A stretch of DNA of 64,000 nucleotides from Diplocarpon mali (Eukaryota; Ascomycota; Leotiomycetes; Helotiales; Drepanopezizaceae). Both the position numbers and the translations under genes were made by a program. The notes beneath the pieces are model-generated. The model was not told the DNA's origin, did no database searches, and saw only the letters and a list, made by a program, of their open reading frames with translations. Where the stretch lies: positions 1-64,000 of the forward strand of contig JAENRP010000244.1 in the NCBI GenBank assembly GCA_024741835.1, given 5' to 3'. Of the stretch, positions 1 to 64,000 are shown in pieces (position 1 is the first letter of the stretch; each line of letters begins with the position of its first letter).

Positions 1-879
1 TTATAAGAAAGAAAACACAAAGAAGAATCTATTAATTAAGATACCTATAATTATACTAATATACTTTAATCTATTATTCTTAACCTTAAGCTTAAAGAAT
101 AATATAACATTTAAGTGTCCTTTATATTAAAAACCCACTTTCGATAGTATCTTCCTAATATAGGAATCAAAGAGGGAAGACTTTATAACCTCTATATTTG
201 CTCTCTTTTAATTTACTATAATCTTAATTATAAAGGATTAAATATTAATAAAGTTATTAAATACCTTAAACTTCTTTATATAATAAAAGATGCTAATCTT
301 TTTCTAATCTACTTTAATAATCAATTCTTCATCTCTTTAAAGATACGTAAGTCTAACCTATTAATAATAGAGGCATTATTAAATACTGTAAAATTTAAAG
401 CTGATCTTAAAGCCTTAAGTGCGTTAGAGCCGATTAAATGGAACAATTCCTTCTTTTTAATATTATTAAATAATAAACAATAAGAGGAAATAGAAGAAGA
501 AGGGTCAATTATAATACCTAAACCCTTTAGATACTACTTCCTAATTGACAATTTTACTACTAATAATAGTGCTTTTATAAGTATATTCCTCTTCATTATA
601 TAATAAGAAATAGAAATATATCTTTATTATTTCTAACTTATAAATAACGCAACCTCTATACCTTCTTACTTTCTTTATAATATAATATTCAATCTTACTT
701 AATAAGTCCTTTAAATATACTATAGACTCTACCTCTTAGCTATAATAGCGAAAAGTAAAAGAGCCTATTAGCTTATCGCTTATCCCAAACCTCTTTAATT
801 GATTGGCCTTAGTTTTTATAATTAGAACATTTTAATAAAAAGAGATATAAGTACTATTAATAAAGAAAATCCGATTATC

Positions 880-902
880 ACTCGCAGTCTTAGCCTATAA
901 GT
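880..902. repeat. 23-bp palindromic element (A1)
   Basis: Left arm ACTCGCAGTCT and right arm with TATAAGT are RIP-altered forms of the common palindrome. The D counterpart is at 41854-41876. Confidence 0.75.
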
Positions 903-1595
903 CAATTTTACTAATAAGCGAGTCTTAGATTATTAAATCCTATCGATTAAATAAGGACCCGCTTTTAAAAGCCTTAATAGGTAGATCGGCTTTCAATTAA
1001 ATATAAAACTTACTCTATCTATAAAGAAGATAAGCCGATAGACTTCTTAAGGACTTAGTTCAAAATCTCAATTAGCTTAAATAATTGCGAAAATGAAGTA
1101 AAAAGAAATCTTATAGCCTATTACTAATAATAGCAATCTAATTATAGTAATAATAAAATAAAGATACCTTTTTAAAATACTTTTGAATAATCCTTATAGA
1201 ACTAGTAGTTTTATAACCTTTTATAATAACTATATAGCTATTTGCGATAAGAATACCTTAGAAAATAAGACTCGAATCTCTAATATTATCTTTTTAATCT
1301 TTACATTAAAGTAACCTCTAATACCTTAATAGATTAATATAAGTAAAACCACTATACCTTTTAAGGTAGCTTTTCATTTTGAAAACTGTAGTAGCCTCTT
1401 TAAAGCTATTATTAATTAATACTCTTAAACAGATCCCTTAATCATAATCGAAGTCCAGGAGTTATTCCTTCTTAATAAAAACGAATTGAAAATCCACTTT
1501 GCAAAATATAATCAGAAACTCTTTAACGCCCTTATTAATGTCTAAATAAATGTTATAAATACTAAGTCGCTTTTATATAATCTTAAGTCCTAAGG

Positions 1596-1894
1596 TGTTG
1601 GTACGCAGATTCCTATGCAAGAGGCAAGCTGCCCTTATTCCTAGGGTCATCCTATATAGCTGTACCATATGCGATATAAGAGGTTTCGTATGTATTTTAG
1701 ACGGCTGTTTAGCCGGAGGACTTCGGAAGGATATCTATATACGGCTAGGAGGGACTATAGGAGGGAGGACATTTATAGGTATAAAGGTACTATCTCGGTT
1801 ATATAGAGATAGACAGATATTATAATAGATTCTTTTTGGCAATAAGTACTTAACTATATTCACGTGAATATCGATTACCGGTATAGAACCTATA
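1596..1894. repeat. Solo LTR (family J) inserted in A1
   Basis: These 299 bp are absent from the otherwise collinear D copy (D reads straight across at about 42570). They begin TGTTGGTAC, end GAACCTATA (CA mutated to TA) and are flanked by TAAGG on both sides (1591-1595, 1895-1899). This is the pattern of a solo LTR left by recombination between two LTRs. It is GC-richer and keeps more CA/TG than its surroundings, so it looks less RIP-mutated or younger. A short non-autonomous LTR element is the alternative. I see no other copy in the window, and the small open frames here look incidental. Confidence 0.8.
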
Positions 1895-2068
1895 TAAGGA
1901 TAATGCGATAAAGTAAATACTATTAAAGAGCCTAATATACTAATTGATAAAGATATTATTATAAGAAAGTTTAGAAAAGAGATAAACTGAAATGCTAATA
2001 AAGTACTAGACCCTAATTTAGGAACTAATCCCTTATTTTTACCCTTAAGCTTAGAAACGCCAAGACTA

Positions 2069-2091
2069 ACTCGCAAGCCTAGCCTGCGAGT
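2069..2091. repeat. 23-bp palindromic element (A1), well preserved
   Basis: One of the best copies: left arm ACTCGCAAGCC, right arm GCCTGCGAGT. It is shared with D at 42739-42761. Confidence 0.85.
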
Positions 2092-2340
2092 GAGGTTAGA
2101 CTTAGCTAGCTTTAACCTATAAAATAGTTTAAGTGAACTTCGGCCACTAAATCTAAAGGTATTAATAGATAATCCTTTAAAAGAGGTCCTCGAATCTAAG
2201 AAGTCGCTAAGTAATAAGAACTAACGCAAAAGAAGAAGGCTCTAAAGCGATAATAAAACCGATAATTAAGTTAAGCAATCTAAAGAATTAAGGCTACTAC
2301 CTTTAGAAAAGGCTATTTAGAAAAATTATAAATTTAAGTT

Positions 2341-2848
2341 GAATTTTTTAGGATTATCTACTTCTTATATACCTACTCCTCTTTATTCTTTATTTACTAT
2401 TCTATTTTATGTATATTCTTTATTTACTTTACTCCTTATATAATTCATTCTTTAATTATTTCTTTTATATACTGCTTTCTAACGCTTACCTTTGATATAT
2501 TATCCTTACCTTTAATAAACTATCATTCACTAATTATAGGTCCTTATACACGTTACACCCCACTTTTATTCCCCACTTTCAGCCTCTTTATACCTACTTC
2601 TCCTTTGCGTACTAGTACAATTCCAAACTCTATAAATAGGCCTCCCCCTTGCACTACGATTTTACTTTTTTTACTTCTTCTACAACCCTACCAGACCCTA
2701 GCACCAATACCAATAATACTTCTACTATTTTCCACCATCAATCTTTTCTAATACAAGCCTTCCGTCTTATTAATATTTCCTAAAAATACTCTTCTACTTT
2801 TTCAATACCATACTTCTTACCAAATAATTCATTATAGCACTATTAAGC
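2341..2848. other. A1 spacer between accessory ORFs 1 and 2
   Basis: A pyrimidine-rich, very A+T-rich interval with many CTTTATTTAC-like stretches. It corresponds to 43000-43518 of D. I see no coding frame in it; it may hold the promoter of ORF 2, but nothing in the sequence proves that. Confidence 0.5.
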
Positions 2849-3721
2849 ATAAGTAAAAAGGCCATACCTAAGAAGAATATATCAGTTATTACCTTAGGCA
2901 GCAAGTCAATAAACACTACTAGTAATAAACTAATATTAAAGGGTAGTTTCTTATAAGATAGCAAGACTATTTAGTTATTAGAAGATATCGTAAGCACTTA
3001 TAGAATATTAGGCGAGATAGAATAATAAGTATTCCTAAACTCGTCTATTAATATACTTAACTATAGAATCTCTACTATTAAAAAAGGGTTCTTAAGCTTT
3101 AATGATTTTCTTAAAAGAGAGCTTAAGGTCAAAGGGATTAATTATAAAAAGTTTTTATAAGAGTATTAAGGTTACTTTATATCAATTGATTTATTTTAAA
3201 GAAACTGAGATAAAAAGAATAAGTATATAAAGAGATTACTATAGTTTATAAGTAATACCTATAGTACCCTCTTCTAAACCTACTTTATAATTAATATTAC
3301 TACTAATAACGCCCTATAAGGACTAGGCAAAATTTTTAAAATATACTAATTAGTAGCAAAGGCTATATAGGTATTAAATCATTTTACTATCTAAGAAGGT
3401 ATAAAAAAACTTTAAGGCAATAATATAAGAAGTAGAAAATTTATTACGTTCTTAAGTACTATTACATACTCTACCATTTAAACTATAAAAGACGATCTTG
3501 CGTAGTATAATAGTTTGGCCCTCTTTAATTAGATAATTTTAAATACCCTTAGTTTATAATGGTTATAATACAGTCTACTTATTATAAAAGAAAAGATAAT
3601 CTATCTCGCTAAGTATACTATAAACTATTTTAATAATAAGATAGAGAGATAGGAATTCGTAATTCCCGCTACTTAGAAAATGTTACTACCCTTAGCTAAA
3701 CTAACTAATAAGGAAAATTTG

Positions 3722-3744
3722 ACTCGTAGGCCTGGCCTATAAGT
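3722..3744. repeat. 23-bp palindromic element (A1)
   Basis: Left arm ACTCGTAGGCC, right arm GGCCTATAAGT. D counterpart at 44392-44414. Two further A1 copies at 3908-3930 and 5960-5982 are more altered but match D at 44578 and 46630. Confidence 0.8.
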
Positions 3745-5137
3745 AGAATCAGCACGTAATAGAGAAGTCCTTAAGCATAAGGTGCCTATAATACCTAAAG
3801 CTTAAGCAGATAACTAGCCCGACCACTAATCTTCCGACTTAGACAAATTTGAATTACCATCCTTAGAAATGCCTTAAATACCTTAAATACTAGTAGTAAA
3901 GAAATCGAATCGCAAGCCTAGCCTAAAGGTTAGTATATATAATAATAGAAACTTAAAAGATAATCTAATAGATAAAGAAAATAGCACTATTACCAACGTC
4001 TTAGAAATTTTTAATAATACTAAAAAGGATATTGCAAATATTATACAATCTTTCCTTAAGGACCTATAAAAGTTTATTTTCAAATTTTATAAGTTAATAA
4101 TAAGACGTTTAAAGAAGGAAGGCTAAGGAGAAGTTTTATTAGCATAAGAAGGAATAGCAAAAGCTATTAAATAGATTATAAAACTGCAATAAGACGAATT
4201 CTCTATAAATAATATTATATAATTCTTTATCAACTATAAGAAATCAAAGGGCGACTACTATATACTTAAGGAGAAGCCGGAAGATACTATAATAATAATC
4301 TCTATAGAATGTTATCAAGTCCCGTTTAATATCAAAATAATACCATAGTATAATAATAGATTTAACGTCATAATAATATTAGAAATAAAGATACGCTTAA
4401 GTAAATTCGTAATAGGGATATTTAAAGACTTCTATTTTAAGAAATTTTATACCCTCTATAAATAATAATATGCACTATACTATAGACTAGCATCAATAGG
4501 CACTACTAACAAAGAGGTATTATCTAATATCTACAAATTTTGTACTACTTCTAATTTAAAATTGTTCTTACTATACCTTAGAAATCATACGATAATAGCT
4601 ATTAGCAATAGAATAGCTAATTAAATTAAAAAAGATATATCGCTAAGTTTCTTTAAGTTTAGAATAGCACTTAAAGCTTTAAAATTACTCTATAATATCG
4701 CTTAAACCCTTGCTTAATATAAAACAATACTAACTAAAGATACCTTAATATCGCTTTGCACTAAAGGTTTCTTAAATATACCTAAGTTATTAAATTATAC
4801 CTTCTTAAGCATTATACGCACGTATAATGCTAATAACTATAAAAAGAATTCATTTTTAACATTAGTATAAGAAGAGTTATAGATATACTAATATCATTTC
4901 CGAACCCTTAATAAAAAGCCTTCCTCTCCTTCTACCTTCCTTTATAATATAACTCATAGCTTAATATAATAGACCTTAAGGATATACTATAATCTATATC
5001 TTAATACTCTATTAACTTATTATAATTCTTTATATAAGCTAGTAGCGTATCCTAAGCTTGTATAGTTTATAAGTATTAACTACTATTCGAGAATTGTTTC
5101 TATTAATATTAACGCTAATATAAGATTCGTAAGGTTA

Positions 5138-5160
5138 ACTCTTAGGCCTAGCTCGCAGGT
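5138..5160. repeat. 23-bp palindromic element (A1)
   Basis: Left arm ACTCTTAGGCC with right arm ending GCTCGCAGGT. It is shared with D at 45808-45830. Confidence 0.7.
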
Positions 5161-6098
5161 TAATTCCCTTAATAGTAGAACTATTAACTATTATATAATC
5201 CCTACTATTAAACAATCGACTAAAGAATTTACTATATAAGAAAAGTCTTATAAGTCATCTATACTTATACCCTATCTTCTTAGGAACTCTTAATAGATCT
5301 TGCTAATTTTAGTATAAAGCGCAGCTTAATAGAAAGAATTAAATACTAAGGATAGAACAATTTTGAAGAAGTATATCTCTAATAAGACTGCTCTATTCTC
5401 TATATTTATAAGATAAGGCACTTTTATTAACTTAGATTCCGATAGAAAGCCTAGGAAGGGTGGTTTTCTTACTATTAGTAATAATTATATAGAAGTTGTT
5501 AGTAATAACACACTTAAGAATAGAGCTAATTTAAAGGATTTCCTTATCGACTCTATTAATATAAAAAAGCCTTAATTGTTAAAATAGGACATAGTCTATA
5601 AATCTTCCGCAAGATTCTAAATAATAATTAGAATAATAAAAGGTGGTCTATTATCAGAAGCCCTTATAGGTAAAAGATTATAGAATGACCTATTAGTAGT
5701 AATATTAGTAAAGGAGTTATTTTCCAAAGACGTAGCACAATTGATAATATATCTAAAGAAATATAAGTAAGAACTCTTTAAAGATTTTTCAAATACGTAG
5801 AAGATGATTCAATAACTAAAACTACAACTATATAAAGATAAATTATAGACTAAGACAAAAGGTAGCAATAATAATATTAAGGCTAATAATATAATTAATA
5901 AGACGATACTTCTTAAGAAGTATAGCACTAAGAAACCCTATACTAAACCCTTTAATACAATTCCTAAGCCCGGCCTGCAACTTGATTTGACTAAAGGTAA
6001 AGAGAAGGAAATATTATCTATTAAGTTACTAATCGCCTCTCCCTTTGCTATTAACGACTCTTTAAAGGACGATAATAATAATAAAGATAAAGATAATA

Positions 6099-6345
6099 TG
6101 TAGCAAGGAGGTTCTCTGATAGTAAACTTGATAGTAAACTAGAAGAGGGCACGAAGAAGTATAAGGTGCAAACGACGATATTGGATGTCTTGATTTAAAA
6201 GAGCTCTTTAACTAAGAGCTATTTAAGGTAAGCGGGCTTTTTAGAGAAGCCGCTAAGTCATATGGCAAGTCATATGACATATTATATATATGATATATCA
6301 TATAATAGATCATATGATAAACATATAACGGGCATACTTGTAATA
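6099..6345 (-). repeat. B left LTR (3' LTR), 247 bp
   Basis: Starts TGTAGCAAGG and ends ACTTGTAATA (CA mutated to TA). It matches the split right LTR along its whole length. The preceding TSD TAATA is at 6094-6098. Confidence 0.95.
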
Positions 6346-6640
6346 TACCCCTTTAGGGAGACCTTTAAAGGTACTCGCTAGCAACACATATGACGTTATA
6401 ACTTTTGTTATAATTTACAGTTTCGTATGAAAAATCAACCTGCAGATATGGGAAATAGAGTAGAGTTCGCTAGCGCGCTCTACTCTAGAGTAGGAAATCC
6501 ACCCCTTAAAAAAGTTAAAATCAACTCGCGGGCCTGGCCCAGGAGTAAAAAAAAATCACCCCTTAATAGAAGTGCAAAAAAAAATCACCCTTTAATTGAG
6601 GTGCAAAACCTTTATATTTAACAATTTAATAAAGGCGGCG
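6346..6640. other. B 3' untranslated region with polypurine tract
   Basis: Directly inside the left LTR, the plus strand reads TACCCCTTTAGGG, a polypurine tract on the minus strand that primes plus-strand DNA synthesis. A palindrome with strong arms (ACTCGCGGGCC and its partner CCCAGGAGT) is at 6524-6546. No gene seen. Confidence 0.65.
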
Positions 6641-8116
6641 TAGTTCGAGCTATTTAAGCTCTTGGTAAGGCCGTCGGCGGCGTTGTCTTTAGTATTCGTA
6701 TACTAGAGGTCCAAATGGCCTTTCCGAAGCTTTTGCTAAATATAATGGAACTTGATATTAATATGCTTTATTCTCTAGTGATATTCGGGGTTTTCGGTAA
6801 GATAAAGGGCTCCTTAGTTGTTGTAGATCATCTCGACTTTAGTAGTATTGTTGCTATTATAGCCTATTTCTTTAAGTACCTAGCGTATCTAAGAGGCTTC
6901 TTATGCAAATTTGCATATAGCGACGTACTCTGCTTCTATAGATAAGAGAGCGATAATAGTCTATCGCTTAAAGGAGGCAGTAATTATACTATTATTAAGG
7001 AAGAAGACGGCCCTAGAATAGGAGGCTCTAGTTCCTCTATTACCTACCTAGTTAGAATCGCAGTAGCTGTGCAATTTCTAAAGCTCTAGGTCAGTTGTTT
7101 TACTTCCAAAGGTAGTATAATAGAATCGCGTTCCTTATAAGTATTATAAAACTCGTTTTAAAGCTGCTATATATTATAGTAAAGGGTTAGTAAGGAATTT
7201 ATTAAGAATGGAGCAATAGTATAGTATATCCTAACGCATATAATACGTAAGGTACTATAGAGAACTATAGATCTCTTAGTATAGCTTTACTTCTTATAAA
7301 ATGGCTTAGCCTTCAAATTTGACTATATAAACTTCATAGCTATTAGCAAAAGGCGTTAGTACACTTTTGCAATTAGTTATATAAAAACGTTTAAGAACCT
7401 TATTAATATAAGCATCTTAATAAAGTAAGATTATTCTATTTTATTAATCTCTAACTATACGTACTCTTAAGAAGTAGTTAGCCGGTTCATTACCTATGAT
7501 TTCGAAGAGATTACGAAGATCTCTCTTAAACTTATCATATATATTACCCTTCTTTGCTACTACAAGGAAGTCGTCGACGTAGGTAATAATAAGAATCCGA
7601 GAGGCGCGGTTAATATATACGCAATTATTAGTATCAAGAGGTTGAAAATCGAGCTTTTGTAGCTTAAACTATAGCTTTTCTTACTATAGTTATAGAGATT
7701 GCTTTAAGCTATATAAGGCCTTAAGAAGCTTAAGACAGTAGTCTTAAGGTGAAAGAACGACCTTGTCTTAAATATATCTAAGAGGTAACTTGATATAGAT
7801 ATTAAAGTCAGCTTTTGAATTAAGGAAAGCTATTTTAATATCGAACTAATCTAGCTTAAAGTTATAGAGAGCTGCGAGCGCAATTGCAATCTTCTAAACG
7901 GCAGATTTGCAGACGCTAGCGAAGGTTTAGTTGTAATCTCGACCTTATTATTATATATAGCCTTATACGATGAATCTAACCTTCTATCAAGAGATTTCCC
8001 CGTTTTAGTCTCTTTTTATTTTAAAGACAAGCCTTAATCTAAGTACTCTATCGTCTTTAGAGAGTTTTAAGCGTTTCACTACTACTTATATATCCTTATA
8101 AGCAAGGGAATTGTAC
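6641..8116 (-). pseudogene. B copia pol, C-terminal part: reverse transcriptase and RNase H
   Basis: On the minus strand the catalytic motif Tyr-Val-Asp-Asp of copia reverse transcriptase is intact at about 7566-7590. Upstream of it (7950-8060) lies the copia block with VFKIKRD then a Lys-Ala-Arg-like region and GRDYNQTFA, the entry to the RT domain. Towards 6700 follow connection and RNase H regions. RIP stops break the frame throughout. The RT is cut off upstream by element C at 8116/11025; the frame resumes at 11029. Confidence 0.85.
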
Positions 8117-8362
8117 TATAGAGACCTGGAAGTGGAGGATCTCGTGATATAGGTCATATGGTCAGATGAGGACTAAGAAAGGGGTATATATAGGACTACT
8201 ATTATACTTAAAGATAGCGCGCAATGCCAATTACCTATTCTACCTCTAACTAGTGAATTGTCCTAGTTCTTATCTTTAGAGAGCCCGCTTATAGTGCTTC
8301 CTCCCTCTTGTCTTTAGTCTTCATATAGGCCTATTCTTGTATTATTCCTACTCCCTCTTATA
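8117..8362 (+). repeat. C 5' LTR, 246 bp
   Basis: Begins TATAGAGACC and ends CTCTTATA, most likely TGTAGAGACC...TTACA before RIP. The internal region starts TTAGTGACCTACG just as in D, a plausible primer-binding site. Confidence 0.93.
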
Positions 8363-9057
8363 TTAGTGACCTACGTAGGGACGATTCCTTTGAGATTTCG
8401 TCTTTATATAACTTCTCCTTTTAATTCTCTTAGTTCGCAAATAAGAGATCAACCCTTTGAAAAACCTCTTTTAAATCTATAATCATTCGGTTATTTATAA
8501 CTATCGGTTATTATTCCTCTATTATCGACCTTACAATTACTCAGTTATTTAGAACTATTAATTGCTACTCTTTACTATTAATAACCTTAGATTTTCCCTT
8601 TTCGGCTCTGCTCCGAAAACCCCTATTTTCCTCTTTAACTCTAAGGTTTTCGGAATTTTCGGCTTTCTAATATAAAAAGTTTAGTAAACCCTATAATAGC
8701 AGTCTTAAATAGCAGTAGTTTCGAGTACTTAAGTAATACTAAGCGCAAACTCTAACTGGAAGTATCTCCTTAGAGTCTTTAGAAATCCGAATCTAATAAT
8801 TCAGCCGCCTTAGCTTAATAAAACTCTAAAAACTGCCTTAGAATCGTCTCTAAAGACCCCTTTATTCTAAGGACTAATAGGAATTATCCTAGAAGCTAAA
8901 ATGAATCTTTCTTAAAAACTTTATCTTAAAAATTAGTCTTTAACTTAATAAACCTTTACTTACTATTAGTAATTGCAGTACCCTTATTTACTACTTTGCA
9001 CCTACTAAAGAAGTCTTAGTAAAGTATAAATAAACTTTTAGTAGAAGCCGGATTTTT

Positions 9058-9080
9058 ACTCCTAGGCCAGGCCTGCGAGT
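9058..9080. repeat. 23-bp palindromic element (C)
   Basis: Left arm ACTCCTAGGCC, right arm GGCCTGCGAGT. It is at the same place as D 32717-32739. Other C copies are at 10037-10059 (same place as D 33726) and 10593-10615. Confidence 0.85.
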
Positions 9081-9094
9081 AGGAATATAAAAAT

Positions 9095-10380
9095 ACGATT
9101 TTGCATAACTTAAGTTCTTTATCTTTACCTTCGGCAACTGCACTTGCTTTTTCAATATTAATACTTAAAAATATTAAAAACGTCAATTTTAAACCTCCTT
9201 CTAACCCTTTGCCTAAATCTTTTCAAGCTTGCCTTAGTTACTTTAAGATTAATTCGGATTTTAAAAACTCTTTGGAATACCTTAAGCCCTATATTCGACC
9301 TAGCTCCCCCTCTCTTATTAAAATAAATAAAGTGATAATGGCCGCCTTTAAAGCTATTACTAATCATTTTCCTCTTTCTAATTCCCTTAGCGCTCCTTAT
9401 TTCACTAGAGCTAATATTACTAATTTCCTTAAATAATATAAGGAGACTTATTATAATTTTAGTATTAGATATAATAAGATAATCAATCGACTTTCCTACT
9501 ATTATAATTAAATTAGCAAAGATATTATCAAATCTCTACTTAAGTAGAAGCTTCGCAAGTCTTAAGAACTACTTATTAAGGCTCTTAAAGCTGAATTTTA
9601 GGAATTTGATAGATAGTAGATTCGTAATACTCTAGCCTTTCTAAAGGAGTTTATTCTTATTACTCGCACTCTTAAGGAACTTAAAAACTACTATCGGACC
9701 TTCACTTAAGTGTCGAATACCTTAATCGATTAGAAGATTCTTAGTAAAGTTAAAAGAGGACGCCTATTCTTATTTGAATTGCCTATTAGCCTTTAAAATA
9801 AGATTATTAAGCATTTTAGAATTAATAAGTATAATCTTATAATATATACTTAATTCGAAGACTTCTTAACCTTCGCTTTAAAAGCAGACCTTAGCGAAAG
9901 GACTATTAAGGCAATAGAAAAGGAGAAAGAGCCTACCTCCTCCTTTATTAAAGATCTTAAAAGCCTAGTGCAAGAATATTCAAAGGCTTTAAAGATTACT
10001 AAAGAGGTAAAGAGAAATCTAATAGTAATTCCCTTTACTCGCAGTCCTAGCTTAAGAGTGAAATTTGCCTTAAAAATCAAGGAACTCAAAGCCTAGTTTT
10101 CTAAACTCTATATTTAATATTTAGAAACCTTAATTAAAGGCCTTCTTTAGGAAACTTATCGCGCCCTTTAATTTGATAATCGATAGGCTTTAAAAGGCAA
10201 AAATTAGTACGCAAACTCTAAATATCTAAATCCAGCTTCCCTTAAGTTGAATAAGCGAGTTGCTACTTTAGAAAGGCTTAATAATCGAATATAGCTATAT
10301 TAAAGGAATTCTTAAATTATTAGTCGAATTTTATATAAAGCTTGGATTTTCTTTAGTAAGGATGCCTCTTAAGTTGGTTA
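9095..10380 (+). pseudogene. C gag-like polyprotein, RIP-degraded
   Basis: A plus-strand frame, open to 9436 and then broken by TAA/TAG, matches the gag of D around 32790-33830. It has a capsid-like region with Tyr-rich helices and a block reading LFELP then NKIIKHF, which resembles the fungal gypsy gag motif around Gly-Leu-Pro. Palindromes interrupt it at 9058 (5' edge) and 10037. No zinc knuckle, protease or pol follows. RNA packaging by partners is inference. Confidence 0.65.
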
Positions 10381-10778
10381 AGGCATATATACTTAGGATT
10401 ACTTAAAATTGTTTTCGAATTTTCCTTAAAATTGCGATTTAATAGCTTTAATAACTTTGAGCTTTTAACTTGCGGTTTTAAACTAAGAGTCGTATTACCA
10501 AAAGGGAAAAAGGAGTTTTTTTATCATTTTTTATTCGTTTATTACCGCACCTCCCCCTTTCCCCTCTCCCTTTATATATTTCTTTAAAATCTACTTGCAA
10601 GCCTAACCCGCGAGTTAAAAAAAAAACCTCTCTCCTCTCCCTACCTTTACGACTTTAGGTACTAACCTTACTTATACTTATTATTTTTACAAATAGGGAT
10701 TGGTATTCTCGACTTACAAGAGTCTTATATTCTTTACTAATAGTAGTAGAGGCTACTACTTAAGTTAGTTAAGGTATA

Positions 10779-11024
10779 TATAAAGACCTAAAAGTAGAGG
10801 ATCTTATAATATAGGTTATATAGTTAGATAAGGATTAAGAAAGGGGTATATATAGGACTACTATTATACTTAGAGATAGCGCGTAATACTAATTACCTAT
10901 TCTACCTTTAACTAGTGAATTGTCCTAGTTCTTATCTTTAGAGAGCCTGCTTATAGTGCTTCCTCCCTCTTATCTTTAGTCTTTACGTAGGCCTATTCTT
11001 ATGTTATTCCTACTCCCTCTTATA
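10779..11024 (+). repeat. C 3' LTR, 246 bp
   Basis: Same length as the 5' copy but with more CA-to-TA changes. It is preceded by the segment with GTAGTAGAGGCTACTACT that also precedes the D 3' LTR. Confidence 0.93.
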
Positions 11025-11028
11025 GTAC

Positions 11029-13864
11029 TTAAAGTTGATCGCAGATCGCTATTTATCGGCGTTAGTGCGAGAGAGGGCTTATTCGACTGTTTTCAGGTCA
11101 TTTGGGTATAGAGAGTCGAATAAGGCTATATAGAAGGCGCCTAAATAGGCTTCCTTATCATTAGAGTTATCAGCTTTGAATCTAAGAGCAGTAGAGCAAG
11201 TAGCTCTCTTCTTAAAAGGCTAAGGGTAAGCCTTGTTCTTTAAACTAAGAGGTCTTCCTCTCTTTCTTAGAGTTGGAAGCTCAGCTTTAGTAGCTTCTCC
11301 TGAATCGACTCGCGGTCCCGGCCCAGGAGTGAAATCACCCCTCAATTGCAGCTCTATAATTAGGCCGTCTTTATTAAATCGAACGTAAGATGATCGAATA
11401 ATCTTCTCTCCTATTCGCAATAGTATATAGATCTGATAGATACTTCTGCTATCAAATCTGATAAGAATACCTACTTCTACTCTTAAAGCGAGTTTATTAC
11501 TTTAAGTTTGCTTTTCTTTCTTAATTAGCATATAGACGCGATAGCCTAGTACTCTAAGATGCTTAATTAAAGGAGTATAAGGCTTATTAGGCTCGATATC
11601 GTCTTAAAAGACCTTATATAGAGTCTTGCCACTTAGAATATTAGAGGCAGTAAGATTAATAATATATATTATCGAAAGAAGGAGGTAAGGCCAAAGAAAG
11701 GAGGGGATATTTTAATCAATTATAGTTATTTGCAACTTTTCTATTAGTATACGAATTGATCGTTCCGATCTGCCGTCTTATTCTAGTATATATAGAGTAG
11801 ATTCCTTTAAAATCATACCGAGGTTTTCTACGAGTATTCGCGTTTATATAGGAGAGTACTCCTTGCTTCTATTAGTTCTCTACTGCTTAATTATGCGATT
11901 ATACTAAGTTTATAAAAGGCTGATCATCTTCTTATTTGCCTTAAAGGCATTAGATTTATTTATATAAGTCTATTCCTATTTAGCTATTATAGCTAAGCAA
12001 GTGAAGATAGAAGCGTATTTGTGGCCGTTAAGGCCAGTTAGCTTTAAATGAACTACATTGATATATAGCTTATCAAGTGCCTTCGTAGGTCGAGGGCGAG
12101 CTGAACGTTTATTAATATATTAGAGAGGTCTGCCCTTCTCGCAGGGAGCGCAAATTCGCATCTTTTCTGATTTTGTTTCCTTAATCTATATATTAGTAAT
12201 AGCAGATTAGGTCTTTCTAACCGTTTATAGGCTAGCATGGCCTAATCGACGGTACTAGACCTTAATATTAAGAGGTCTATTCTCGATAGCAGCTAAGAAA
12301 GCATATCCACTTACATAACTAAAGGAGTTAGTAGAAGGCTATTCCTTATTAATATATATATTATTATCAATAGTGCAAATTTCCTTCTTATTAGATAGGA
12401 ACAGCTTGCTATTTCGATAAAAGCCTTTGATTTTATTGAGTTTACTACCTAAATATAAGCAGATAGGTGATTAAAGTATATAGAGAGTATTAATTAACTT
12501 AAGAATATATACCTTTCTATTAGATTTAAGTGCGTTGACTTTGCAAGTGCTAACGCCGAAAGGTTGAATAGATCTATTAACTATACTTAAAGAGGGTAGA
12601 TTGTCTTAAGTAATATAGGAGGTGAACTTAGAGAGATTATTAGAGATATACTTATTAGTACTTATATTATATAGCTAACGATTCCTCAATTTTAATAAGA
12701 AGCAGAAGGTAGAAGAACTGACTCTTAGGCCTGGCCTATAAGTAGAAATTGGCCTTAGTAAGGCATTGACTCTTAGGCCCGGCTCGCGAGTGAGAATTGG
12801 CCCTAGGGTTAGTAATAGTATAGTATGCCTAAAGAGGTCATTATCTGACTCTTTATCTTCCTTTTGAATCTTCCTAAAAGGCTTCTTACCTTTTAGTAAT
12901 AATAATAGTAAGGACTTATTGTCTTTGCCTTTAAGGTGACGGAATACGTACTTCTTCCCTAAGTCCTTCTCCTAGGCCTCTCTTTTCGATTTATTAATTG
13001 CAAAGCAATCTTCTACCTTATAATATAGCTTTAGTTGCTTGCAATAAGGATAAGGGGAGTTAGAGGAGGTAGTAGTATTCCTAGAAGTACTCTTCTTTAA
13101 GTCTTTAAAACCTCTCTTATTTTCTAACTTCTTATAATTAGAGGAATGCGGTTTACTAGCCGATTTATTACTATATAAGACAGTTCTATTTATTTTAGAA
13201 CTTTATAAGGCTTGAGCTTTATTAGTGATATCTTTAATAAGAGCTTTAAGCGTAATCTCTGATTTTCGTCCAGCTGCTATAGCTAAGCGAAGGTTAAAGC
13301 GTTATCGATCTACCTAAATAGGCCATCTATTAGAATAGCTAGCAATAAATTTAATAGGGTGCTAGTAAGAGGGAAGGGCAGAGTCGAGAGCTTCCAATTT
13401 AATAATTAAAAGCCTAAAGGCGATAACGTAAGCTTTGAGTAAGTTGAAGTTATTATATTTAATAGTAATATAGGTCTATATAGCATTATATTCAAGTACT
13501 ATTCCAGATCTTTTATACTATTTTTAAAGAGCTTCCCATATATCTAAGGGAGATTTATCGCCTTCTATATAAGCTAATAGGCCTAGTTTGCAATTAAGTA
13601 TAATAGTAAGCTTTATCTGAGATTCCTTAGCTTCTTATTTAACCTAATTATCCCTTTCCTTAAGAGTGATAGAACGGTCTTATAAGTCAACCTTAAGTAG
13701 AGTATATATTTTAGCTTTTGTATAAAGATACATAGTTAAGGCGTTTGACTTTGCAAGGTTTAAAACCTTATTCCTCTATTAGCTATAGTCCTTTGCGCCT
13801 TTAAGCTTTTAAGACTTAAGGAGGCTAAGGGCAGCCGAAGATAACGATATCTTATTTGTATATA
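11029..13864 (-). pseudogene. B copia gag C-terminus, zinc knuckle, protease region and integrase
   Basis: Read right to left on the minus strand. A copia zinc knuckle (Cys-x2-Cys...Tyr...Cys pattern with EDCFA) is at about 12990-13040. The integrase region (11700-12400) includes the Cys-x2-Cys and GRP...HVDV-like area near 12050-12170. The copia integrase C-terminal linker (11220-11600) shows HLRVLGYRVY and VRFNKDGLI. Palindromes fall at 11308 in the linker and at 12721 and 12769 (48 bp apart) between knuckle and integrase. E is inserted at 13864; the gag N-terminus lies beyond it. Confidence 0.8.
12721..12791. repeat. Pair of 23-bp palindromes, 48-bp period (B)
   Basis: Copies at 12721-12743 and 12769-12791, with arms ACTCTTAGGCC/GGCCTATAAGT and ACTCTTAGGCC/GCTCGCGAGT. 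The 48-bp spacing is a whole number of codons. A single copy at 11308-11330 has arms ACTCGCGGTCC and GGCCCAGGAGT. Confidence 0.85.
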
Positions 13865-14059
13865 TGTTGAGATAGGTGATACAGCCATCACTCCGATGTA
13901 TTGTTATATGACCCTACTGCTTAATCAGTAGGATATTGATATGTATATAGCTGTAGGGAAGAAAGGGGTAACCTTCCTTCCTTAACTCTTACTAATATAT
14001 CAACCATCGACCTTTAGAAGCCTCCTTTACCTACTGCGCCGACTCACTTAAGCTTAATA
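13865..14059 (+). repeat. E 5' LTR, 195 bp
   Basis: Begins TGTTGAGATAGG and ends AGCTTAATA. It keeps many CA/TG dinucleotides (for example GATACAGCCATCACTCCG) that are TA in the 3' copy. Confidence 0.95.
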
Positions 14060-14459
14060 GGTTATAAGCCCTAGCTAGACCGATAATAGATTATTGACTT
14101 CCCTTAGAAAGCACTTGCGCTGCAACTATTAATAGGAAGTTGAATAAGACTTATAGTAAAAGGCGAGCAATCGGCGAATAGGAGGTATGATTCCTTATTT
14201 AGCCAACCTATATTGCAAGAGGTGTGATTCCTTGCTCTATAACCCTTTTGGTATTATAAGAGGTATGATTCCTTACTTTATTATATTTTGTAAGAGGTAT
14301 AATTCCTTGCATTATAGCTTAAAAAACCCTTTTCAATAAGAGGACTTCCTTCTTATTTAATACTTTTATAATACCTGCTATTTAATCATTTTAACCTTTC
14401 AATAGGAGGAGTGCCTTTAACTATTTAATTTATTTGATTTTAATGCAATTCTATTCGAA
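14060..14459 (+). other. E leader with primer-binding site and iterated motif
   Basis: Starts with GGTTATAAGCC, a RIP-altered iMet primer site. At about 14181, 14220, 14261 and 14293 the motif AAGAGGTATGATTCCTTGC recurs with small changes, 32-41 bp apart; weaker relatives follow near 14336 and 14403. The same series is found in the leaders of I (about 53090-53230) and H (about 54080-54220). A role in RNA packaging or dimerisation is only a guess. Confidence 0.7.
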
Positions 14460-17400
14460 ACGGTAATAGCTTCTGATTCCGATCGAAATACTAGGCTTAA
14501 AGACCTCTAACTCTTTCGAAAGAATTGGTAATAATGGTTCGACGATTTAAAGCTTTACTTTAAGAGCAAAGGCATTAAAATAGCGATTTAAAAGACACTT
14601 ATTAAATATGCGAGAATAGCCTCTTATACTCCCTTTACTAATTTGTCTACTTTTACTTTAATAGCTAATATAACTACTAAGGATTTGCTAAATATACTAA
14701 ATAAGCTTAGCTTAAGAGCTTTAGTAGATAATAACTGAGAATCCTAAAGGTAGATTTTAAATATAGAAAAGGAGAAGGAGTATAGGCTAGCCTTAGCCAA
14801 ATGCAAGCTTAAGATTAATAGAGGTTTAAGCGATAAAGATAGAGATTTTATTTAAGTTTATAATAATGCAAAGATAAGATAAGATACTTTAAAGGTAAAA
14901 TACTCTTAGATAACTGCCTTCGATACTTAGCATTTGCTATAGCAGATCACTTTATTTTAGTATAGAAAAGATAAAGATAGTAAGGATATAGATATAAATA
15001 TAGACTCTACCTAGTCTATACTATATAAAGTAAAGAGAAGAGTAAGAGCCGCAGATCTTAGGATAGCTATGACTTTTAAGGAAACTTAGCTTTTTAGTTT
15101 CCTACTTAATAGCCTCCCTCTTAAGTTCGCTATTGTAAAACAATCTCTTCTTATTTAACCTAACCTTAAGATCTATAAGAAGATCGACCTCCTTTAAACT
15201 ATTGAGTAAGACCTTAAAGGACGCTCTAAATCGGCAAATGCTATATTATAGGGTAATAATAAGCCTAAGAAGAAGAAGGAGCGCGGGACAAGCCCTTGAG
15301 CTTATTAGGGATACTACTTTTATAATAGTGCTTATAATATTACTAATTATAAAGTTAAAAGGCAATTAATCGATATAGTCGCCAGCTTTAATATTAAGAA
15401 GCAATCGAAGCAAAAGTTAAAAAGCAAACTGCCCTTATCCTATTAAAGGCCGCAACTATTAAAGAAAGGTAAAGGAAAAGGCTATTTAGCCAGAACTTTT
15501 GCAAATACCTTTAATAATAATAGTAGGTTATTTAAACTTAAATCCACTTCTAATAATTCAAATAATAATTATAATAAAGATACTTACATTTTAAAAGCCG
15601 ATCTTTATAAGATCTTTAAATCCGATTAGTATAGTAATACTAATTATATAGTATATATAATTAATAAATCCTACTTATTTAAAGGCCCGCTTACTAAAAT
15701 AAAAAGGCGCTTTATTAAAGTTAGTAGTAAAAGGTTATATATAAACTTAATAGGTATAATAGAGATAAATATCGCTAGCATTTCTTTCCTTTTATAAAAT
15801 GTTCTCCTTATACTTAGCCTAAGTATTAATCTTTTATCTAATTATAAGATTTATATAAAGTTAAATTATATAAGGGTTTTTAATAATCAATTTATATAAT
15901 TTATAAATAATAATTATAAAGTGATCTTTAAAGTTAAAATCAAAGATAGACTTTATATTATTTCAAAGGTAATATTATAGAAATTAACTCTTAAGCCGGA
16001 CTTATAAGTAGATTCCTTTAAGGAAAGTGCACTCTTTGCCCTAATATAATTAAGCGAGGATAAGGAGAATAGATGGACTTTTAAGCTAAGATTATAAGTG
16101 AAATTTATAAAAATGACTTTTAAGCTAGGACTATAAGTGGATTATAAAGTATTTTTAAAGATGACTCTTAAGCTGGGATTATAAGTGAATTTAGTAGAAA
16201 TAACTCTTAAGCTAAGACTATAAGTGAATTTTGCAAATTCGCTAATAATAACTCTTAAGCTAGGGTTGCAAGTGAAATTCGCAAAAATAACTCTTAGGCT
16301 AGGACTGTAAGTAAAACTCGCAAATTTATTAAAGACGACTCCTAAGCTAGGACTGTAAGTAGATCTTGCTATTTCTAGGAAATCGACTCTTAAGCCAAGA
16401 CTGTAAGTAGATCTCGCGGTTTTATTAAAAACGACTCTTAAGCCAGGCTTACAATTAGAAAATGGCAAAACCTTAAATTGCTATTACTAGTCCTTTCTAG
16501 CCGCCGATAATAAAGCATTAATTAATAATAGGCTACTAAAGCTATTAGAAGCCGAAAGCCTATTAAGGTATTAGCTAATATATAGAAGATTTGCATATTT
16601 AAGGTTAAAGAAATTAAAGGGCTTATATAAGGTCTCGATCTTAAAACGGAAGATTTAAATACTAAAGGATCGCCTAATATATTAAATTTATAAGCTAATA
16701 AAACTTCGAAATTAAATATAAACTAAGCTTAATTTATAAAAAGATTTAATACTAGTGCTAATATCTATTAATACTATTAGACTATTTATAACTTTAATTA
16801 AAGGAAATAATTGGTTTTTTTAAATAGTAGATAACTCTACTTAATAAATATAGACTATTTGCGCTAGGACTAAATCTAAACTTATAAAAAAGCTGGAAAC
16901 TTAGAAAGTAATAAAGGAACGCTAGACCTAGTTAAAGCTAATAGCTATTAAGTCTAATAATATATTAAAGATTAGGGCAAAGCTTAATAAATAGGTAAAA
17001 TAAAGAGTTTATTACAAACTAATTATAATATACAAAGGTTCCTATTAGAATAGCATTACTAAGCGAAGCATTTAATAAGTAGAGATTAACTATCGCACTC
17101 TATTATAAGATACTAACTTACTATTAGAATTCTAAGACCTTATAATTAAGGTAGATATATACTTGCGAAATAGAATAGGTAATAGACTAATAGTTAATAG
17201 CACCTAAATATTACTATATAAGGCATATTTCAGATAGAAACTAAGCCTAAACTATATTTGCGTTTTTAAAAGCGTCTACTACTCTTATATTAGCCTAAAG
17301 TCTTAGCCTGCGGGTATAAAGAGCAAGAAGCTAATAGATTAAAGTAGAGAGTATATATTTATTAAGTATATTAAATAAATAATAAAGTAATAAATAGTAT

Positions 17401-19545
17401 ATATACTAGATTTAAGGTAAGTAATTATATCCTTAATAATTGAGTTTAATAAATCTCGAAATAGGAAGGAGCTATCCTTAAAGCTCTATATACCTAAAGA
17501 TTCGCAAGGTATACTACTTGATAGTAATACTATTAAGCCGAACTAATAACCCCTTTCTCTTAGCTTAAGCATATCAAGCGCACTTACTAATCGACGACCT
17601 ACTAGTCGCCTAAAGGCCGAATAGACTATTCCTATTATTTGCAAATTGCTTAAAGTATAGAATAACTTTAATATTATTATTCCTTTAATTAAAGCACCTA
17701 AGGTAAAGGATATTCCTAAAATAGGTATAAGTAATAATAAGCCTCTACTATTAGAAAGCGGTTCCTTAGATAATAAGCCTATAGAACCTATAGCCGAACT
17801 TATATTTTTAAAGAGGAATAGAGACCTAAAATTAAAAGATACCTTAAACGAACGCAAGTCTAAGCGTATCTAAGCCATAATAGCGTATAGGATCTATAAG
17901 CTCGAACTTTAATAAAGCTTTAATAAAGATAATGCATTCCTAACTATTAGGAGGATAATGAAAATCTCTCTTCTAAAGATGTATAATAAAGCTATTAATA
18001 ATTTAAAGAATAGAGTAGTATAGAGTAAGGCAATTTAAAAGGAGATAAGCTCTCTTACTATAAATAGCATATAAATAGAGGAACCGATGCTAAAGGACGT
18101 GAACCTAGTATTAATAAAGTGGGTCTTTATAATTAAAATATATATAAATAGAACCTTAAAACGTTATAAGGCAAGGCTTATAGCTAAGGGCTTCTTTTAA
18201 TAGTATAAAGAAGACTACTTTAATACATTTGCGCTGATAGTTCGCATAGATACCCTTTATATATTTATAGTAATAGTAGCTGCTAAGAACCTTAAATGCA
18301 AATAGTATAATATTAAAAATGCATTTACTAAAGCAATTATAAAGGAATGGATTTTTCTCTTTTAACTTAATAATATTCCTATACGCGCTAGCTACTCTTT
18401 CTATATATTCTATAGTATCTATAAGCTTAAACAATCAGCTTATAATTAGAACCTCTTATATAGCTCTACTCTAATAGAAATAGGATTCATTTAAAGCTTA
18501 GCTAACCTTTATCTATTTACTTATATTAAGCGTAGAATTAAGTTGCTACTATATATTAATAATATTACTATAGCTATAAAAACAACTACTTAATTAGATT
18601 GGTTCTTTATAACGATTCGGAAACGTTTTAATACTAAGGATCTAAAGGGAATTTATAAGATCCTTAGCATTTATATTATAAGGAACCGCTTTACTTAAGA
18701 ACTTTAGTTAAACTAAGAGCAGTATATTAAGAAGATCCTAGACCGAATAGGACTCTTTACTTATACTCCCAACTTTAAGCTAAAGCGTATTCCAATCGAA
18801 GGAAAGTATAATAAGTTAAAGCCTACTAATAAAAATAAGTAAAGAGGAGATCTAAAGAAGTACTAATAGGATATTAGAGCAATTATATATACTATAGTAT
18901 ATATAAGACCAGATATTGCCTTTATTATTAAGCAACTTAGTTAGAACTTAAAGGATCCGACGATTTAATATAAGAATATAGTCAAGCGACTTAGAAGGTA
19001 CCTTCGATCGATAATTATATAAAAGGTAAGATATAGACTAACGAAATATATAAGCGCAAAGCTTAAGGTATATACCGATTCCGATTAAGCAAATATAAAA
19101 GGTCGGAAAAGTATATCTAAAAGCGTAGTAGTACTATATAGTAGACTTATATTATAAGGAAGTAGGAAGTAGAAATCAATAGCTATCGCAAGTACTAAGG
19201 CCGAATATATATTAATATTATTAAATTGCAAGTAAGGATTATAAATCGCTTAAGTTTTAAAAGATATAGGTTTTACTAAGTATATTAGATAAGATAGGAA
19301 CTATATTAATCTTTAAGCAAATAATATAAAGGTAATTGCACTTGCAAAGAATCTATACTTATATAAGCGATCGAAATATATCGATATTACCTACTACTTT
19401 ATTTGCAACCTTATTATAAAGAATAAGTTATTAATTACTTATATCTTAACCGATTAAATAGTAGCAAATGGATTTATAAAGCTATTAGAGATAGTTATAA
19501 AGTTCAAAGTGTTTAAAGATATACTAAGGTTATAAAAGATAATAG
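14460..19545 (+). pseudogene. E copia gag-pol polyprotein, RIP-degraded
   Basis: The start reads ACG (ATG in copy I), followed by the gag N-terminus with SDSDRN. Approximate parts: gag 14460-15290; zinc knuckle remnant 15290-15350; protease region 15590-15960 with SLFKGPL and LSINLLS-like blocks; palindrome array 15987-16456; GAG-pre-integrase 16470-16800 (RFAYLRLKKLKGL); integrase to ~17500; RT ~18100-18650 with the copia block LKRYKARLIAKGF; RNase H ~19000-19400; C-terminal VANGFIKLL. The RT catalytic Asp pair now reads Asn-Asn at about 18570, a G-to-A change expected from RIP. The product is dead. Confidence 0.88.
15987..16456. repeat. Array of ten 23-bp palindromes inside E pol
   Basis: Copies start at 15987, 16077, 16116, 16164, 16203, 16251, 16290, 16338, 16386 and 16434. 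Spacings are 90, 39, 48, 39, 48, 39, 48, 48, 48 bp, all multiples of three. Spacers often carry AATTCGCAAATTT-like sequence. The array sits between protease and GAG-pre-integrase. H and I have nine copies here with the same spacings minus one 48-bp unit. Confidence 0.9.
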
Positions 19546-19567
19546 GGGCTTAGTAGGCTTAAGGACG

Positions 19568-19716
19568 ACTCCTAAGCCTACCCTACGAGTTAGGTTATAT
19601 AGTTTTATAAAAGAAAGTTTTTAAATCGACTCTTAGGCCTAAACCGCAAGTCAAGTCATATAGTTTTATAAAGGAACGCTTTTAGGAAATTTGACTCCTA
19701 GTCTTACCTTATAAGT
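19568..19716. repeat. Three palindromes in the E 3' region
   Basis: Copies at 19568-19590, 19629-19651 and 19694-19716, spaced 61 and 65 bp, so not codon multiples. They lie after the end of pol. H (26944, 26883, 26818) and I (47863, 47802, 47736) have the same three. Confidence 0.8.
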
Positions 19717-19854
19717 AGGATTAGTGATTTCAATAGAGGTTGCTATTAATTGATTATTTTTAATTTAAAGAGATACCTAGGAGTTAGATTAGCGCAAATA
19801 GATAGTTATTATTTTCCTAATTATAAGTCAATTAAAGTAAGGTTTAAGTAAGGG

Positions 19855-20049
19855 TATTAAGATAGGTAATATAGCTATTACTTTAATATATTATCATATA
19901 ACCCTACTGCTTAATTAGTAGGATATTAATACGTATATAGCTATAGGGAAGAAAGGGGTAACCTTCCTTCCTTAACTCTTACTAATATATCGACCATCGA
20001 CCTTTAAAAGCCTCCTTTACCTACTGCGCCGACTCACTTAAGCTCAATA
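19855..20049 (+). repeat. E 3' LTR, 195 bp
   Basis: Begins TATTAAGATAGG and ends GCTCAATA. It is heavily RIP-altered compared with the 5' copy. Confidence 0.95.
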
Positions 20050-20054
20050 ATATA

Positions 20055-20435
20055 TATATATATAGAGTTGTCGAAAGGAGAAGGAGGAGAAGGAGGAGGA
20101 GGAGGAGATGAACTATTGTATTCGAGTTTAAGGTACTATATATCAGTCCCTATAAGATTAGGTGATTCAGGCAATAGAGTACTTTTAGCAATTAAGCTAG
20201 TAATCTTAGCTATTAGTCCTAATGATTCAGCTATAGTAACGAATCTTATATAAGCTTGGATTATTGCATAGCGCTCCGGAAGGGGAGTAGCTACTATTTT
20301 ATTATTGAAATAACGCTATTATACGTCGTTAGTTAAGTAAAACTTAAAATATCAATCAGCCTTTTCGTTTGTAAGAGAGACTCTAATCGATGGAATTTGT
20401 CGAATGCTATTCATAGGCATGCGGGGCTCATAACC
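20055..20435 (-). pseudogene. B gag N-terminus and leader
   Basis: This is the right-hand continuation of B after the E insertion. It includes a plus-strand GGA-rich stretch (20080-20110), an acidic or Pro/Ser-rich low-complexity segment in the minus frame. At 20421-20435 lies the B primer site (minus GGTTATGAGCCCC), directly next to the right LTR. The start codon could not be fixed. The open plus-strand frame across 20068-20253 looks incidental. Confidence 0.6.
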
Positions 20436-20505
20436 TATAGCAAGGAGGTTCTCTAATAGTAAACTTGATAGTAAACTAGAAGAGGGCACGAAGAAGTATA
20501 AGGTG
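20436..20505 (-). repeat. B right LTR (5' LTR), first 70 bp
   Basis: Matches 6099-6168. Cut by F at TSD AGGTG (20501-20505); the other 177 bp are at 63383-63559, and 70 + 177 equals the 247 bp of the left LTR. Confidence 0.95.
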
Positions 20506-20756
20506 TGTTACGACTTGCTTTGGAGCGTACAGAGGGGCGATAATCGAGTAACGCTAACTGTATTACCTCAAGAGGTACGCTATGTAATAGAGAAGAAAAG
20601 ATAAAGAAGAGAGAGTCTCTAGTAGAGCTCCTCTAGAATAAGTACAGGTGCTTCACTAGCGTGCACATAATCTAGCCACCTTGCTACCTTAGCGTGCACC
20701 TGACTTTGATACGTGATATAACCGTATATAATTGTGCCTATAATACGGCTGTAATA
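20506..20756 (-). repeat. F left LTR (3' LTR), 251 bp
   Basis: Begins TGTTACGACTTGC and ends GGCTGTAATA. It is markedly less RIP-altered than its partner at 63127, apart from the last bases. Confidence 0.95.
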
Positions 20757-20780
20757 CTACCCCCCCCCTTTGAAAAACTG
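20757..20780 (-). promoter_or_regulatory. F polypurine tract
   Basis: The plus strand reads CTACCCCCCCCCTTTG beside the LTR end; on the minus strand this is the primer for plus-strand synthesis. The same tract borders the G left LTR at 26239. Confidence 0.85.
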
Positions 20781-22413
20781 CGCTTACGTAATTATATCCA
20801 TAGGCGTATTATCCTCTAGGTCCCTATAATCGTCAACTCTATCATTATATGACCTAAGCTAGCTTGATAGCGCCCTTAGTGGCCCCTTAGCTTAAGGGTT
20901 CTTTAGATAGAAATCTCGAATAGCATATAGCGCCGTTATAGCATTAGAGTATAGGTACTATTCGAGGTCTTTATTAGCTCCTTTCTACTTAATCTAATAT
21001 TCGAGCTTTCTAGCTCGAATATAAGATCTAATTATTTCTTCTATCTCTTACTCCTCTTATTCTAGTAGTACTTTAATTAGGGCAAGAGGTTCCTAAGCTT
21101 AGCTTAGCAAAGGGTTAGGAATATATTTCCGCAGTAAGTGGGAGTGAAATATAGGGTAGATCGAATAGAGCAAATCAGGTAATTATAGCTTCTAGCTTTC
21201 TCCTAGCTTTTCTAGTACTTTTACTAGGCCGTACCACTTGTCGGAGAGCTTTTAGCTTAGCCGGTCGAGCTTCTAGTTTTTAGTACTAATTAGTATATTA
21301 TCTCTTATAGTCTAATCAACTGGCTGGCGGTAGAGGTCTATAAGCTATTTCATTTTAGCCTATTATACTTAAAGAGATAATTAAGCGAATTAGACTACTT
21401 TTTAAGCTCTAGTAGCTATATAGAGCGCTGTTTTACGATTTAATTTCTCAATTGCTATCTATAAAGGCTTAGGGTTAATTAAATTCTAAGATAAGCGAGC
21501 TTTATAGCTGTTTAGCACTTAAAAAGGGGAAATTTGTCCTAGGGATTTATAAGGTAAGGTCAATTGGGCAATATCTATTAAAGGTAAGAGACGATTCCAA
21601 TTATCTTAATAGTATAAGTAGAACGGTCTAAGGCATTATTTTAAGTACTAGTTTATAATTTTAGTTTAGCTATTAATATTAGGGTTATAGGCTATAGTTA
21701 GCTTGACCTTTATACCTAGTATCTAATAGAGCTCTTTTTAAAAGGAAAAGACGAATTAGGCGCCTTTATCTAATAGAATTAAGTCGGGTATGCTAAAATG
21801 GCGTATTTAATGAATGAAAAACAACTTTATAAGGCCTTTTGCATTAATTGTCTTATAGCATAGGATTAAGACTGCCTTCTTTAATAATCGGTCTATTATT
21901 ACTAGTGCAAAGTTGTAGCTGAGTTCGTTAAGCAGGAGCTTTATAAAATCTATTATTAGGTGCTAATATGCTCGTTCGGGGATTGGCAAGGGTTATAGGA
22001 AACCTAGTGCTTTATTATATCAAGCTTTTATCTTTAAATAATAATAGTTTTAAATATATATGCTAATATTGCTACTAAGGCTTTTCTAATAGTATTTTCT
22101 TCCTATTAGAAGTCTGGTCTTTCTAATTCCCGCGTATATAACGTAGGGTTGCTTATGCATATAACGAATTAGGGCTATTTATAATTCAGGAGGTTAGGAT
22201 AGTATAATAAGTCTACTTTAAAAGAAAAGTTTGCCTTAGTTAAGTTTATAATCGAGGCTATAGCTCTGCGCCTTGTCTCGGAACTTCTATAGCTTAAGAG
22301 AGGTCTTATTAGCTTAAATGACCTTATCGATAATAAAGTAGTTTACTACGTTGTACTCGACCTTAGACGTTAGGTCGGCAGGTGCCTCTATTAGCGCGAT
22401 TGGCATAATCGTT

Positions 22414-22526
22414 ACTTATAGGCCAGGCCCAGGAGTGGAATTGATCTGCGCTAAAGTCACTTGTAGGCCGGGCCTAGGAGTAGAATCGATCTGCGCTAAA
22501 GTCACTTATAGGCCGGGCCTAGGAGT
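22414..22526. repeat. Three palindromes, 45-bp period (F, RNase H-integrase linker)
   Basis: Copies start at 22414, 22459 and 22504; arms such as ACTTATAGGCC and GGCCTAGGAGT. Each unit is a 23-bp palindrome plus a 22-bp spacer carrying GATCTGCGCTAAAGTC, so 15 codons. It lies between RNase H and integrase. Confidence 0.92.
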
Positions 22527-24390
22527 GGAATCGCCTTTAATAGCGAGTACTTCTATAGAAAGCTTATCGTTAGGTAAGAGCTGCTAGTAGCGTAAAGCTC
22601 GTTTCCTAGCCTTAAGAGGGGTTAGCTCCTAGTCTTGATATAAGAGTATATTAGCTAGTGTATTCGTCGTACCTATTTGGTATATAATAAGGAAGTTGAA
22701 GTTAGTGAAGAACTCCGCCTAGCGAGCCTGCTAGGCTATTAAGTCCTTAGTTGTTATAAAGTACTTAAGGGCTTTATAATCTATATATACGTATACTATT
22801 TTCTAAGCCTTAAGTAGCTTTGCCTTATATTAGTAGAACGATCTAAAAATCGCTAGGAGCTCCTTTTTATAAATAGGGTAATTTAGCTTAGCATTATTTA
22901 TAGTTTTCGAGAAGTACCTAATTAGGTGGTAGTTATCGTCTTCCTAGAGTTAGGAGAATACGCTAGCGATTATACTATTAGAGGCGTTAGTCTCAAGCCT
23001 TATCTGCTTTTATAGGTAATAGTAGTATAAAATCGGAGTCGTTTAGAGGCTTAAGCGTAAAGCTTCCTAAGCTTCCTTATAAGCGTTATTAAAGTCAAAA
23101 GGAACGTTTCCTATAAGAGCTATTAAGGGTCGGCAGATATAACTATAGCCTTAAATGAACCTTTAGTAGAAGTTATAGAACCTTAAGAAGCTTTATATAC
23201 TGCGTACATTCTTAGTATATTTCTACTCTTAAATGATTAAGACCTTATTAAGGTTTACTTTAATTCTGTAAACTCTAATAATAAACCCTAGGAACCTAAT
23301 CTTAATAACCTCAAACTCGCTTTTCTTAATATCTACTTAAAGGCTATAGCGTTAGAGAATTCCTAAGATCTTCTTAATATATATCTTATAATTAAGGGAG
23401 TTTTTTAAATAGATTAGAATATCATTTAAGTAGGTAGAGTAGAAATCGTTAAAGTAGTTAAGGAGAATATTATTAATAAACCTTTAAAAGGTGGCAGGCT
23501 TATTTATTAGCTTAAATAGTAAAACCTTATAGTTATAGGTCCTATAATGTATGCGAAAGGTAGTTAAGTCCTTAGCGTTAGCTAATATGCGGATATAGTA
23601 GAAGGCTTATTATATATTGATTTTTATAAAAATATAAGCTTTCGATATACGTACTATTATCTTATTAATAAGTGGAATCGGGTAAGGGTCTTTCTTTATT
23701 AAAGCGTTTAGTTTCTAGTAATTGATATATAGATATAAGGAGCTATTAGCTTTTTTAATAAAGAAGATTAAGGCTGCCTAAGGAGAACTTGAAGCTTTGA
23801 TAAATCCTTTATATAGGTTCTCGAGAATATAGCTCTTAACCTTTAAGAGCTATTTATTAGTAAGGCGGTAGAAGGGTTCAATAGTCAAGTTATTCTCGCC
23901 TATTAGCTCGATTTTATAATCTACCCTTAGCCTGGGTTCTAGCAGCTGATCTAAGGCCTAGCGATTGAAAACGTTTTTAAATTTAATATATTAAAGTAGG
24001 AGCTTCTAATCTATTAGCTTATTATTGCTCTTATACTTAGCTTGCAGCGCCGAATTAAGGCTAAGGGAGCTAATTTCAGCTTGCCTAGCCGATTCTCGGC
24101 GATTGATCTTTTAATCTAAATTATAAATAGAACTTACAAATATGAACTTTTTAAGCGCCGGTTCTTAAGTTTATATAGCTCGTCTTGCCTTAATTATAAA
24201 GTAGTAGTAGAAGGTACTGATTGCTAAGGCTAAGATTAAGCTGATTTAGTAAGCTGTCTTTAAAGGAGCATTTCTCTTTATTAAAAGAAGGAGCAAAGGG
24301 TCTAGTACTCTTAGCAAGGCCTTCTTTATATAGTTCAGATCTCTTTTCAAGTCTTTAAAGAAACTGCTATCCTTAGGTTTATAAGAGGCC

Positions 24391-24548
24391 ACTCGCGGGC
24401 TAGGCCTAGGAGTAGAATTCGAGTTTGCAGTTTTCACTTATAGGCCAGGCCTAGGAGTGGAATTCGAGTTCGCAGATTTCACTCGCAAGCCAGGCCTAAG
24501 AGTAGAATTCGAGTTCGCAGATTTCACTTATAGGCCAGGCCTAAGAGT
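24391..24548. repeat. Four palindromes, 45-bp period (F, protease-RT linker)
   Basis: Copies start at 24391, 24436, 24481 and 24526, exactly 45 bp apart. Arms such as ACTCGCGGGCT and GGCCTAGGAGT; spacer with GAATTCGAGTTCGCAGATTT. In the coding (minus) frame each unit reads like STPRPSPRV. Confidence 0.93.
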
Positions 24549-25240
24549 GGAATTCGAGGCGTTATTGCTTACTAGCACTAAGAGCTAGGCTTAGGCCATT
24601 CTAAGGTCTTTATCCTTAGCGTCTATTATAGCTGCTTAACGATCGACGTCTTACTAGGCCATTAGGGGTTTTATTAGCTATAAAAGATCGATTAGTATAT
24701 ATCAATTAAAGTAGGAGATAATAGGCATATCCTTAAGCTAAGAGATACTGTTTTTCCCCCTTCTATAAGACTATTTAAGACTATAGTACTTTAGGAACTT
24801 CCTATTAATCAAAATATCAGTTGCTCTTAAGCTTATAATTAGGAAAGGGAAGTTTATTTATCGCCTATCGATTGTAAGGGTAAGTAAAACGGCGAATCGA
24901 ATAGTTTCTCCCTTAAGGCTATTATAGCTAGTAGGAGTAATCGGTTTAGGCAGTTTAATAAACTTCACCCTAAGTCTTTAAGAGAGCTAGTATATTAAAG
25001 ACGTCTTAATAATATTGAAAATATTAGCTCTACTATTAATATAAGTAATTGTTTTAATAAATGATCTATTTTAAGCTAGTTCTATAAGAATTAAGAACTG
25101 GCGGCCGCCTATTAATAGGTAGGAATTAAAATCTAAGTCTTTTTATAAATTATGACCTATGCTATAGTAGGAGTCTTTACTATAGCTTAGCAGTTTCCTA
25201 ATAGCAGGTTGTTTTCTATTTTAACTTTAGCTATTATAAA

Positions 25241-25931
25241 CTCGCCCTACTTCTTTAGCTTAAGGCAGTCTGTTATATAGTCATTAGGGGCTTTGCAGTT
25301 ATAATAGAGATTAGACGACAGCTTTAGGCTGGCAGACCTTTCTTAATAGACCGCCAGCGAGGGGGAATAAGTGTAAGGAGCTAAGGAGGTAGCTATAGCT
25401 ATAGGTCTTTATAACTCCCTTTTCAATATGCTAGGGACGCGGTCCTTTAAAGGGGAAAACGCAATAGCAGAGGCGAATTATTAAGTATTATAGGCTTCCT
25501 CTTACTTGATATTACAGGCCTTGCGGTCCGCAATAGCTAAGAACTTATCTAAAGTAGTATAATTATTATTTATTTTATACTTCTCTACTCGAAGGTCGTT
25601 CTTTAAGGCTAAGGAGACCTTTTTATAAATATTATTAAATTAGCAAGACTAATCGATCTTGCTAGCTATAGTAAGGGTAACGAACTTAGATTAAAACTTA
25701 TTATATAATATTAAACCTATAGTTAGCTTACTATATTTGAGCTTAGCAGATTGAATATAGTTATAGTTAAAGAACCTTTGATCTAAGACCTTAAGGATAT
25801 TAGTAGCGTATATAAACTTATTAATAAAGATAGAATCTATATATTATAGGATTAAATTCTAAGCTTTACTTATTATATACTTAAAGTAGGCAATGATCTA
25901 GTCCTTTCTTAAAGTGAAGTTGCTTAAGTAC
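25241..25931 (-). pseudogene. F gag C-terminal part with zinc knuckle
   Basis: On the minus strand at about 25257-25310 a CCHC knuckle is recognisable (NCKAPNDYITDC; the first Cys has become Tyr). The capsid region continues to 25931, where G is inserted, and resumes at 61534. The TSD AGTAC is at 25927-25931. Confidence 0.75.
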
Positions 25932-26238
25932 TGTAATGACATAGAACCGCCGAAGTGCGAGATCAAGTATGGTAGCAAGAAGTGGTGCAAAAGGCGTATT
26001 CTATAGGTCTAATACAAAGGAAACGAAGAAGTTAGAGAGCCCTCCTTAGGGGAGAGCCTTTCTTCCTTATATATATAAGCAGCTTAAGGCTCTTTGTCCG
26101 TTTATATGATATTATATAAGAATATCCTTTTGTACCTTCGGGGTCGATTTGAGATAACCTTGCATCGAATCGAGATTGCAAAACCTTAAAACGCTATACT
26201 CTTAAGTAATTGCATTAAGTGGAGGTGCAGCTGTTATA
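25932..26238 (-). repeat. G left LTR (3' LTR), 307 bp
   Basis: Begins TGTAATGACATAG and ends GCAGCTGTTATA. It is followed at 26239 by the C9 tract (minus-strand polypurine tract AAAGGGGGGGGGTAG). Confidence 0.95.
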
Positions 26239-26484
26239 CTACCCCCCCCCTTTGAGAACGCTTGCCTATAAGCGTTAGTAGGTTGTGATGATTTTTATAT
26301 AGTAATATACTTAGCGCGTTATTATGCGAATGGTACTATTCTATATTTGGTTTAGCGCAAGTTGCGTTATGCACTCAAATTTGTTTTTCCTCCTATAGGA
26401 TCTTCCTTCCTTAGTATAATAACTATATATAATCGCATAGGTCCTCTACTCTTACTACTATAGCGCAGGGCTAATGTATAGTAG
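26239..26484. other. G 3' untranslated region
   Basis: Polypurine tract (minus) at 26239-26254 and then non-coding sequence up to the H target site AGTAG (26480-26484). It continues at 54537 beyond H. No gene seen. Confidence 0.6.
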
Positions 26485-26679
26485 TATTGAGCTTAAGTGA
26501 GTCGGCGCAATAGGTAAGGGAAACTTTTAGAGGTCGATGGTCGATATATTAGTAAGAGTTAGGGAAGGAAGGTTACCCCTTTCTTTTCTATAGCTATATA
26601 TGTATTAATATCCTACTAATTAAGCAGTAGGGTTATATGATAATACATTAGAGTAATAGCTATATTACTTATCTTAATA
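26485..26679 (-). repeat. H left LTR (3' LTR), 195 bp
   Basis: Begins TATTGAGCTTAAG and ends ATCTTAATA; reverse complement of the E LTR. The minus polypurine tract GGTTTAAGTAGGGG lies at 26680-26693. Confidence 0.95.
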
Positions 26680-26817
26680 CCCCTACTTAAACCTTACTCC
26701 GATTAACCTATAGTTAGGAAAATAATAACTATCCTTTTATGCTAATCCAACTCTTAAGTATCTCTTTAAATTAAAAATAATTAATTAATAGCAACCTCTA
26801 TTAAAATCACTAACCCT

Positions 26818-26966
26818 ACTTATAGGGTAGGATTAAGAGTGAAATTTCCTAAAAGCGTTCCTTTATAAGATTATATGACTTGACTTATAGTCTAGGCCTA
26901 GGAGTCGATTTAAAAACTTTCCTTTATAAGACTATATAACTTAACTCGCAAGGTAGGCCTAAGAGT
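26818..26966. repeat. Three palindromes in the H 3' region
   Basis: Copies at 26818, 26883 and 26944, at the same places as in E. Arms such as ACTTATAGTCT and GGCCTAGGAGT. Confidence 0.8.
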
Positions 26967-26969
26967 TGT

Positions 26970-29900
26970 TCTTAAGCCTATTAAGCCCCTACTATCTTTT
27001 ATAACCTTAGTATATCTTTAAATGCTTTAAACTTTGCAACTGTCTTTAATAGCTTTATAAATCTATCTACTACTATTTAATTAATTAGAATATAAGTGAT
27101 TGATAATTTATTCTTTATAATAAGGTTATAGATAAAGTAGTAGGTAATATTAATATATTTTAATCGCTTATATAAGTATAGATTCTTTATAAGTATAATC
27201 GCTCTTATATTATCTACTTAAAGATTAATATAGTTCTTATCTTATTTAATATACTTAGCAAAACTTATATCTTTTAGAACTTAGGCGATTTATAATCCTT
27301 ACTTATAATTTAATAATATTAATATATATTCGGCCTTAGTGCTTACGGTAGCTATTGATTTCTACTTCCTACTTCCTTATAATATAGGTCTACTATATAG
27401 TACTACTATGCTTTTAAATATACTTTTTCGACCTTTTATATTTGCCTAATTGGAATTAGTATATACCTTAAGCTTTACGCTTATATATTTCATTAGTTTA
27501 TATCTTACCTTTTATATAATTATTAATTAAAGGTACCTTTTAAGTCGCTTAATTGCATTCTTATATCGAATCGTTAGATCCTTTAAGTTTTAATTAAATT
27601 GCTTAATAATAAAGGCAATATCTAGTCTTATATATACTATAGTATATATAATCGCTTTAATATCCTATTAATACTTCTTTAGATCTCCTCTCTACTTATT
27701 TTCATTAGTAGGCTCTAACTTATTATACTTTCCTTCAATTAGAGTATACTTTAGCTTAAAGTTAAAAGTATAAGTAGAAAGTCCTATTCGGTTTAGGATC
27801 TTTTTAATATACTGCTCTTAGTTTAATTAAAGTTCTTAAATAGAACGGTTCCTTATAATACAAATGCCAAGGATCTTATAAATTCCCCTTAGATCCTTAG
27901 TATTAAAACGTTTCTAAATTGTTATAAAGAACTAATCCAATTAAGTAATTATTTTTATAATTATAGCAATATCGTTGATATATAGTAGTAATTTGATTCT
28001 ACACTTAATATAAATAAATAGATAAGGGTTAGCTAGGCTTTAAATAAATCCCATTTCTATTAAAGTAGAGTTATATAAAAGGTTTTAATTATAGGCTGAT
28101 TGTTTAAGCCTATAAATACTATAGAGTATATAGAAAGAGTGGCTAGCGCGTATAGGAATACTATTAGGTTAAGAGAGAAAAATCTATTCTTTTATAATCG
28201 CTTTAGTAAATACATTTTTAATATTGTACTATTTGCATTTAAGGTCCTTAGCAGCTATTATTACTATAAATATGCAAAGGGTATCTATGCGAACTATCGG
28301 CGCGAATGTATCGAAGTAGTCTTCTCTATACTATTAGGAGAAGCCCTTAGCTATAAGCCTTGCCTTATAATATTCTAAAGTCTTATTTATATATATTTTA
28401 ATTGTAAAGACCCACTTTATTAAAACTAGGTTTACGTCCTTTAGCATTAGTTCCTTTATCTATATGCTATTTGTAATAAGAGAACTTATCTCCTCTTAGA
28501 TTGCCTTATTTTATACTATTCTATTCTCTAAATCGTTAATAGCTTTATTATATATCTTTAAAAGAGAGATTTTCATTATCCCCCTAATAGCTAAGAATAT
28601 ATTATCTTTATTAAGGCTCTATTGAAGTTCGAGCTTATAGATCTTATGTGCTATTATAGCTTAGATACGCTTAGACTTGCGTTTATCTAAAGTATCTTTT
28701 AGTTTTAAGTCTCTATTCCTCTTTAAAGATATAAGTTCGGCTATAGGTTCCATAGGCTTATTATCTAAGGAACCGCTTTCTAGTAGTAGAGGCTTATTAT
28801 TACTTATACCTATTTTAGGAATATCCTTTACTATAGGTACTTTAATTAAAAGGATAATAATATTAAAGTTATTCTATACTTTAAGTAGTTCGCAAACGAT
28901 AGGAATAGTCTATTTGGCCTTTAGGCGATTAATAGGTTATTAATTAGTAGGTGCGCTTAATATACTTAAGTTAAGAGAGAGGGGTTATTAGTTTGGCTTA
29001 ATAGTATTACTATCGATTAGTATACCTTACGAATCTCTAGGTATATAGAGCTTTAAGGATAGCTCCTTCCTATTTGAAGATTTATTAAACTCAATTACTA
29101 AGGATATAATTACTTGCCTTAGATCTAGCGCATATACTATCTATTGCTTTATTATCTATTTAATATACTTAATAAATATATACTCTTTACCTTAGTCTAT
29201 TAGCTTCTTACTCTTTATACCCGCGGGCTAGGACTTTAGGCTAATATAAGAGTAGTAGACGCTTTTAAAGACGCAGATATAGTCTAGGCTTAGTTTCTAT
29301 CTGAAATATACCTTATATAGCGATATTTGAGTGCTATTGACTATTAGTCTATTACCTATTCTATTTCGCAAGTATATGTCTACCTTAATCGTAAGGTCTT
29401 AGAATTTCAGTAGTAGGTTAGTATTTTATAATAGAGCGTAATAGTTAGTCTCTACTTATTAAATGCTTCGCTTAGCGATGCTATTCTAATAGGAACCTTT
29501 ATATATTATAGTTAGTTTATAATAAACTCTTTATTTTGCCTATTTATTAAGCTTTGCCCTAATCTCTAATGTGTTATCAGACCTAATAGCTATTAGCTTT
29601 AACTAGGTCTAGCGTTCTTCTATTACTTTTTAAATTTCTAGCTTTTCTATAAGCTTAGATTTAGTCCTAGTATAAATGGTCTATATCTATTAAGTAGAGT
29701 TATCTACTATTTAAGAAAACTAATTATTTCCTTTAATTAAGGTTATAAATAGTCTAGTAGTATTAATAGATATTAGTGCTAGTATTAAATCTTTTTATAA
29801 ACTAAGCTTAGTTCGCGTTTGATTTTGAAGTTTTATTAGCTTGCAAACTCGGCATATTAGATAATCCTTTAGTACTTAGATCTTCCGTTTTAGGATTAAG

Positions 29901-31638
29901 ACCTTATATAGGCCCTTTAATTTCTCTAGTCTTAAATGCGCGAATCTTCTATATATTAGCTAATACTTTAATGGGCTTTCGGCTTCTAATAGCTTTAGTA
30001 GCTTATTATCAATCGATACTTTATTATTAGCGGCTAAAAAGGACTAATAATAGTAGTTTGAGGTTTTGCCGTTTTCTAATTATAAGCCCAGCTTAAGAGT
30101 CGATTTCTTAAAAATAGCAAGATCTACTTATAGTCCTAGCTTAAGAGTCGTTTTTAACGAATTTGCGAATTTCACTTGCAGTCCTGACCTAAGAGTCATT
30201 TCTGCGAATTTCACTTATAATCTTAGCCTAAGAGTTATTATTAGCAAATCTATAGAATCTATTCGCAGTCTTAGCTTAAGAGTCATTTCTATTAAATTCA
30301 TTTATAATCCTAGCTTAAGAGTCATCTTTAAGAATACCTTACAATCTACCTATAGTTTTAGCTTAAGAGTTATTTTCGCGAATTTTACTTGCAATCCTAG
30401 CTTAAGAGTTTATCTATTCTCCTTATCCTCACTTAATTATATTAAGGCAAAGAGTGCACTTTCTTTAAAAGAATCCATTTATAGGTCTGGCCTAAGAGTC
30501 AATTTTTATAATATTACCTTTAAGATAATATAAAGTCTATCTTTAATTTTAGCTTTAAAGATCACTTTATAATTATTATTTATAAACTATATAAATTAAT
30601 TATTAAAAACTCTTATATAATTCAACTTTATATAGATCTTGCAACTAGATAAAAGATTAATACTTAAGCTAAGTATAAAGAGAACATTTTGCAAAAGGAA
30701 AGAAATGCTAATAATATTTATCTCTACTATACCTATCGAATCTATATATAACCTTTTATTACTAACCTTAATAGAGTGCCTTTTTATTTTAATAAGCAGG
30801 CCTTTAAATAGATAGGATTTATTAGTTATATATGCTATATAATTAGTATTACTATACCAATCGGATTCGGAGATCTTACGAAGATCGGCTTTTAAGATAT
30901 AGGCATCTTTATTATAATTATCGTTTAAATTATCGGAATTAGATTTAAGTTCAGATAACCTACTATTATTATTAGAGGTATCTGCTGAAGTTTTGGCTAA
31001 ATAGCCTTTTCCTTTGCCTTTGCCTTTCCTTAGTAGTTATAGCCTTTAGTAGGATAAGGGCAGTTTACTTCTTAACTTTTGCTTTAATTGCTTCTTAATA
31101 TTAAAGCTAGCGACTATATCGATCAGTTGCCTTCTAACTTTATAATTAGTAATATTATAAGTACTATTATAAAAGTAGTATCCCCGATAAGCTTAAGGGC
31201 TTGTCCTGCACTCCTTCCTCTTCTTAGGCTTATCGTTACCTTATAATGCGGCATTTGCCGATTTAAAGCATCCTTTAAGGTCTTACTTAATAGTTTAAAA
31301 GAGGTAGATCTTCTTATAGATCTTAAGGTTAGGTTAGATAAGAAGAGATTGTTTTATAATAGTAAACTTAAGAGGGAGGCTATTAAGTAAGAAACTAAAA
31401 AGCTAAGTTTCCTTAAAAGTCATAGCTATCTTAGGATCTGCGGCTCTTACTCTTCTTCTTACTTTATATAGTATAGATTAAGTAGAGTCTATATTTATAT
31501 TTATATCCTTACTATCTTTATCTTTTCTATATTAAAATAAAGTGATCTGCTATAGTAGATGCTAGGTATTAAAGGCAGTTATCTAAGAGTATTTTGCCTT
31601 TAAAGTATCCTATCTTATCTTCGTATTATTATAAACTC
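26970..31638 (-). pseudogene. H copia gag-pol, most of it (RIP-degraded)
   Basis: Collinear with E in reverse: RNase H about 27050-27520, RT about 27790-28400, integrase and GAG-pre-integrase about 29000-30060, palindrome array 30078-30499, protease about 30560-30930, zinc knuckle about 31160-31220, gag up to 31638. Gag is cut by element I (TSD AACTC, 31634-31638) and continues at 53545. The open frames on the plus strand here (28100-28378, 28677-28943, 30066-30533) are shadows. Confidence 0.87.
30078..30499. repeat. Array of nine palindromes inside H pol
   Basis: Starts at 30078, 30126, 30174, 30213, 30261, 30300, 30348, 30387 and 30477. Spacings are 48, 48, 39, 48, 39, 48, 39, 90, the mirror of E less one 48-bp unit. 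Confidence 0.9.
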
Positions 31639-31781
31639 TATTAAGCTTAAGTGAGTCGGCGCAGTAGGTAAAGGAGGCTTCTAGAGGTCGATGGTCGATA
31701 TATTAGTAAGAGTTAGGGAAGGAAGGTTACCCCTTTCTTCCTTATAGCTATATACGTATTAATATCCTACTAACTAAGTAG
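31639..31781 (-). repeat. I left LTR (3' LTR), first 143 bp
   Basis: Begins TATTAAGCTTAAG and is interrupted at GTAG (31778-31781) by element D. Confidence 0.94.
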
Positions 31782-32026
31782 TATAGAGACCTGAGATGGA
31801 TAGGTCTTATGATATATATCATATGATTGGCGTAGGACGGTAGGAGGATAAAAGGGCCATCTTCTGTATATAGAGACAGCGCGTGTTGCTATAGTACTGA
31901 ATATACCCTATACTTAGGACTTGTTCCTAACATCTTGTCTAAGAGAGCCCGCTTATAGTACTTCCTCCTCTTATTTTTAGGTCTTCCCTTAGGCCTATTC
32001 TTATATTATCTCCCTTTTATTTTATA
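31782..32026 (+). repeat. D 5' LTR, 245 bp
   Basis: Begins TATAGAGACC and ends TTTTATA. The inside starts TTAGTGACCTACGC, the presumed primer-binding site. Confidence 0.95.
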
Positions 32027-32744
32027 TTAGTGACCTACGCAAGGACCGATTTCTTAAGATTTCCGTCCTCATACGACCTTATCGATCTCTTGATTCGCAG
32101 ATAAGAGACCGGCCTTTTGAAAAAAAAAAAAAAAAAAAATACGTCTTCGAAACACTTATAGCATTTTAATCAACTTTAAAAACCTTATCCTCAATCGCCT
32201 AGTTACTTAGAACTATCGATTTTCATTTAGCAACTATTAATAACCTTAGATTTTCCCTTTTCGGCTCTGCTTTAAAAACCCCTATTTTCTTTCTTAACTC
32301 TAAGATTTTCGGAATTTTCGGCTTCCTAATATAAAAAGTTTAGCAAACCCTATAATAGCAATCTCAAATAGCAATAGTTTTAAGTACTTAAGTAATACTA
32401 AGCGCAAACTCCAATCGGAAGTACCTCCTTAGAATCTTTAGAAATCCGAATCTAATAATTCAGCCGCTTTAGCTTAATAGAATTCTAAAAACTGCCTTAG
32501 AATCGTCTTTAAAGACCCCTTTATTCTAAAGACTAATAGGAATTGGCCTAAAGGCTAAGAAGAATCTTAGATATAAACCTTATCTTAGAAATTGGTCTTT
32601 AATTAAGTAAACCTTATCTTATTACAATTAGTCGCAACGCTTCTATTAGCTATTTAATACCTACTTAGAATCTCTTAGCAAACTCGGATTAAACTTTTAG
32701 CAGAATCCGAAATTCCACTCCTAGGCCTAGCCTATAAGTAGGAG
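32027..32744 (+). other. D leader
   Basis: Non-coding, matches C at 8363-9085. It includes an A20 run at 32120-32139 and, near 32240-32310, repeated TTTTCGG/CCGAAAA segments that could form hairpins. A palindrome at 32717-32739 (arms ACTCCTAGGCC, GCCTATAAGT) lies at its 3' edge. Confidence 0.6.
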
Positions 32745-33830
32745 GATAAAAAGACATCCTTAAATAACTCAAGGCTACTACTTACTTTTTTAATATCAAT
32801 GCTTAAAAATACTAAAAATAATAATAATTTTAAACTTTTTACTAACCCTTTATCCGAATCTTTTTAAACTAGTCCTAGTCACTTTAAGATTAACTCGGAT
32901 TCTGAACGTTCTTTAAGCCCTTTTGAATTTCAAAGTACTCCACTTAGTAATTAATCTCGCAATATCGAAGCTTCCCCTTTACCCTTTATAGATTCTATTA
33001 ACTTAGACAGTTAGTATAAAACGATAATAGCCGCATTTAGGGCTATTACTAGTCACTTTCCCCTCCCTAGTTCCCTTAGCGCTCCTTACTTTATAGGCGC
33101 CAATATTACTAATTTCTTTAAGCAATATAAGGAAACTTATTACGATTTTAGTATTATATAAAAGGATATAATTTCTTAACTTCCTTACTACTATAATTAT
33201 ATAAGCAAAGATATTATTAAGTCCCTCTTCAAATGGAAAACGCATAGTTTATAAGAACTCCTTATTAAGGCTCTTAAGTCTAAATTCTAAGAATTTAATA
33301 GATAGCAAATTCGCAATACTCTAGCTTTCTTAAAGGAATTTGTTCTAATCACTCGAACTCCTAAGGAACTTAAGAACTACTATCGGACTTTTACTTATAT
33401 ATCAAATACCTTAATTAGCTAGAAAATACTTAGCAAAGTTGAAAGAGGCCGCCTTTTCTTACTTAGATTACTTACTAGCCTTTAAAATAAGATTATCAAG
33501 CATTTTAAGATCGATAAGCAAGACCTTATAACCTTCGCCTTATTTAAGGAATTCTCGGCCTTTGCTTTAAAATCAGATCTTAGTAAGAGAACTATTAATA
33601 CTATAGAATAAGAAAAAGCCCCTACTCCCTCTTATACTAAAGACCTTAAGAGCTTAATCTAAAAATACTTAAAGGCTTTAGAAGTTATAAAGGAGGTAAA
33701 GAAGAACCTAATAGTTATACCTTTTACTTGCAGGCCTAACTTAAGAGTAAGATCTAATCCTAGAATTAAGGAACTTAAGACTTAATTTGCAAAACTCTAA
33801 ATCTAAAGCTTAAAAATTAAAATTAATAAT
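32745..33830 (+). pseudogene. D gag (capsid region)
   Basis: A plus-strand frame with RIP stops, homologous to the gag of C. It includes NITNFFKQYKETYYDF (about 33100-33150), an ELKNYYRTF block near 33370 and a capsid end similar to other fungal gypsy gags (NKIIKHFKIDK near 33490). A palindrome at 33726-33748 is shared with C. The start codon is uncertain. Confidence 0.7.
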
Positions 33831-35560
33831 CTTTTATAGGAAAAATAGTATATTCCCTAATTTAGTAATAGGTAAAACTCGGCTACTATAAGCCAATATA
33901 GTAGTTCCTATTACCAGACTCCTACTTCTTATCATTCGGAACAACTAACTAATATAAGAACTTAATAGTTGATTAAAGAAGGAGAAATTAATCCTAACTA
34001 GCACTCTGCTAATATTAATGCTATAAGGTATTAAGGGAATAGTAATAGAAGACGATTAACTTGCAACTTTTACAATAATAAAGAATCCAATTGCACTTTA
34101 TATAAGTATCGTAACAATTGCCCTCTTTTCTATTATTTTATTAATACTAGGGTTATATATATTAATAAGTATAAGATGCTTTGTATTAGAGATCCTAGGC
34201 TAAAAGCTATCCCTATTAAAAAGCACCAGAATCATTTATAGTTATAAACTATTCAAACGATAATATATAATATAAAATAGGATAAGAATTTAATTAAATA
34301 ATAGTATATTATAGATATAAATGTTAAAATTCCAACTTATATATATATAAGTCCAACTAGCAACCTACCTAAGGGAGTTCTTAAGGACCTAACTTCTGAT
34401 TAAATAGCTATAGAAGTTAAAGGCATCTTTATCTTAAGATAGGTTAATAATAACGTATCTACTAATATTAATACTACTTCTATATTTAGAAACCCTTAGA
34501 ATACTCAGCGTCCTTTTAGATCTACTACTCTTTTAATACTAATAAAACCAGCTAAAGTCCAGAAATTAATGCGTGCAACTTAGGAATCTTAATATAAAGT
34601 CTAAATGCTAAAAGATACCTAATAATCTGGAATTGCAATAGATAAAGATAAAGCTAATATAATAGATAAATTGATTAGAGATATAATAGATAAAGATGGC
34701 TTTAAGCTTAAAGATTAAGAAGTTGAAGTTATTATATAGACCCCTGACCTTAAGCGAAAGAGACAGATATTAAAATAGGAAAAATTCGTTGATAAATACA
34801 TTAGTTCAACCATAATAAAGAAAGCTATAAAGAATGTTATAGCTTAGCAAATTAACCTTATATTCAAAGACCTATTTAGTTTAATTAAATGCTTTAATAA
34901 AGTACTAGGAAAGTATATCCTAATTGCCTTTAAAGATTTGAATAATAATAAGGAAATAGAAATTATAATATAAAAGAACTTTAAAAAGCACTTAGCCTTA
35001 ATCAAATGTCTTTAGATTACAAAAGATAAAGGAATCTAAAGGTACTACGATATTATAGTAATAGCTTTAATATCTTAGAATATTAATTGAAATTATTTAG
35101 TAGTTATAATAAAAAGTCCTATTATTATTTATTTAATAGAAGAATCAGTTAAAGTAAAGGCTTTGATCGATTATAGTTCAAAAGTTAATATACTAATTAA
35201 AAAAGTAGTAGAAATAGCTTAATTAATAATTGTTAGCAATCGACTCCTTATTTATTCGACTATCTTTAGATTGAAATACAATTTTGATAAATAGGTGAAA
35301 AACGTAAAGGTTAGAGTCGAAGGAATCGTTAATTATACTGACTTTCTAATAATAGAGAATTCTTTAAATAACATTCTTTTAGAAATGCCTTTTATTTTAA
35401 AATCTTAGTTAATATTTAACTATCTTAAAGATAGTCTTATAAAAGCTAGTCTTTAGAATACAGATTGATTTTTAAAAGGACAAATGGTTATTATAAGAGA
35501 TATAGCTAAATTCTAAAATAAGGTTTTAAAAAACGATTAGCTAATATAAGAGCTAGGCTT
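33831..35560 (+). pseudogene. D nucleocapsid and aspartic protease region
   Basis: A degraded Cys-rich knuckle region lies about 34065-34160. The protease active-site block reads ALIDYSSKVNIL at about 35160-35195, where gypsy proteases have ALIDSGSE; Gly to Ser fits RIP. The strand and frame follow gag. A palindrome follows at 35642-35664. Confidence 0.72.
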
Positions 35561-35641
35561 AATGCTAGTAAAGAAAGGCACCTAGCGAGGAATTATAGTA
35601 AAAGAAAGGTAAGTTTGCCGATTTTAAATAATAGCAATTTA

Positions 35642-35826
35642 ACTCGCAGTCTTAGACTAAGAGTCAAATCTGGAATTTTAAAAAATAGTACAATTAGCGT
35701 TTTATTAGCTTAATAATTAAGAAAAAAGAAAAATAAGGTAAAGAAGATAGTTTATTTTATAAATTTTAATAATTTACTAATCATTTTAAAAAACTTAAAA
35801 ACCACTTATAGGCCGGACCCGCGAGT
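35642..35826. repeat. Two palindromes between D protease and RT
   Basis: Copies at 35642-35664 (arm ACTCGCAGTCT) and 35804-35826 (arms ACTTATAGGCC, ACCCGCGAGT), 162 bp apart, a multiple of three. Confidence 0.8.
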
Positions 35827-35869
35827 GAAAAATAATAAAATTATTAATGATATTTCTATTTACGCACTT

Positions 35870-38800
35870 TAAATTAATAACTTAGAAAATCTTTTATTTG
35901 TTTTTAAAAAGGAAAATTCGGACTGTTTTATAGGATTTGATAAAAAAGGAAAAAAGTAGAGAAGTATAGTACTAGCTAATATTCGAACTATATATAAAAG
36001 TAAGGCTAATAAAGTATAATTAGTAGATTAAGGAATCTCTAATAGCTTAAAGTCTAAAGGACTGGATGATTAGTTTGAATAAGATAAGAAGCTTCGACCT
36101 CTAAAGCTAGGTAGCAAATTCGATAAGTTTATTATAAGCAGATTTTCTAATAAACCTATTAGATATTAGCTAATAAAAGGACGTTTTAATATACTAAAAA
36201 TTAGAGATAACTTAATAGAATAAGAACGCAAACTACTTTATAAAACCTTAATAGATCGAAAGGACGCCTTAGCTTTTAACTAGATAGAACTTGGCCAGAT
36301 TTAAAAAGAGGTCACGCCTTATATTAAGATTAAGATAATACCTTATAAAGCTTAATAAAAGAAAACATTTAAGGTCCTTAAAGCTCTTTAAGAAAAGGTA
36401 ATTAAAATATTAAAGGATAGGCTAAAGTAAGGTATTTTTAAGTTTTATAATAGCCTTTATAAGAATAAATAGTTCCTAGTTGCTAAGAAAGAGAAGGGAA
36501 CTTATAAACTAATAATAGTAGTAGTAGAGATAAACTAAGTAACTATTAAGGACGCTAACATTCCTTCGAATATAGATAAGTTCTTAAATGAATTTATAGG
36601 ATTAACTTGCAGCTCTCTTATTAATTTCTTCTTTAGATATAACCAATTCATTCTTAATGTTAAATTAAGAGATATAATAGCAATTCAAACCCCTCTTAAG
36701 CTACTTTAGATAATAAGACTACTTTAAAGGGCTATAAATTCGATCGCTTAATTTATTTAAATAATCTATAAGATACTAGTTGATTATATACCTAATATTG
36801 CGCTCCTTTATATAAATAATATAAGAATAAAAGGATTAAGATCATTCTATAACTATAAAGAAGTTCTTCTTAGTATATAACGATTTATAATAGAATATAT
36901 TTAAAACCTAAACTAAGTGCTTATATAATTTAAAAGGGTAGGAGTAATAGTTAGTCCGAAGTTATAATACTATCTTCTATTAATGGAAATTATTAGTTTT
37001 ATTACTAATTCTAATAGCCGAAGTCCTTAAAGGGCTAAAGTACTTAAAATCAATAAATAGAAGAGGTATAATAATATAGCGGAAGCTCGCGCATTTATTA
37101 GCATTATAGTATACTTTCGCATTTAGATCAAGGATTTTGCTAAAAAGGCAGCACCTATTTACGCCTTATTTCGGAAAGGGGCTGAGTTTTAATAGGAGGA
37201 ACCCTAAATAAAGGCTATAAAACAATTGAAGCAAGCGTTGCTTAAAGCGCTATATCTAATTAAAATAGATTATAAAGCTAACACTAGGCCAATTATACTA
37301 ATAGTTAATATAAGCTTAATTAGATAGGGTACTATCCTTTAATAAGCTAATAGCTAATAGAAAAGATATCTAACTCGCTTTGAAAGTGGTCTTTAGAATC
37401 TAATAGAGATAAAGTATAATACTATTAAGTAAGAATGCAAAGGCGCTTTAAAAGCAATGAAAAAGATAAGAAGCGACCTCTATAGCACTTACTTTATCTT
37501 TAAAACTAATACTAAAGTACTAATAGAATAATTGAATAGAGCTATAAGCGACCTATTAAAAGCCTTACTAATAAAATAGCTTACTTAAATAAGATTAATA
37601 GACTTCAAAGTTAAATATATTCTAAAGATGAAAAATACTACTACTAACGGCCTTTTAAGAAGAACTTGTCCCTACCCCTTTGATTTAATTAAAGAAGATG
37701 AAATAGATATTAATAAGTAAGTAGAAAACGAAGTTAATTATCTATTGATATATCGCCTTAAAGGGACTCGACTCGCAAGCCCGGCCTGCGAGTTAAATAA
37801 GAGAATTTTATCATTTAACTACTTAGGTAACTCTAAAGAAATCGCGAAATTTTTAATTATACTTAGATGACTAAAGATAATTGCTCTTAAAGATTTTTAG
37901 AAATTTAAAGCTAAAGCTTTGATTTATCTAGTATAAGAAAGACGATTATTTAAAAGGAGCGATAACTTATTCCTTATACGACTTTACTTAAATAATAAAA
38001 AACTAAAGGCTAAGGCTATCTAGGATATTTATAAGGAAACTGGCTACTAAGGAGCTAAGTCTACTTACTACTAACTCTTAAGGAAATTCTTTTAAAAGGG
38101 TTCTTTTAAGGACTATAAAGCCTTTATAAAAAGTTGCATCTCCTATTAGAAATGAAAACCTAGTTATAAAGAGAATCCTCTATTCCTAACCTAGCTATTA
38201 GGCCTTTTTTATAAAGTCAGTCTTAATATTATATAAGTACTAATAGTTGAAAATAGGATTATATATTTTATTTTAATAAAGGAAGACCTATTAAGATAGC
38301 TTAAAGGACGACCTTTAAGATCTGCTAATTTTGAATCTATTATAAAGTTCCTTTAGGAAGATGTAGTCTATTGCTATAGACTTTTTAGCAGACTAACTAT
38401 TAATAGAGGCCTTGAAAATAAAGGAATAGTTAAAGCTTTTTTATGAAAATATAATATTAAATAGGTTCAAATCTTAGCGTATAACTCGAAAGCTAATAGA
38501 GTAGTAGAGCAAGGATATTGCAATATTCTTAATAGGCTATCTAAAGTTACCTATAGAGGATTTAAGAATTAGATAAAACACTTTTATAAAATACTTTTTA
38601 CTTATTAAATGATAATTTATAAACTGATTAGAGTTATACTATTTTTCCTTATTTATAATAAAGAGGTATAGCTCCCTCTTAAATCTTAATAGCCTATTTA
38701 GAGATTGTTCGACTATAGTTAAATTCAAAACCGTTCCGATTTACTAGCAATAAGATGCCGATAACTTAAGCTTTAAGATATAGATATAAAGGAAATCATT

Positions 38801-39180
38801 TTACAAAAGAAATAATATAAGGAAAAAGCTAAAGAAGCATAGGCTGCTTTTAAAGTACTTAAAATATACCCTATTTAAAAAGATAATCTTATCCTAATCT
38901 ATAATATTGTAAAAAGCATTAATATATTAGCAGATACTAAACTTGACTATCGATAGCTTAGCTTATTTAAAGTTAAATCTAAGCAGAAAGAAAAAGGATA
39001 CTATTCTCTTTAAGAACTTAATAGAGTCGATATTAAAGGAACCTTCGCAGCTAACCGACTAAAGCGCTTTTACTAATGCGACTAGACCTTATTCCTTTTA
39101 GAAGACGAATTAGAAATTAATACAACTTCCGAATCTTCTGCAAGAACCGATAGTAATATAAGCAATTTTAAACCCTTAGA
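35870..39180 (+). pseudogene. D gypsy pol: RT, RNase H and integrase (RIP-degraded)
   Basis: RT begins about 36380 and contains KGTYKLI near 36495 and a block with DANIPSNIDKF near 36550. The catalytic Tyr-x-Asp-Asp is changed to LYINNI near 36808-36825. RNase H follows to about 37620. A palindrome at 37771-37793 separates it from the integrase, whose zinc-binding remnant with SCISYQKQKP lies at about 38125-38160 and whose end carries RLKRFY near 39055. The order RT-RNase H-integrase is that of Ty3/gypsy. Catalytic Asp loss and many TAA/TAG make it inactive. Confidence 0.87.
37771..37793. repeat. 23-bp palindromic element (D), best preserved
   Basis: Arms ACTCGCAAGCC and GGCCTGCGAGT around a central base; only one arm position breaks perfect symmetry. 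It lies between RNase H and integrase, the same kind of position as the first F array. Confidence 0.9.
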
Positions 39181-39622
39181 CGAAGATTAAGATTTTTCCA
39201 ACTTAACCTATAAGCCAGTTTTATAAGTAAAGAATATTAAAATACCTAACTAATCGCAACCCTAAGTTATTATTCTTAAAATATCCGAAGAACGCAAATA
39301 GGAATATTAAACGATTTCCTAGCCTATCAATTGTCTTACCTTTCTCTAATTCTTACTTTTACATTTTCGGCAAGGACGCCTCCTTTATTATTTAAGATAT
39401 AGATCTTTTAAGATTACTTTAAATTCTTACCTACTTTAACTTATTTTATATTTTTAATATTAGCCTTTAATTATAGCATTCCTATTACTTTCCTTAAATA
39501 ATAAATAAAAAGTCCAATTTCCTTAATATATATATAGTAAACCTATTGCAGCTTATATACCCTTTTAATTCTTATACCCTATTGAACTCTCTTATTTATA
39601 CTCTCTATCTTTTATAAGTAAT
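39181..39622. other. D spacer between pol and accessory ORF 1
   Basis: A degenerate palindrome at 39206-39228, then A+T- and pyrimidine-rich sequence resembling the other spacer at 43000-43518 (CTTTATATACT-like runs). The likeness of the two spacers suggests each precedes its own promoter or was duplicated with its ORF; that is inference. Confidence 0.5.
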
Positions 39623-42600
39623 ATGCCTTTAAAGAACTTATAAATGGTTTTATCTACTACAATAGGAGATAAATAAGCATTAGTTATAAACTTCTCTTAG
39701 GATAGTAGAGCTATTATATCGTTAAAGAGCTTTAAATCGACCTACGTAGCCTTAGGAGATATAAAGTAATAAAAACTCCTTTTAGCTTATGCGAATGCTA
39801 TTAATAACCTTTCAACTTAAGTAGCCTTCGGAATTCTCCAATTTAACGACTTCCTAATTAAAGAATTAAAACTAAAGGGAATCTTTAAAAAGGAATTCTT
39901 AGCTAACGTAGATTAATATATAACCTTAGCCGATACTTTCAAAACGGACTAAGATAAAAGGGAAGAATCTATTTAACAATTGGATAATTTAACTATTAAT
40001 AAAAGAGGACTCTTATTTCATTTGCACTTCTTAATAAATATTGATTCTAATAATAAAAGGCAAGTATTATTAAAAATTCTTAAGGAAAATACTCCTATAG
40101 CCAAAGCTATTCAGATTCTCAATTTCTTTATTATTTAAAAAGGAGTAGCAAAATTCTAAGGCAATCGAATTCGCAATTGCAGATTTATAAGCTTATCTAA
40201 TATAGTACTTATAGCAGCTGATAGGACTATAAAAAGATCAAATTAGGCTATAGATATTACCTTACCTAATAGCACTATTATTAATATATTAAAGCTTTGC
40301 GCTTCTACTTATAGTTTGCTTATTTTAAAAGAGAACTGGACTCTTATACTAAGGTTTAGATAAGATTTCTTTAATAATAAAGAAGGGAATTAGTTATTTA
40401 TAGTTAAGCCTACTTTAAAATTCGCTTCTTAACCTAAAGATATAATAAGTACTAAACTATATGATTTAACTCGCGGTCTTAGACTAGGAGTTAGAAACGA
40501 GAATTTTAAAACTAGACCTAATTTGCCTCTTATTAAAATGATTTTAAAAACCGCTATTAAATAAATTGCTTAAACGCTTAGCATAGCCTCTTTAGAATTT
40601 TCGGAATCTTTAAAGGACTCTCCTTTAGCTAAACGACCTATTTTAGCTCGACCTTTAAAAAGGATAGATCGTTTAATAGCCACTTTAGCTAATTTGCAAT
40701 TTAAAACCAAAGGATTGCGCGCTTATTTAAACTCCTTTCCTAATAACTTAAAGGAGCTAGTTCTTAACTTCTTTATATCTATATATAACCGTTTTAGAAA
40801 CGATAATATAAGGGAAGACCCTATTCCTACTACTTTAAAGACAATTAAAAGAGCCATTAGATAGATTCAATAGCTTATCTTAGATAAGTTCGCTCCTATA
40901 GATATTATTTAATTCTTTAATAATTATAAAAGTTAAAAACCTAATCTCTTAAATACTAAGCGAGACTATTTTATCTTGCAAAAAAGAGAACGTAAAGAGG
41001 AATCTATTAATTAAGACATTTGTAATTATAGCAATATGCCTTAATCGGTTATTCTTAACCTTAAGCTTAAAGAATAATATAATATTCAAATGTCCTTTAT
41101 AATAAAGACTTACTTTTAATAGTATCTTCTTAATATAAGAATCGAAGGGAGAAGACTTTGCGACCTTTATATTCGCTCTCTTTTAGTTTACTATAGTCTT
41201 AATTATAAAGGATTTGATATTAATAAAACTATTAAATACCTTAAACTTCTTTATATAGTAAAAGATATCGATCTTTTTCTAATCTACCCTAATAATCAGT
41301 TCTTTATCTCTTTAAAGATACGCAAATCAACCTATTAATAATAGAAGCATCTTTAAGTGCTATAAAATTTAAAGTTGATCCTAAAGCCTTAAAGGCGTTA
41401 GAGCTAATTAAATAGAACAATTCTTTCTTTTCGATATTATTAAGTAATAAATAGCAAGAGGAAATAGAGGAAGAAGGGTCAATTGTAATGCCTAAACCCT
41501 TCGGATGCTGCTTCTTAACCGACAATTTTACTACTGATAATAGTGCTTTTATAGGTATATTCCTCTTTATAATAAGATAAGAAGTAGAGATATACCTTTA
41601 TTACTTCTGCCCTATAGATAACGCGACCTTTATACCTTCTTATTTTCTCTATAATATAATATTCAGTCTTACTTAATAAGTCCTTCGGATGCATTATAGA
41701 CTCTACCTCTTAGCTATAATAGCGAAAAATGAAAAAGCCTATTAGCTTATAGCTTACTCTAAACCTCTTTAATTAATTGGCCTTAGTCTTTATAATTAAG
41801 TCGTTTTGATAAAGAGAGATGCAAGTACTGCTAATAAAGAAATTCCGTTTTTCACTCGCAGTCCTAGCCTATAAGTTAATTTTATTAGAAAGCAAGTCTT
41901 AGATTATTAAATCCTACCGATCGGATAAAGGCCAGCTTTTAAAAGCCTTAATAGGTAGGTCGGCTCTTAGTCGAATATAAAACTTACTCTATCTATAAAG
42001 AAGATAAGTCGATGGACTTCCTAAGCACTTGGTTTAAAATCTCAACTAGCTTAAATAACCGCGAAATTGAAGCGAAAGGAGATCTTGCGACCTATTACTA
42101 ATAATAGCAATCCAATTATAGTAATAATAAAATAAAGACACCTTTTTAAAATGCTTTCGGACAATTCTTATAAGACTAGTGGTTTTATAGCCTTTTGCAA
42201 TAACTATATAGCTATTTGCAATAAGAACACTTTAGAAAATAAGACTCGAATCTCCGATTTTATCTTTTCAATCTCTACTCTAAAGTAACCTCTAGTACTT
42301 TAATAGATTAACGCAAGTAGAACTACTATACCTTTTAAGGCAGCTTTTTATCTTAAGAACTATAGCAGCCTTTCTAAAGCTATTATTAGTCAATGCTCTT
42401 AAATAGATCTATTAATTATAATCGAAGTATAGGAGTTATTTCTTCTTAATAAAGACGAATTGAAAATCCACCTTATAGAATATAATTAAAAGTTCTTTAA
42501 CGCCCTTATTAAAGCCTAGATAAACGTTATAAATACTAAGTCGCTTCTTTATAGCCTTAAGTCTTAGGGATAGCGCGATAAAGTAAATGCTATCCGAAAG

Positions 42601-42960
42601 CCTAATATACTAATTAATAAAGATATTATTATAAGAAAATTCGGAAAAGAGACGAATTGAGACGCTAGTATAGTATTAGACCTTGATTTAGGAACTAATC
42701 TCCTATTTTTACCCTTAAGCTTAGAAACGCTAAGACTAACTCGCAAGCCTAGCCCGCGAGTAAGGTTGGACTCAGCTAGCTTAAGCCTATAAGATAGTCC
42801 GGATGAACCTTAGTCACCAAATCTAAAGGTACTAATAGAAGATCCTTTAAGAAAGGTCCCTAAAGCTAAGAAATCGCTAAAAAATAAGAACTAATATAAG
42901 AGAAGAAGACTCTAAAGTGATAATAGAACTAATAATTAAGTCGACTTGATTTAGAAAATT
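39623..42960 (+). pseudogene. D accessory ORF 1, unknown function
   Basis: A retained ATG at 39623 starts a frame of about 1,100 codons when TAA/TAG are read through. Its N-terminal 200 residues align with those of ORF 2 (for example SLKSFKSTY...LGDIKQQ against SLEDIVSTY...LGKIEQQ), and a later block (KRAIRQIQQLILDKF, about 40850) matches ORF 2 at about 44830. One base is missing at about 41330 relative to A1, shifting the frame by one. Lys/Ile/Leu-rich, helical in character, with no RT, integrase, envelope-like membrane segment or protease motif seen. Palindromes at 40469, 41854 and 42739. Confidence 0.65.
42739..42761. repeat. 23-bp palindromic element (D)
   Basis: Arms ACTCGCAAGCC and GCCCGCGAGT; same site as A1 2069. 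Other D copies in ORF 1 are at 40469-40491 and 41854-41876. Confidence 0.85.
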
Positions 42961-43518
42961 ATAATCTACCTCCCCTTTGAAAACTATTTAAAGAGATTGC
43001 GAATTAGATATTAAATTTTTTTTAAGATTATCTACTTTCTATATACCTATACCTCTTTATTTTTAACCTATTATTCTATTCTATATATATTCTTTATTTA
43101 CTTTACTCTTTATATAATTTATTCTTTAATTATTCCCTTTGTATACAACTTTCTAATACTTACCTTTAAAATATTGTCCTTACCTTTGACAATTGTCATT
43201 TACCAATTATAGGTCCTTATATGTATTATACCCTACTTTTATTCCTACTTCTAGCCTCTTTATACCTACTTTTCCTTTGTGCACTAGCGCGATTCCTATC
43301 TTTATAAATAAACCTCTCCCTATACTATAATTATACTTTTTTTTTACCTTTTCTATAACCCTATCAAATACCAGCACTAGTAGTACTACTACTATTATCT
43401 TTCTATTATCAATCTTTTCTAATATAAGCCTCTTATATTATTAATCTTTCTTAAATAATCATCTCTTCATTTAAAACTACCCCCCTTTATTAAATAATTT
43501 ATTATAGCACTACTAACC
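42961..43518. other. D spacer between accessory ORFs
   Basis: Pyrimidine-rich, no coding frame seen; collinear with A1 2341-2848. Confidence 0.5.
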
Positions 43519-46500
43519 ATAAGTAAAAAGGCTATACTTAAGAAGAATATATCTATTATTACCTTAGGCAGCAAGTCCTTAAGTACTACTAATAATAAAC
43601 TAATATTAAAGGGAGGGTTTTCATAAGATAGCAAGTCATTAAGATCATTAGAAGATATAGTAAGCACTTATAGAACGTTAGGTAAGATAGAATAGCAGGT
43701 ATTTCTGAATTCATCTATTAAGGTACTTAACTATAGAATTTCTACTATTAAGGAAGGATTCTTAAGTTTTGATAATTTCTTAGATAAGGAACTCTAAGGC
43801 AAAGGTATTAATTAAGAAAAGTTTTTATAAGAGTATTAAAGGTATACTAATTTAATTGATTTGTTTTAGAAGAACCAAGATAAGAAAAATAAGTATATAA
43901 AAAGATTAATACAATTCATAAACAGCACTTATAGTACACTTTTTCAAATACACTTTATAACTGATATTACTACTAATAACACCCTATAGGGGCTTAGCAA
44001 AATTTTTAAGATATATCAACTAATAGCAAAGGCTATATAGGTATTAAATTATTTTACTATTTAAAAGGGTATGAAAAAGCTATAGGGAAATAGTACGCAA
44101 GGTAGAAAATTTATAGGTTTCTTAAGTACTATTATACACTCTACTATTTAAATTATAAAAGATAGCCCCGCCTAGTATGATAATTTTACACTCCTTGATT
44201 AAATAGTTTTAAATACGCTCAGCTTATAACAATTATAATACAATCTACTTATTATAAAAGAAAAGATGATTTATCTCGCTAAGTATACTATAAACTACTT
44301 TAATAATAAAATAGAGAAATAGGAATTTGTTATCCCTGCCGCTGCAAAGCTACTACTACCAATGGCCGAATCAATAAATAAGCCCGACTTAACTCGTAGG
44401 CCCAGCCTATGAGTAGAAGAAGCATATAATAAAGAAGTCCTTAAGTATAAGGTGCCTATAACACTTAAAGCTTAAGTAGAATACTAGCCTAACTACCTAT
44501 CTTCCGACTCAGACGAGTTTGAATCACCGTCTTTAGAAATGCCCTAAACACCTCAAATACTAGTAGTAAGTAAATCGAATCGTAGGCCTGGCCTATAGGT
44601 CAGAATACGTAATAATATAGACTTGGAAGATAAGCTAATAGATGAAGTGGATAGCCCTATTACTAACGTATTAGAAATTTTTAATAATACTAAGAAGGAT
44701 ATATCTAATATTATATAGACCTTTCTTAAAGATCTGTAAAAGTTTATTCTGAAATTCTATAAGTTTATAATAAAGCGTTTGAAAAAGGAAAACTAAGGAG
44801 ATATTTTATTAGCATAAGAGGTAATAGCAAGAGCTATTAAATAGATTATGAAATTGCAATAAGACGAATTCTCTTTAGATAATATTATATAGTTCTTTAT
44901 CGACTATAAGAAATCAAAGGGCGACTACTATATGCTTAAGGAGAAGCTTAAAGACGCTATAATAATAATCTCTATAGAATGTTATTAAGTCCCTCTTAAT
45001 ATTAAGATAATACTATAGTATAGTAATAAATTCAGAGTTACAGTAATATTAGAAATGAAAACTCACTTAAGTAAATTTATAATAGGGATATTTGGAGACT
45101 TCTATTTTAAGAAATTTTATACCCTTTATAAATGATAATATGCATTATACTATAGACTAGTATCAATAGGCATTACTAATGAAGAAGTATTATCTAACCT
45201 TTATAAATTTTATACTACTCCTAATCTAAGATTGTTCTTATTATACCTTAGAAATCATATAATAGTAGCTATTAGTAATAGAATGGCCAACTAGATTAAA
45301 AAAGATATATCGCTAGGTTTCTTTAAGTTTAAAGTAGTACCTAAGGCTTTGAAATTATTCTATAATATTGCTTAGACCCTTGCCTAATATAAAACAATAC
45401 TAACTAAGGATACCTTAATATCGCTTCGCACTAAGGGTTTCTTAAATATACTTAAATTATTTAGCTGCGCATTCTTAAGTATAGTTCGCACGTATAATTA
45501 TAGTTTTTAAAGAAAGAATTCATTTTTGATATTAGTATAAGAGGAAATGGAAATATATAAGCACTATTTCCGAATCTTAGATAAAAAGCCTTCCTTTCCT
45601 TCTACCTTCCTCTATAATATAACTTATAGTTTAATATAACAGACTTTAAGGATATACTATAGGCTATATCTTAGTACTCTATTAACTTGCTATAATTCTT
45701 TATATAAGCTAGTGGCATATCTTAAGGCTGTATAGTTTATAGGCATTGACTACTATTTGAGAGTTGTTTCTATTAAGATTGACGCTAATACGAGATTCGT
45801 AAGGCTGACTCCTAAGCCTAGCTTGCGGGTCAGCTCCCCTAATAGTAGGACTATCAATTACTATATAATACCTATGGTAAAATAATCAATTAGAGAATTC
45901 GCTATATAGGAAAAATCTTATAAATTATTAGCTCTTACCCTCTTACGCTTAAAGAATGCTTAATAGGTCTTACTAAATCTGGTATAAAATGCAATATAGT
46001 AGAAAGAATTAAATACTAAGACTAAGACGCTACTTAAGGAATATATCTCTAATAAGACTACCCTATTCTCTATATTTATAAGATAAGGAATGTTCGTTAA
46101 CTTAGAGTCTAGTAAAGAGCTTGGAAAAGGTAGGTTCCTTACTATTAGCAATAACTATACAGAAGTTGTTAGCAATGACTCACTTGAAAATGGTACTAAC
46201 TTAGATAAGTTTTATATTAAGTCTATCTGTATAAAGAAACCGAGCACTATAAGATAGAGTATTACTAGAGAATCGTTAGCTAAGTTTTATATAATACTTA
46301 ATATAATAAAAGGTGGCCTACTATTAAAGGTACTTATAAAGAGACGACTATAAAATGATCTATTAGTAGTAATAATAATAAAAGAGTTGCTATCTAAAGA
46401 TATAAGTCAGCTAATAACCTATTTAAAGAAGTATAAGTAAGAACTTTTTAATAATTTTACCTATACTTAGAAACTGATTTAATACTTAAAGCTATAATTA

Positions 46501-46977
46501 TATAAGGATAAATCCTAGGCTAAGACAAAAGGCATTAACGATAATATTAAAGCTAATAACGTGATTGACGAGACAATTCTTCTTAAGAAGTATAGCATTA
46601 AAAAGCCTTATGCAAAAACCCCTAATACAACTCCCAGGCCTAGCCCGCGACTTAATCTAAAGAAAGGCAAGGCTAAGGAGGTTATAGCCGTAGAATCTCC
46701 TACTATATCCCCCTTAATAGTAGATGACTCTTTAAAGGATAATAATAATAATAAAGAGGATGATAATAATAACGCCGCGATACAAGTCTCCCTCCCTATT
46801 AGTAGAAGCCGTTAAACTATACTAGCATCTTTACAAAATACTAAAGCTCTTATAATACTAAGACCGGACTCTTCTAATACTAATAGTGAACTATTGAAAA
46901 GAAGTAGGCGCTTTATAAAGAGAGTATTATCCGATGATAGTTCTCCTTATCTCTTAAAGAGAATTAAGGAAAATTGA
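43519..46977 (+). pseudogene. D accessory ORF 2, unknown function
   Basis: The start reads ATA (ATG mutated) followed by SKKA. The same frame reaches a TGA at 46975-46977, so about 1,152 codons with no net frameshift; internal stops are TAA/TAG. It is a paralogue of ORF 1. A well-kept central part (44810-45500) reads LQQDEFSLDNIIQFFIDYKK and onwards; near the end an Asp/Asn-rich run (46735-46775) precedes a basic tail. Palindromes at 44392, 44578, 45808 and 46630 sit in the coding frame. I recognise no family; envelope-like features (signal peptide, membrane anchor) are not apparent. Confidence 0.68.
44392..44600. repeat. Two palindromes in D accessory ORF 2
   Basis: Copies at 44392-44414 (arms ACTCGTAGGCC, CCTATGAGT) and 44578-44600, 186 bp apart, a multiple of three. 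The same pair exists in A1 at 3722 and 3908, also 186 bp apart. Confidence 0.82.
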
Positions 46978-47054
46978 TATTTAAGTTAATACTATTTTTA
47001 ATTGTTTTTGCGATTCTATAGCTTGTTTGTTTATTTTGCTAGTTTTGTTTTCTA

Positions 47055-47077
47055 ACTCCTAGGCCCAGCCTATAGGT
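47055..47077. repeat. 23-bp palindromic element (D 3' region)
   Basis: Arms ACTCCTAGGCC and GCCTATAGGT. Same site as A1 63856-63878, just downstream of ORF 2. Two further D copies in ORF 2 are at 45808-45830 and 46630-46652. Confidence 0.82.
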
Positions 47078-47094
47078 GAAAAGTGCATATAAAA

Positions 47095-47125
47095 NNNNNN
47101 NNNNNNNNNNNNNNNNNNNNNNNNN
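47095..47125. other. Assembly gap, 31 Ns
   Basis: The gap falls between GCATATAAAA and TTTTTCC. In A1 the same place (about 63889-63920) is an A run followed by a T-rich run, so a homopolymer probably stopped the assembly; the true length is unknown. Confidence 0.95.
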
Positions 47126-47296
47126 TTTTTCCTTTTACCTTTAATAATAATATAGCCTTAGTTTAAGCCTTTTAATATATTAGTTTTCTTGCACTTAAGG
47201 TTTGCTAGTAATTAATATGCTATTGCCTTAACCTATATTATTTTATATTCTTTGCTAATAGTAGTAGAGGCTACTACTTTTATTATTTAGGATATA

Positions 47297-47541
47297 TATA
47301 AAGACCTAAGATAGATAGGTCTTATAATATATATCATATAATCGGCGCAGGATAGTAGGAGGATAAAAGGGCCATCTTCTGTATATAGAGATAGCGCGTA
47401 TCGCTATAGTACTGAATATACCCTATACTTAGGACTTATTCCTAATATCTTATCTAAGAGAGCCCGCTTGTAGTGCTTCCTCCTCTTGTTTTTAGGTCTT
47501 CCCTTAGGCCTATTCTTGTGTTGTCTCCCCTCTGTTTTATA
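47297..47541 (+). repeat. D 3' LTR, 245 bp
   Basis: Begins TATAAAGACC and ends TGTTTTATA. Same length as the 5' LTR, with changes on both sides. Confidence 0.95.
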
Positions 47542-47545
47542 GTAG

Positions 47546-47597
47546 TAGGGTTATATGATAATATATTAGAGTGATGGCTATATTACCTATTTTAATA
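47546..47597 (-). repeat. I left LTR (3' LTR), last 52 bp
   Basis: Starts TAGGGTTATATGATAATA after the second GTAG (47542-47545) and ends TTTTAATA. Confidence 0.94.
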
Positions 47598-47735
47598 CCC
47601 TTACTTAGACCTTACTCCAATTGACCTGCAGTTGGGAAAATAATAACTATCCTTTTGCGCTAATCTAACTCTTAAGTATCTCTTTAAATTAAAAACAATT
47701 AATTAATAGCAACCTTTATTAAAATCACTAACCCT

Positions 47736-47885
47736 ACTTATAGGGCAGGACTAGGAGTTAAATTTCCTAAAAGATGTTCCTTTATAAGACTATATGACTT
47801 GACTCGTAGTTTAGGCCTAGGAGTTGATTTAAAAACTTTCCTTTATAAGACTACGTGACCTAACTTACGGATTAGGCCTAGGAGT
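47736..47885. repeat. Three palindromes in the I 3' region
   Basis: Copies at 47736, 47802 and 47863, at the same places as in E and H. Confidence 0.8.
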
Positions 47886-47899
47886 TGTCCTTAAGCCTA

Positions 47900-50800
47900 C
47901 TAAGCCCCTACTATCTTTTGTAACCTTAGTATATCTTTAAACGCTTTGAACTTTGCAACTATCTTTAGTAGCTTTGTAAATCCATTTACTATTATTTAAT
48001 CGGTTGGGATATAGGTGATCGATAACTTATTCTTTATAATAAGATCGTAGATAAAGTAGTAGGTAATATCGATATATTTCGATCGCTTATATAAGTATAG
48101 ATTCTTTATAAGTGCAATCGCCCTTATATTATCTACTTAAAGATTAATACAGTTCCTATCTTATTTAATATACTTAGCAAAACCTATATCTTTTAGAACT
48201 TAGGCGATTTATAATCCTTACTTGCAATTTAATAATATTAATATATATTTAGCCTTAGTACTTGCGGTAGCTCCTAATTTCTACTTCCTACTTTCCTATA
48301 ATATAAGTTTGCTATATAGTACTACTATATTTTTAAATATACTTTTTTAATCTTTTATATTTGCTTAATCGGAATCGGTATATACCTTAAGCTTTGCGCT
48401 TATATATTTCATTAGTCTATATCTTACCTTCTATATGATTATCGATTGAAGGTACCTTCTAAGTCGCTTAACTGCATTCTTATATTAAATCGTTAGATCC
48501 TTTCGGTTCTAACTAAGTTGCTTAATAATAAAGGCGATATCTAGTCTTATATATACTATAGTATATATAATCGCTTTAATATTCTATTAGTACTTCTTCA
48601 GATCTCCTTTTTATTTATTTTTATTAATAAACTCTAACTTATTATACTTTCCTTCGATTAGAGTACACTTTAGCTTAAAGCTAAGAGTATAAGTAGAGAG
48701 TCCTATTCAATTTAGGATCTTTTTAATATACTGCTTTTAGTCTAACTAGAGTTCTTAAGTAAAGCGGTTCCTTATAATATAGATGCTAAGGATCTTATAA
48801 ATTCCCCTTAGATCCTTAATATTAAAACGTTTCCGAATTATTATAAAGAACTAATTTAATTAAGTAGTTATTTTTACAACTATAGCAATATTATTAATAT
48901 ATAGTAGTAACTTGATTCTACGCTTAATATAAGTAAATAGATAAGGGTTAGCTAGGCTTTAAACGAATCCTATTTCTATTAAAGTAGAGCTATATAAGAG
49001 GTTCTAATTATAAGCTGATTGTTTAAGCCTATAGATACTGCGGAGTATATAGAGAGAGTGGCTAGCATATATAGGAATACCGTTAGGTCAGGAGAGAAAA
49101 ATCCATTCCTTTATAGTCGCTTTAGTAAATGCATTTTTAATATTATACTATTTATATTCAAGGTCCTTAGCGGCTACTATTGCTATAAATATATAAAGGG
49201 TATCTATGCGAACAATTAGCGCAAATATATCGAAGTAGTCTTTTCTATACTATTAGGAGAAGCCTTTAGTTATAAGCCTTACCTTATAATACTCTAGGGT
49301 TCTATTTATATATATTTTAATTATAAAGACCCACTTTATTAAAACTAGGTTTATATCCTTTAGCGTCGGCTCTTCTATTTATATACTATTTATAATAAGA
49401 GAACTTATTTCCTCTTAGATTGCCTTATTCTATACTACTCTATTCTTTAGATCGTTAATAGCTTTATTATATATCTTTAGAAGAGAGATTTTTATTATCC
49501 TCTTAGTAGCTAGGAACGCATTATCTTTATTAAAGTTCTATTGAAGTTCGAGCTTATAGATCCTATGCGCTATTATAGCCTAAATACACTTAAACTCGCG
49601 TTCGTTTAAGGTATCTTCTAAGTCTAAGTCTCTATTCCTCTTTAAAGGCGTAGGTTCGGCTATAGGTTCTATAGGCTTATTATCTAAGGAACCGCTTTCT
49701 AATAGTAGAGGCTTATTATTATTTATACTTATTTTAAGAATATCCTTTACTATAGGTACTTTAACTAAAGGGATAATAATATTAAAGTTGTTTTATACTT
49801 TAAGTAGTTTGCGAATAATAGGAATAGTCTATTCGGCCTTTAGGTGATTAGTAGGTCGTCGATTAGTAGGTGCGCTTGATATACTTAAGCTAAGAGAAAG
49901 GGGATATTAATTCGGCTTAATAGTATTACTATCGAGTGGTATACCTTGCGAATCTCTAAGTATATAGAGCTTTAAAGATAGCTCTCTCCTATTTCGAAAT
50001 TCGTTAAACTTAACTATTAAGGATATAATTACTTGCCTTAGATCTAGCGCGTATACTATCTATTACTTTATTATCTATTTAATATACTTAATAAATATAT
50101 ATTCTTTACCTTAGTCTATTAGCTTCTTACTCTTTATACCTACAGGCTAGGACTTTAGGCTAATATAGGAGTAGCAAACACTTTTAAAGATGCAAATATA
50201 GTCTAAGCTTAGTTTCTATTTAAAATATACTTTATATAGCGATATTCGGATACTATTGACTATTAGTCTATTACCTATTCTATTTCGCAAGTATGCTTTT
50301 GCCTTAATCGCAAGGTCTTAGAATTCTAATAGTAGGTTAGCATCTTATAATAAAGCGCAATAGTTAGTCTCTGCTTATTAGATGCTTTGCTTAATAATAC
50401 TATTCTAATAGGAACCTTTATATATTATAGTTAGTTTATAAGAAACTTTTTATTTTGCCTATTTATTAAGCTTTGCCTTAATCTTTAATATATTATTAGA
50501 CCTAATAGCTATTAGCTTTAATTAGGTCCGGCGTTCCTCTATCACTTTCTAAGTTTCCAACTTTTCTATAAGCTTAAATTTAGTCTTAGCGCAAATAGTC
50601 TATATCTGCTAAGTAGAGTTATCTACTATTTAAGAAAACCAATTATTTCCTTTAATTAAAGTTATAAATAGTCTAATAGTATTAATAGATATTAGTATTA
50701 GTATTAAATCTTTCTATAAATTAAGCTTAATTTATATCTGATTTTAAAGTTTTATTAGCTTGCAAATTCGGTATACTAAGCGATCCTTTAGTACTTAGAT

Positions 50801-52945
50801 CTTCTATTTTAAGGTTAAGACCTTATATAAGCCCTTTAATTTCTTTAGCCTTAAGTATGCGAATCTTTTATATATTAGCTAATACTTTAATAGGCTTTTG
50901 GCTTTTAATAGCTTTAGTAGCCTATTATTAGTCGATGCTTTATTATCAGCGGTTAAAAAGGACTAGTAATAGCAGTTTAAGGTTTTGCTATTTTCTAATT
51001 GCAAGCCTAGCTTAGGAATCGTTTTTAATAAAATCGCAAGATCCACTTGCGGTCTTAACTTAAGAGTCGTCTTTAACGAATTTGCGAATTTCACTTATAG
51101 TCTTAGCCTAGGAGTTATTTCTATAAATTTCACTTGCGATCTTAGCTTAAGAGTTATTATTAGTAAATTTGTAAAATCTATTTGCGGTTTTGGCCTAAGA
51201 GTTATTTCTATTAAATTCATTTATAATCTTAGCTTAAGAGTTATCTTTAAGGATACTTTGCAATCTACTTATAGTCCTAGCTTAAGAGTTATTTTTACGA
51301 ATTTTACTTATAATCCTAGCTTAAGAGTCTATCTATTCTTCTTATCCTTACTTAATTGTATTAGAGCAAAGAGTATACTTTTCTTAAAGGAATCCACTTA
51401 TAAGTCTGGCTTAAGAGTTAATTTTTATAATATTACCTTTAAGATAATATAAAGTCTATCTTTAATTTTAGTTTTAAAGATCACTTTATAGTTATTATTT
51501 ATAAACTATATAAATTGATTATTAAAAACTCTTATATAATTTAACTTTATATAAATCTTATAGCTAAATAAAAGATTAATACTTAAGCTAGGCATAAGGA
51601 GAATATTTTACAAAAGGAAAGAAATGCTAGCAATATTTATCTCTATTATACCTATTAAGTCTATATATAACCTTCTATTACTAACCTTAATAGAGCGCCT
51701 TTTTATTTTAGTAAGTAGGCCTTTAAATAAGTAAGGTTTATTAGTTATATATACTATGCAATTAGTATTATTATACTAATCGGATTTAAAGATCTTATAA
51801 AGATCGGCTTTTAAAATATAAGCATCTTTATTATAATTATTATTTGAATTATTAAAAGTGGATTTAGGTTTAAATAACCTATTATTATTATTAAAGGTAT
51901 TTGCTAAAGTTCTGGCTAAATAGCCTTTTCCTTTGCCTTTCTTTAATAGTTGCGGCCTTTAGTAAGATAAGGGTAGTTTGCTTTTTAACTTTTGCTTTAA
52001 TTGCCTTTTAATATTAAAGCTAGCGACTATATTAATTAGTTGCCTTTTAACTTTATAATTAATAATATTATAAGTACTATTATAGAAGTAGTATCCCTAA
52101 TGAGCTTAAGGGCTCGTCCTGCGCTCCTTCCTCTTCTTAGGCTTATTATTACCTTATAACGCAGCATTTGCCGATTTAGAGCGTCCTTCGAGGTCTTGCT
52201 TAATAGTTCGAAGGAGGTCGATCTTCTTATAGATCTTAAGGTTAGGTTAGATAAGAAGAGATTGTTTTATAATAGCGAACTTAGGAGAAAGGCTATTAAG
52301 TAAGAAACTAAAAAGCTAAGTTTCTTTAAAAGTTATAATTATCTTAGGATCTGCGGCTCTTACTTTCCTTCTTACTTTATATAATATAGATTAGGCAAAG
52401 TCTATATTTATATTTATATCCTTGCTATCTTTATCTTTTTTATATTAAAATAAAGTAATCTACTATAGTAGATATTAAGTGTTAAGGGCAGTTGTTTAAG
52501 AGTATTTTGCCTTTAAAGTATCTTATCTTATCTTTGCATTATTATAAACTTAAATAAAATCTTAGTCTTTATCGCTTAAACCTCTATTAATCTTAAGCTT
52601 GCATTTAGCTAATGCCAGCTTATACTCCTTTTCCTTTTCTATATTTAAAATCTGCCTTTAGGATTCTCGGTTATTATCTACTAAAGCTCTTAGGCTAAGC
52701 TTATTTAATATATTTGGCAAATCCTTAGCAGTTGTATTAGCTATTAAAGTAGAAGTAGACGAATTAGTAGAAGGAGTATAGAGGGCTATTCTTATATATT
52801 TAATAAGTATCTTTTGAATCGCTATTTTAATGCCTTTGCTTTTAAAGTAAAGCTCTAAATTGTTGAACTATTATTGCCAGTTCTTTTAAGAGAGTTAGAG
52901 GTCTTTAGGTCTAGTGTTTCGATCGGAATCAGAAGCTATTGCCAT
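47900..52945 (-). pseudogene. I copia gag-pol polyprotein (RIP-degraded)
   Basis: The start ATG is retained on the minus strand at 52943-52945 and is followed by the gag N-terminus with ASDSDRNT; this copy identifies the start for E and H. Order leftwards: gag, zinc knuckle about 52040-52110, protease about 51480-51860, palindrome array 50997-51418, integrase about 49950-50990, RT about 48720-49330, RNase H about 47960-48450. Stops are TAA/TAG at Gln/Trp positions. The plus-strand frame 50985-51452 is a shadow of the array. Confidence 0.88.
50997..51418. repeat. Array of nine palindromes inside I pol
   Basis: Starts at 50997, 51045, 51093, 51132, 51180, 51219, 51267, 51306 and 51396, with the same spacings as H (48, 48, 39, 48, 39, 48, 39, 90). 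Confidence 0.9.
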
Positions 52946-53344
52946 TTCGAATCGAATTGCGTTAAAATCAAATAAATTAAATAGTTGAAGGCACTCCTCC
53001 TATCGAAAAGTTGAAATGATTAAATAGTAGGTATTATAGAAGTATTAAATAGGGAGGAAGTCCTTTTATCGAAAAGGGTTTTTAGGCTATAACGCAGGGA
53101 ATCATACCTCTTACGAAATATAGTAAAGTAAGGAATTATACCTTTTGCAATACTAAAGGGGTTATAGAGTAAGGAATCACACCTCTTATAATATAGGTTG
53201 GCTAAATAGGGAATTATACCTCCTATTTGCCGATTGCTCGCCTTTTACTATAAGTCTTATTTAACTTTCTACTAATAGTTGCAGCGTAAGTACTTTCTAA
53301 GGGAAGTCAATAATCTATTATCGGTCTATCTAAGGCTTATAACC
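52946..53344 (-). other. I leader with iterated motif and primer site
   Basis: Reverse-complement copies of AAGAGGTATGATTCC recur at about 53097, 53130, 53170 and 53210. Next to the LTR at about 53330-53344 is the iMet-like primer site (minus GGTTATAAGCC). Confidence 0.7.
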
Positions 53345-53539
53345 TATTAAGCTTAAGTAAGTCGGCGCAGTAGGTAAAGGAGGCTTTTAAAGGTCGATAG
53401 TTAATATATTAGTAAGAGTTAGGGAAGGAAGGTTACCCCTTTCTTCCCTATAGCTATATATGTGTTAATATCCTACTGATTAAGCAGTAGGGTCATATGA
53501 TAATACATCGGAGTGATAGCTGTATTACCCATCTTAATA
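53345..53539 (-). repeat. I right LTR (5' LTR), 195 bp
   Basis: Begins TATTAAGCTTAAG and ends CATCTTAATA; keeps CATCGGAGTGATAGCTG. Confidence 0.95.
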
Positions 53540-53544
53540 AACTC

Positions 53545-53938
53545 GAATAAAATCTCGGTCTTTATTACTTAAACCTCTATTGATCTTAAGCTTATATTTA
53601 GCTAAGGCTAGCCTATACTCCTTCTCCTTTTTTATATTTAAAATCTGCCTTTAGGATTCTCGGTTATTATCTACTAAGGCTCTTAGGCTAAGCTTATTTA
53701 ATATATCTGGCAAATCCTTAGCAGTTGTATTAGCTATTGAAGTAGAAGTAGATAAATCGGTAGAAGGAGTATAAGAGGCTATTCTCGCATATTTAATAAG
53801 TGTCTTTTAAATCGCTATTTTAATACCTTTGCTTTTAAAGTAAAGCTTTAAATTGTCGAACTATTATTGCCAGTTCTTTTAAGAGAGTTAGAGGTCTTTA
53901 GGTCTAGTGTTTTAATCGGAATCGGAAGCTATTGCTAT
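53545..53938 (-). pseudogene. H gag N-terminus
   Basis: Resumes after the second AACTC (53540-53544). The start codon reads ATA on the minus strand at about 53936-53938 where I has ATG at the matching place. The leader with the iterated AAGAGGTATGATTCC motif follows to 54336. Confidence 0.8.
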
Positions 53939-54336
53939 TTCGAATAGAATTGCATTAAAATCAAATAAATTAAATAGTTAAAGGCACTCCTCCTATCGAA
54001 AAGTCGAAATGATTAAATAGCAGGTATTATAGAAGTATTAAATAGGGAGGAAGTCCTCTTATCGAAAAGGGTTTTTAAGCTATAACGCAGGGAATTATAC
54101 CTCTTATAAAATATAGTAAAGCAAGGAATCATACCTCTTGCAGTACCAAAGGGTTATAGAGTAAGGAATCATACCTCTTGTAATATAGGTTGGCTAAATA
54201 AGGAATCACACCTCCTATTCGCCGATTACTCGCCTCTTATTATAAGTCTCATTTAACTTCCTATTAATAGTTATAGCGCAAGTGCTTTCTAAGAGAAGTT
54301 AATAATTTATTATCAGTCTAGGTAAGGCTTATAACC

Positions 54337-54531
54337 TATTGAGCTTAAGTGAGTCGGCGCAGTAGGTAAGAGAAACTTCTAAAGGTCGATAGTCGATATA
54401 TTAATAAGAGTTAAAGAAGGAAGGTTACCCCTTTCTTCCCTATAGCTATATACGTATCAATATCCTACTAACTAAGCAGTAGGGTCATATAATAATATAT
54501 CGGAGTGATGGCTGTATCACCCATCTCAATA
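54337..54531 (-). repeat. H right LTR (5' LTR), 195 bp
   Basis: Begins TATTGAGCTTAAG and ends CATCTCAATA; keeps CGGAGTGATGGCTG, so it is less RIP-altered than the left copy. Confidence 0.95.
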
Positions 54532-54599
54532 AGTAGTAGAAATAATTACTACTACTACTACTACTATAAGTAAGTTTACCTTAGTTTGGGGTCGAATCG

Positions 54600-55540
54600 C
54601 ATCTAATACGCGTAGTGCTGATCCCTTTGCTATCAGGCGCCTTTGCAGTAGCCTACTGCGTTTGTTATTACTAGTATATGCGGCGCCTTATGCGTAATAT
54701 CGCGTACGAGTGCGAATTCGAGTCGGAGCGTAGTAAGAAGTGCTACTAGTACTAGGAGTAAAAGGCAGAGTGCATCCTTATAAGTACCTTAAATCGACTC
54801 TAGAGTTTTATTTGAGCTAATACTTATTTATAGCTTCCCTTCTATATTAGTAAGGAGTTCGCAGCGCTATCCGCGGCCCTTAAGGAGTAGCAGAGGAAGG
54901 CTGCTTAGCAATAAGAGGAGGATGATAATAGCGATAACGATAACGCTTAAGCGGTTTCGGCAGGGAATTGCAAGATGCTCTATTAAAAGGCGGTCTAGCG
55001 CGCCTAAATCCTTATCAACCTCCTGCTAATAGCTAGCGCAAAGGCTTTAATTAGCTGCTCCTAACTCAAGTGTGCTAGCCTTGCAGAGCTTTGCTCTATA
55101 GCTAAGGCTATAGTAAGCTAGCTAAAGGGGGTCTAGGCGATAGTTGCTATAAGTTAAACCCAAATTAATATCAAATCGATCGCTAACTTTTTAATAAGAG
55201 CGTAGCGACCTTATTAAGTCCTAGCTAGCAAGGTTAGAGTAATCCAGCCGAACTATACTAGGCCTCTTAGGGTCTATTGCTATATTAGTAGAGCGGATTG
55301 CTATAGCAGCAGAGTCTTTTATAAGGGGAGGAGGGCTTGCAGTAGCAAGGGTAGCATTAGGCGCAGCGGCTAGTAGGGTAGTGCTAGCGGCGGTAAGAGG
55401 AGGTTAGGGTTATTCCAAGCGGGAGCGTAGATAAAAGGCGAGCTTTAGCTTTAGAATGGAGTTGGAGCTCGTCTCTTTAAGTGCAAAGGAGGAGGGGTCG
55501 GAGGAGTTATAAAGGGAGGGGGCAGTAGGCCTAGTATTAT
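54600..55540 (+). pseudogene. G accessory ORF, antisense to gag-pol, Cys-containing and Ala/Gln-rich
   Basis: One plus-strand frame runs from about 54615 (candidate ATG codons at 54678 and 54690) to about 55540 with only TAA/TAG and a single TGA breaking it, as RIP would do. Near the N-terminus Cys residues sit in a C-x-C...C...C pattern with FESERSKKC then EQKAEC; an acidic Gln-rich stretch (54890-54950) and Ala/Leu-rich helices follow. The region is visibly GC-richer than its surroundings. It lies between the integrase end and the left LTR, opposite to pol. The Cys pattern could be a zinc-binding DNA-contact motif, but this is inference and I do not recognise the family. Confidence 0.55.
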
Positions 55541-55639
55541 TATTTTTATATTTTTATTATTTTTCTCCTTTTTTTTATTTATATTTTTAAATTTATTTAC
55601 TAACCTATTTCGCATCTGGCCTATTATCTTCTAAATGAT

Positions 55640-58600
55640 TATAATCATTTATACTACTTTCCTAAGCCTTTAGCTAAGCTTATAAGTTCTAAGGTAGTCC
55701 TAGCTTTATAAGGTTAGCCTAATAAAAGTCGCAAATCTTATATAAGGATCTTGCAAAATTTAAGGCGCAATACTAACTTAAATTAAAGTTATAACTAGTC
55801 CATTTGACCTAGTACTTTAGGTTCCCTTAAAATAGGCATATACTTAGTATCTTAGATACTTTATACTCTTCTTACTTAGCGATCTTTTCTATAGTAGGCT
55901 AGGGTTATTTCTGACTTAGTAAAGGGTTCTATAGATCTTTGAATAATAGCTTAGGTGCGAAGATATTATATATTATAGAACTTATAAGCAGCTTGATCTA
56001 ATATAAATTGCCTACCTTCTTAAGAACCTTAAAGGGGCTATCCTATTAATTAGCTAGTTTCCTACTAAGGTAGTAGTTCTTAAGATTTTTTATTAAAAGG
56101 TAGATTATATCTTTAGGTTTCTAATTAATCTCCTTTTAGTATTAATTTATAGATTTCTATATCTTCTCCTAGGCGTATTCTATATTGCCTTTTGCTACTT
56201 CCTAGGCTAAGTGCATCCTCTCTACTACTAGCTTAGCCTTTGCTTAGTTTAATCTCTTTTATAAGCTGGACGGTTTTAAAGAGATCTAATCCTAACTTAT
56301 TTAAGGTATAACTTTATACTTAAGCTAATATAAAGTTATACTAATAGAAGCGTAAGGAAGGGTAGATTGTGCATAATCTATTAATAGAATTAGCTTATTC
56401 TAATTATCTTAATAATAATTAATAAAAGGCTATAGCCTTAAATTAATATACTTATTTATAATCTCCATTTAGCTATTAGTCTCCTTATAGTACGCTATAG
56501 AGAGTTTAATCTTAATACTAATAATATAGCAAAACTCTCTTTAAAATAAAGAGACGAATTAGGGGCCTCAGTCTAAGGTAATTGTCTTTAAGGTATAGCC
56601 GAATTGATAAATCTATTAAATAAATAATCGGGCAGTTCCTTAAGCGTTAATATCCTTTTAATAAGGGATTATAATAGCGCTTTTACTAAGTTGGTTTATA
56701 AAAACTAGGATTCGATCAAAACTATACTTATTAGGAGGAAAATCCTTAAAATTTATATATAAGTGCTATATAAGATAGTTAGGAATAAGGAGAGGCTATA
56801 AAAGGCCTTATTATTTAGTTGTCTTCGAATGCGAGAATTGATAAGGTCTATAGTTTGTAACAAATCTTTTGCAGTCTGAACCTATCCTAACCTAATAGTA
56901 CTTAAGAGCAAGTAGCTAATAGGCCTTTAAGCTACTAGGGTACGCGCTTAAAGGTTAGTTATAAGCTTTTTAAATTAGATAAGTATATAAAGGAGTATTA
57001 TAGTATATGCAAAGATACTCCTTAAAGTAAAGCAATCTATCTTTTAAGGAGTAGTTCTTAAGAAGGTTAGCGCGAATCTCTTAGAAGGATTTGCGGTTAT
57101 TTTAATAAAGCTTTTTAATTAAATTAAAGGAATCCTTAGGTTGATTTAGAGTCGAATTAGGAGTATTAGTTAATATTAGGGTAAGGGTGCCTTTAGCAGA
57201 TTCGGTAAGAAATTTGTCAGCTAGTTTAGTATTAATTTAAAGGTCTAATTAGGCAAGGGAAAGCAAAACTTAGGATCGGCTATCTAGCTTCGCTTATTTA
57301 TAAACCGGCATATCCTACTCTTAGCAGCTAAGAATATTAGCCTTCTAGTTCTCTTTACTAAGAGTATATACAATTCGAAAATTGAAGTTAAATAGAAATT
57401 CTATCTATTAATACTATTTCGCAATTAGAACCTTAATAGTTATAAAGTACTTAAGGGAGTAGTAATCTAAGTAAATATCAACTTGCTCTTTAAGTAATAT
57501 AAGCTTAGGTCTCTATTTATAATAAGATTTAATAATAGTAAAGAGTTCCTTATTATATATTTCCTAATTAGGTTTATAGCTAAAGAGTATATGCGAATAG
57601 AAGCCAATTAGGTACTATTACTTATCGGAGTATTACTAAGAAAGTACTTTAGCAATAATACTATTAAAAGCATTAGTTTTTAGCTTTATAAGTAAGTCGG
57701 GGTTAAAATAGTAAATCTGCTAAATCAAGAGCAACTACTTATAAAGTTCTTCAAAAGCGATTTAGCACTCTTTTATCTAATCCTAAGGTACTATTAATTA
57801 GGTCAGAATAGAAAGGGGTTTAGCGATTAGCTTAAAGTTGCAAATAAATTGTTAGTAGAACCTGTAAAATCCTAGGTAGGACTTCACTTTAATAATAGTT
57901 TTTAAGTACTTTTAATTACATAGTAGTTCAACCTTTTTAAGGTCTGATTCGATCTTAGTTATTATTAGAATATATCTGAGATATTGAGTTTAAATAATAT
58001 AGAACTTATACTTCTTAATATCTGCTTAAAGGCCAGCCTTTAAGAGTCGTTTTAATACCTTCTTAATATAACCCTAGTGCTTTTTAATATTCTCAAAGTA
58101 AATTAAAATATTATTTAAATATGCTATATAAAAATCATTTAAGTAATTTAAAAGAATATTATTTATATACTGCTAGTAAGTATTAAGTCTATTATAAAGG
58201 CTAAATAGGAGAACCTTGCATTTATAGGATCTGTACCTTATTCGAAAGGTAGTATATTTCTCTAATTCAGGGTCCATTCGTATCCGATTGAAAGCGGCTT
58301 AAATATCTAACTTTATAAAGATCTTAGCTTTGGATACTTGCCTTAAAAGCTCGTCTATCCTCGGAATCGGGTAAGCGTCCTTCTAAGTTAGTGCATTTAG
58401 CTTCTAGTAGTCTATGCAAAATCGGAGGCTATTATCGGCCTTTTTTATAAATAGCATTAGCGAAGCAAAGGGGCTAGTACTTATCTTAATAAAGCCTTTA
58501 TTTAAATTCTTAAGTAAGTACTCCTTTATAACCTTAAGCTCTTTAGTAGATTGACAGTAAAGGGGCAAATAGGCATTAGGCAGGGGCCCTTTTAGCTATA

Positions 58601-59600
58601 TCTTATAATTATAGTACTAATAGGGAGGAAGGGTATCTGCATCCCTTTTTAAGAAAGCTTATCTTAAAGATCGGTACTATTTTAAGAGTCGATTGTTAAT
58701 TAGCTTTTCGATATTAGGATTCTTAAGCTTATATCTTTCCTTTAGAATCCTATCCACTTTATAAATACTAGTTTAAAAGAACTCAATCTCCTTATACTTT
58801 ATATTATAATAAAAGGCATTAGTACTAATTTCGCAAATAGGAACCGCAGCTTTAGGGCATTTGCAAATAGGGTCAGATTATAGTCGATTTATATTAGACT
58901 ATTTTCTTAAATCTAGCTTAATTATAGGCTAAAGCGCTAGCTTAGTAATAGCAATAGGGATCTTGCGCTTAGCTAAGACTATTAAATTAATATAAGACTA
59001 TCTTCTATTAATCTATTAAGCTTTATCTATAGCTATTTCCTATTCTTTGCGATTAATGTTAGCTTAATAATTAGATTGAATCTAAAGTCCTTTAAAAGAG
59101 GGAAGATAAATAAGGATTTCCTTTGCGAATTAAGGTAATAGGAGATAATACAAAGGCTATACGAATTGGTTTTCCTTTAGATTAAGTTTAAATTAGAATT
59201 GGCATATCCATTTGACTCTAATAATAGTATTACGCTAGCTTAAGTTAAGAATAACTTAAGGGTAGTTATAAATACGCCTTTTATTAATTATTAAGTGAAA
59301 GCGTATATAGTGCATAGCTTATATGCAAATAGTATTTTAAAATCTATAAATAGGAATAGAGGCTAGAAAAGGAAGAATTTTAAAGCTAATTGCTTTTAAA
59401 AGATATATAAAAAGGGAACGATTTAAAAATAGGTAATTAAAGGCTCTAGTATCTACTAAAGCTAATAATAATACTTTAAGTCTATTTATACTAATAGTAT
59501 AAGAGGTTAGGAATTGCTTCCTTCTTATTAAAGAGTTAAGATCTAGCTTTAATAAGTCGCACTTTTATAAGCCTAAGTAGGAGTCTTTTCCTAAGCCTCT
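55640..59600 (-). pseudogene. G gypsy pol: protease, RT, RNase H, integrase (RIP-degraded)
   Basis: On the minus strand the RT catalytic block reads NYLNDFYIAYL near 58110-58150 (first Asp of the pair to Asn). RT palm sequence extends over about 58150-58560, RNase H about 57350-57900, integrase about 55900-57300 and protease about 59000-59450. The region just left of 55640 is A+T-rich and marks the end of pol. Many TAA/TAG interrupt it. Confidence 0.78.
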
Positions 59601-61221
59601 TTATTTTCTTAATCTTTTTCTATTTTAGTCCTATTCTTAATTAAGTCTAAAGTCGGATTATCTTCCTTTATATCTTTTAAAGTATTAATCTTACTTATAA
59701 AAGGACATTCGGTCTTATAGTGACCTAATTTACTATAGGTCTAGTAGGTGGCTTGCTTAAGGGGCAAAGTAAGAGAATTAGCTTTAGCTAGCGTATCTTA
59801 GTAAAAAGGGGTAATCGGCTTTAAAGCTAGTAACCTAGAAACTCAGGTAGTACTTCCGGCGCTCGGACCGCGAGCGGTCTTATTAAAGAGCGAATCGGAT
59901 ATCTTTTAATATAATACCAGAGTTGCTTTGCTTTTAATCGAAGGGTTAAGAAGTTAGTTACTTTAGCGTTCAGCATCAAAGGCATTTAATTAGTTAATTA
60001 TAATAGTATAATCCTTCCCTTAAAAGGCCTTAGCTAAGGCGTAAGTAGCTTTAAGCTAAGGGGTAATCTTATTTTATATAAAGAAGAACTACTTAGATCT
60101 TAAGACCTCTCTTTAAATCGCAATAGATTGGAATTAGGCTTAAAATTAAAGGAAAGTTTCTTTAGAATGACCGGCTTCTCTTATATAGAGGTAATAGAAA
60201 GTAGATCAGAATAGGTCTACCTCTTAGCTAATTAAAAAGTAATTGCTTAGTAGTTCTACTATTTCTTAATAGTTTCGAAAGGGGTTAGTCTCTAAAAGAT
60301 ACTAAGGTTTAAGGTACGTTTGGGCTTATCTTATAGTAGATCCTTAAATAAAGGCTTAGCGAGCTCGCTTATTCAAATATAAGTTGGCGTTAACTTACAA
60401 TCGGTCTTAGACTAAAGCTAACTACTGCTTATATATTAAAAAGGTCCTATTATTAAAAGGGATGATCTTTTTAATTAATTAAATTTTTAGCCGTTTTAAA
60501 TTTATATTAACTTCTAAAGGAGGCTAAGTCTCACTTTATTAAAGGTAGGTGGATTCTTACTTAATAGTCTAATATATACGCTAAGCTATCTCTTAGCTTT
60601 AATAAGCTAGGGTCTTTAAGCTAAAGATAGCTTAAGCAATCCTACTAATCTCGCTTTATAATTATCGATTAGATTGATCTTAATATTATAAGGATTCCTT
60701 TAAACCTAAGACTATTCCTTATAAGACATTTAGGTTCGAAAAGTCTCGTTTATCTCAGTTGGCTCAGCTATAGCATTATTATCTCTTGCCCTTAGCGGCA
60801 GAGGAAGGTCCGGCCCTAGGGGCTAGGGTAGGGGTACTCTTTATAGAAGCTAGTTCCTTAAACAAACTAGGTATATTTTAAGTTTGCTAACTTCTAGCTA
60901 GTAAGGAATTCATTTTACTAATTTTAGTTTTAATAGTAATTCGGTTAAAAAGGGGTTTTATAGAAAAAGGGTTCTAGTAGTGTAATACTCTTCTAACTTT
61001 TGCCTATAGCACTTTTATAAAAGGAGTAGTTGAGAAAATCCGGCTAATAAAAGCGTTCTTTAATTATACTAATTAATAAGCTATACTTAAGCTCTTAGTT
61101 TATTTAAAAGATCTTTAAGATCCTGACTCTATCGAAAGTTAAAATAACTGCAAATTGATTTTCAAAAGGGGTAGGATATTATTAAAAGCCGTCCTTAGTA
61201 GAGAAGAACTTCTTTGTTTAA
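59601..61221 (-). pseudogene. G gag with zinc knuckle
   Basis: A CCHC knuckle is recognisable on the minus strand at about 59690-59745 (SKLGHYKTEC; an upstream Cys has become Tyr). Capsid-like sequence extends to the right. The start codon was not fixed. A GC-rich short inverted sequence near 59860-59880 is unrelated to the 23-bp palindromes. Confidence 0.65.
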
Positions 61222-61528
61222 TATAATAATATAGAACTGCTAAAGTGCAAGATTAAGTATAGTAGTAAGAAGTGGTACAAAAGGCGTATTCTATAGGTCT
61301 AATATAAAGGAAACGAAGAAGTTAAAGAGCCCTCCTTAAGGGAGAGCCCTTCTTCCTTATATATATAAGCAGCTTAAGGCTCTTTGTCTATTTATATAAT
61401 ATTATATAAGAATATCCTTTTGCACCTTTGGGGTCGATTTGAGATAACCTTGCATTGAATCGAGATTGCGAAACCTTAAAACGCTATACTCTTAGGTAAT
61501 TGCACCAAGTGGAGGTGCAGCCGTTATA
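61222..61528 (-). repeat. G right LTR (5' LTR), 307 bp
   Basis: Begins TATAATAATATAG (the left copy has TGTAATGACATAG) and ends GCCGTTATA. Equal length to its partner. Confidence 0.95.
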
Positions 61529-61533
61529 AGTAC

Positions 61534-62450
61534 TTTTAAATAAATATTTTTATAGCTATCTTTTAAGCGTTATAGGTGATTTCGCCTTAGTAGTTGCTAA
61601 AATGGGTTTAAAGGTACTTGATCTAATAGGGGTCGATAGCTAAGACTAAAGGTCAGATAATTAAAAGGTAGTAGTCTAAGGGAGGCAATAAGTCGGCGGT
61701 AAGGGATTGAGTGTTCTAAGGACTAGCACTTAAAGAAGAAGGGGCAGTAGCATTATTTTAAAGAGCAGCGGCTATAATAGCGCTAATGAGGTTCGCGATT
61801 TCGGCCTGCTAAGCAGCTAAGAAGAGAGGGGCCGATATAGTAAGGGTAGATATTATTAGAGAGAGTATATCTTCTTCCTTAACTTCAATCGATAGAAAAG
61901 GAGTATTTCGAGAATCTACTTATAGGCTAAGCCTAAGAGTAGAATCTGTACTAAAGGAGGTAACTTCTTAAGTAGGCTTAAGAGGGGGAATATCTCTAGG
62001 ACTAGGGTTGGCAGTAAGGCCTATAGAACTAGTAGTAGTAAGGCCTATAGAACTGGTGGCAGTAAGGCTTATAGAACTAATAGCAGTAAGGCCTAGTAGT
62101 AGAGGTGCGGTTAACCTTTTACTCCTTTTAAGTGGTATAAGATTAGAGGTTATAAGTACTAACTCTTCTTATATTATCTGATTTAGTCTAAAGGGACCTA
62201 ATGCTAAATAGTGACCTATTTAAAAGGAGGAAGATTAGTATAGGTAGAGCTATATACGTTCTTAAAGCCTTCTAATAGAGTATATATTAAGGTATTATAG
62301 GTTTATAGATCTTAAGAAAGAAGGTTTTACTTTAGGATTATATCTTTTCGCTAATTAGGAGTTGCAATAAGGTTATTTAAGGGTATAGTGCAAATCTGGG
62401 GAAGTAGGGTTTAAGGATCTAAAGCTTATCACTTTACTAAAGTTGACCTA
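61534..62450 (-). pseudogene. F gag N-terminal part
   Basis: Continuation of F gag right of the G insertion, minus strand. It contains a palindrome at 61918-61940 and a 24-bp tandem repeat at 62013-62092. The protein region is low-complexity (Thr/Ser/Leu/Gly-rich), as gag N-termini often are. The start codon was not identified with confidence. Confidence 0.6.
62011..62095. repeat. 24-bp tandem repeat in F gag, about four units
   Basis: The motif AGTAAGGCCTATAGAACT begins at 62013, 62037, 62061 and 62085, exactly 24 bp (eight codons) apart, so it keeps frame. Confidence 0.85.
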
Positions 62451-63126
62451 ATCTCTAATAGTATAGTATAACCTATTAAGGCTGATTAAGTCTTTATATA
62501 TATATATAGGTATAGGTCCCTTAGTTTTGTACTTAAGTATTCGAAGGAAGGAGTAAGGAGCTTTAAAGAGTATAAGGAGAGTTGTCGATAAGTATAGGTC
62601 AATAGGGAGTATAAAGAAGGTCGATGACTTATTTATAAAGAGGGTTCTTTAAAAAGTCGAATTGTATTTAAGGGTTTTAAAGGAGTAAGGAGCTTTAAAG
62701 AGTATAAGGAGAGTTATCGATAAGTATAGGTTGATATAGTATAGAGTGTTTATAAGGGAGGGAGAGAGTTAAGAAAAGAAAAGTTATTATACTACTTTAG
62801 GCAGCAGCCTATATTAGCAAAGCAAAGGTATAATAAATAAATTTTTTTTTTCTTTTCGAATTGAAATTAAAGGTGAATTTCTATTTGCAAAATAGGGTAG
62901 GTAAGAGGTCGAAAAAACGAGCTAATCTTATATTCGAAGGTTATTATTCAGCTTTCTTCAAAAACTAGATTAGTAAGATCTAGGCGCTATATATAAGTTG
63001 CTTAAGGTAGTTTGTAATAGAAGAGTCGAGATTAAGAGATTAAGTTACTTAAAGCAGTTCGAAGTGACGATTCTAAAGGGGGTAGATATTAAGCTTCTTA
63101 GCAGAGGTTAAGTAGATCTTTTCTTA
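62451..63126 (-). other. F leader with a duplicated segment
   Basis: Non-coding region between gag and the 5' (right) LTR. A segment of about 52 bp containing GGAGCTTTAAAGAGTATAAG occurs at 62548-62600 and again 132 bp on at 62680-62732. Purine-rich in plus, with no gene seen. The primer site should lie just left of 63127, but I cannot match it to a specific tRNA. Confidence 0.6.
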
Positions 63127-63377
63127 TATTACAACTTACTCTAAAGCATATAAAGGGGCGATAATCGAATAATGCTAATTGTATTACCTTAAGAGGTACG
63201 CTATATAATAGAGAAGAAAAGATAAAGAAGAGAGAGTCTTTAGTAGAGCTCCTTTAAAATAAGTATAGGTGCTTTACTAGTATGCATATGATCTAGCCAC
63301 CTTGCTACCTTAGCATGCACCTGACTTCAATACGTGATATGACCGTGCACAACCGTGCCCGTGATGCGGCCGTAACA
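63127..63377 (-). repeat. F right LTR (5' LTR), 251 bp
   Basis: Begins TATTACAAC (TGTTACGAC mutated) and ends GCCGTAACA. Same length as the left copy; more CA-to-TA change in its left half. Confidence 0.95.
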
Positions 63378-63382
63378 AGGTG

Positions 63383-63559
63383 CAAACGACGATATTAGAT
63401 GTCTTGATTCATAAGAGCTCTTTAACTAAGAGCTATTTAAGGTAAGCGGGCTTCTTAGAGAAGCCGCTAAGTCATATGGCAAGTCATATGACATATTATG
63501 TATATGATATATTATATGACAGATTATATGACAAACATGTGACGGGCATACCTGCAACA
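63383..63559 (-). repeat. B right LTR (5' LTR), last 177 bp
   Basis: Matches 6169-6345, ending CCTGCAACA with the intact CA terminus. It follows the second copy of the F target site AGGTG (63378-63382). Confidence 0.95.
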
Positions 63560-64000
63560 TAATAATAATACTATAATATAAGTTTCCCTTCCTATTAGCA
63601 GAAGTCGTTATACTATACTAGTATTAATAAGAAGCATAGAGACGCCTATCATACTAAGACCTAGTTCCTCTAATACTAATAGCAAGCTATTAAGAAGAAG
63701 TAGGCGCTTTATAAAGAGAGTATTATCTAATGATAGATCTCCTTGCCTATTAAAGAAGACAAAAGGAAATTAACACCTGAGTTAGTACTACTTTTAATGA
63801 TTTTTTTAAAGAGATTCTATAGTTTGCTTATTAGTTTTACTAGTTTCATTTTCTAACTCCTAGGCCTAGCCTATAGGTGAAAAGCGCATATAAAAAAAAC
63901 ACTCTTCTTTTTTTTTCTTTCTTTACCTTTAATAATAATATAGCCCTAGTTTAAGCCTTTTAATATATTAATTTGCTTGCACTTAGGGTTTTACTAATAA
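63560..64000 (+). mobile_element. Element A1, part 2: resumes after the B insertion
   Basis: After the TSD copy TAATA (63560-63564) the sequence picks up exactly where 6098 left off, matching D at about 46760-47210. It holds the last codons of accessory ORF 2, a 23-bp palindrome at 63856-63878 and a run of A then T that corresponds to the N gap in D. By comparison with D, the 3' LTR of A1 should start roughly 90 bases beyond the window end. Confidence 0.9.

Follow-up and report, generated by a model that had tools for sequence, protein, structure and literature searches.

Rickettsia palindromic elements (RPEs), reportedly described by Ogata et al. in 2000 and 2002, are longer than 23 bp. In PMC6649704, RPEs are presented as dispersed short palindromic units that lie inside coding frames, are tolerated by the proteins and lose their arm identity over time; the same paper describes palindromic elements that interrupt the mitochondrial genes of Magnusiomyces capitatus and are skipped by translational bypassing. 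Direct repeats of AG or ACT flank the GC clusters of yeast mitochondria, GC42 among them, which also show presence/absence polymorphism (PMC4478555). PMC7218506 describes the A/T palindromes of Fusarium mitochondria as A/T runs in intergenic regions, and names Neurospora GC-rich palindromes and Podospora ultra-short invasive elements in its references. Palindromic amphipathic repeat coding elements (PARCEL) encode, in microbial ORFs, an amphipathic domain of 25 residues (PMC2996958).

Here we describe a 23-bp unit that recurs in a 64-kb stretch of Diplocarpon mali DNA (the window, taken at its full length). Like RPEs, the unit is palindromic, dispersed and found in open reading frames of unrelated genes (36 flank-distinct sites, several of which fall in coding regions of gypsy and copia elements); it likewise would be tolerated by the proteins and loses arm identity over time. 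Unlike RPEs, which are bacterial and lie in host genes, it is nuclear, fungal, 23 bp long and, in our sample, found only in repeated elements. Like the GC clusters, it is short, GC-rich, palindromic and hairpin-forming, in an AT-rich setting and at high copy number; unlike those mitochondrial clusters it is nuclear, is often coding, has no clear flanking repeats, and shows no presence/absence polymorphism among the copies scored at four sites of one genome. With the other fungal mitochondrial palindromes it shares being very short, palindromic, dispersed and putatively mobile, although those are organellar. Multiple palindromic units in fungal protein-coding genes are also reported for M. capitatus; whereas those elements are mitochondrial and untranslated, our unit keeps an open phase that would fit translation. 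PARCEL and our unit have in common coding repeats, dyad symmetry, tandem arrangement and association with mobile elements. They differ in that our peptide motif of 7–8 residues does not match the 25-residue tandem amphipathic repeat, several phases are readable, and the unit also occurs in apparently non-coding DNA. Of 17 papers that contain one of six 11-mers of the unit, none deals with such an element, by title and start of abstract, a search for short palindromes in fungal nuclear retrotransposons returned none among the matches listed, and the main text of two D. coronariae genome papers does not mention palindromes. The unit would best be read, by analogy, as an ultra-short hairpin element comparable to RPEs and GC clusters.

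Results

A preliminary description of this DNA had proposed an 11-bp arm, ACTCGCAGGCC, followed by one centre base and the inverted arm. This holds as a consensus, but the exact arm does not occur in the window, its complement occurs twice, and arm position 5 is asymmetric. The unit is a near-palindrome of 23 bp, ACTCGCAGGCC N GGCCTGGGAGT, and not a true palindrome: in 27 of the 36 distinct sites a transversion separates the two arms at position 5, and because of this asymmetry the unit has a direction. A pyrimidine at base −2 and a purine at base +2 were found in 72 of 72 arms (36 site representatives). Beyond the core the bases are weakly conserved (RAWTYS to the left, SRAWTY to the right), and conservation fades outwards; at the 36 sites no excess of pairing between left and right flanks extends the inverted arms beyond the core, and only the outer preference is shared. 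As single-stranded DNA, the consensus has a predicted fold of −8.7 kcal/mol (z −3.6). Inverted arms, a MITE trait, are present, arm pairing is freely lost among sites, and the sampled units show RIP-like decay.

The existence of a recurrent 23-bp near-palindrome in the window is confirmed. When 13 or more of the 18 fixed positions in ACTCNNAGGCCNGGCCTNNGAGT are required to match, the window yields 63 sites, whereas 200 arm-permuted palindromes averaged 0.31 sites and never exceeded 12; the preliminary description had named chance-level symmetry as grounds for abandoning the family, and symmetric arms lie far above that level. We count 63 copies where it gave more than 70, and the total depends on the threshold (against the strict symmetric consensus, 50 sites reach 15 or more matches out of 22). 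The genome search that it called for returned, in 49.4 Mb, at least 722 places with at most 3 mismatches (reversed control, 0) and, with a direction-specific RIP variant, 513 + 547 places with at most 2 mismatches (control, 0); the directional consensus has three exact genome matches and the symmetric consensus none. From the window and twenty 10-kb loci we obtained 36 flank-distinct sites, namely 43 flank groups minus 7 judged to be chance, with less than 60% identity between the flanks of different sites. At least two members were found at 30 of the 36, and independent sites are fewer than copies because many copies are tandem.

Of 75 spacings between one unit and the next, 63 are divisible by three, and the remainder, mostly 61–65, are in apparently non-coding parts. 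The commonest array periods are 13–18 codons, and array copy number changes by whole units. The sample shows that tandem copies originate locally, in three-base steps where they are translated; such steps, together with the open phase, would be consistent with translation of the unit. Sites in the window are listed in Table 1.

Table 1. Units and arrays in the 64-kb window (positions joined by = are given as one site).
Positions	Strand	Feature	Remarks
880..902 = 41854..41876		isolated unit in repeated element	
2069..2091 = 42739..42761		unit, element A	phase 0
3722..3744 = 44392..44414		unit, element A	phase 0
3908..3930 = 44578..44600		unit, element A	phase 0 by stop counts
5138..5160 = 45808..45830		unit, element A	phase 0 by stop counts
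5960..5982 = 46630..46652		unit, element A	phase 0
6524..6546		unit, probably non-coding	adjoins A-rich repeats
9058..9080 = 32717..32739		unit	
10037..10059		unit	phase 0 by stop counts; common site with 33726
10593..10615		unit, probably non-coding	CT-rich
11308..11330	-	unit after copia SH3-like match (towards RT)	peptide TPGPGPRV; other copies of the site hold 1–4 tandem units
12721..12791	-	pair of units at a 48-bp spacing	peptides TYRPGLRV and TREPGLRV
15987..16456		nine listed units in a tandem array	copia element
19568..19651		pair of units at a 61-bp spacing	apparently non-coding
22414..22526	-	element C array 2, three units	period 45; period and phase would fit a coding linker
24391..24548	-	element C array 1, four units	period 45
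26818..26966		group of three units at spacings of 65 and 61	apparently non-coding; just inside a repeat, a putative copia LTR
30078..30499		array of seven listed units	downstream of copia Pol_BBD match (30599-31036, minus)
33726..33748	+	unit, gypsy G	phase 0 by stop counts in locus L017; common site with 10037
35642..35664	+	unit, gypsy G, between protease and RT	phase 0
35804..35826	+	unit, gypsy G, between protease and RT	phase 0
37771..37793	+	unit, gypsy G RNaseH-integrase linker	phase 1 (LASPACE)
40469..40491		unit	phase 0 by stop counts in locus L017 (site 7559)
47736..47885		three units, spacing 66 + 61	apparently non-coding; same sites as 26818 group
51093..51418		array, four units listed	copia family of 30078
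61918..61940		unit	phase 0 by stop counts; same site as locus L008 1261
63856..63878 = 47055..47077		unit	phase not scorable

The carriers are LTR retrotransposons on many large contigs of an ascomycete nuclear genome. The unit is found in Ty3/gypsy as well as Ty1/copia elements, in either direction and between unrelated flanks, and it is read in at least two phases, which supports the earlier report of the family inside coding frames of unrelated copia and gypsy elements. The accompanying statement that these elements share no other sequence does not hold for 8113-10185 and 31778-33874, which are 73% identical over 2.1 kb and have two sites in common. The unit lies both in coding linkers, the placed coding sites being inter-domain linkers, and in apparently non-coding parts, where core and outer bases are the same as at coding sites. 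All 39 sampled strong matches among those listed (20 + 19) are in repeated DNA, each matching at least four other sequences compared, and 30 kb of gene-rich DNA contained no match of 12/16 or better. In the sample, the only genes that carry the unit are retroelement genes.

The two lowest-stop frames correspond to phase 0 at 27 of the 35 scorable sites. Gypsy G is in phase 1 at its RNaseH–integrase linker and in phase 0 at other sites. CpA/TpG RIP of the core is silent in phase 0 only; in 380 strand readings of 190 real units, a stop falls inside the unit 86 times in phase 0, 180 times in phase 1 and 266 times in phase 2, so that phase 0 after RIP is still not stop-free. Most coding sites use the phase where RIP does least harm, and one site clearly uses another. 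Since both directions and at least two reading phases are found, the unit would have spread as nucleic acid and not as a peptide alone; the dominance of one phase could nevertheless also reflect selection on the peptide, and a peptide role would be compatible with it. No protein relatives of the copia linker were found at E ≤ 0.001 among 1349 candidates.

Empty sites in related copies, the check recommended in the preliminary description, were sought at four sites by searching the genome for joined flanks, and none was seen among the copies scored. The unit occupies exactly 23 bp in 25 of 25 spanning copies at site 3722 (30 of 30 candidates scored) and 23 bp in 39 of 39 at site 37771 (best 40 of 236 candidates); at site 9058 (best 40 of 103), 39 of the 40 spanning copies have 23 bp and one has 20 bp. 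At the fourth site (best 40 of 166 candidates), no row had the flanks joined directly. Neither the blastn alignments of the window with the 20 loci nor six-frame protein comparisons, noisy because antisense frames match equally, contained an empty site. The gaps inspected in alignments are whole tandem units or ordinary deletions, and the related stretches near 22–24 kb and 57–59 kb are too diverged in DNA for placing an empty site. At 37771, the only site that the gypsy relatives cross in a good alignment, no net gain of residues is visible because the linkers of relatives are equally long (27 residues when filled versus 28–34 in six well-aligned gypsy relatives). The C-terminal site of gypsy G shows an 8-residue gap against P0005 alone, in a weakly conserved tail. 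At the protein level, by peptide pattern and alignment reading, the motif is apparently absent from the gypsy relatives P0003–P0009, the pattern being a weak test that failed to detect the motif in P0001 and P0002 as well, where RIP has altered it. For a target-site duplication there are no more than hints: a 7-bp duplication gave p = 0.002, 0.035 (0.075 with transitions allowed) and 0.042 in three tests, a 4-bp duplication beat it in two of the three (p 0.008–0.011), and 7 to 11 lengths were tried in each.

Discussion

Dispersal, confinement to repeated DNA and presence in every scored copy of the tested families are seen in the sample. We propose, tentatively and at close to an even call, that the unit is an ultra-short directional hairpin repeat that has spread within the LTR retrotransposon population of this fungus. 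Copies would have passed to new elements in the form of nucleic acid, most likely within the retroelement cycle, either by template switching of reverse transcriptase at the hairpin between co-packaged RNAs or possibly by templated repair. The carrier element would then multiply each copy, and copies would be retained where a protein linker tolerates the unit, with the best survival in phase 0 because RIP creates fewest stops there. The analysis found no enzyme, RNA or source element for the unit. It is a somewhat unlikely, stronger version of this proposal that the unit is a 23-base hyperparasite, which would replicate only within retrotransposons, hop between unrelated elements during reverse transcription and persist in the phase least harmed by RIP.

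The prevalence of phase 0, the array spacings in multiples of three and the position of the placed coding sites between domains would all be expected if the peptide (TRRPGLGV / TPRPGLRV) were a useful flexible basic linker spread by recombination, with DNA symmetry as a by-product. We consider this rather unlikely: the two DNA directions give different peptides, gypsy G reads LASPACE in phase 1 at 37771, core and outer bases are unchanged at apparently non-coding sites, and RIP offers an alternative reason for phase 0. A second alternative is a recognition site of a host or element protein, acting in silencing, packaging or regulation and kept or gained in parallel by many retroelements. A roughly symmetric motif with conservation fading outwards resembles binding sites, and the motif recurs in many families, several copies per element; yet a strict dimer site is hard to square with the asymmetry seen at position 5 and with arm pairing being freely lost, and parallel origin of 23 conserved bases at 36 sites is unlikely without copying, which makes this explanation quite improbable.

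A third possibility is a mobile DNA micro-element moved by a trans-acting enzyme and inserting anywhere in the genome, as proposed for RPEs; the preliminary description had also suggested a mobile micro-element. Dispersal in both directions, the outer preference RAWTY and the hints of direct repeats agree with it, but none of the 39 sampled strong matches among those listed is in single-copy DNA, where insertions should escape RIP and thus head the match lists, and neither an established duplication nor an empty site was found, so that free genome-wide mobility appears very doubtful. Finally, descent of all copies from a single ancestral ORF block, the other outcome that the preliminary description had held to be damaging, accounts for sites shared by some families (9058/32717, 10037/33726). 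It is already contradicted at most sites, since the 36 sites have flanks of less than 60% identity and differ in the gypsy or copia part concerned, in direction and in phase; no block shared by all elements was found, and we regard its probability as almost negligible.

If copies of this hairpin repeat move between unrelated LTR elements, the unit would stand as the nuclear equivalent of RPEs and GC clusters, and would show that a sequence much too short for coding anything can spread among retroelements. Its sites would then be a record of exchange between copia and gypsy elements within one host, and they allow a connection between RIP and the phase in which insertions are read to be put to the test.

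Copy number and structure of the unit

The preliminary description proposed a family of 23-bp palindromes scattered through the retrotransposons of the window, and such a family is present. At 13 or more of 18 fixed positions, the near-palindromic hairpin unit (two 11-bp arms and one central base) occupies 63 sites in the window, against 0.31 sites on average, and never more than 12, for 200 arm-permuted palindromes scored at the same threshold. In the genome (49.4 Mb, 676 contigs; counts of the unit are lower bounds), the symmetric consensus occurs in at least 722 places with up to three mismatches and the reversed pattern in none, while the RIP-changed form ACTTATAGGCCNGGCCTAGGAGT occurs in at least 513 and at least 547 places on the two strands (up to two mismatches; control 0). 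Dispersal of the unit is real and is nucleic-acid in kind.

Sites were defined in the window and in 20 hit-centred 10-kb loci by clustering, on flank identity, 200 matches whose flanks were readable and that agree with ACTNNNAGGCCNGGCCTNNNAGT at 12 or more of its 16 fixed positions. Seven of the 43 resulting groups were judged by eye to be chance matches and removed, leaving 36 flank-distinct sites, 30 of which have at least two members. At arm position 5 the arms differ by a transversion in 27 sites and by a transition in two, and are identical in seven, compared with 12.9 expected if arms were drawn independently. This asymmetry indicates that the unit is directional, ACTCGCAGGCC N GGCCTGGGAGT; this form has 3 exact genome matches and the symmetric form 0, and with up to one mismatch the respective numbers of places are 62 and 18 (all lower bounds). 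The remaining arm-to-arm differences are mostly RIP-like transitions, with 12 transversions counted at position 9. The outer bases are a pyrimidine at -2 and a purine at +2 in 72 of 72 arms, and beyond the core A is preferred at +3, T at +5 and a pyrimidine at +6. As single-stranded DNA the unit folds at -8.7 kcal/mol (z -3.6), and one RIP-changed copy folds no better than its shuffles (z -0.8).

Genomic location and carrier elements

We sampled 39 unit matches, all best-ranked among the matches listed. The 20 targeted ones all lie in DNA with 4 to 8 other matching sequences among those compared, over at least 200 bp, and the GC content of their surroundings is 28-40% in 19 and 45% in one. For the other 19, strong matches on 18 contigs, the number of matching sequences among 21 is 4 to 11, with 68-88% identity in the longest alignment of each. 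None of the 39 lies in single-copy DNA, where a copy should escape RIP and be among the best-scoring matches. Six 5-kb stretches picked independently of hits (38-56% GC per kilobase) contained no unit at 12 or more of 16 positions, 30 kb being too little to exclude rare genic copies.

Element G is 46-48% identical to its gypsy protein relatives P0003, P0004, P0005 and P0007 (1087-1186 aligned columns), 41-46% to the shorter P0006 and P0008, and 33% to P0009; the Pfam domains listed for these relatives are what we take to be RT, RNaseH and integrase zinc-binding. No Pfam match was obtained for the pieces of elements A and C that were searched. The unit sites placed in carriers are linkers: in G they fall in the protease-RT interval, between RNaseH and integrase, and close to the C-terminus, and in copia they follow the SH3-like match or adjoin Pol_BBD. 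Since the only two protein matches of the G linker piece (67-70% identity) both come from Diplocarpon coronariae, the host appears close to that species, whose published genome contains 20.7% copia and 5.7% Ty3 (PMC11527701).

Carrier elements and neighbouring repeats (window coordinates unless a locus is named)
Feature	Position	Observation
Gypsy element G	L017 (10-kb genome locus); window about 33.7-39 kb	Aspartic protease, E 5e-7
Gypsy copy	L017:2896-6393	35-41% GC per kilobase; RIP change lighter than in most copies compared; stops persist
Copia element	30599-31036	Pol_BBD match, E 2e-4, below Pfam's own cut-off
Carrier of site 11308		Weak SH3_retrovirus match, E 0.03
Second family	56353-58609 (vs 21550-23920)	About 60% identical to element C; no unit at 13 or more of 18 positions at counterparts of C arrays; alignment too poor to call empty sites
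Repeated stretches	39692-42637 vs 2948-5919	Weak colinear similarity (56%, about 3 kb); may reflect ancient homology or base composition
24-bp tandem repeat	62011-62095	3.5 copies, GCAGTAAGGCCTATAGAACTAGTA; adjoins hairpin unit 61918; shares AGGCCTA with hairpin variants
29-bp A-rich repeat	6547-6608	Directly after unit 6524; A-run length varies among copies of that site

Reading phase and arrays

Stops were counted in six frames across all copies of each site, and 35 sites were scorable. In 27 of them the two lowest-stop frames are both phase 0, which gives T-x-R-P-G-L-x-V from either strand; grouped by hand, these represent about 17 independent coding positions. G 37771 (window start coordinate) is clearly in phase 1 (LASPACE), with one stop in about 107 codons in L017, site 9058 favours a phase other than 0, and the remaining six are ambiguous or non-coding. 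One of these six, the C-terminal site of G, is ambiguous by stop counts, yet in phase 0 in the alignment with P0005. The core contains two CpA/TpG positions. RIP at these leaves the peptide unchanged in phase 0, whichever of the three arm types is present, whereas each of the other phases acquires a stop or an altered residue. Of 380 strand readings of 190 real units, those with an internal stop number 86 for phase 0, 180 for phase 1 and 266 for phase 2; phase 0 thus suffers least but is not spared. This lesser harm may explain the phase bias without any peptide function.

Neighbouring units 23-130 bp apart are spaced by multiples of three in 63 of 75 cases (mainly 39, 45, 48 and 54), the other 12 spacings being mostly 61-65 within apparently non-coding arrays, and copies of one element vary by whole units. 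This variation fits slippage or unequal exchange, with selection preserving the reading frame as the arrays changed.

Insertion or spread with the carriers

The proposal that the unit may be a mobile micro-element holds as regards its dispersal as nucleic acid, and the unit is a candidate for a mobile element in the strict sense; empty sites, sought in scored copies at four sites, were not found. Insert length, obtained by subtraction from the coordinates listed for scored copies spanning both flanks, is exactly 23 bp in 25 of 25 copies at A 3722, in 39 of 39 at G 37771 and in 39 of 40 at 9058 (20 bp in the other). At 11308, two of 73 rows span both flanks and both are filled, and no other row directly joins the flanks; three unusual rows (C86, C578 and C159) turned out to be a flank deletion and array variants, and the remaining rows are half-matches. 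Each insertion, if it is one, therefore probably predates the spread of its carrier family. Target duplication is hinted at but not established, with p values in three tests, several lengths having been tried, of 0.002, 0.035 or 0.075, and 0.042 for 7 bp, and of 0.116, 0.011 or 0.008, and 0.008 for 4 bp. AAAATCA flanks unit 6524 on both sides in some copies and might be an old target duplication. The linker at G 37771 has 27 residues versus 28-34 in six relatives, which speaks against simple gain there, though linker length varies.

The unit works like Rickettsia palindromic elements and like GC clusters, but differs from both in location, setting and polymorphism, and is therefore a member of neither. 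Its confinement to repeated elements, its presence in both directions and its fixation inside families fit spread within the retroelement cycle, in which the unit may pass from one retroelement to another by template switching.
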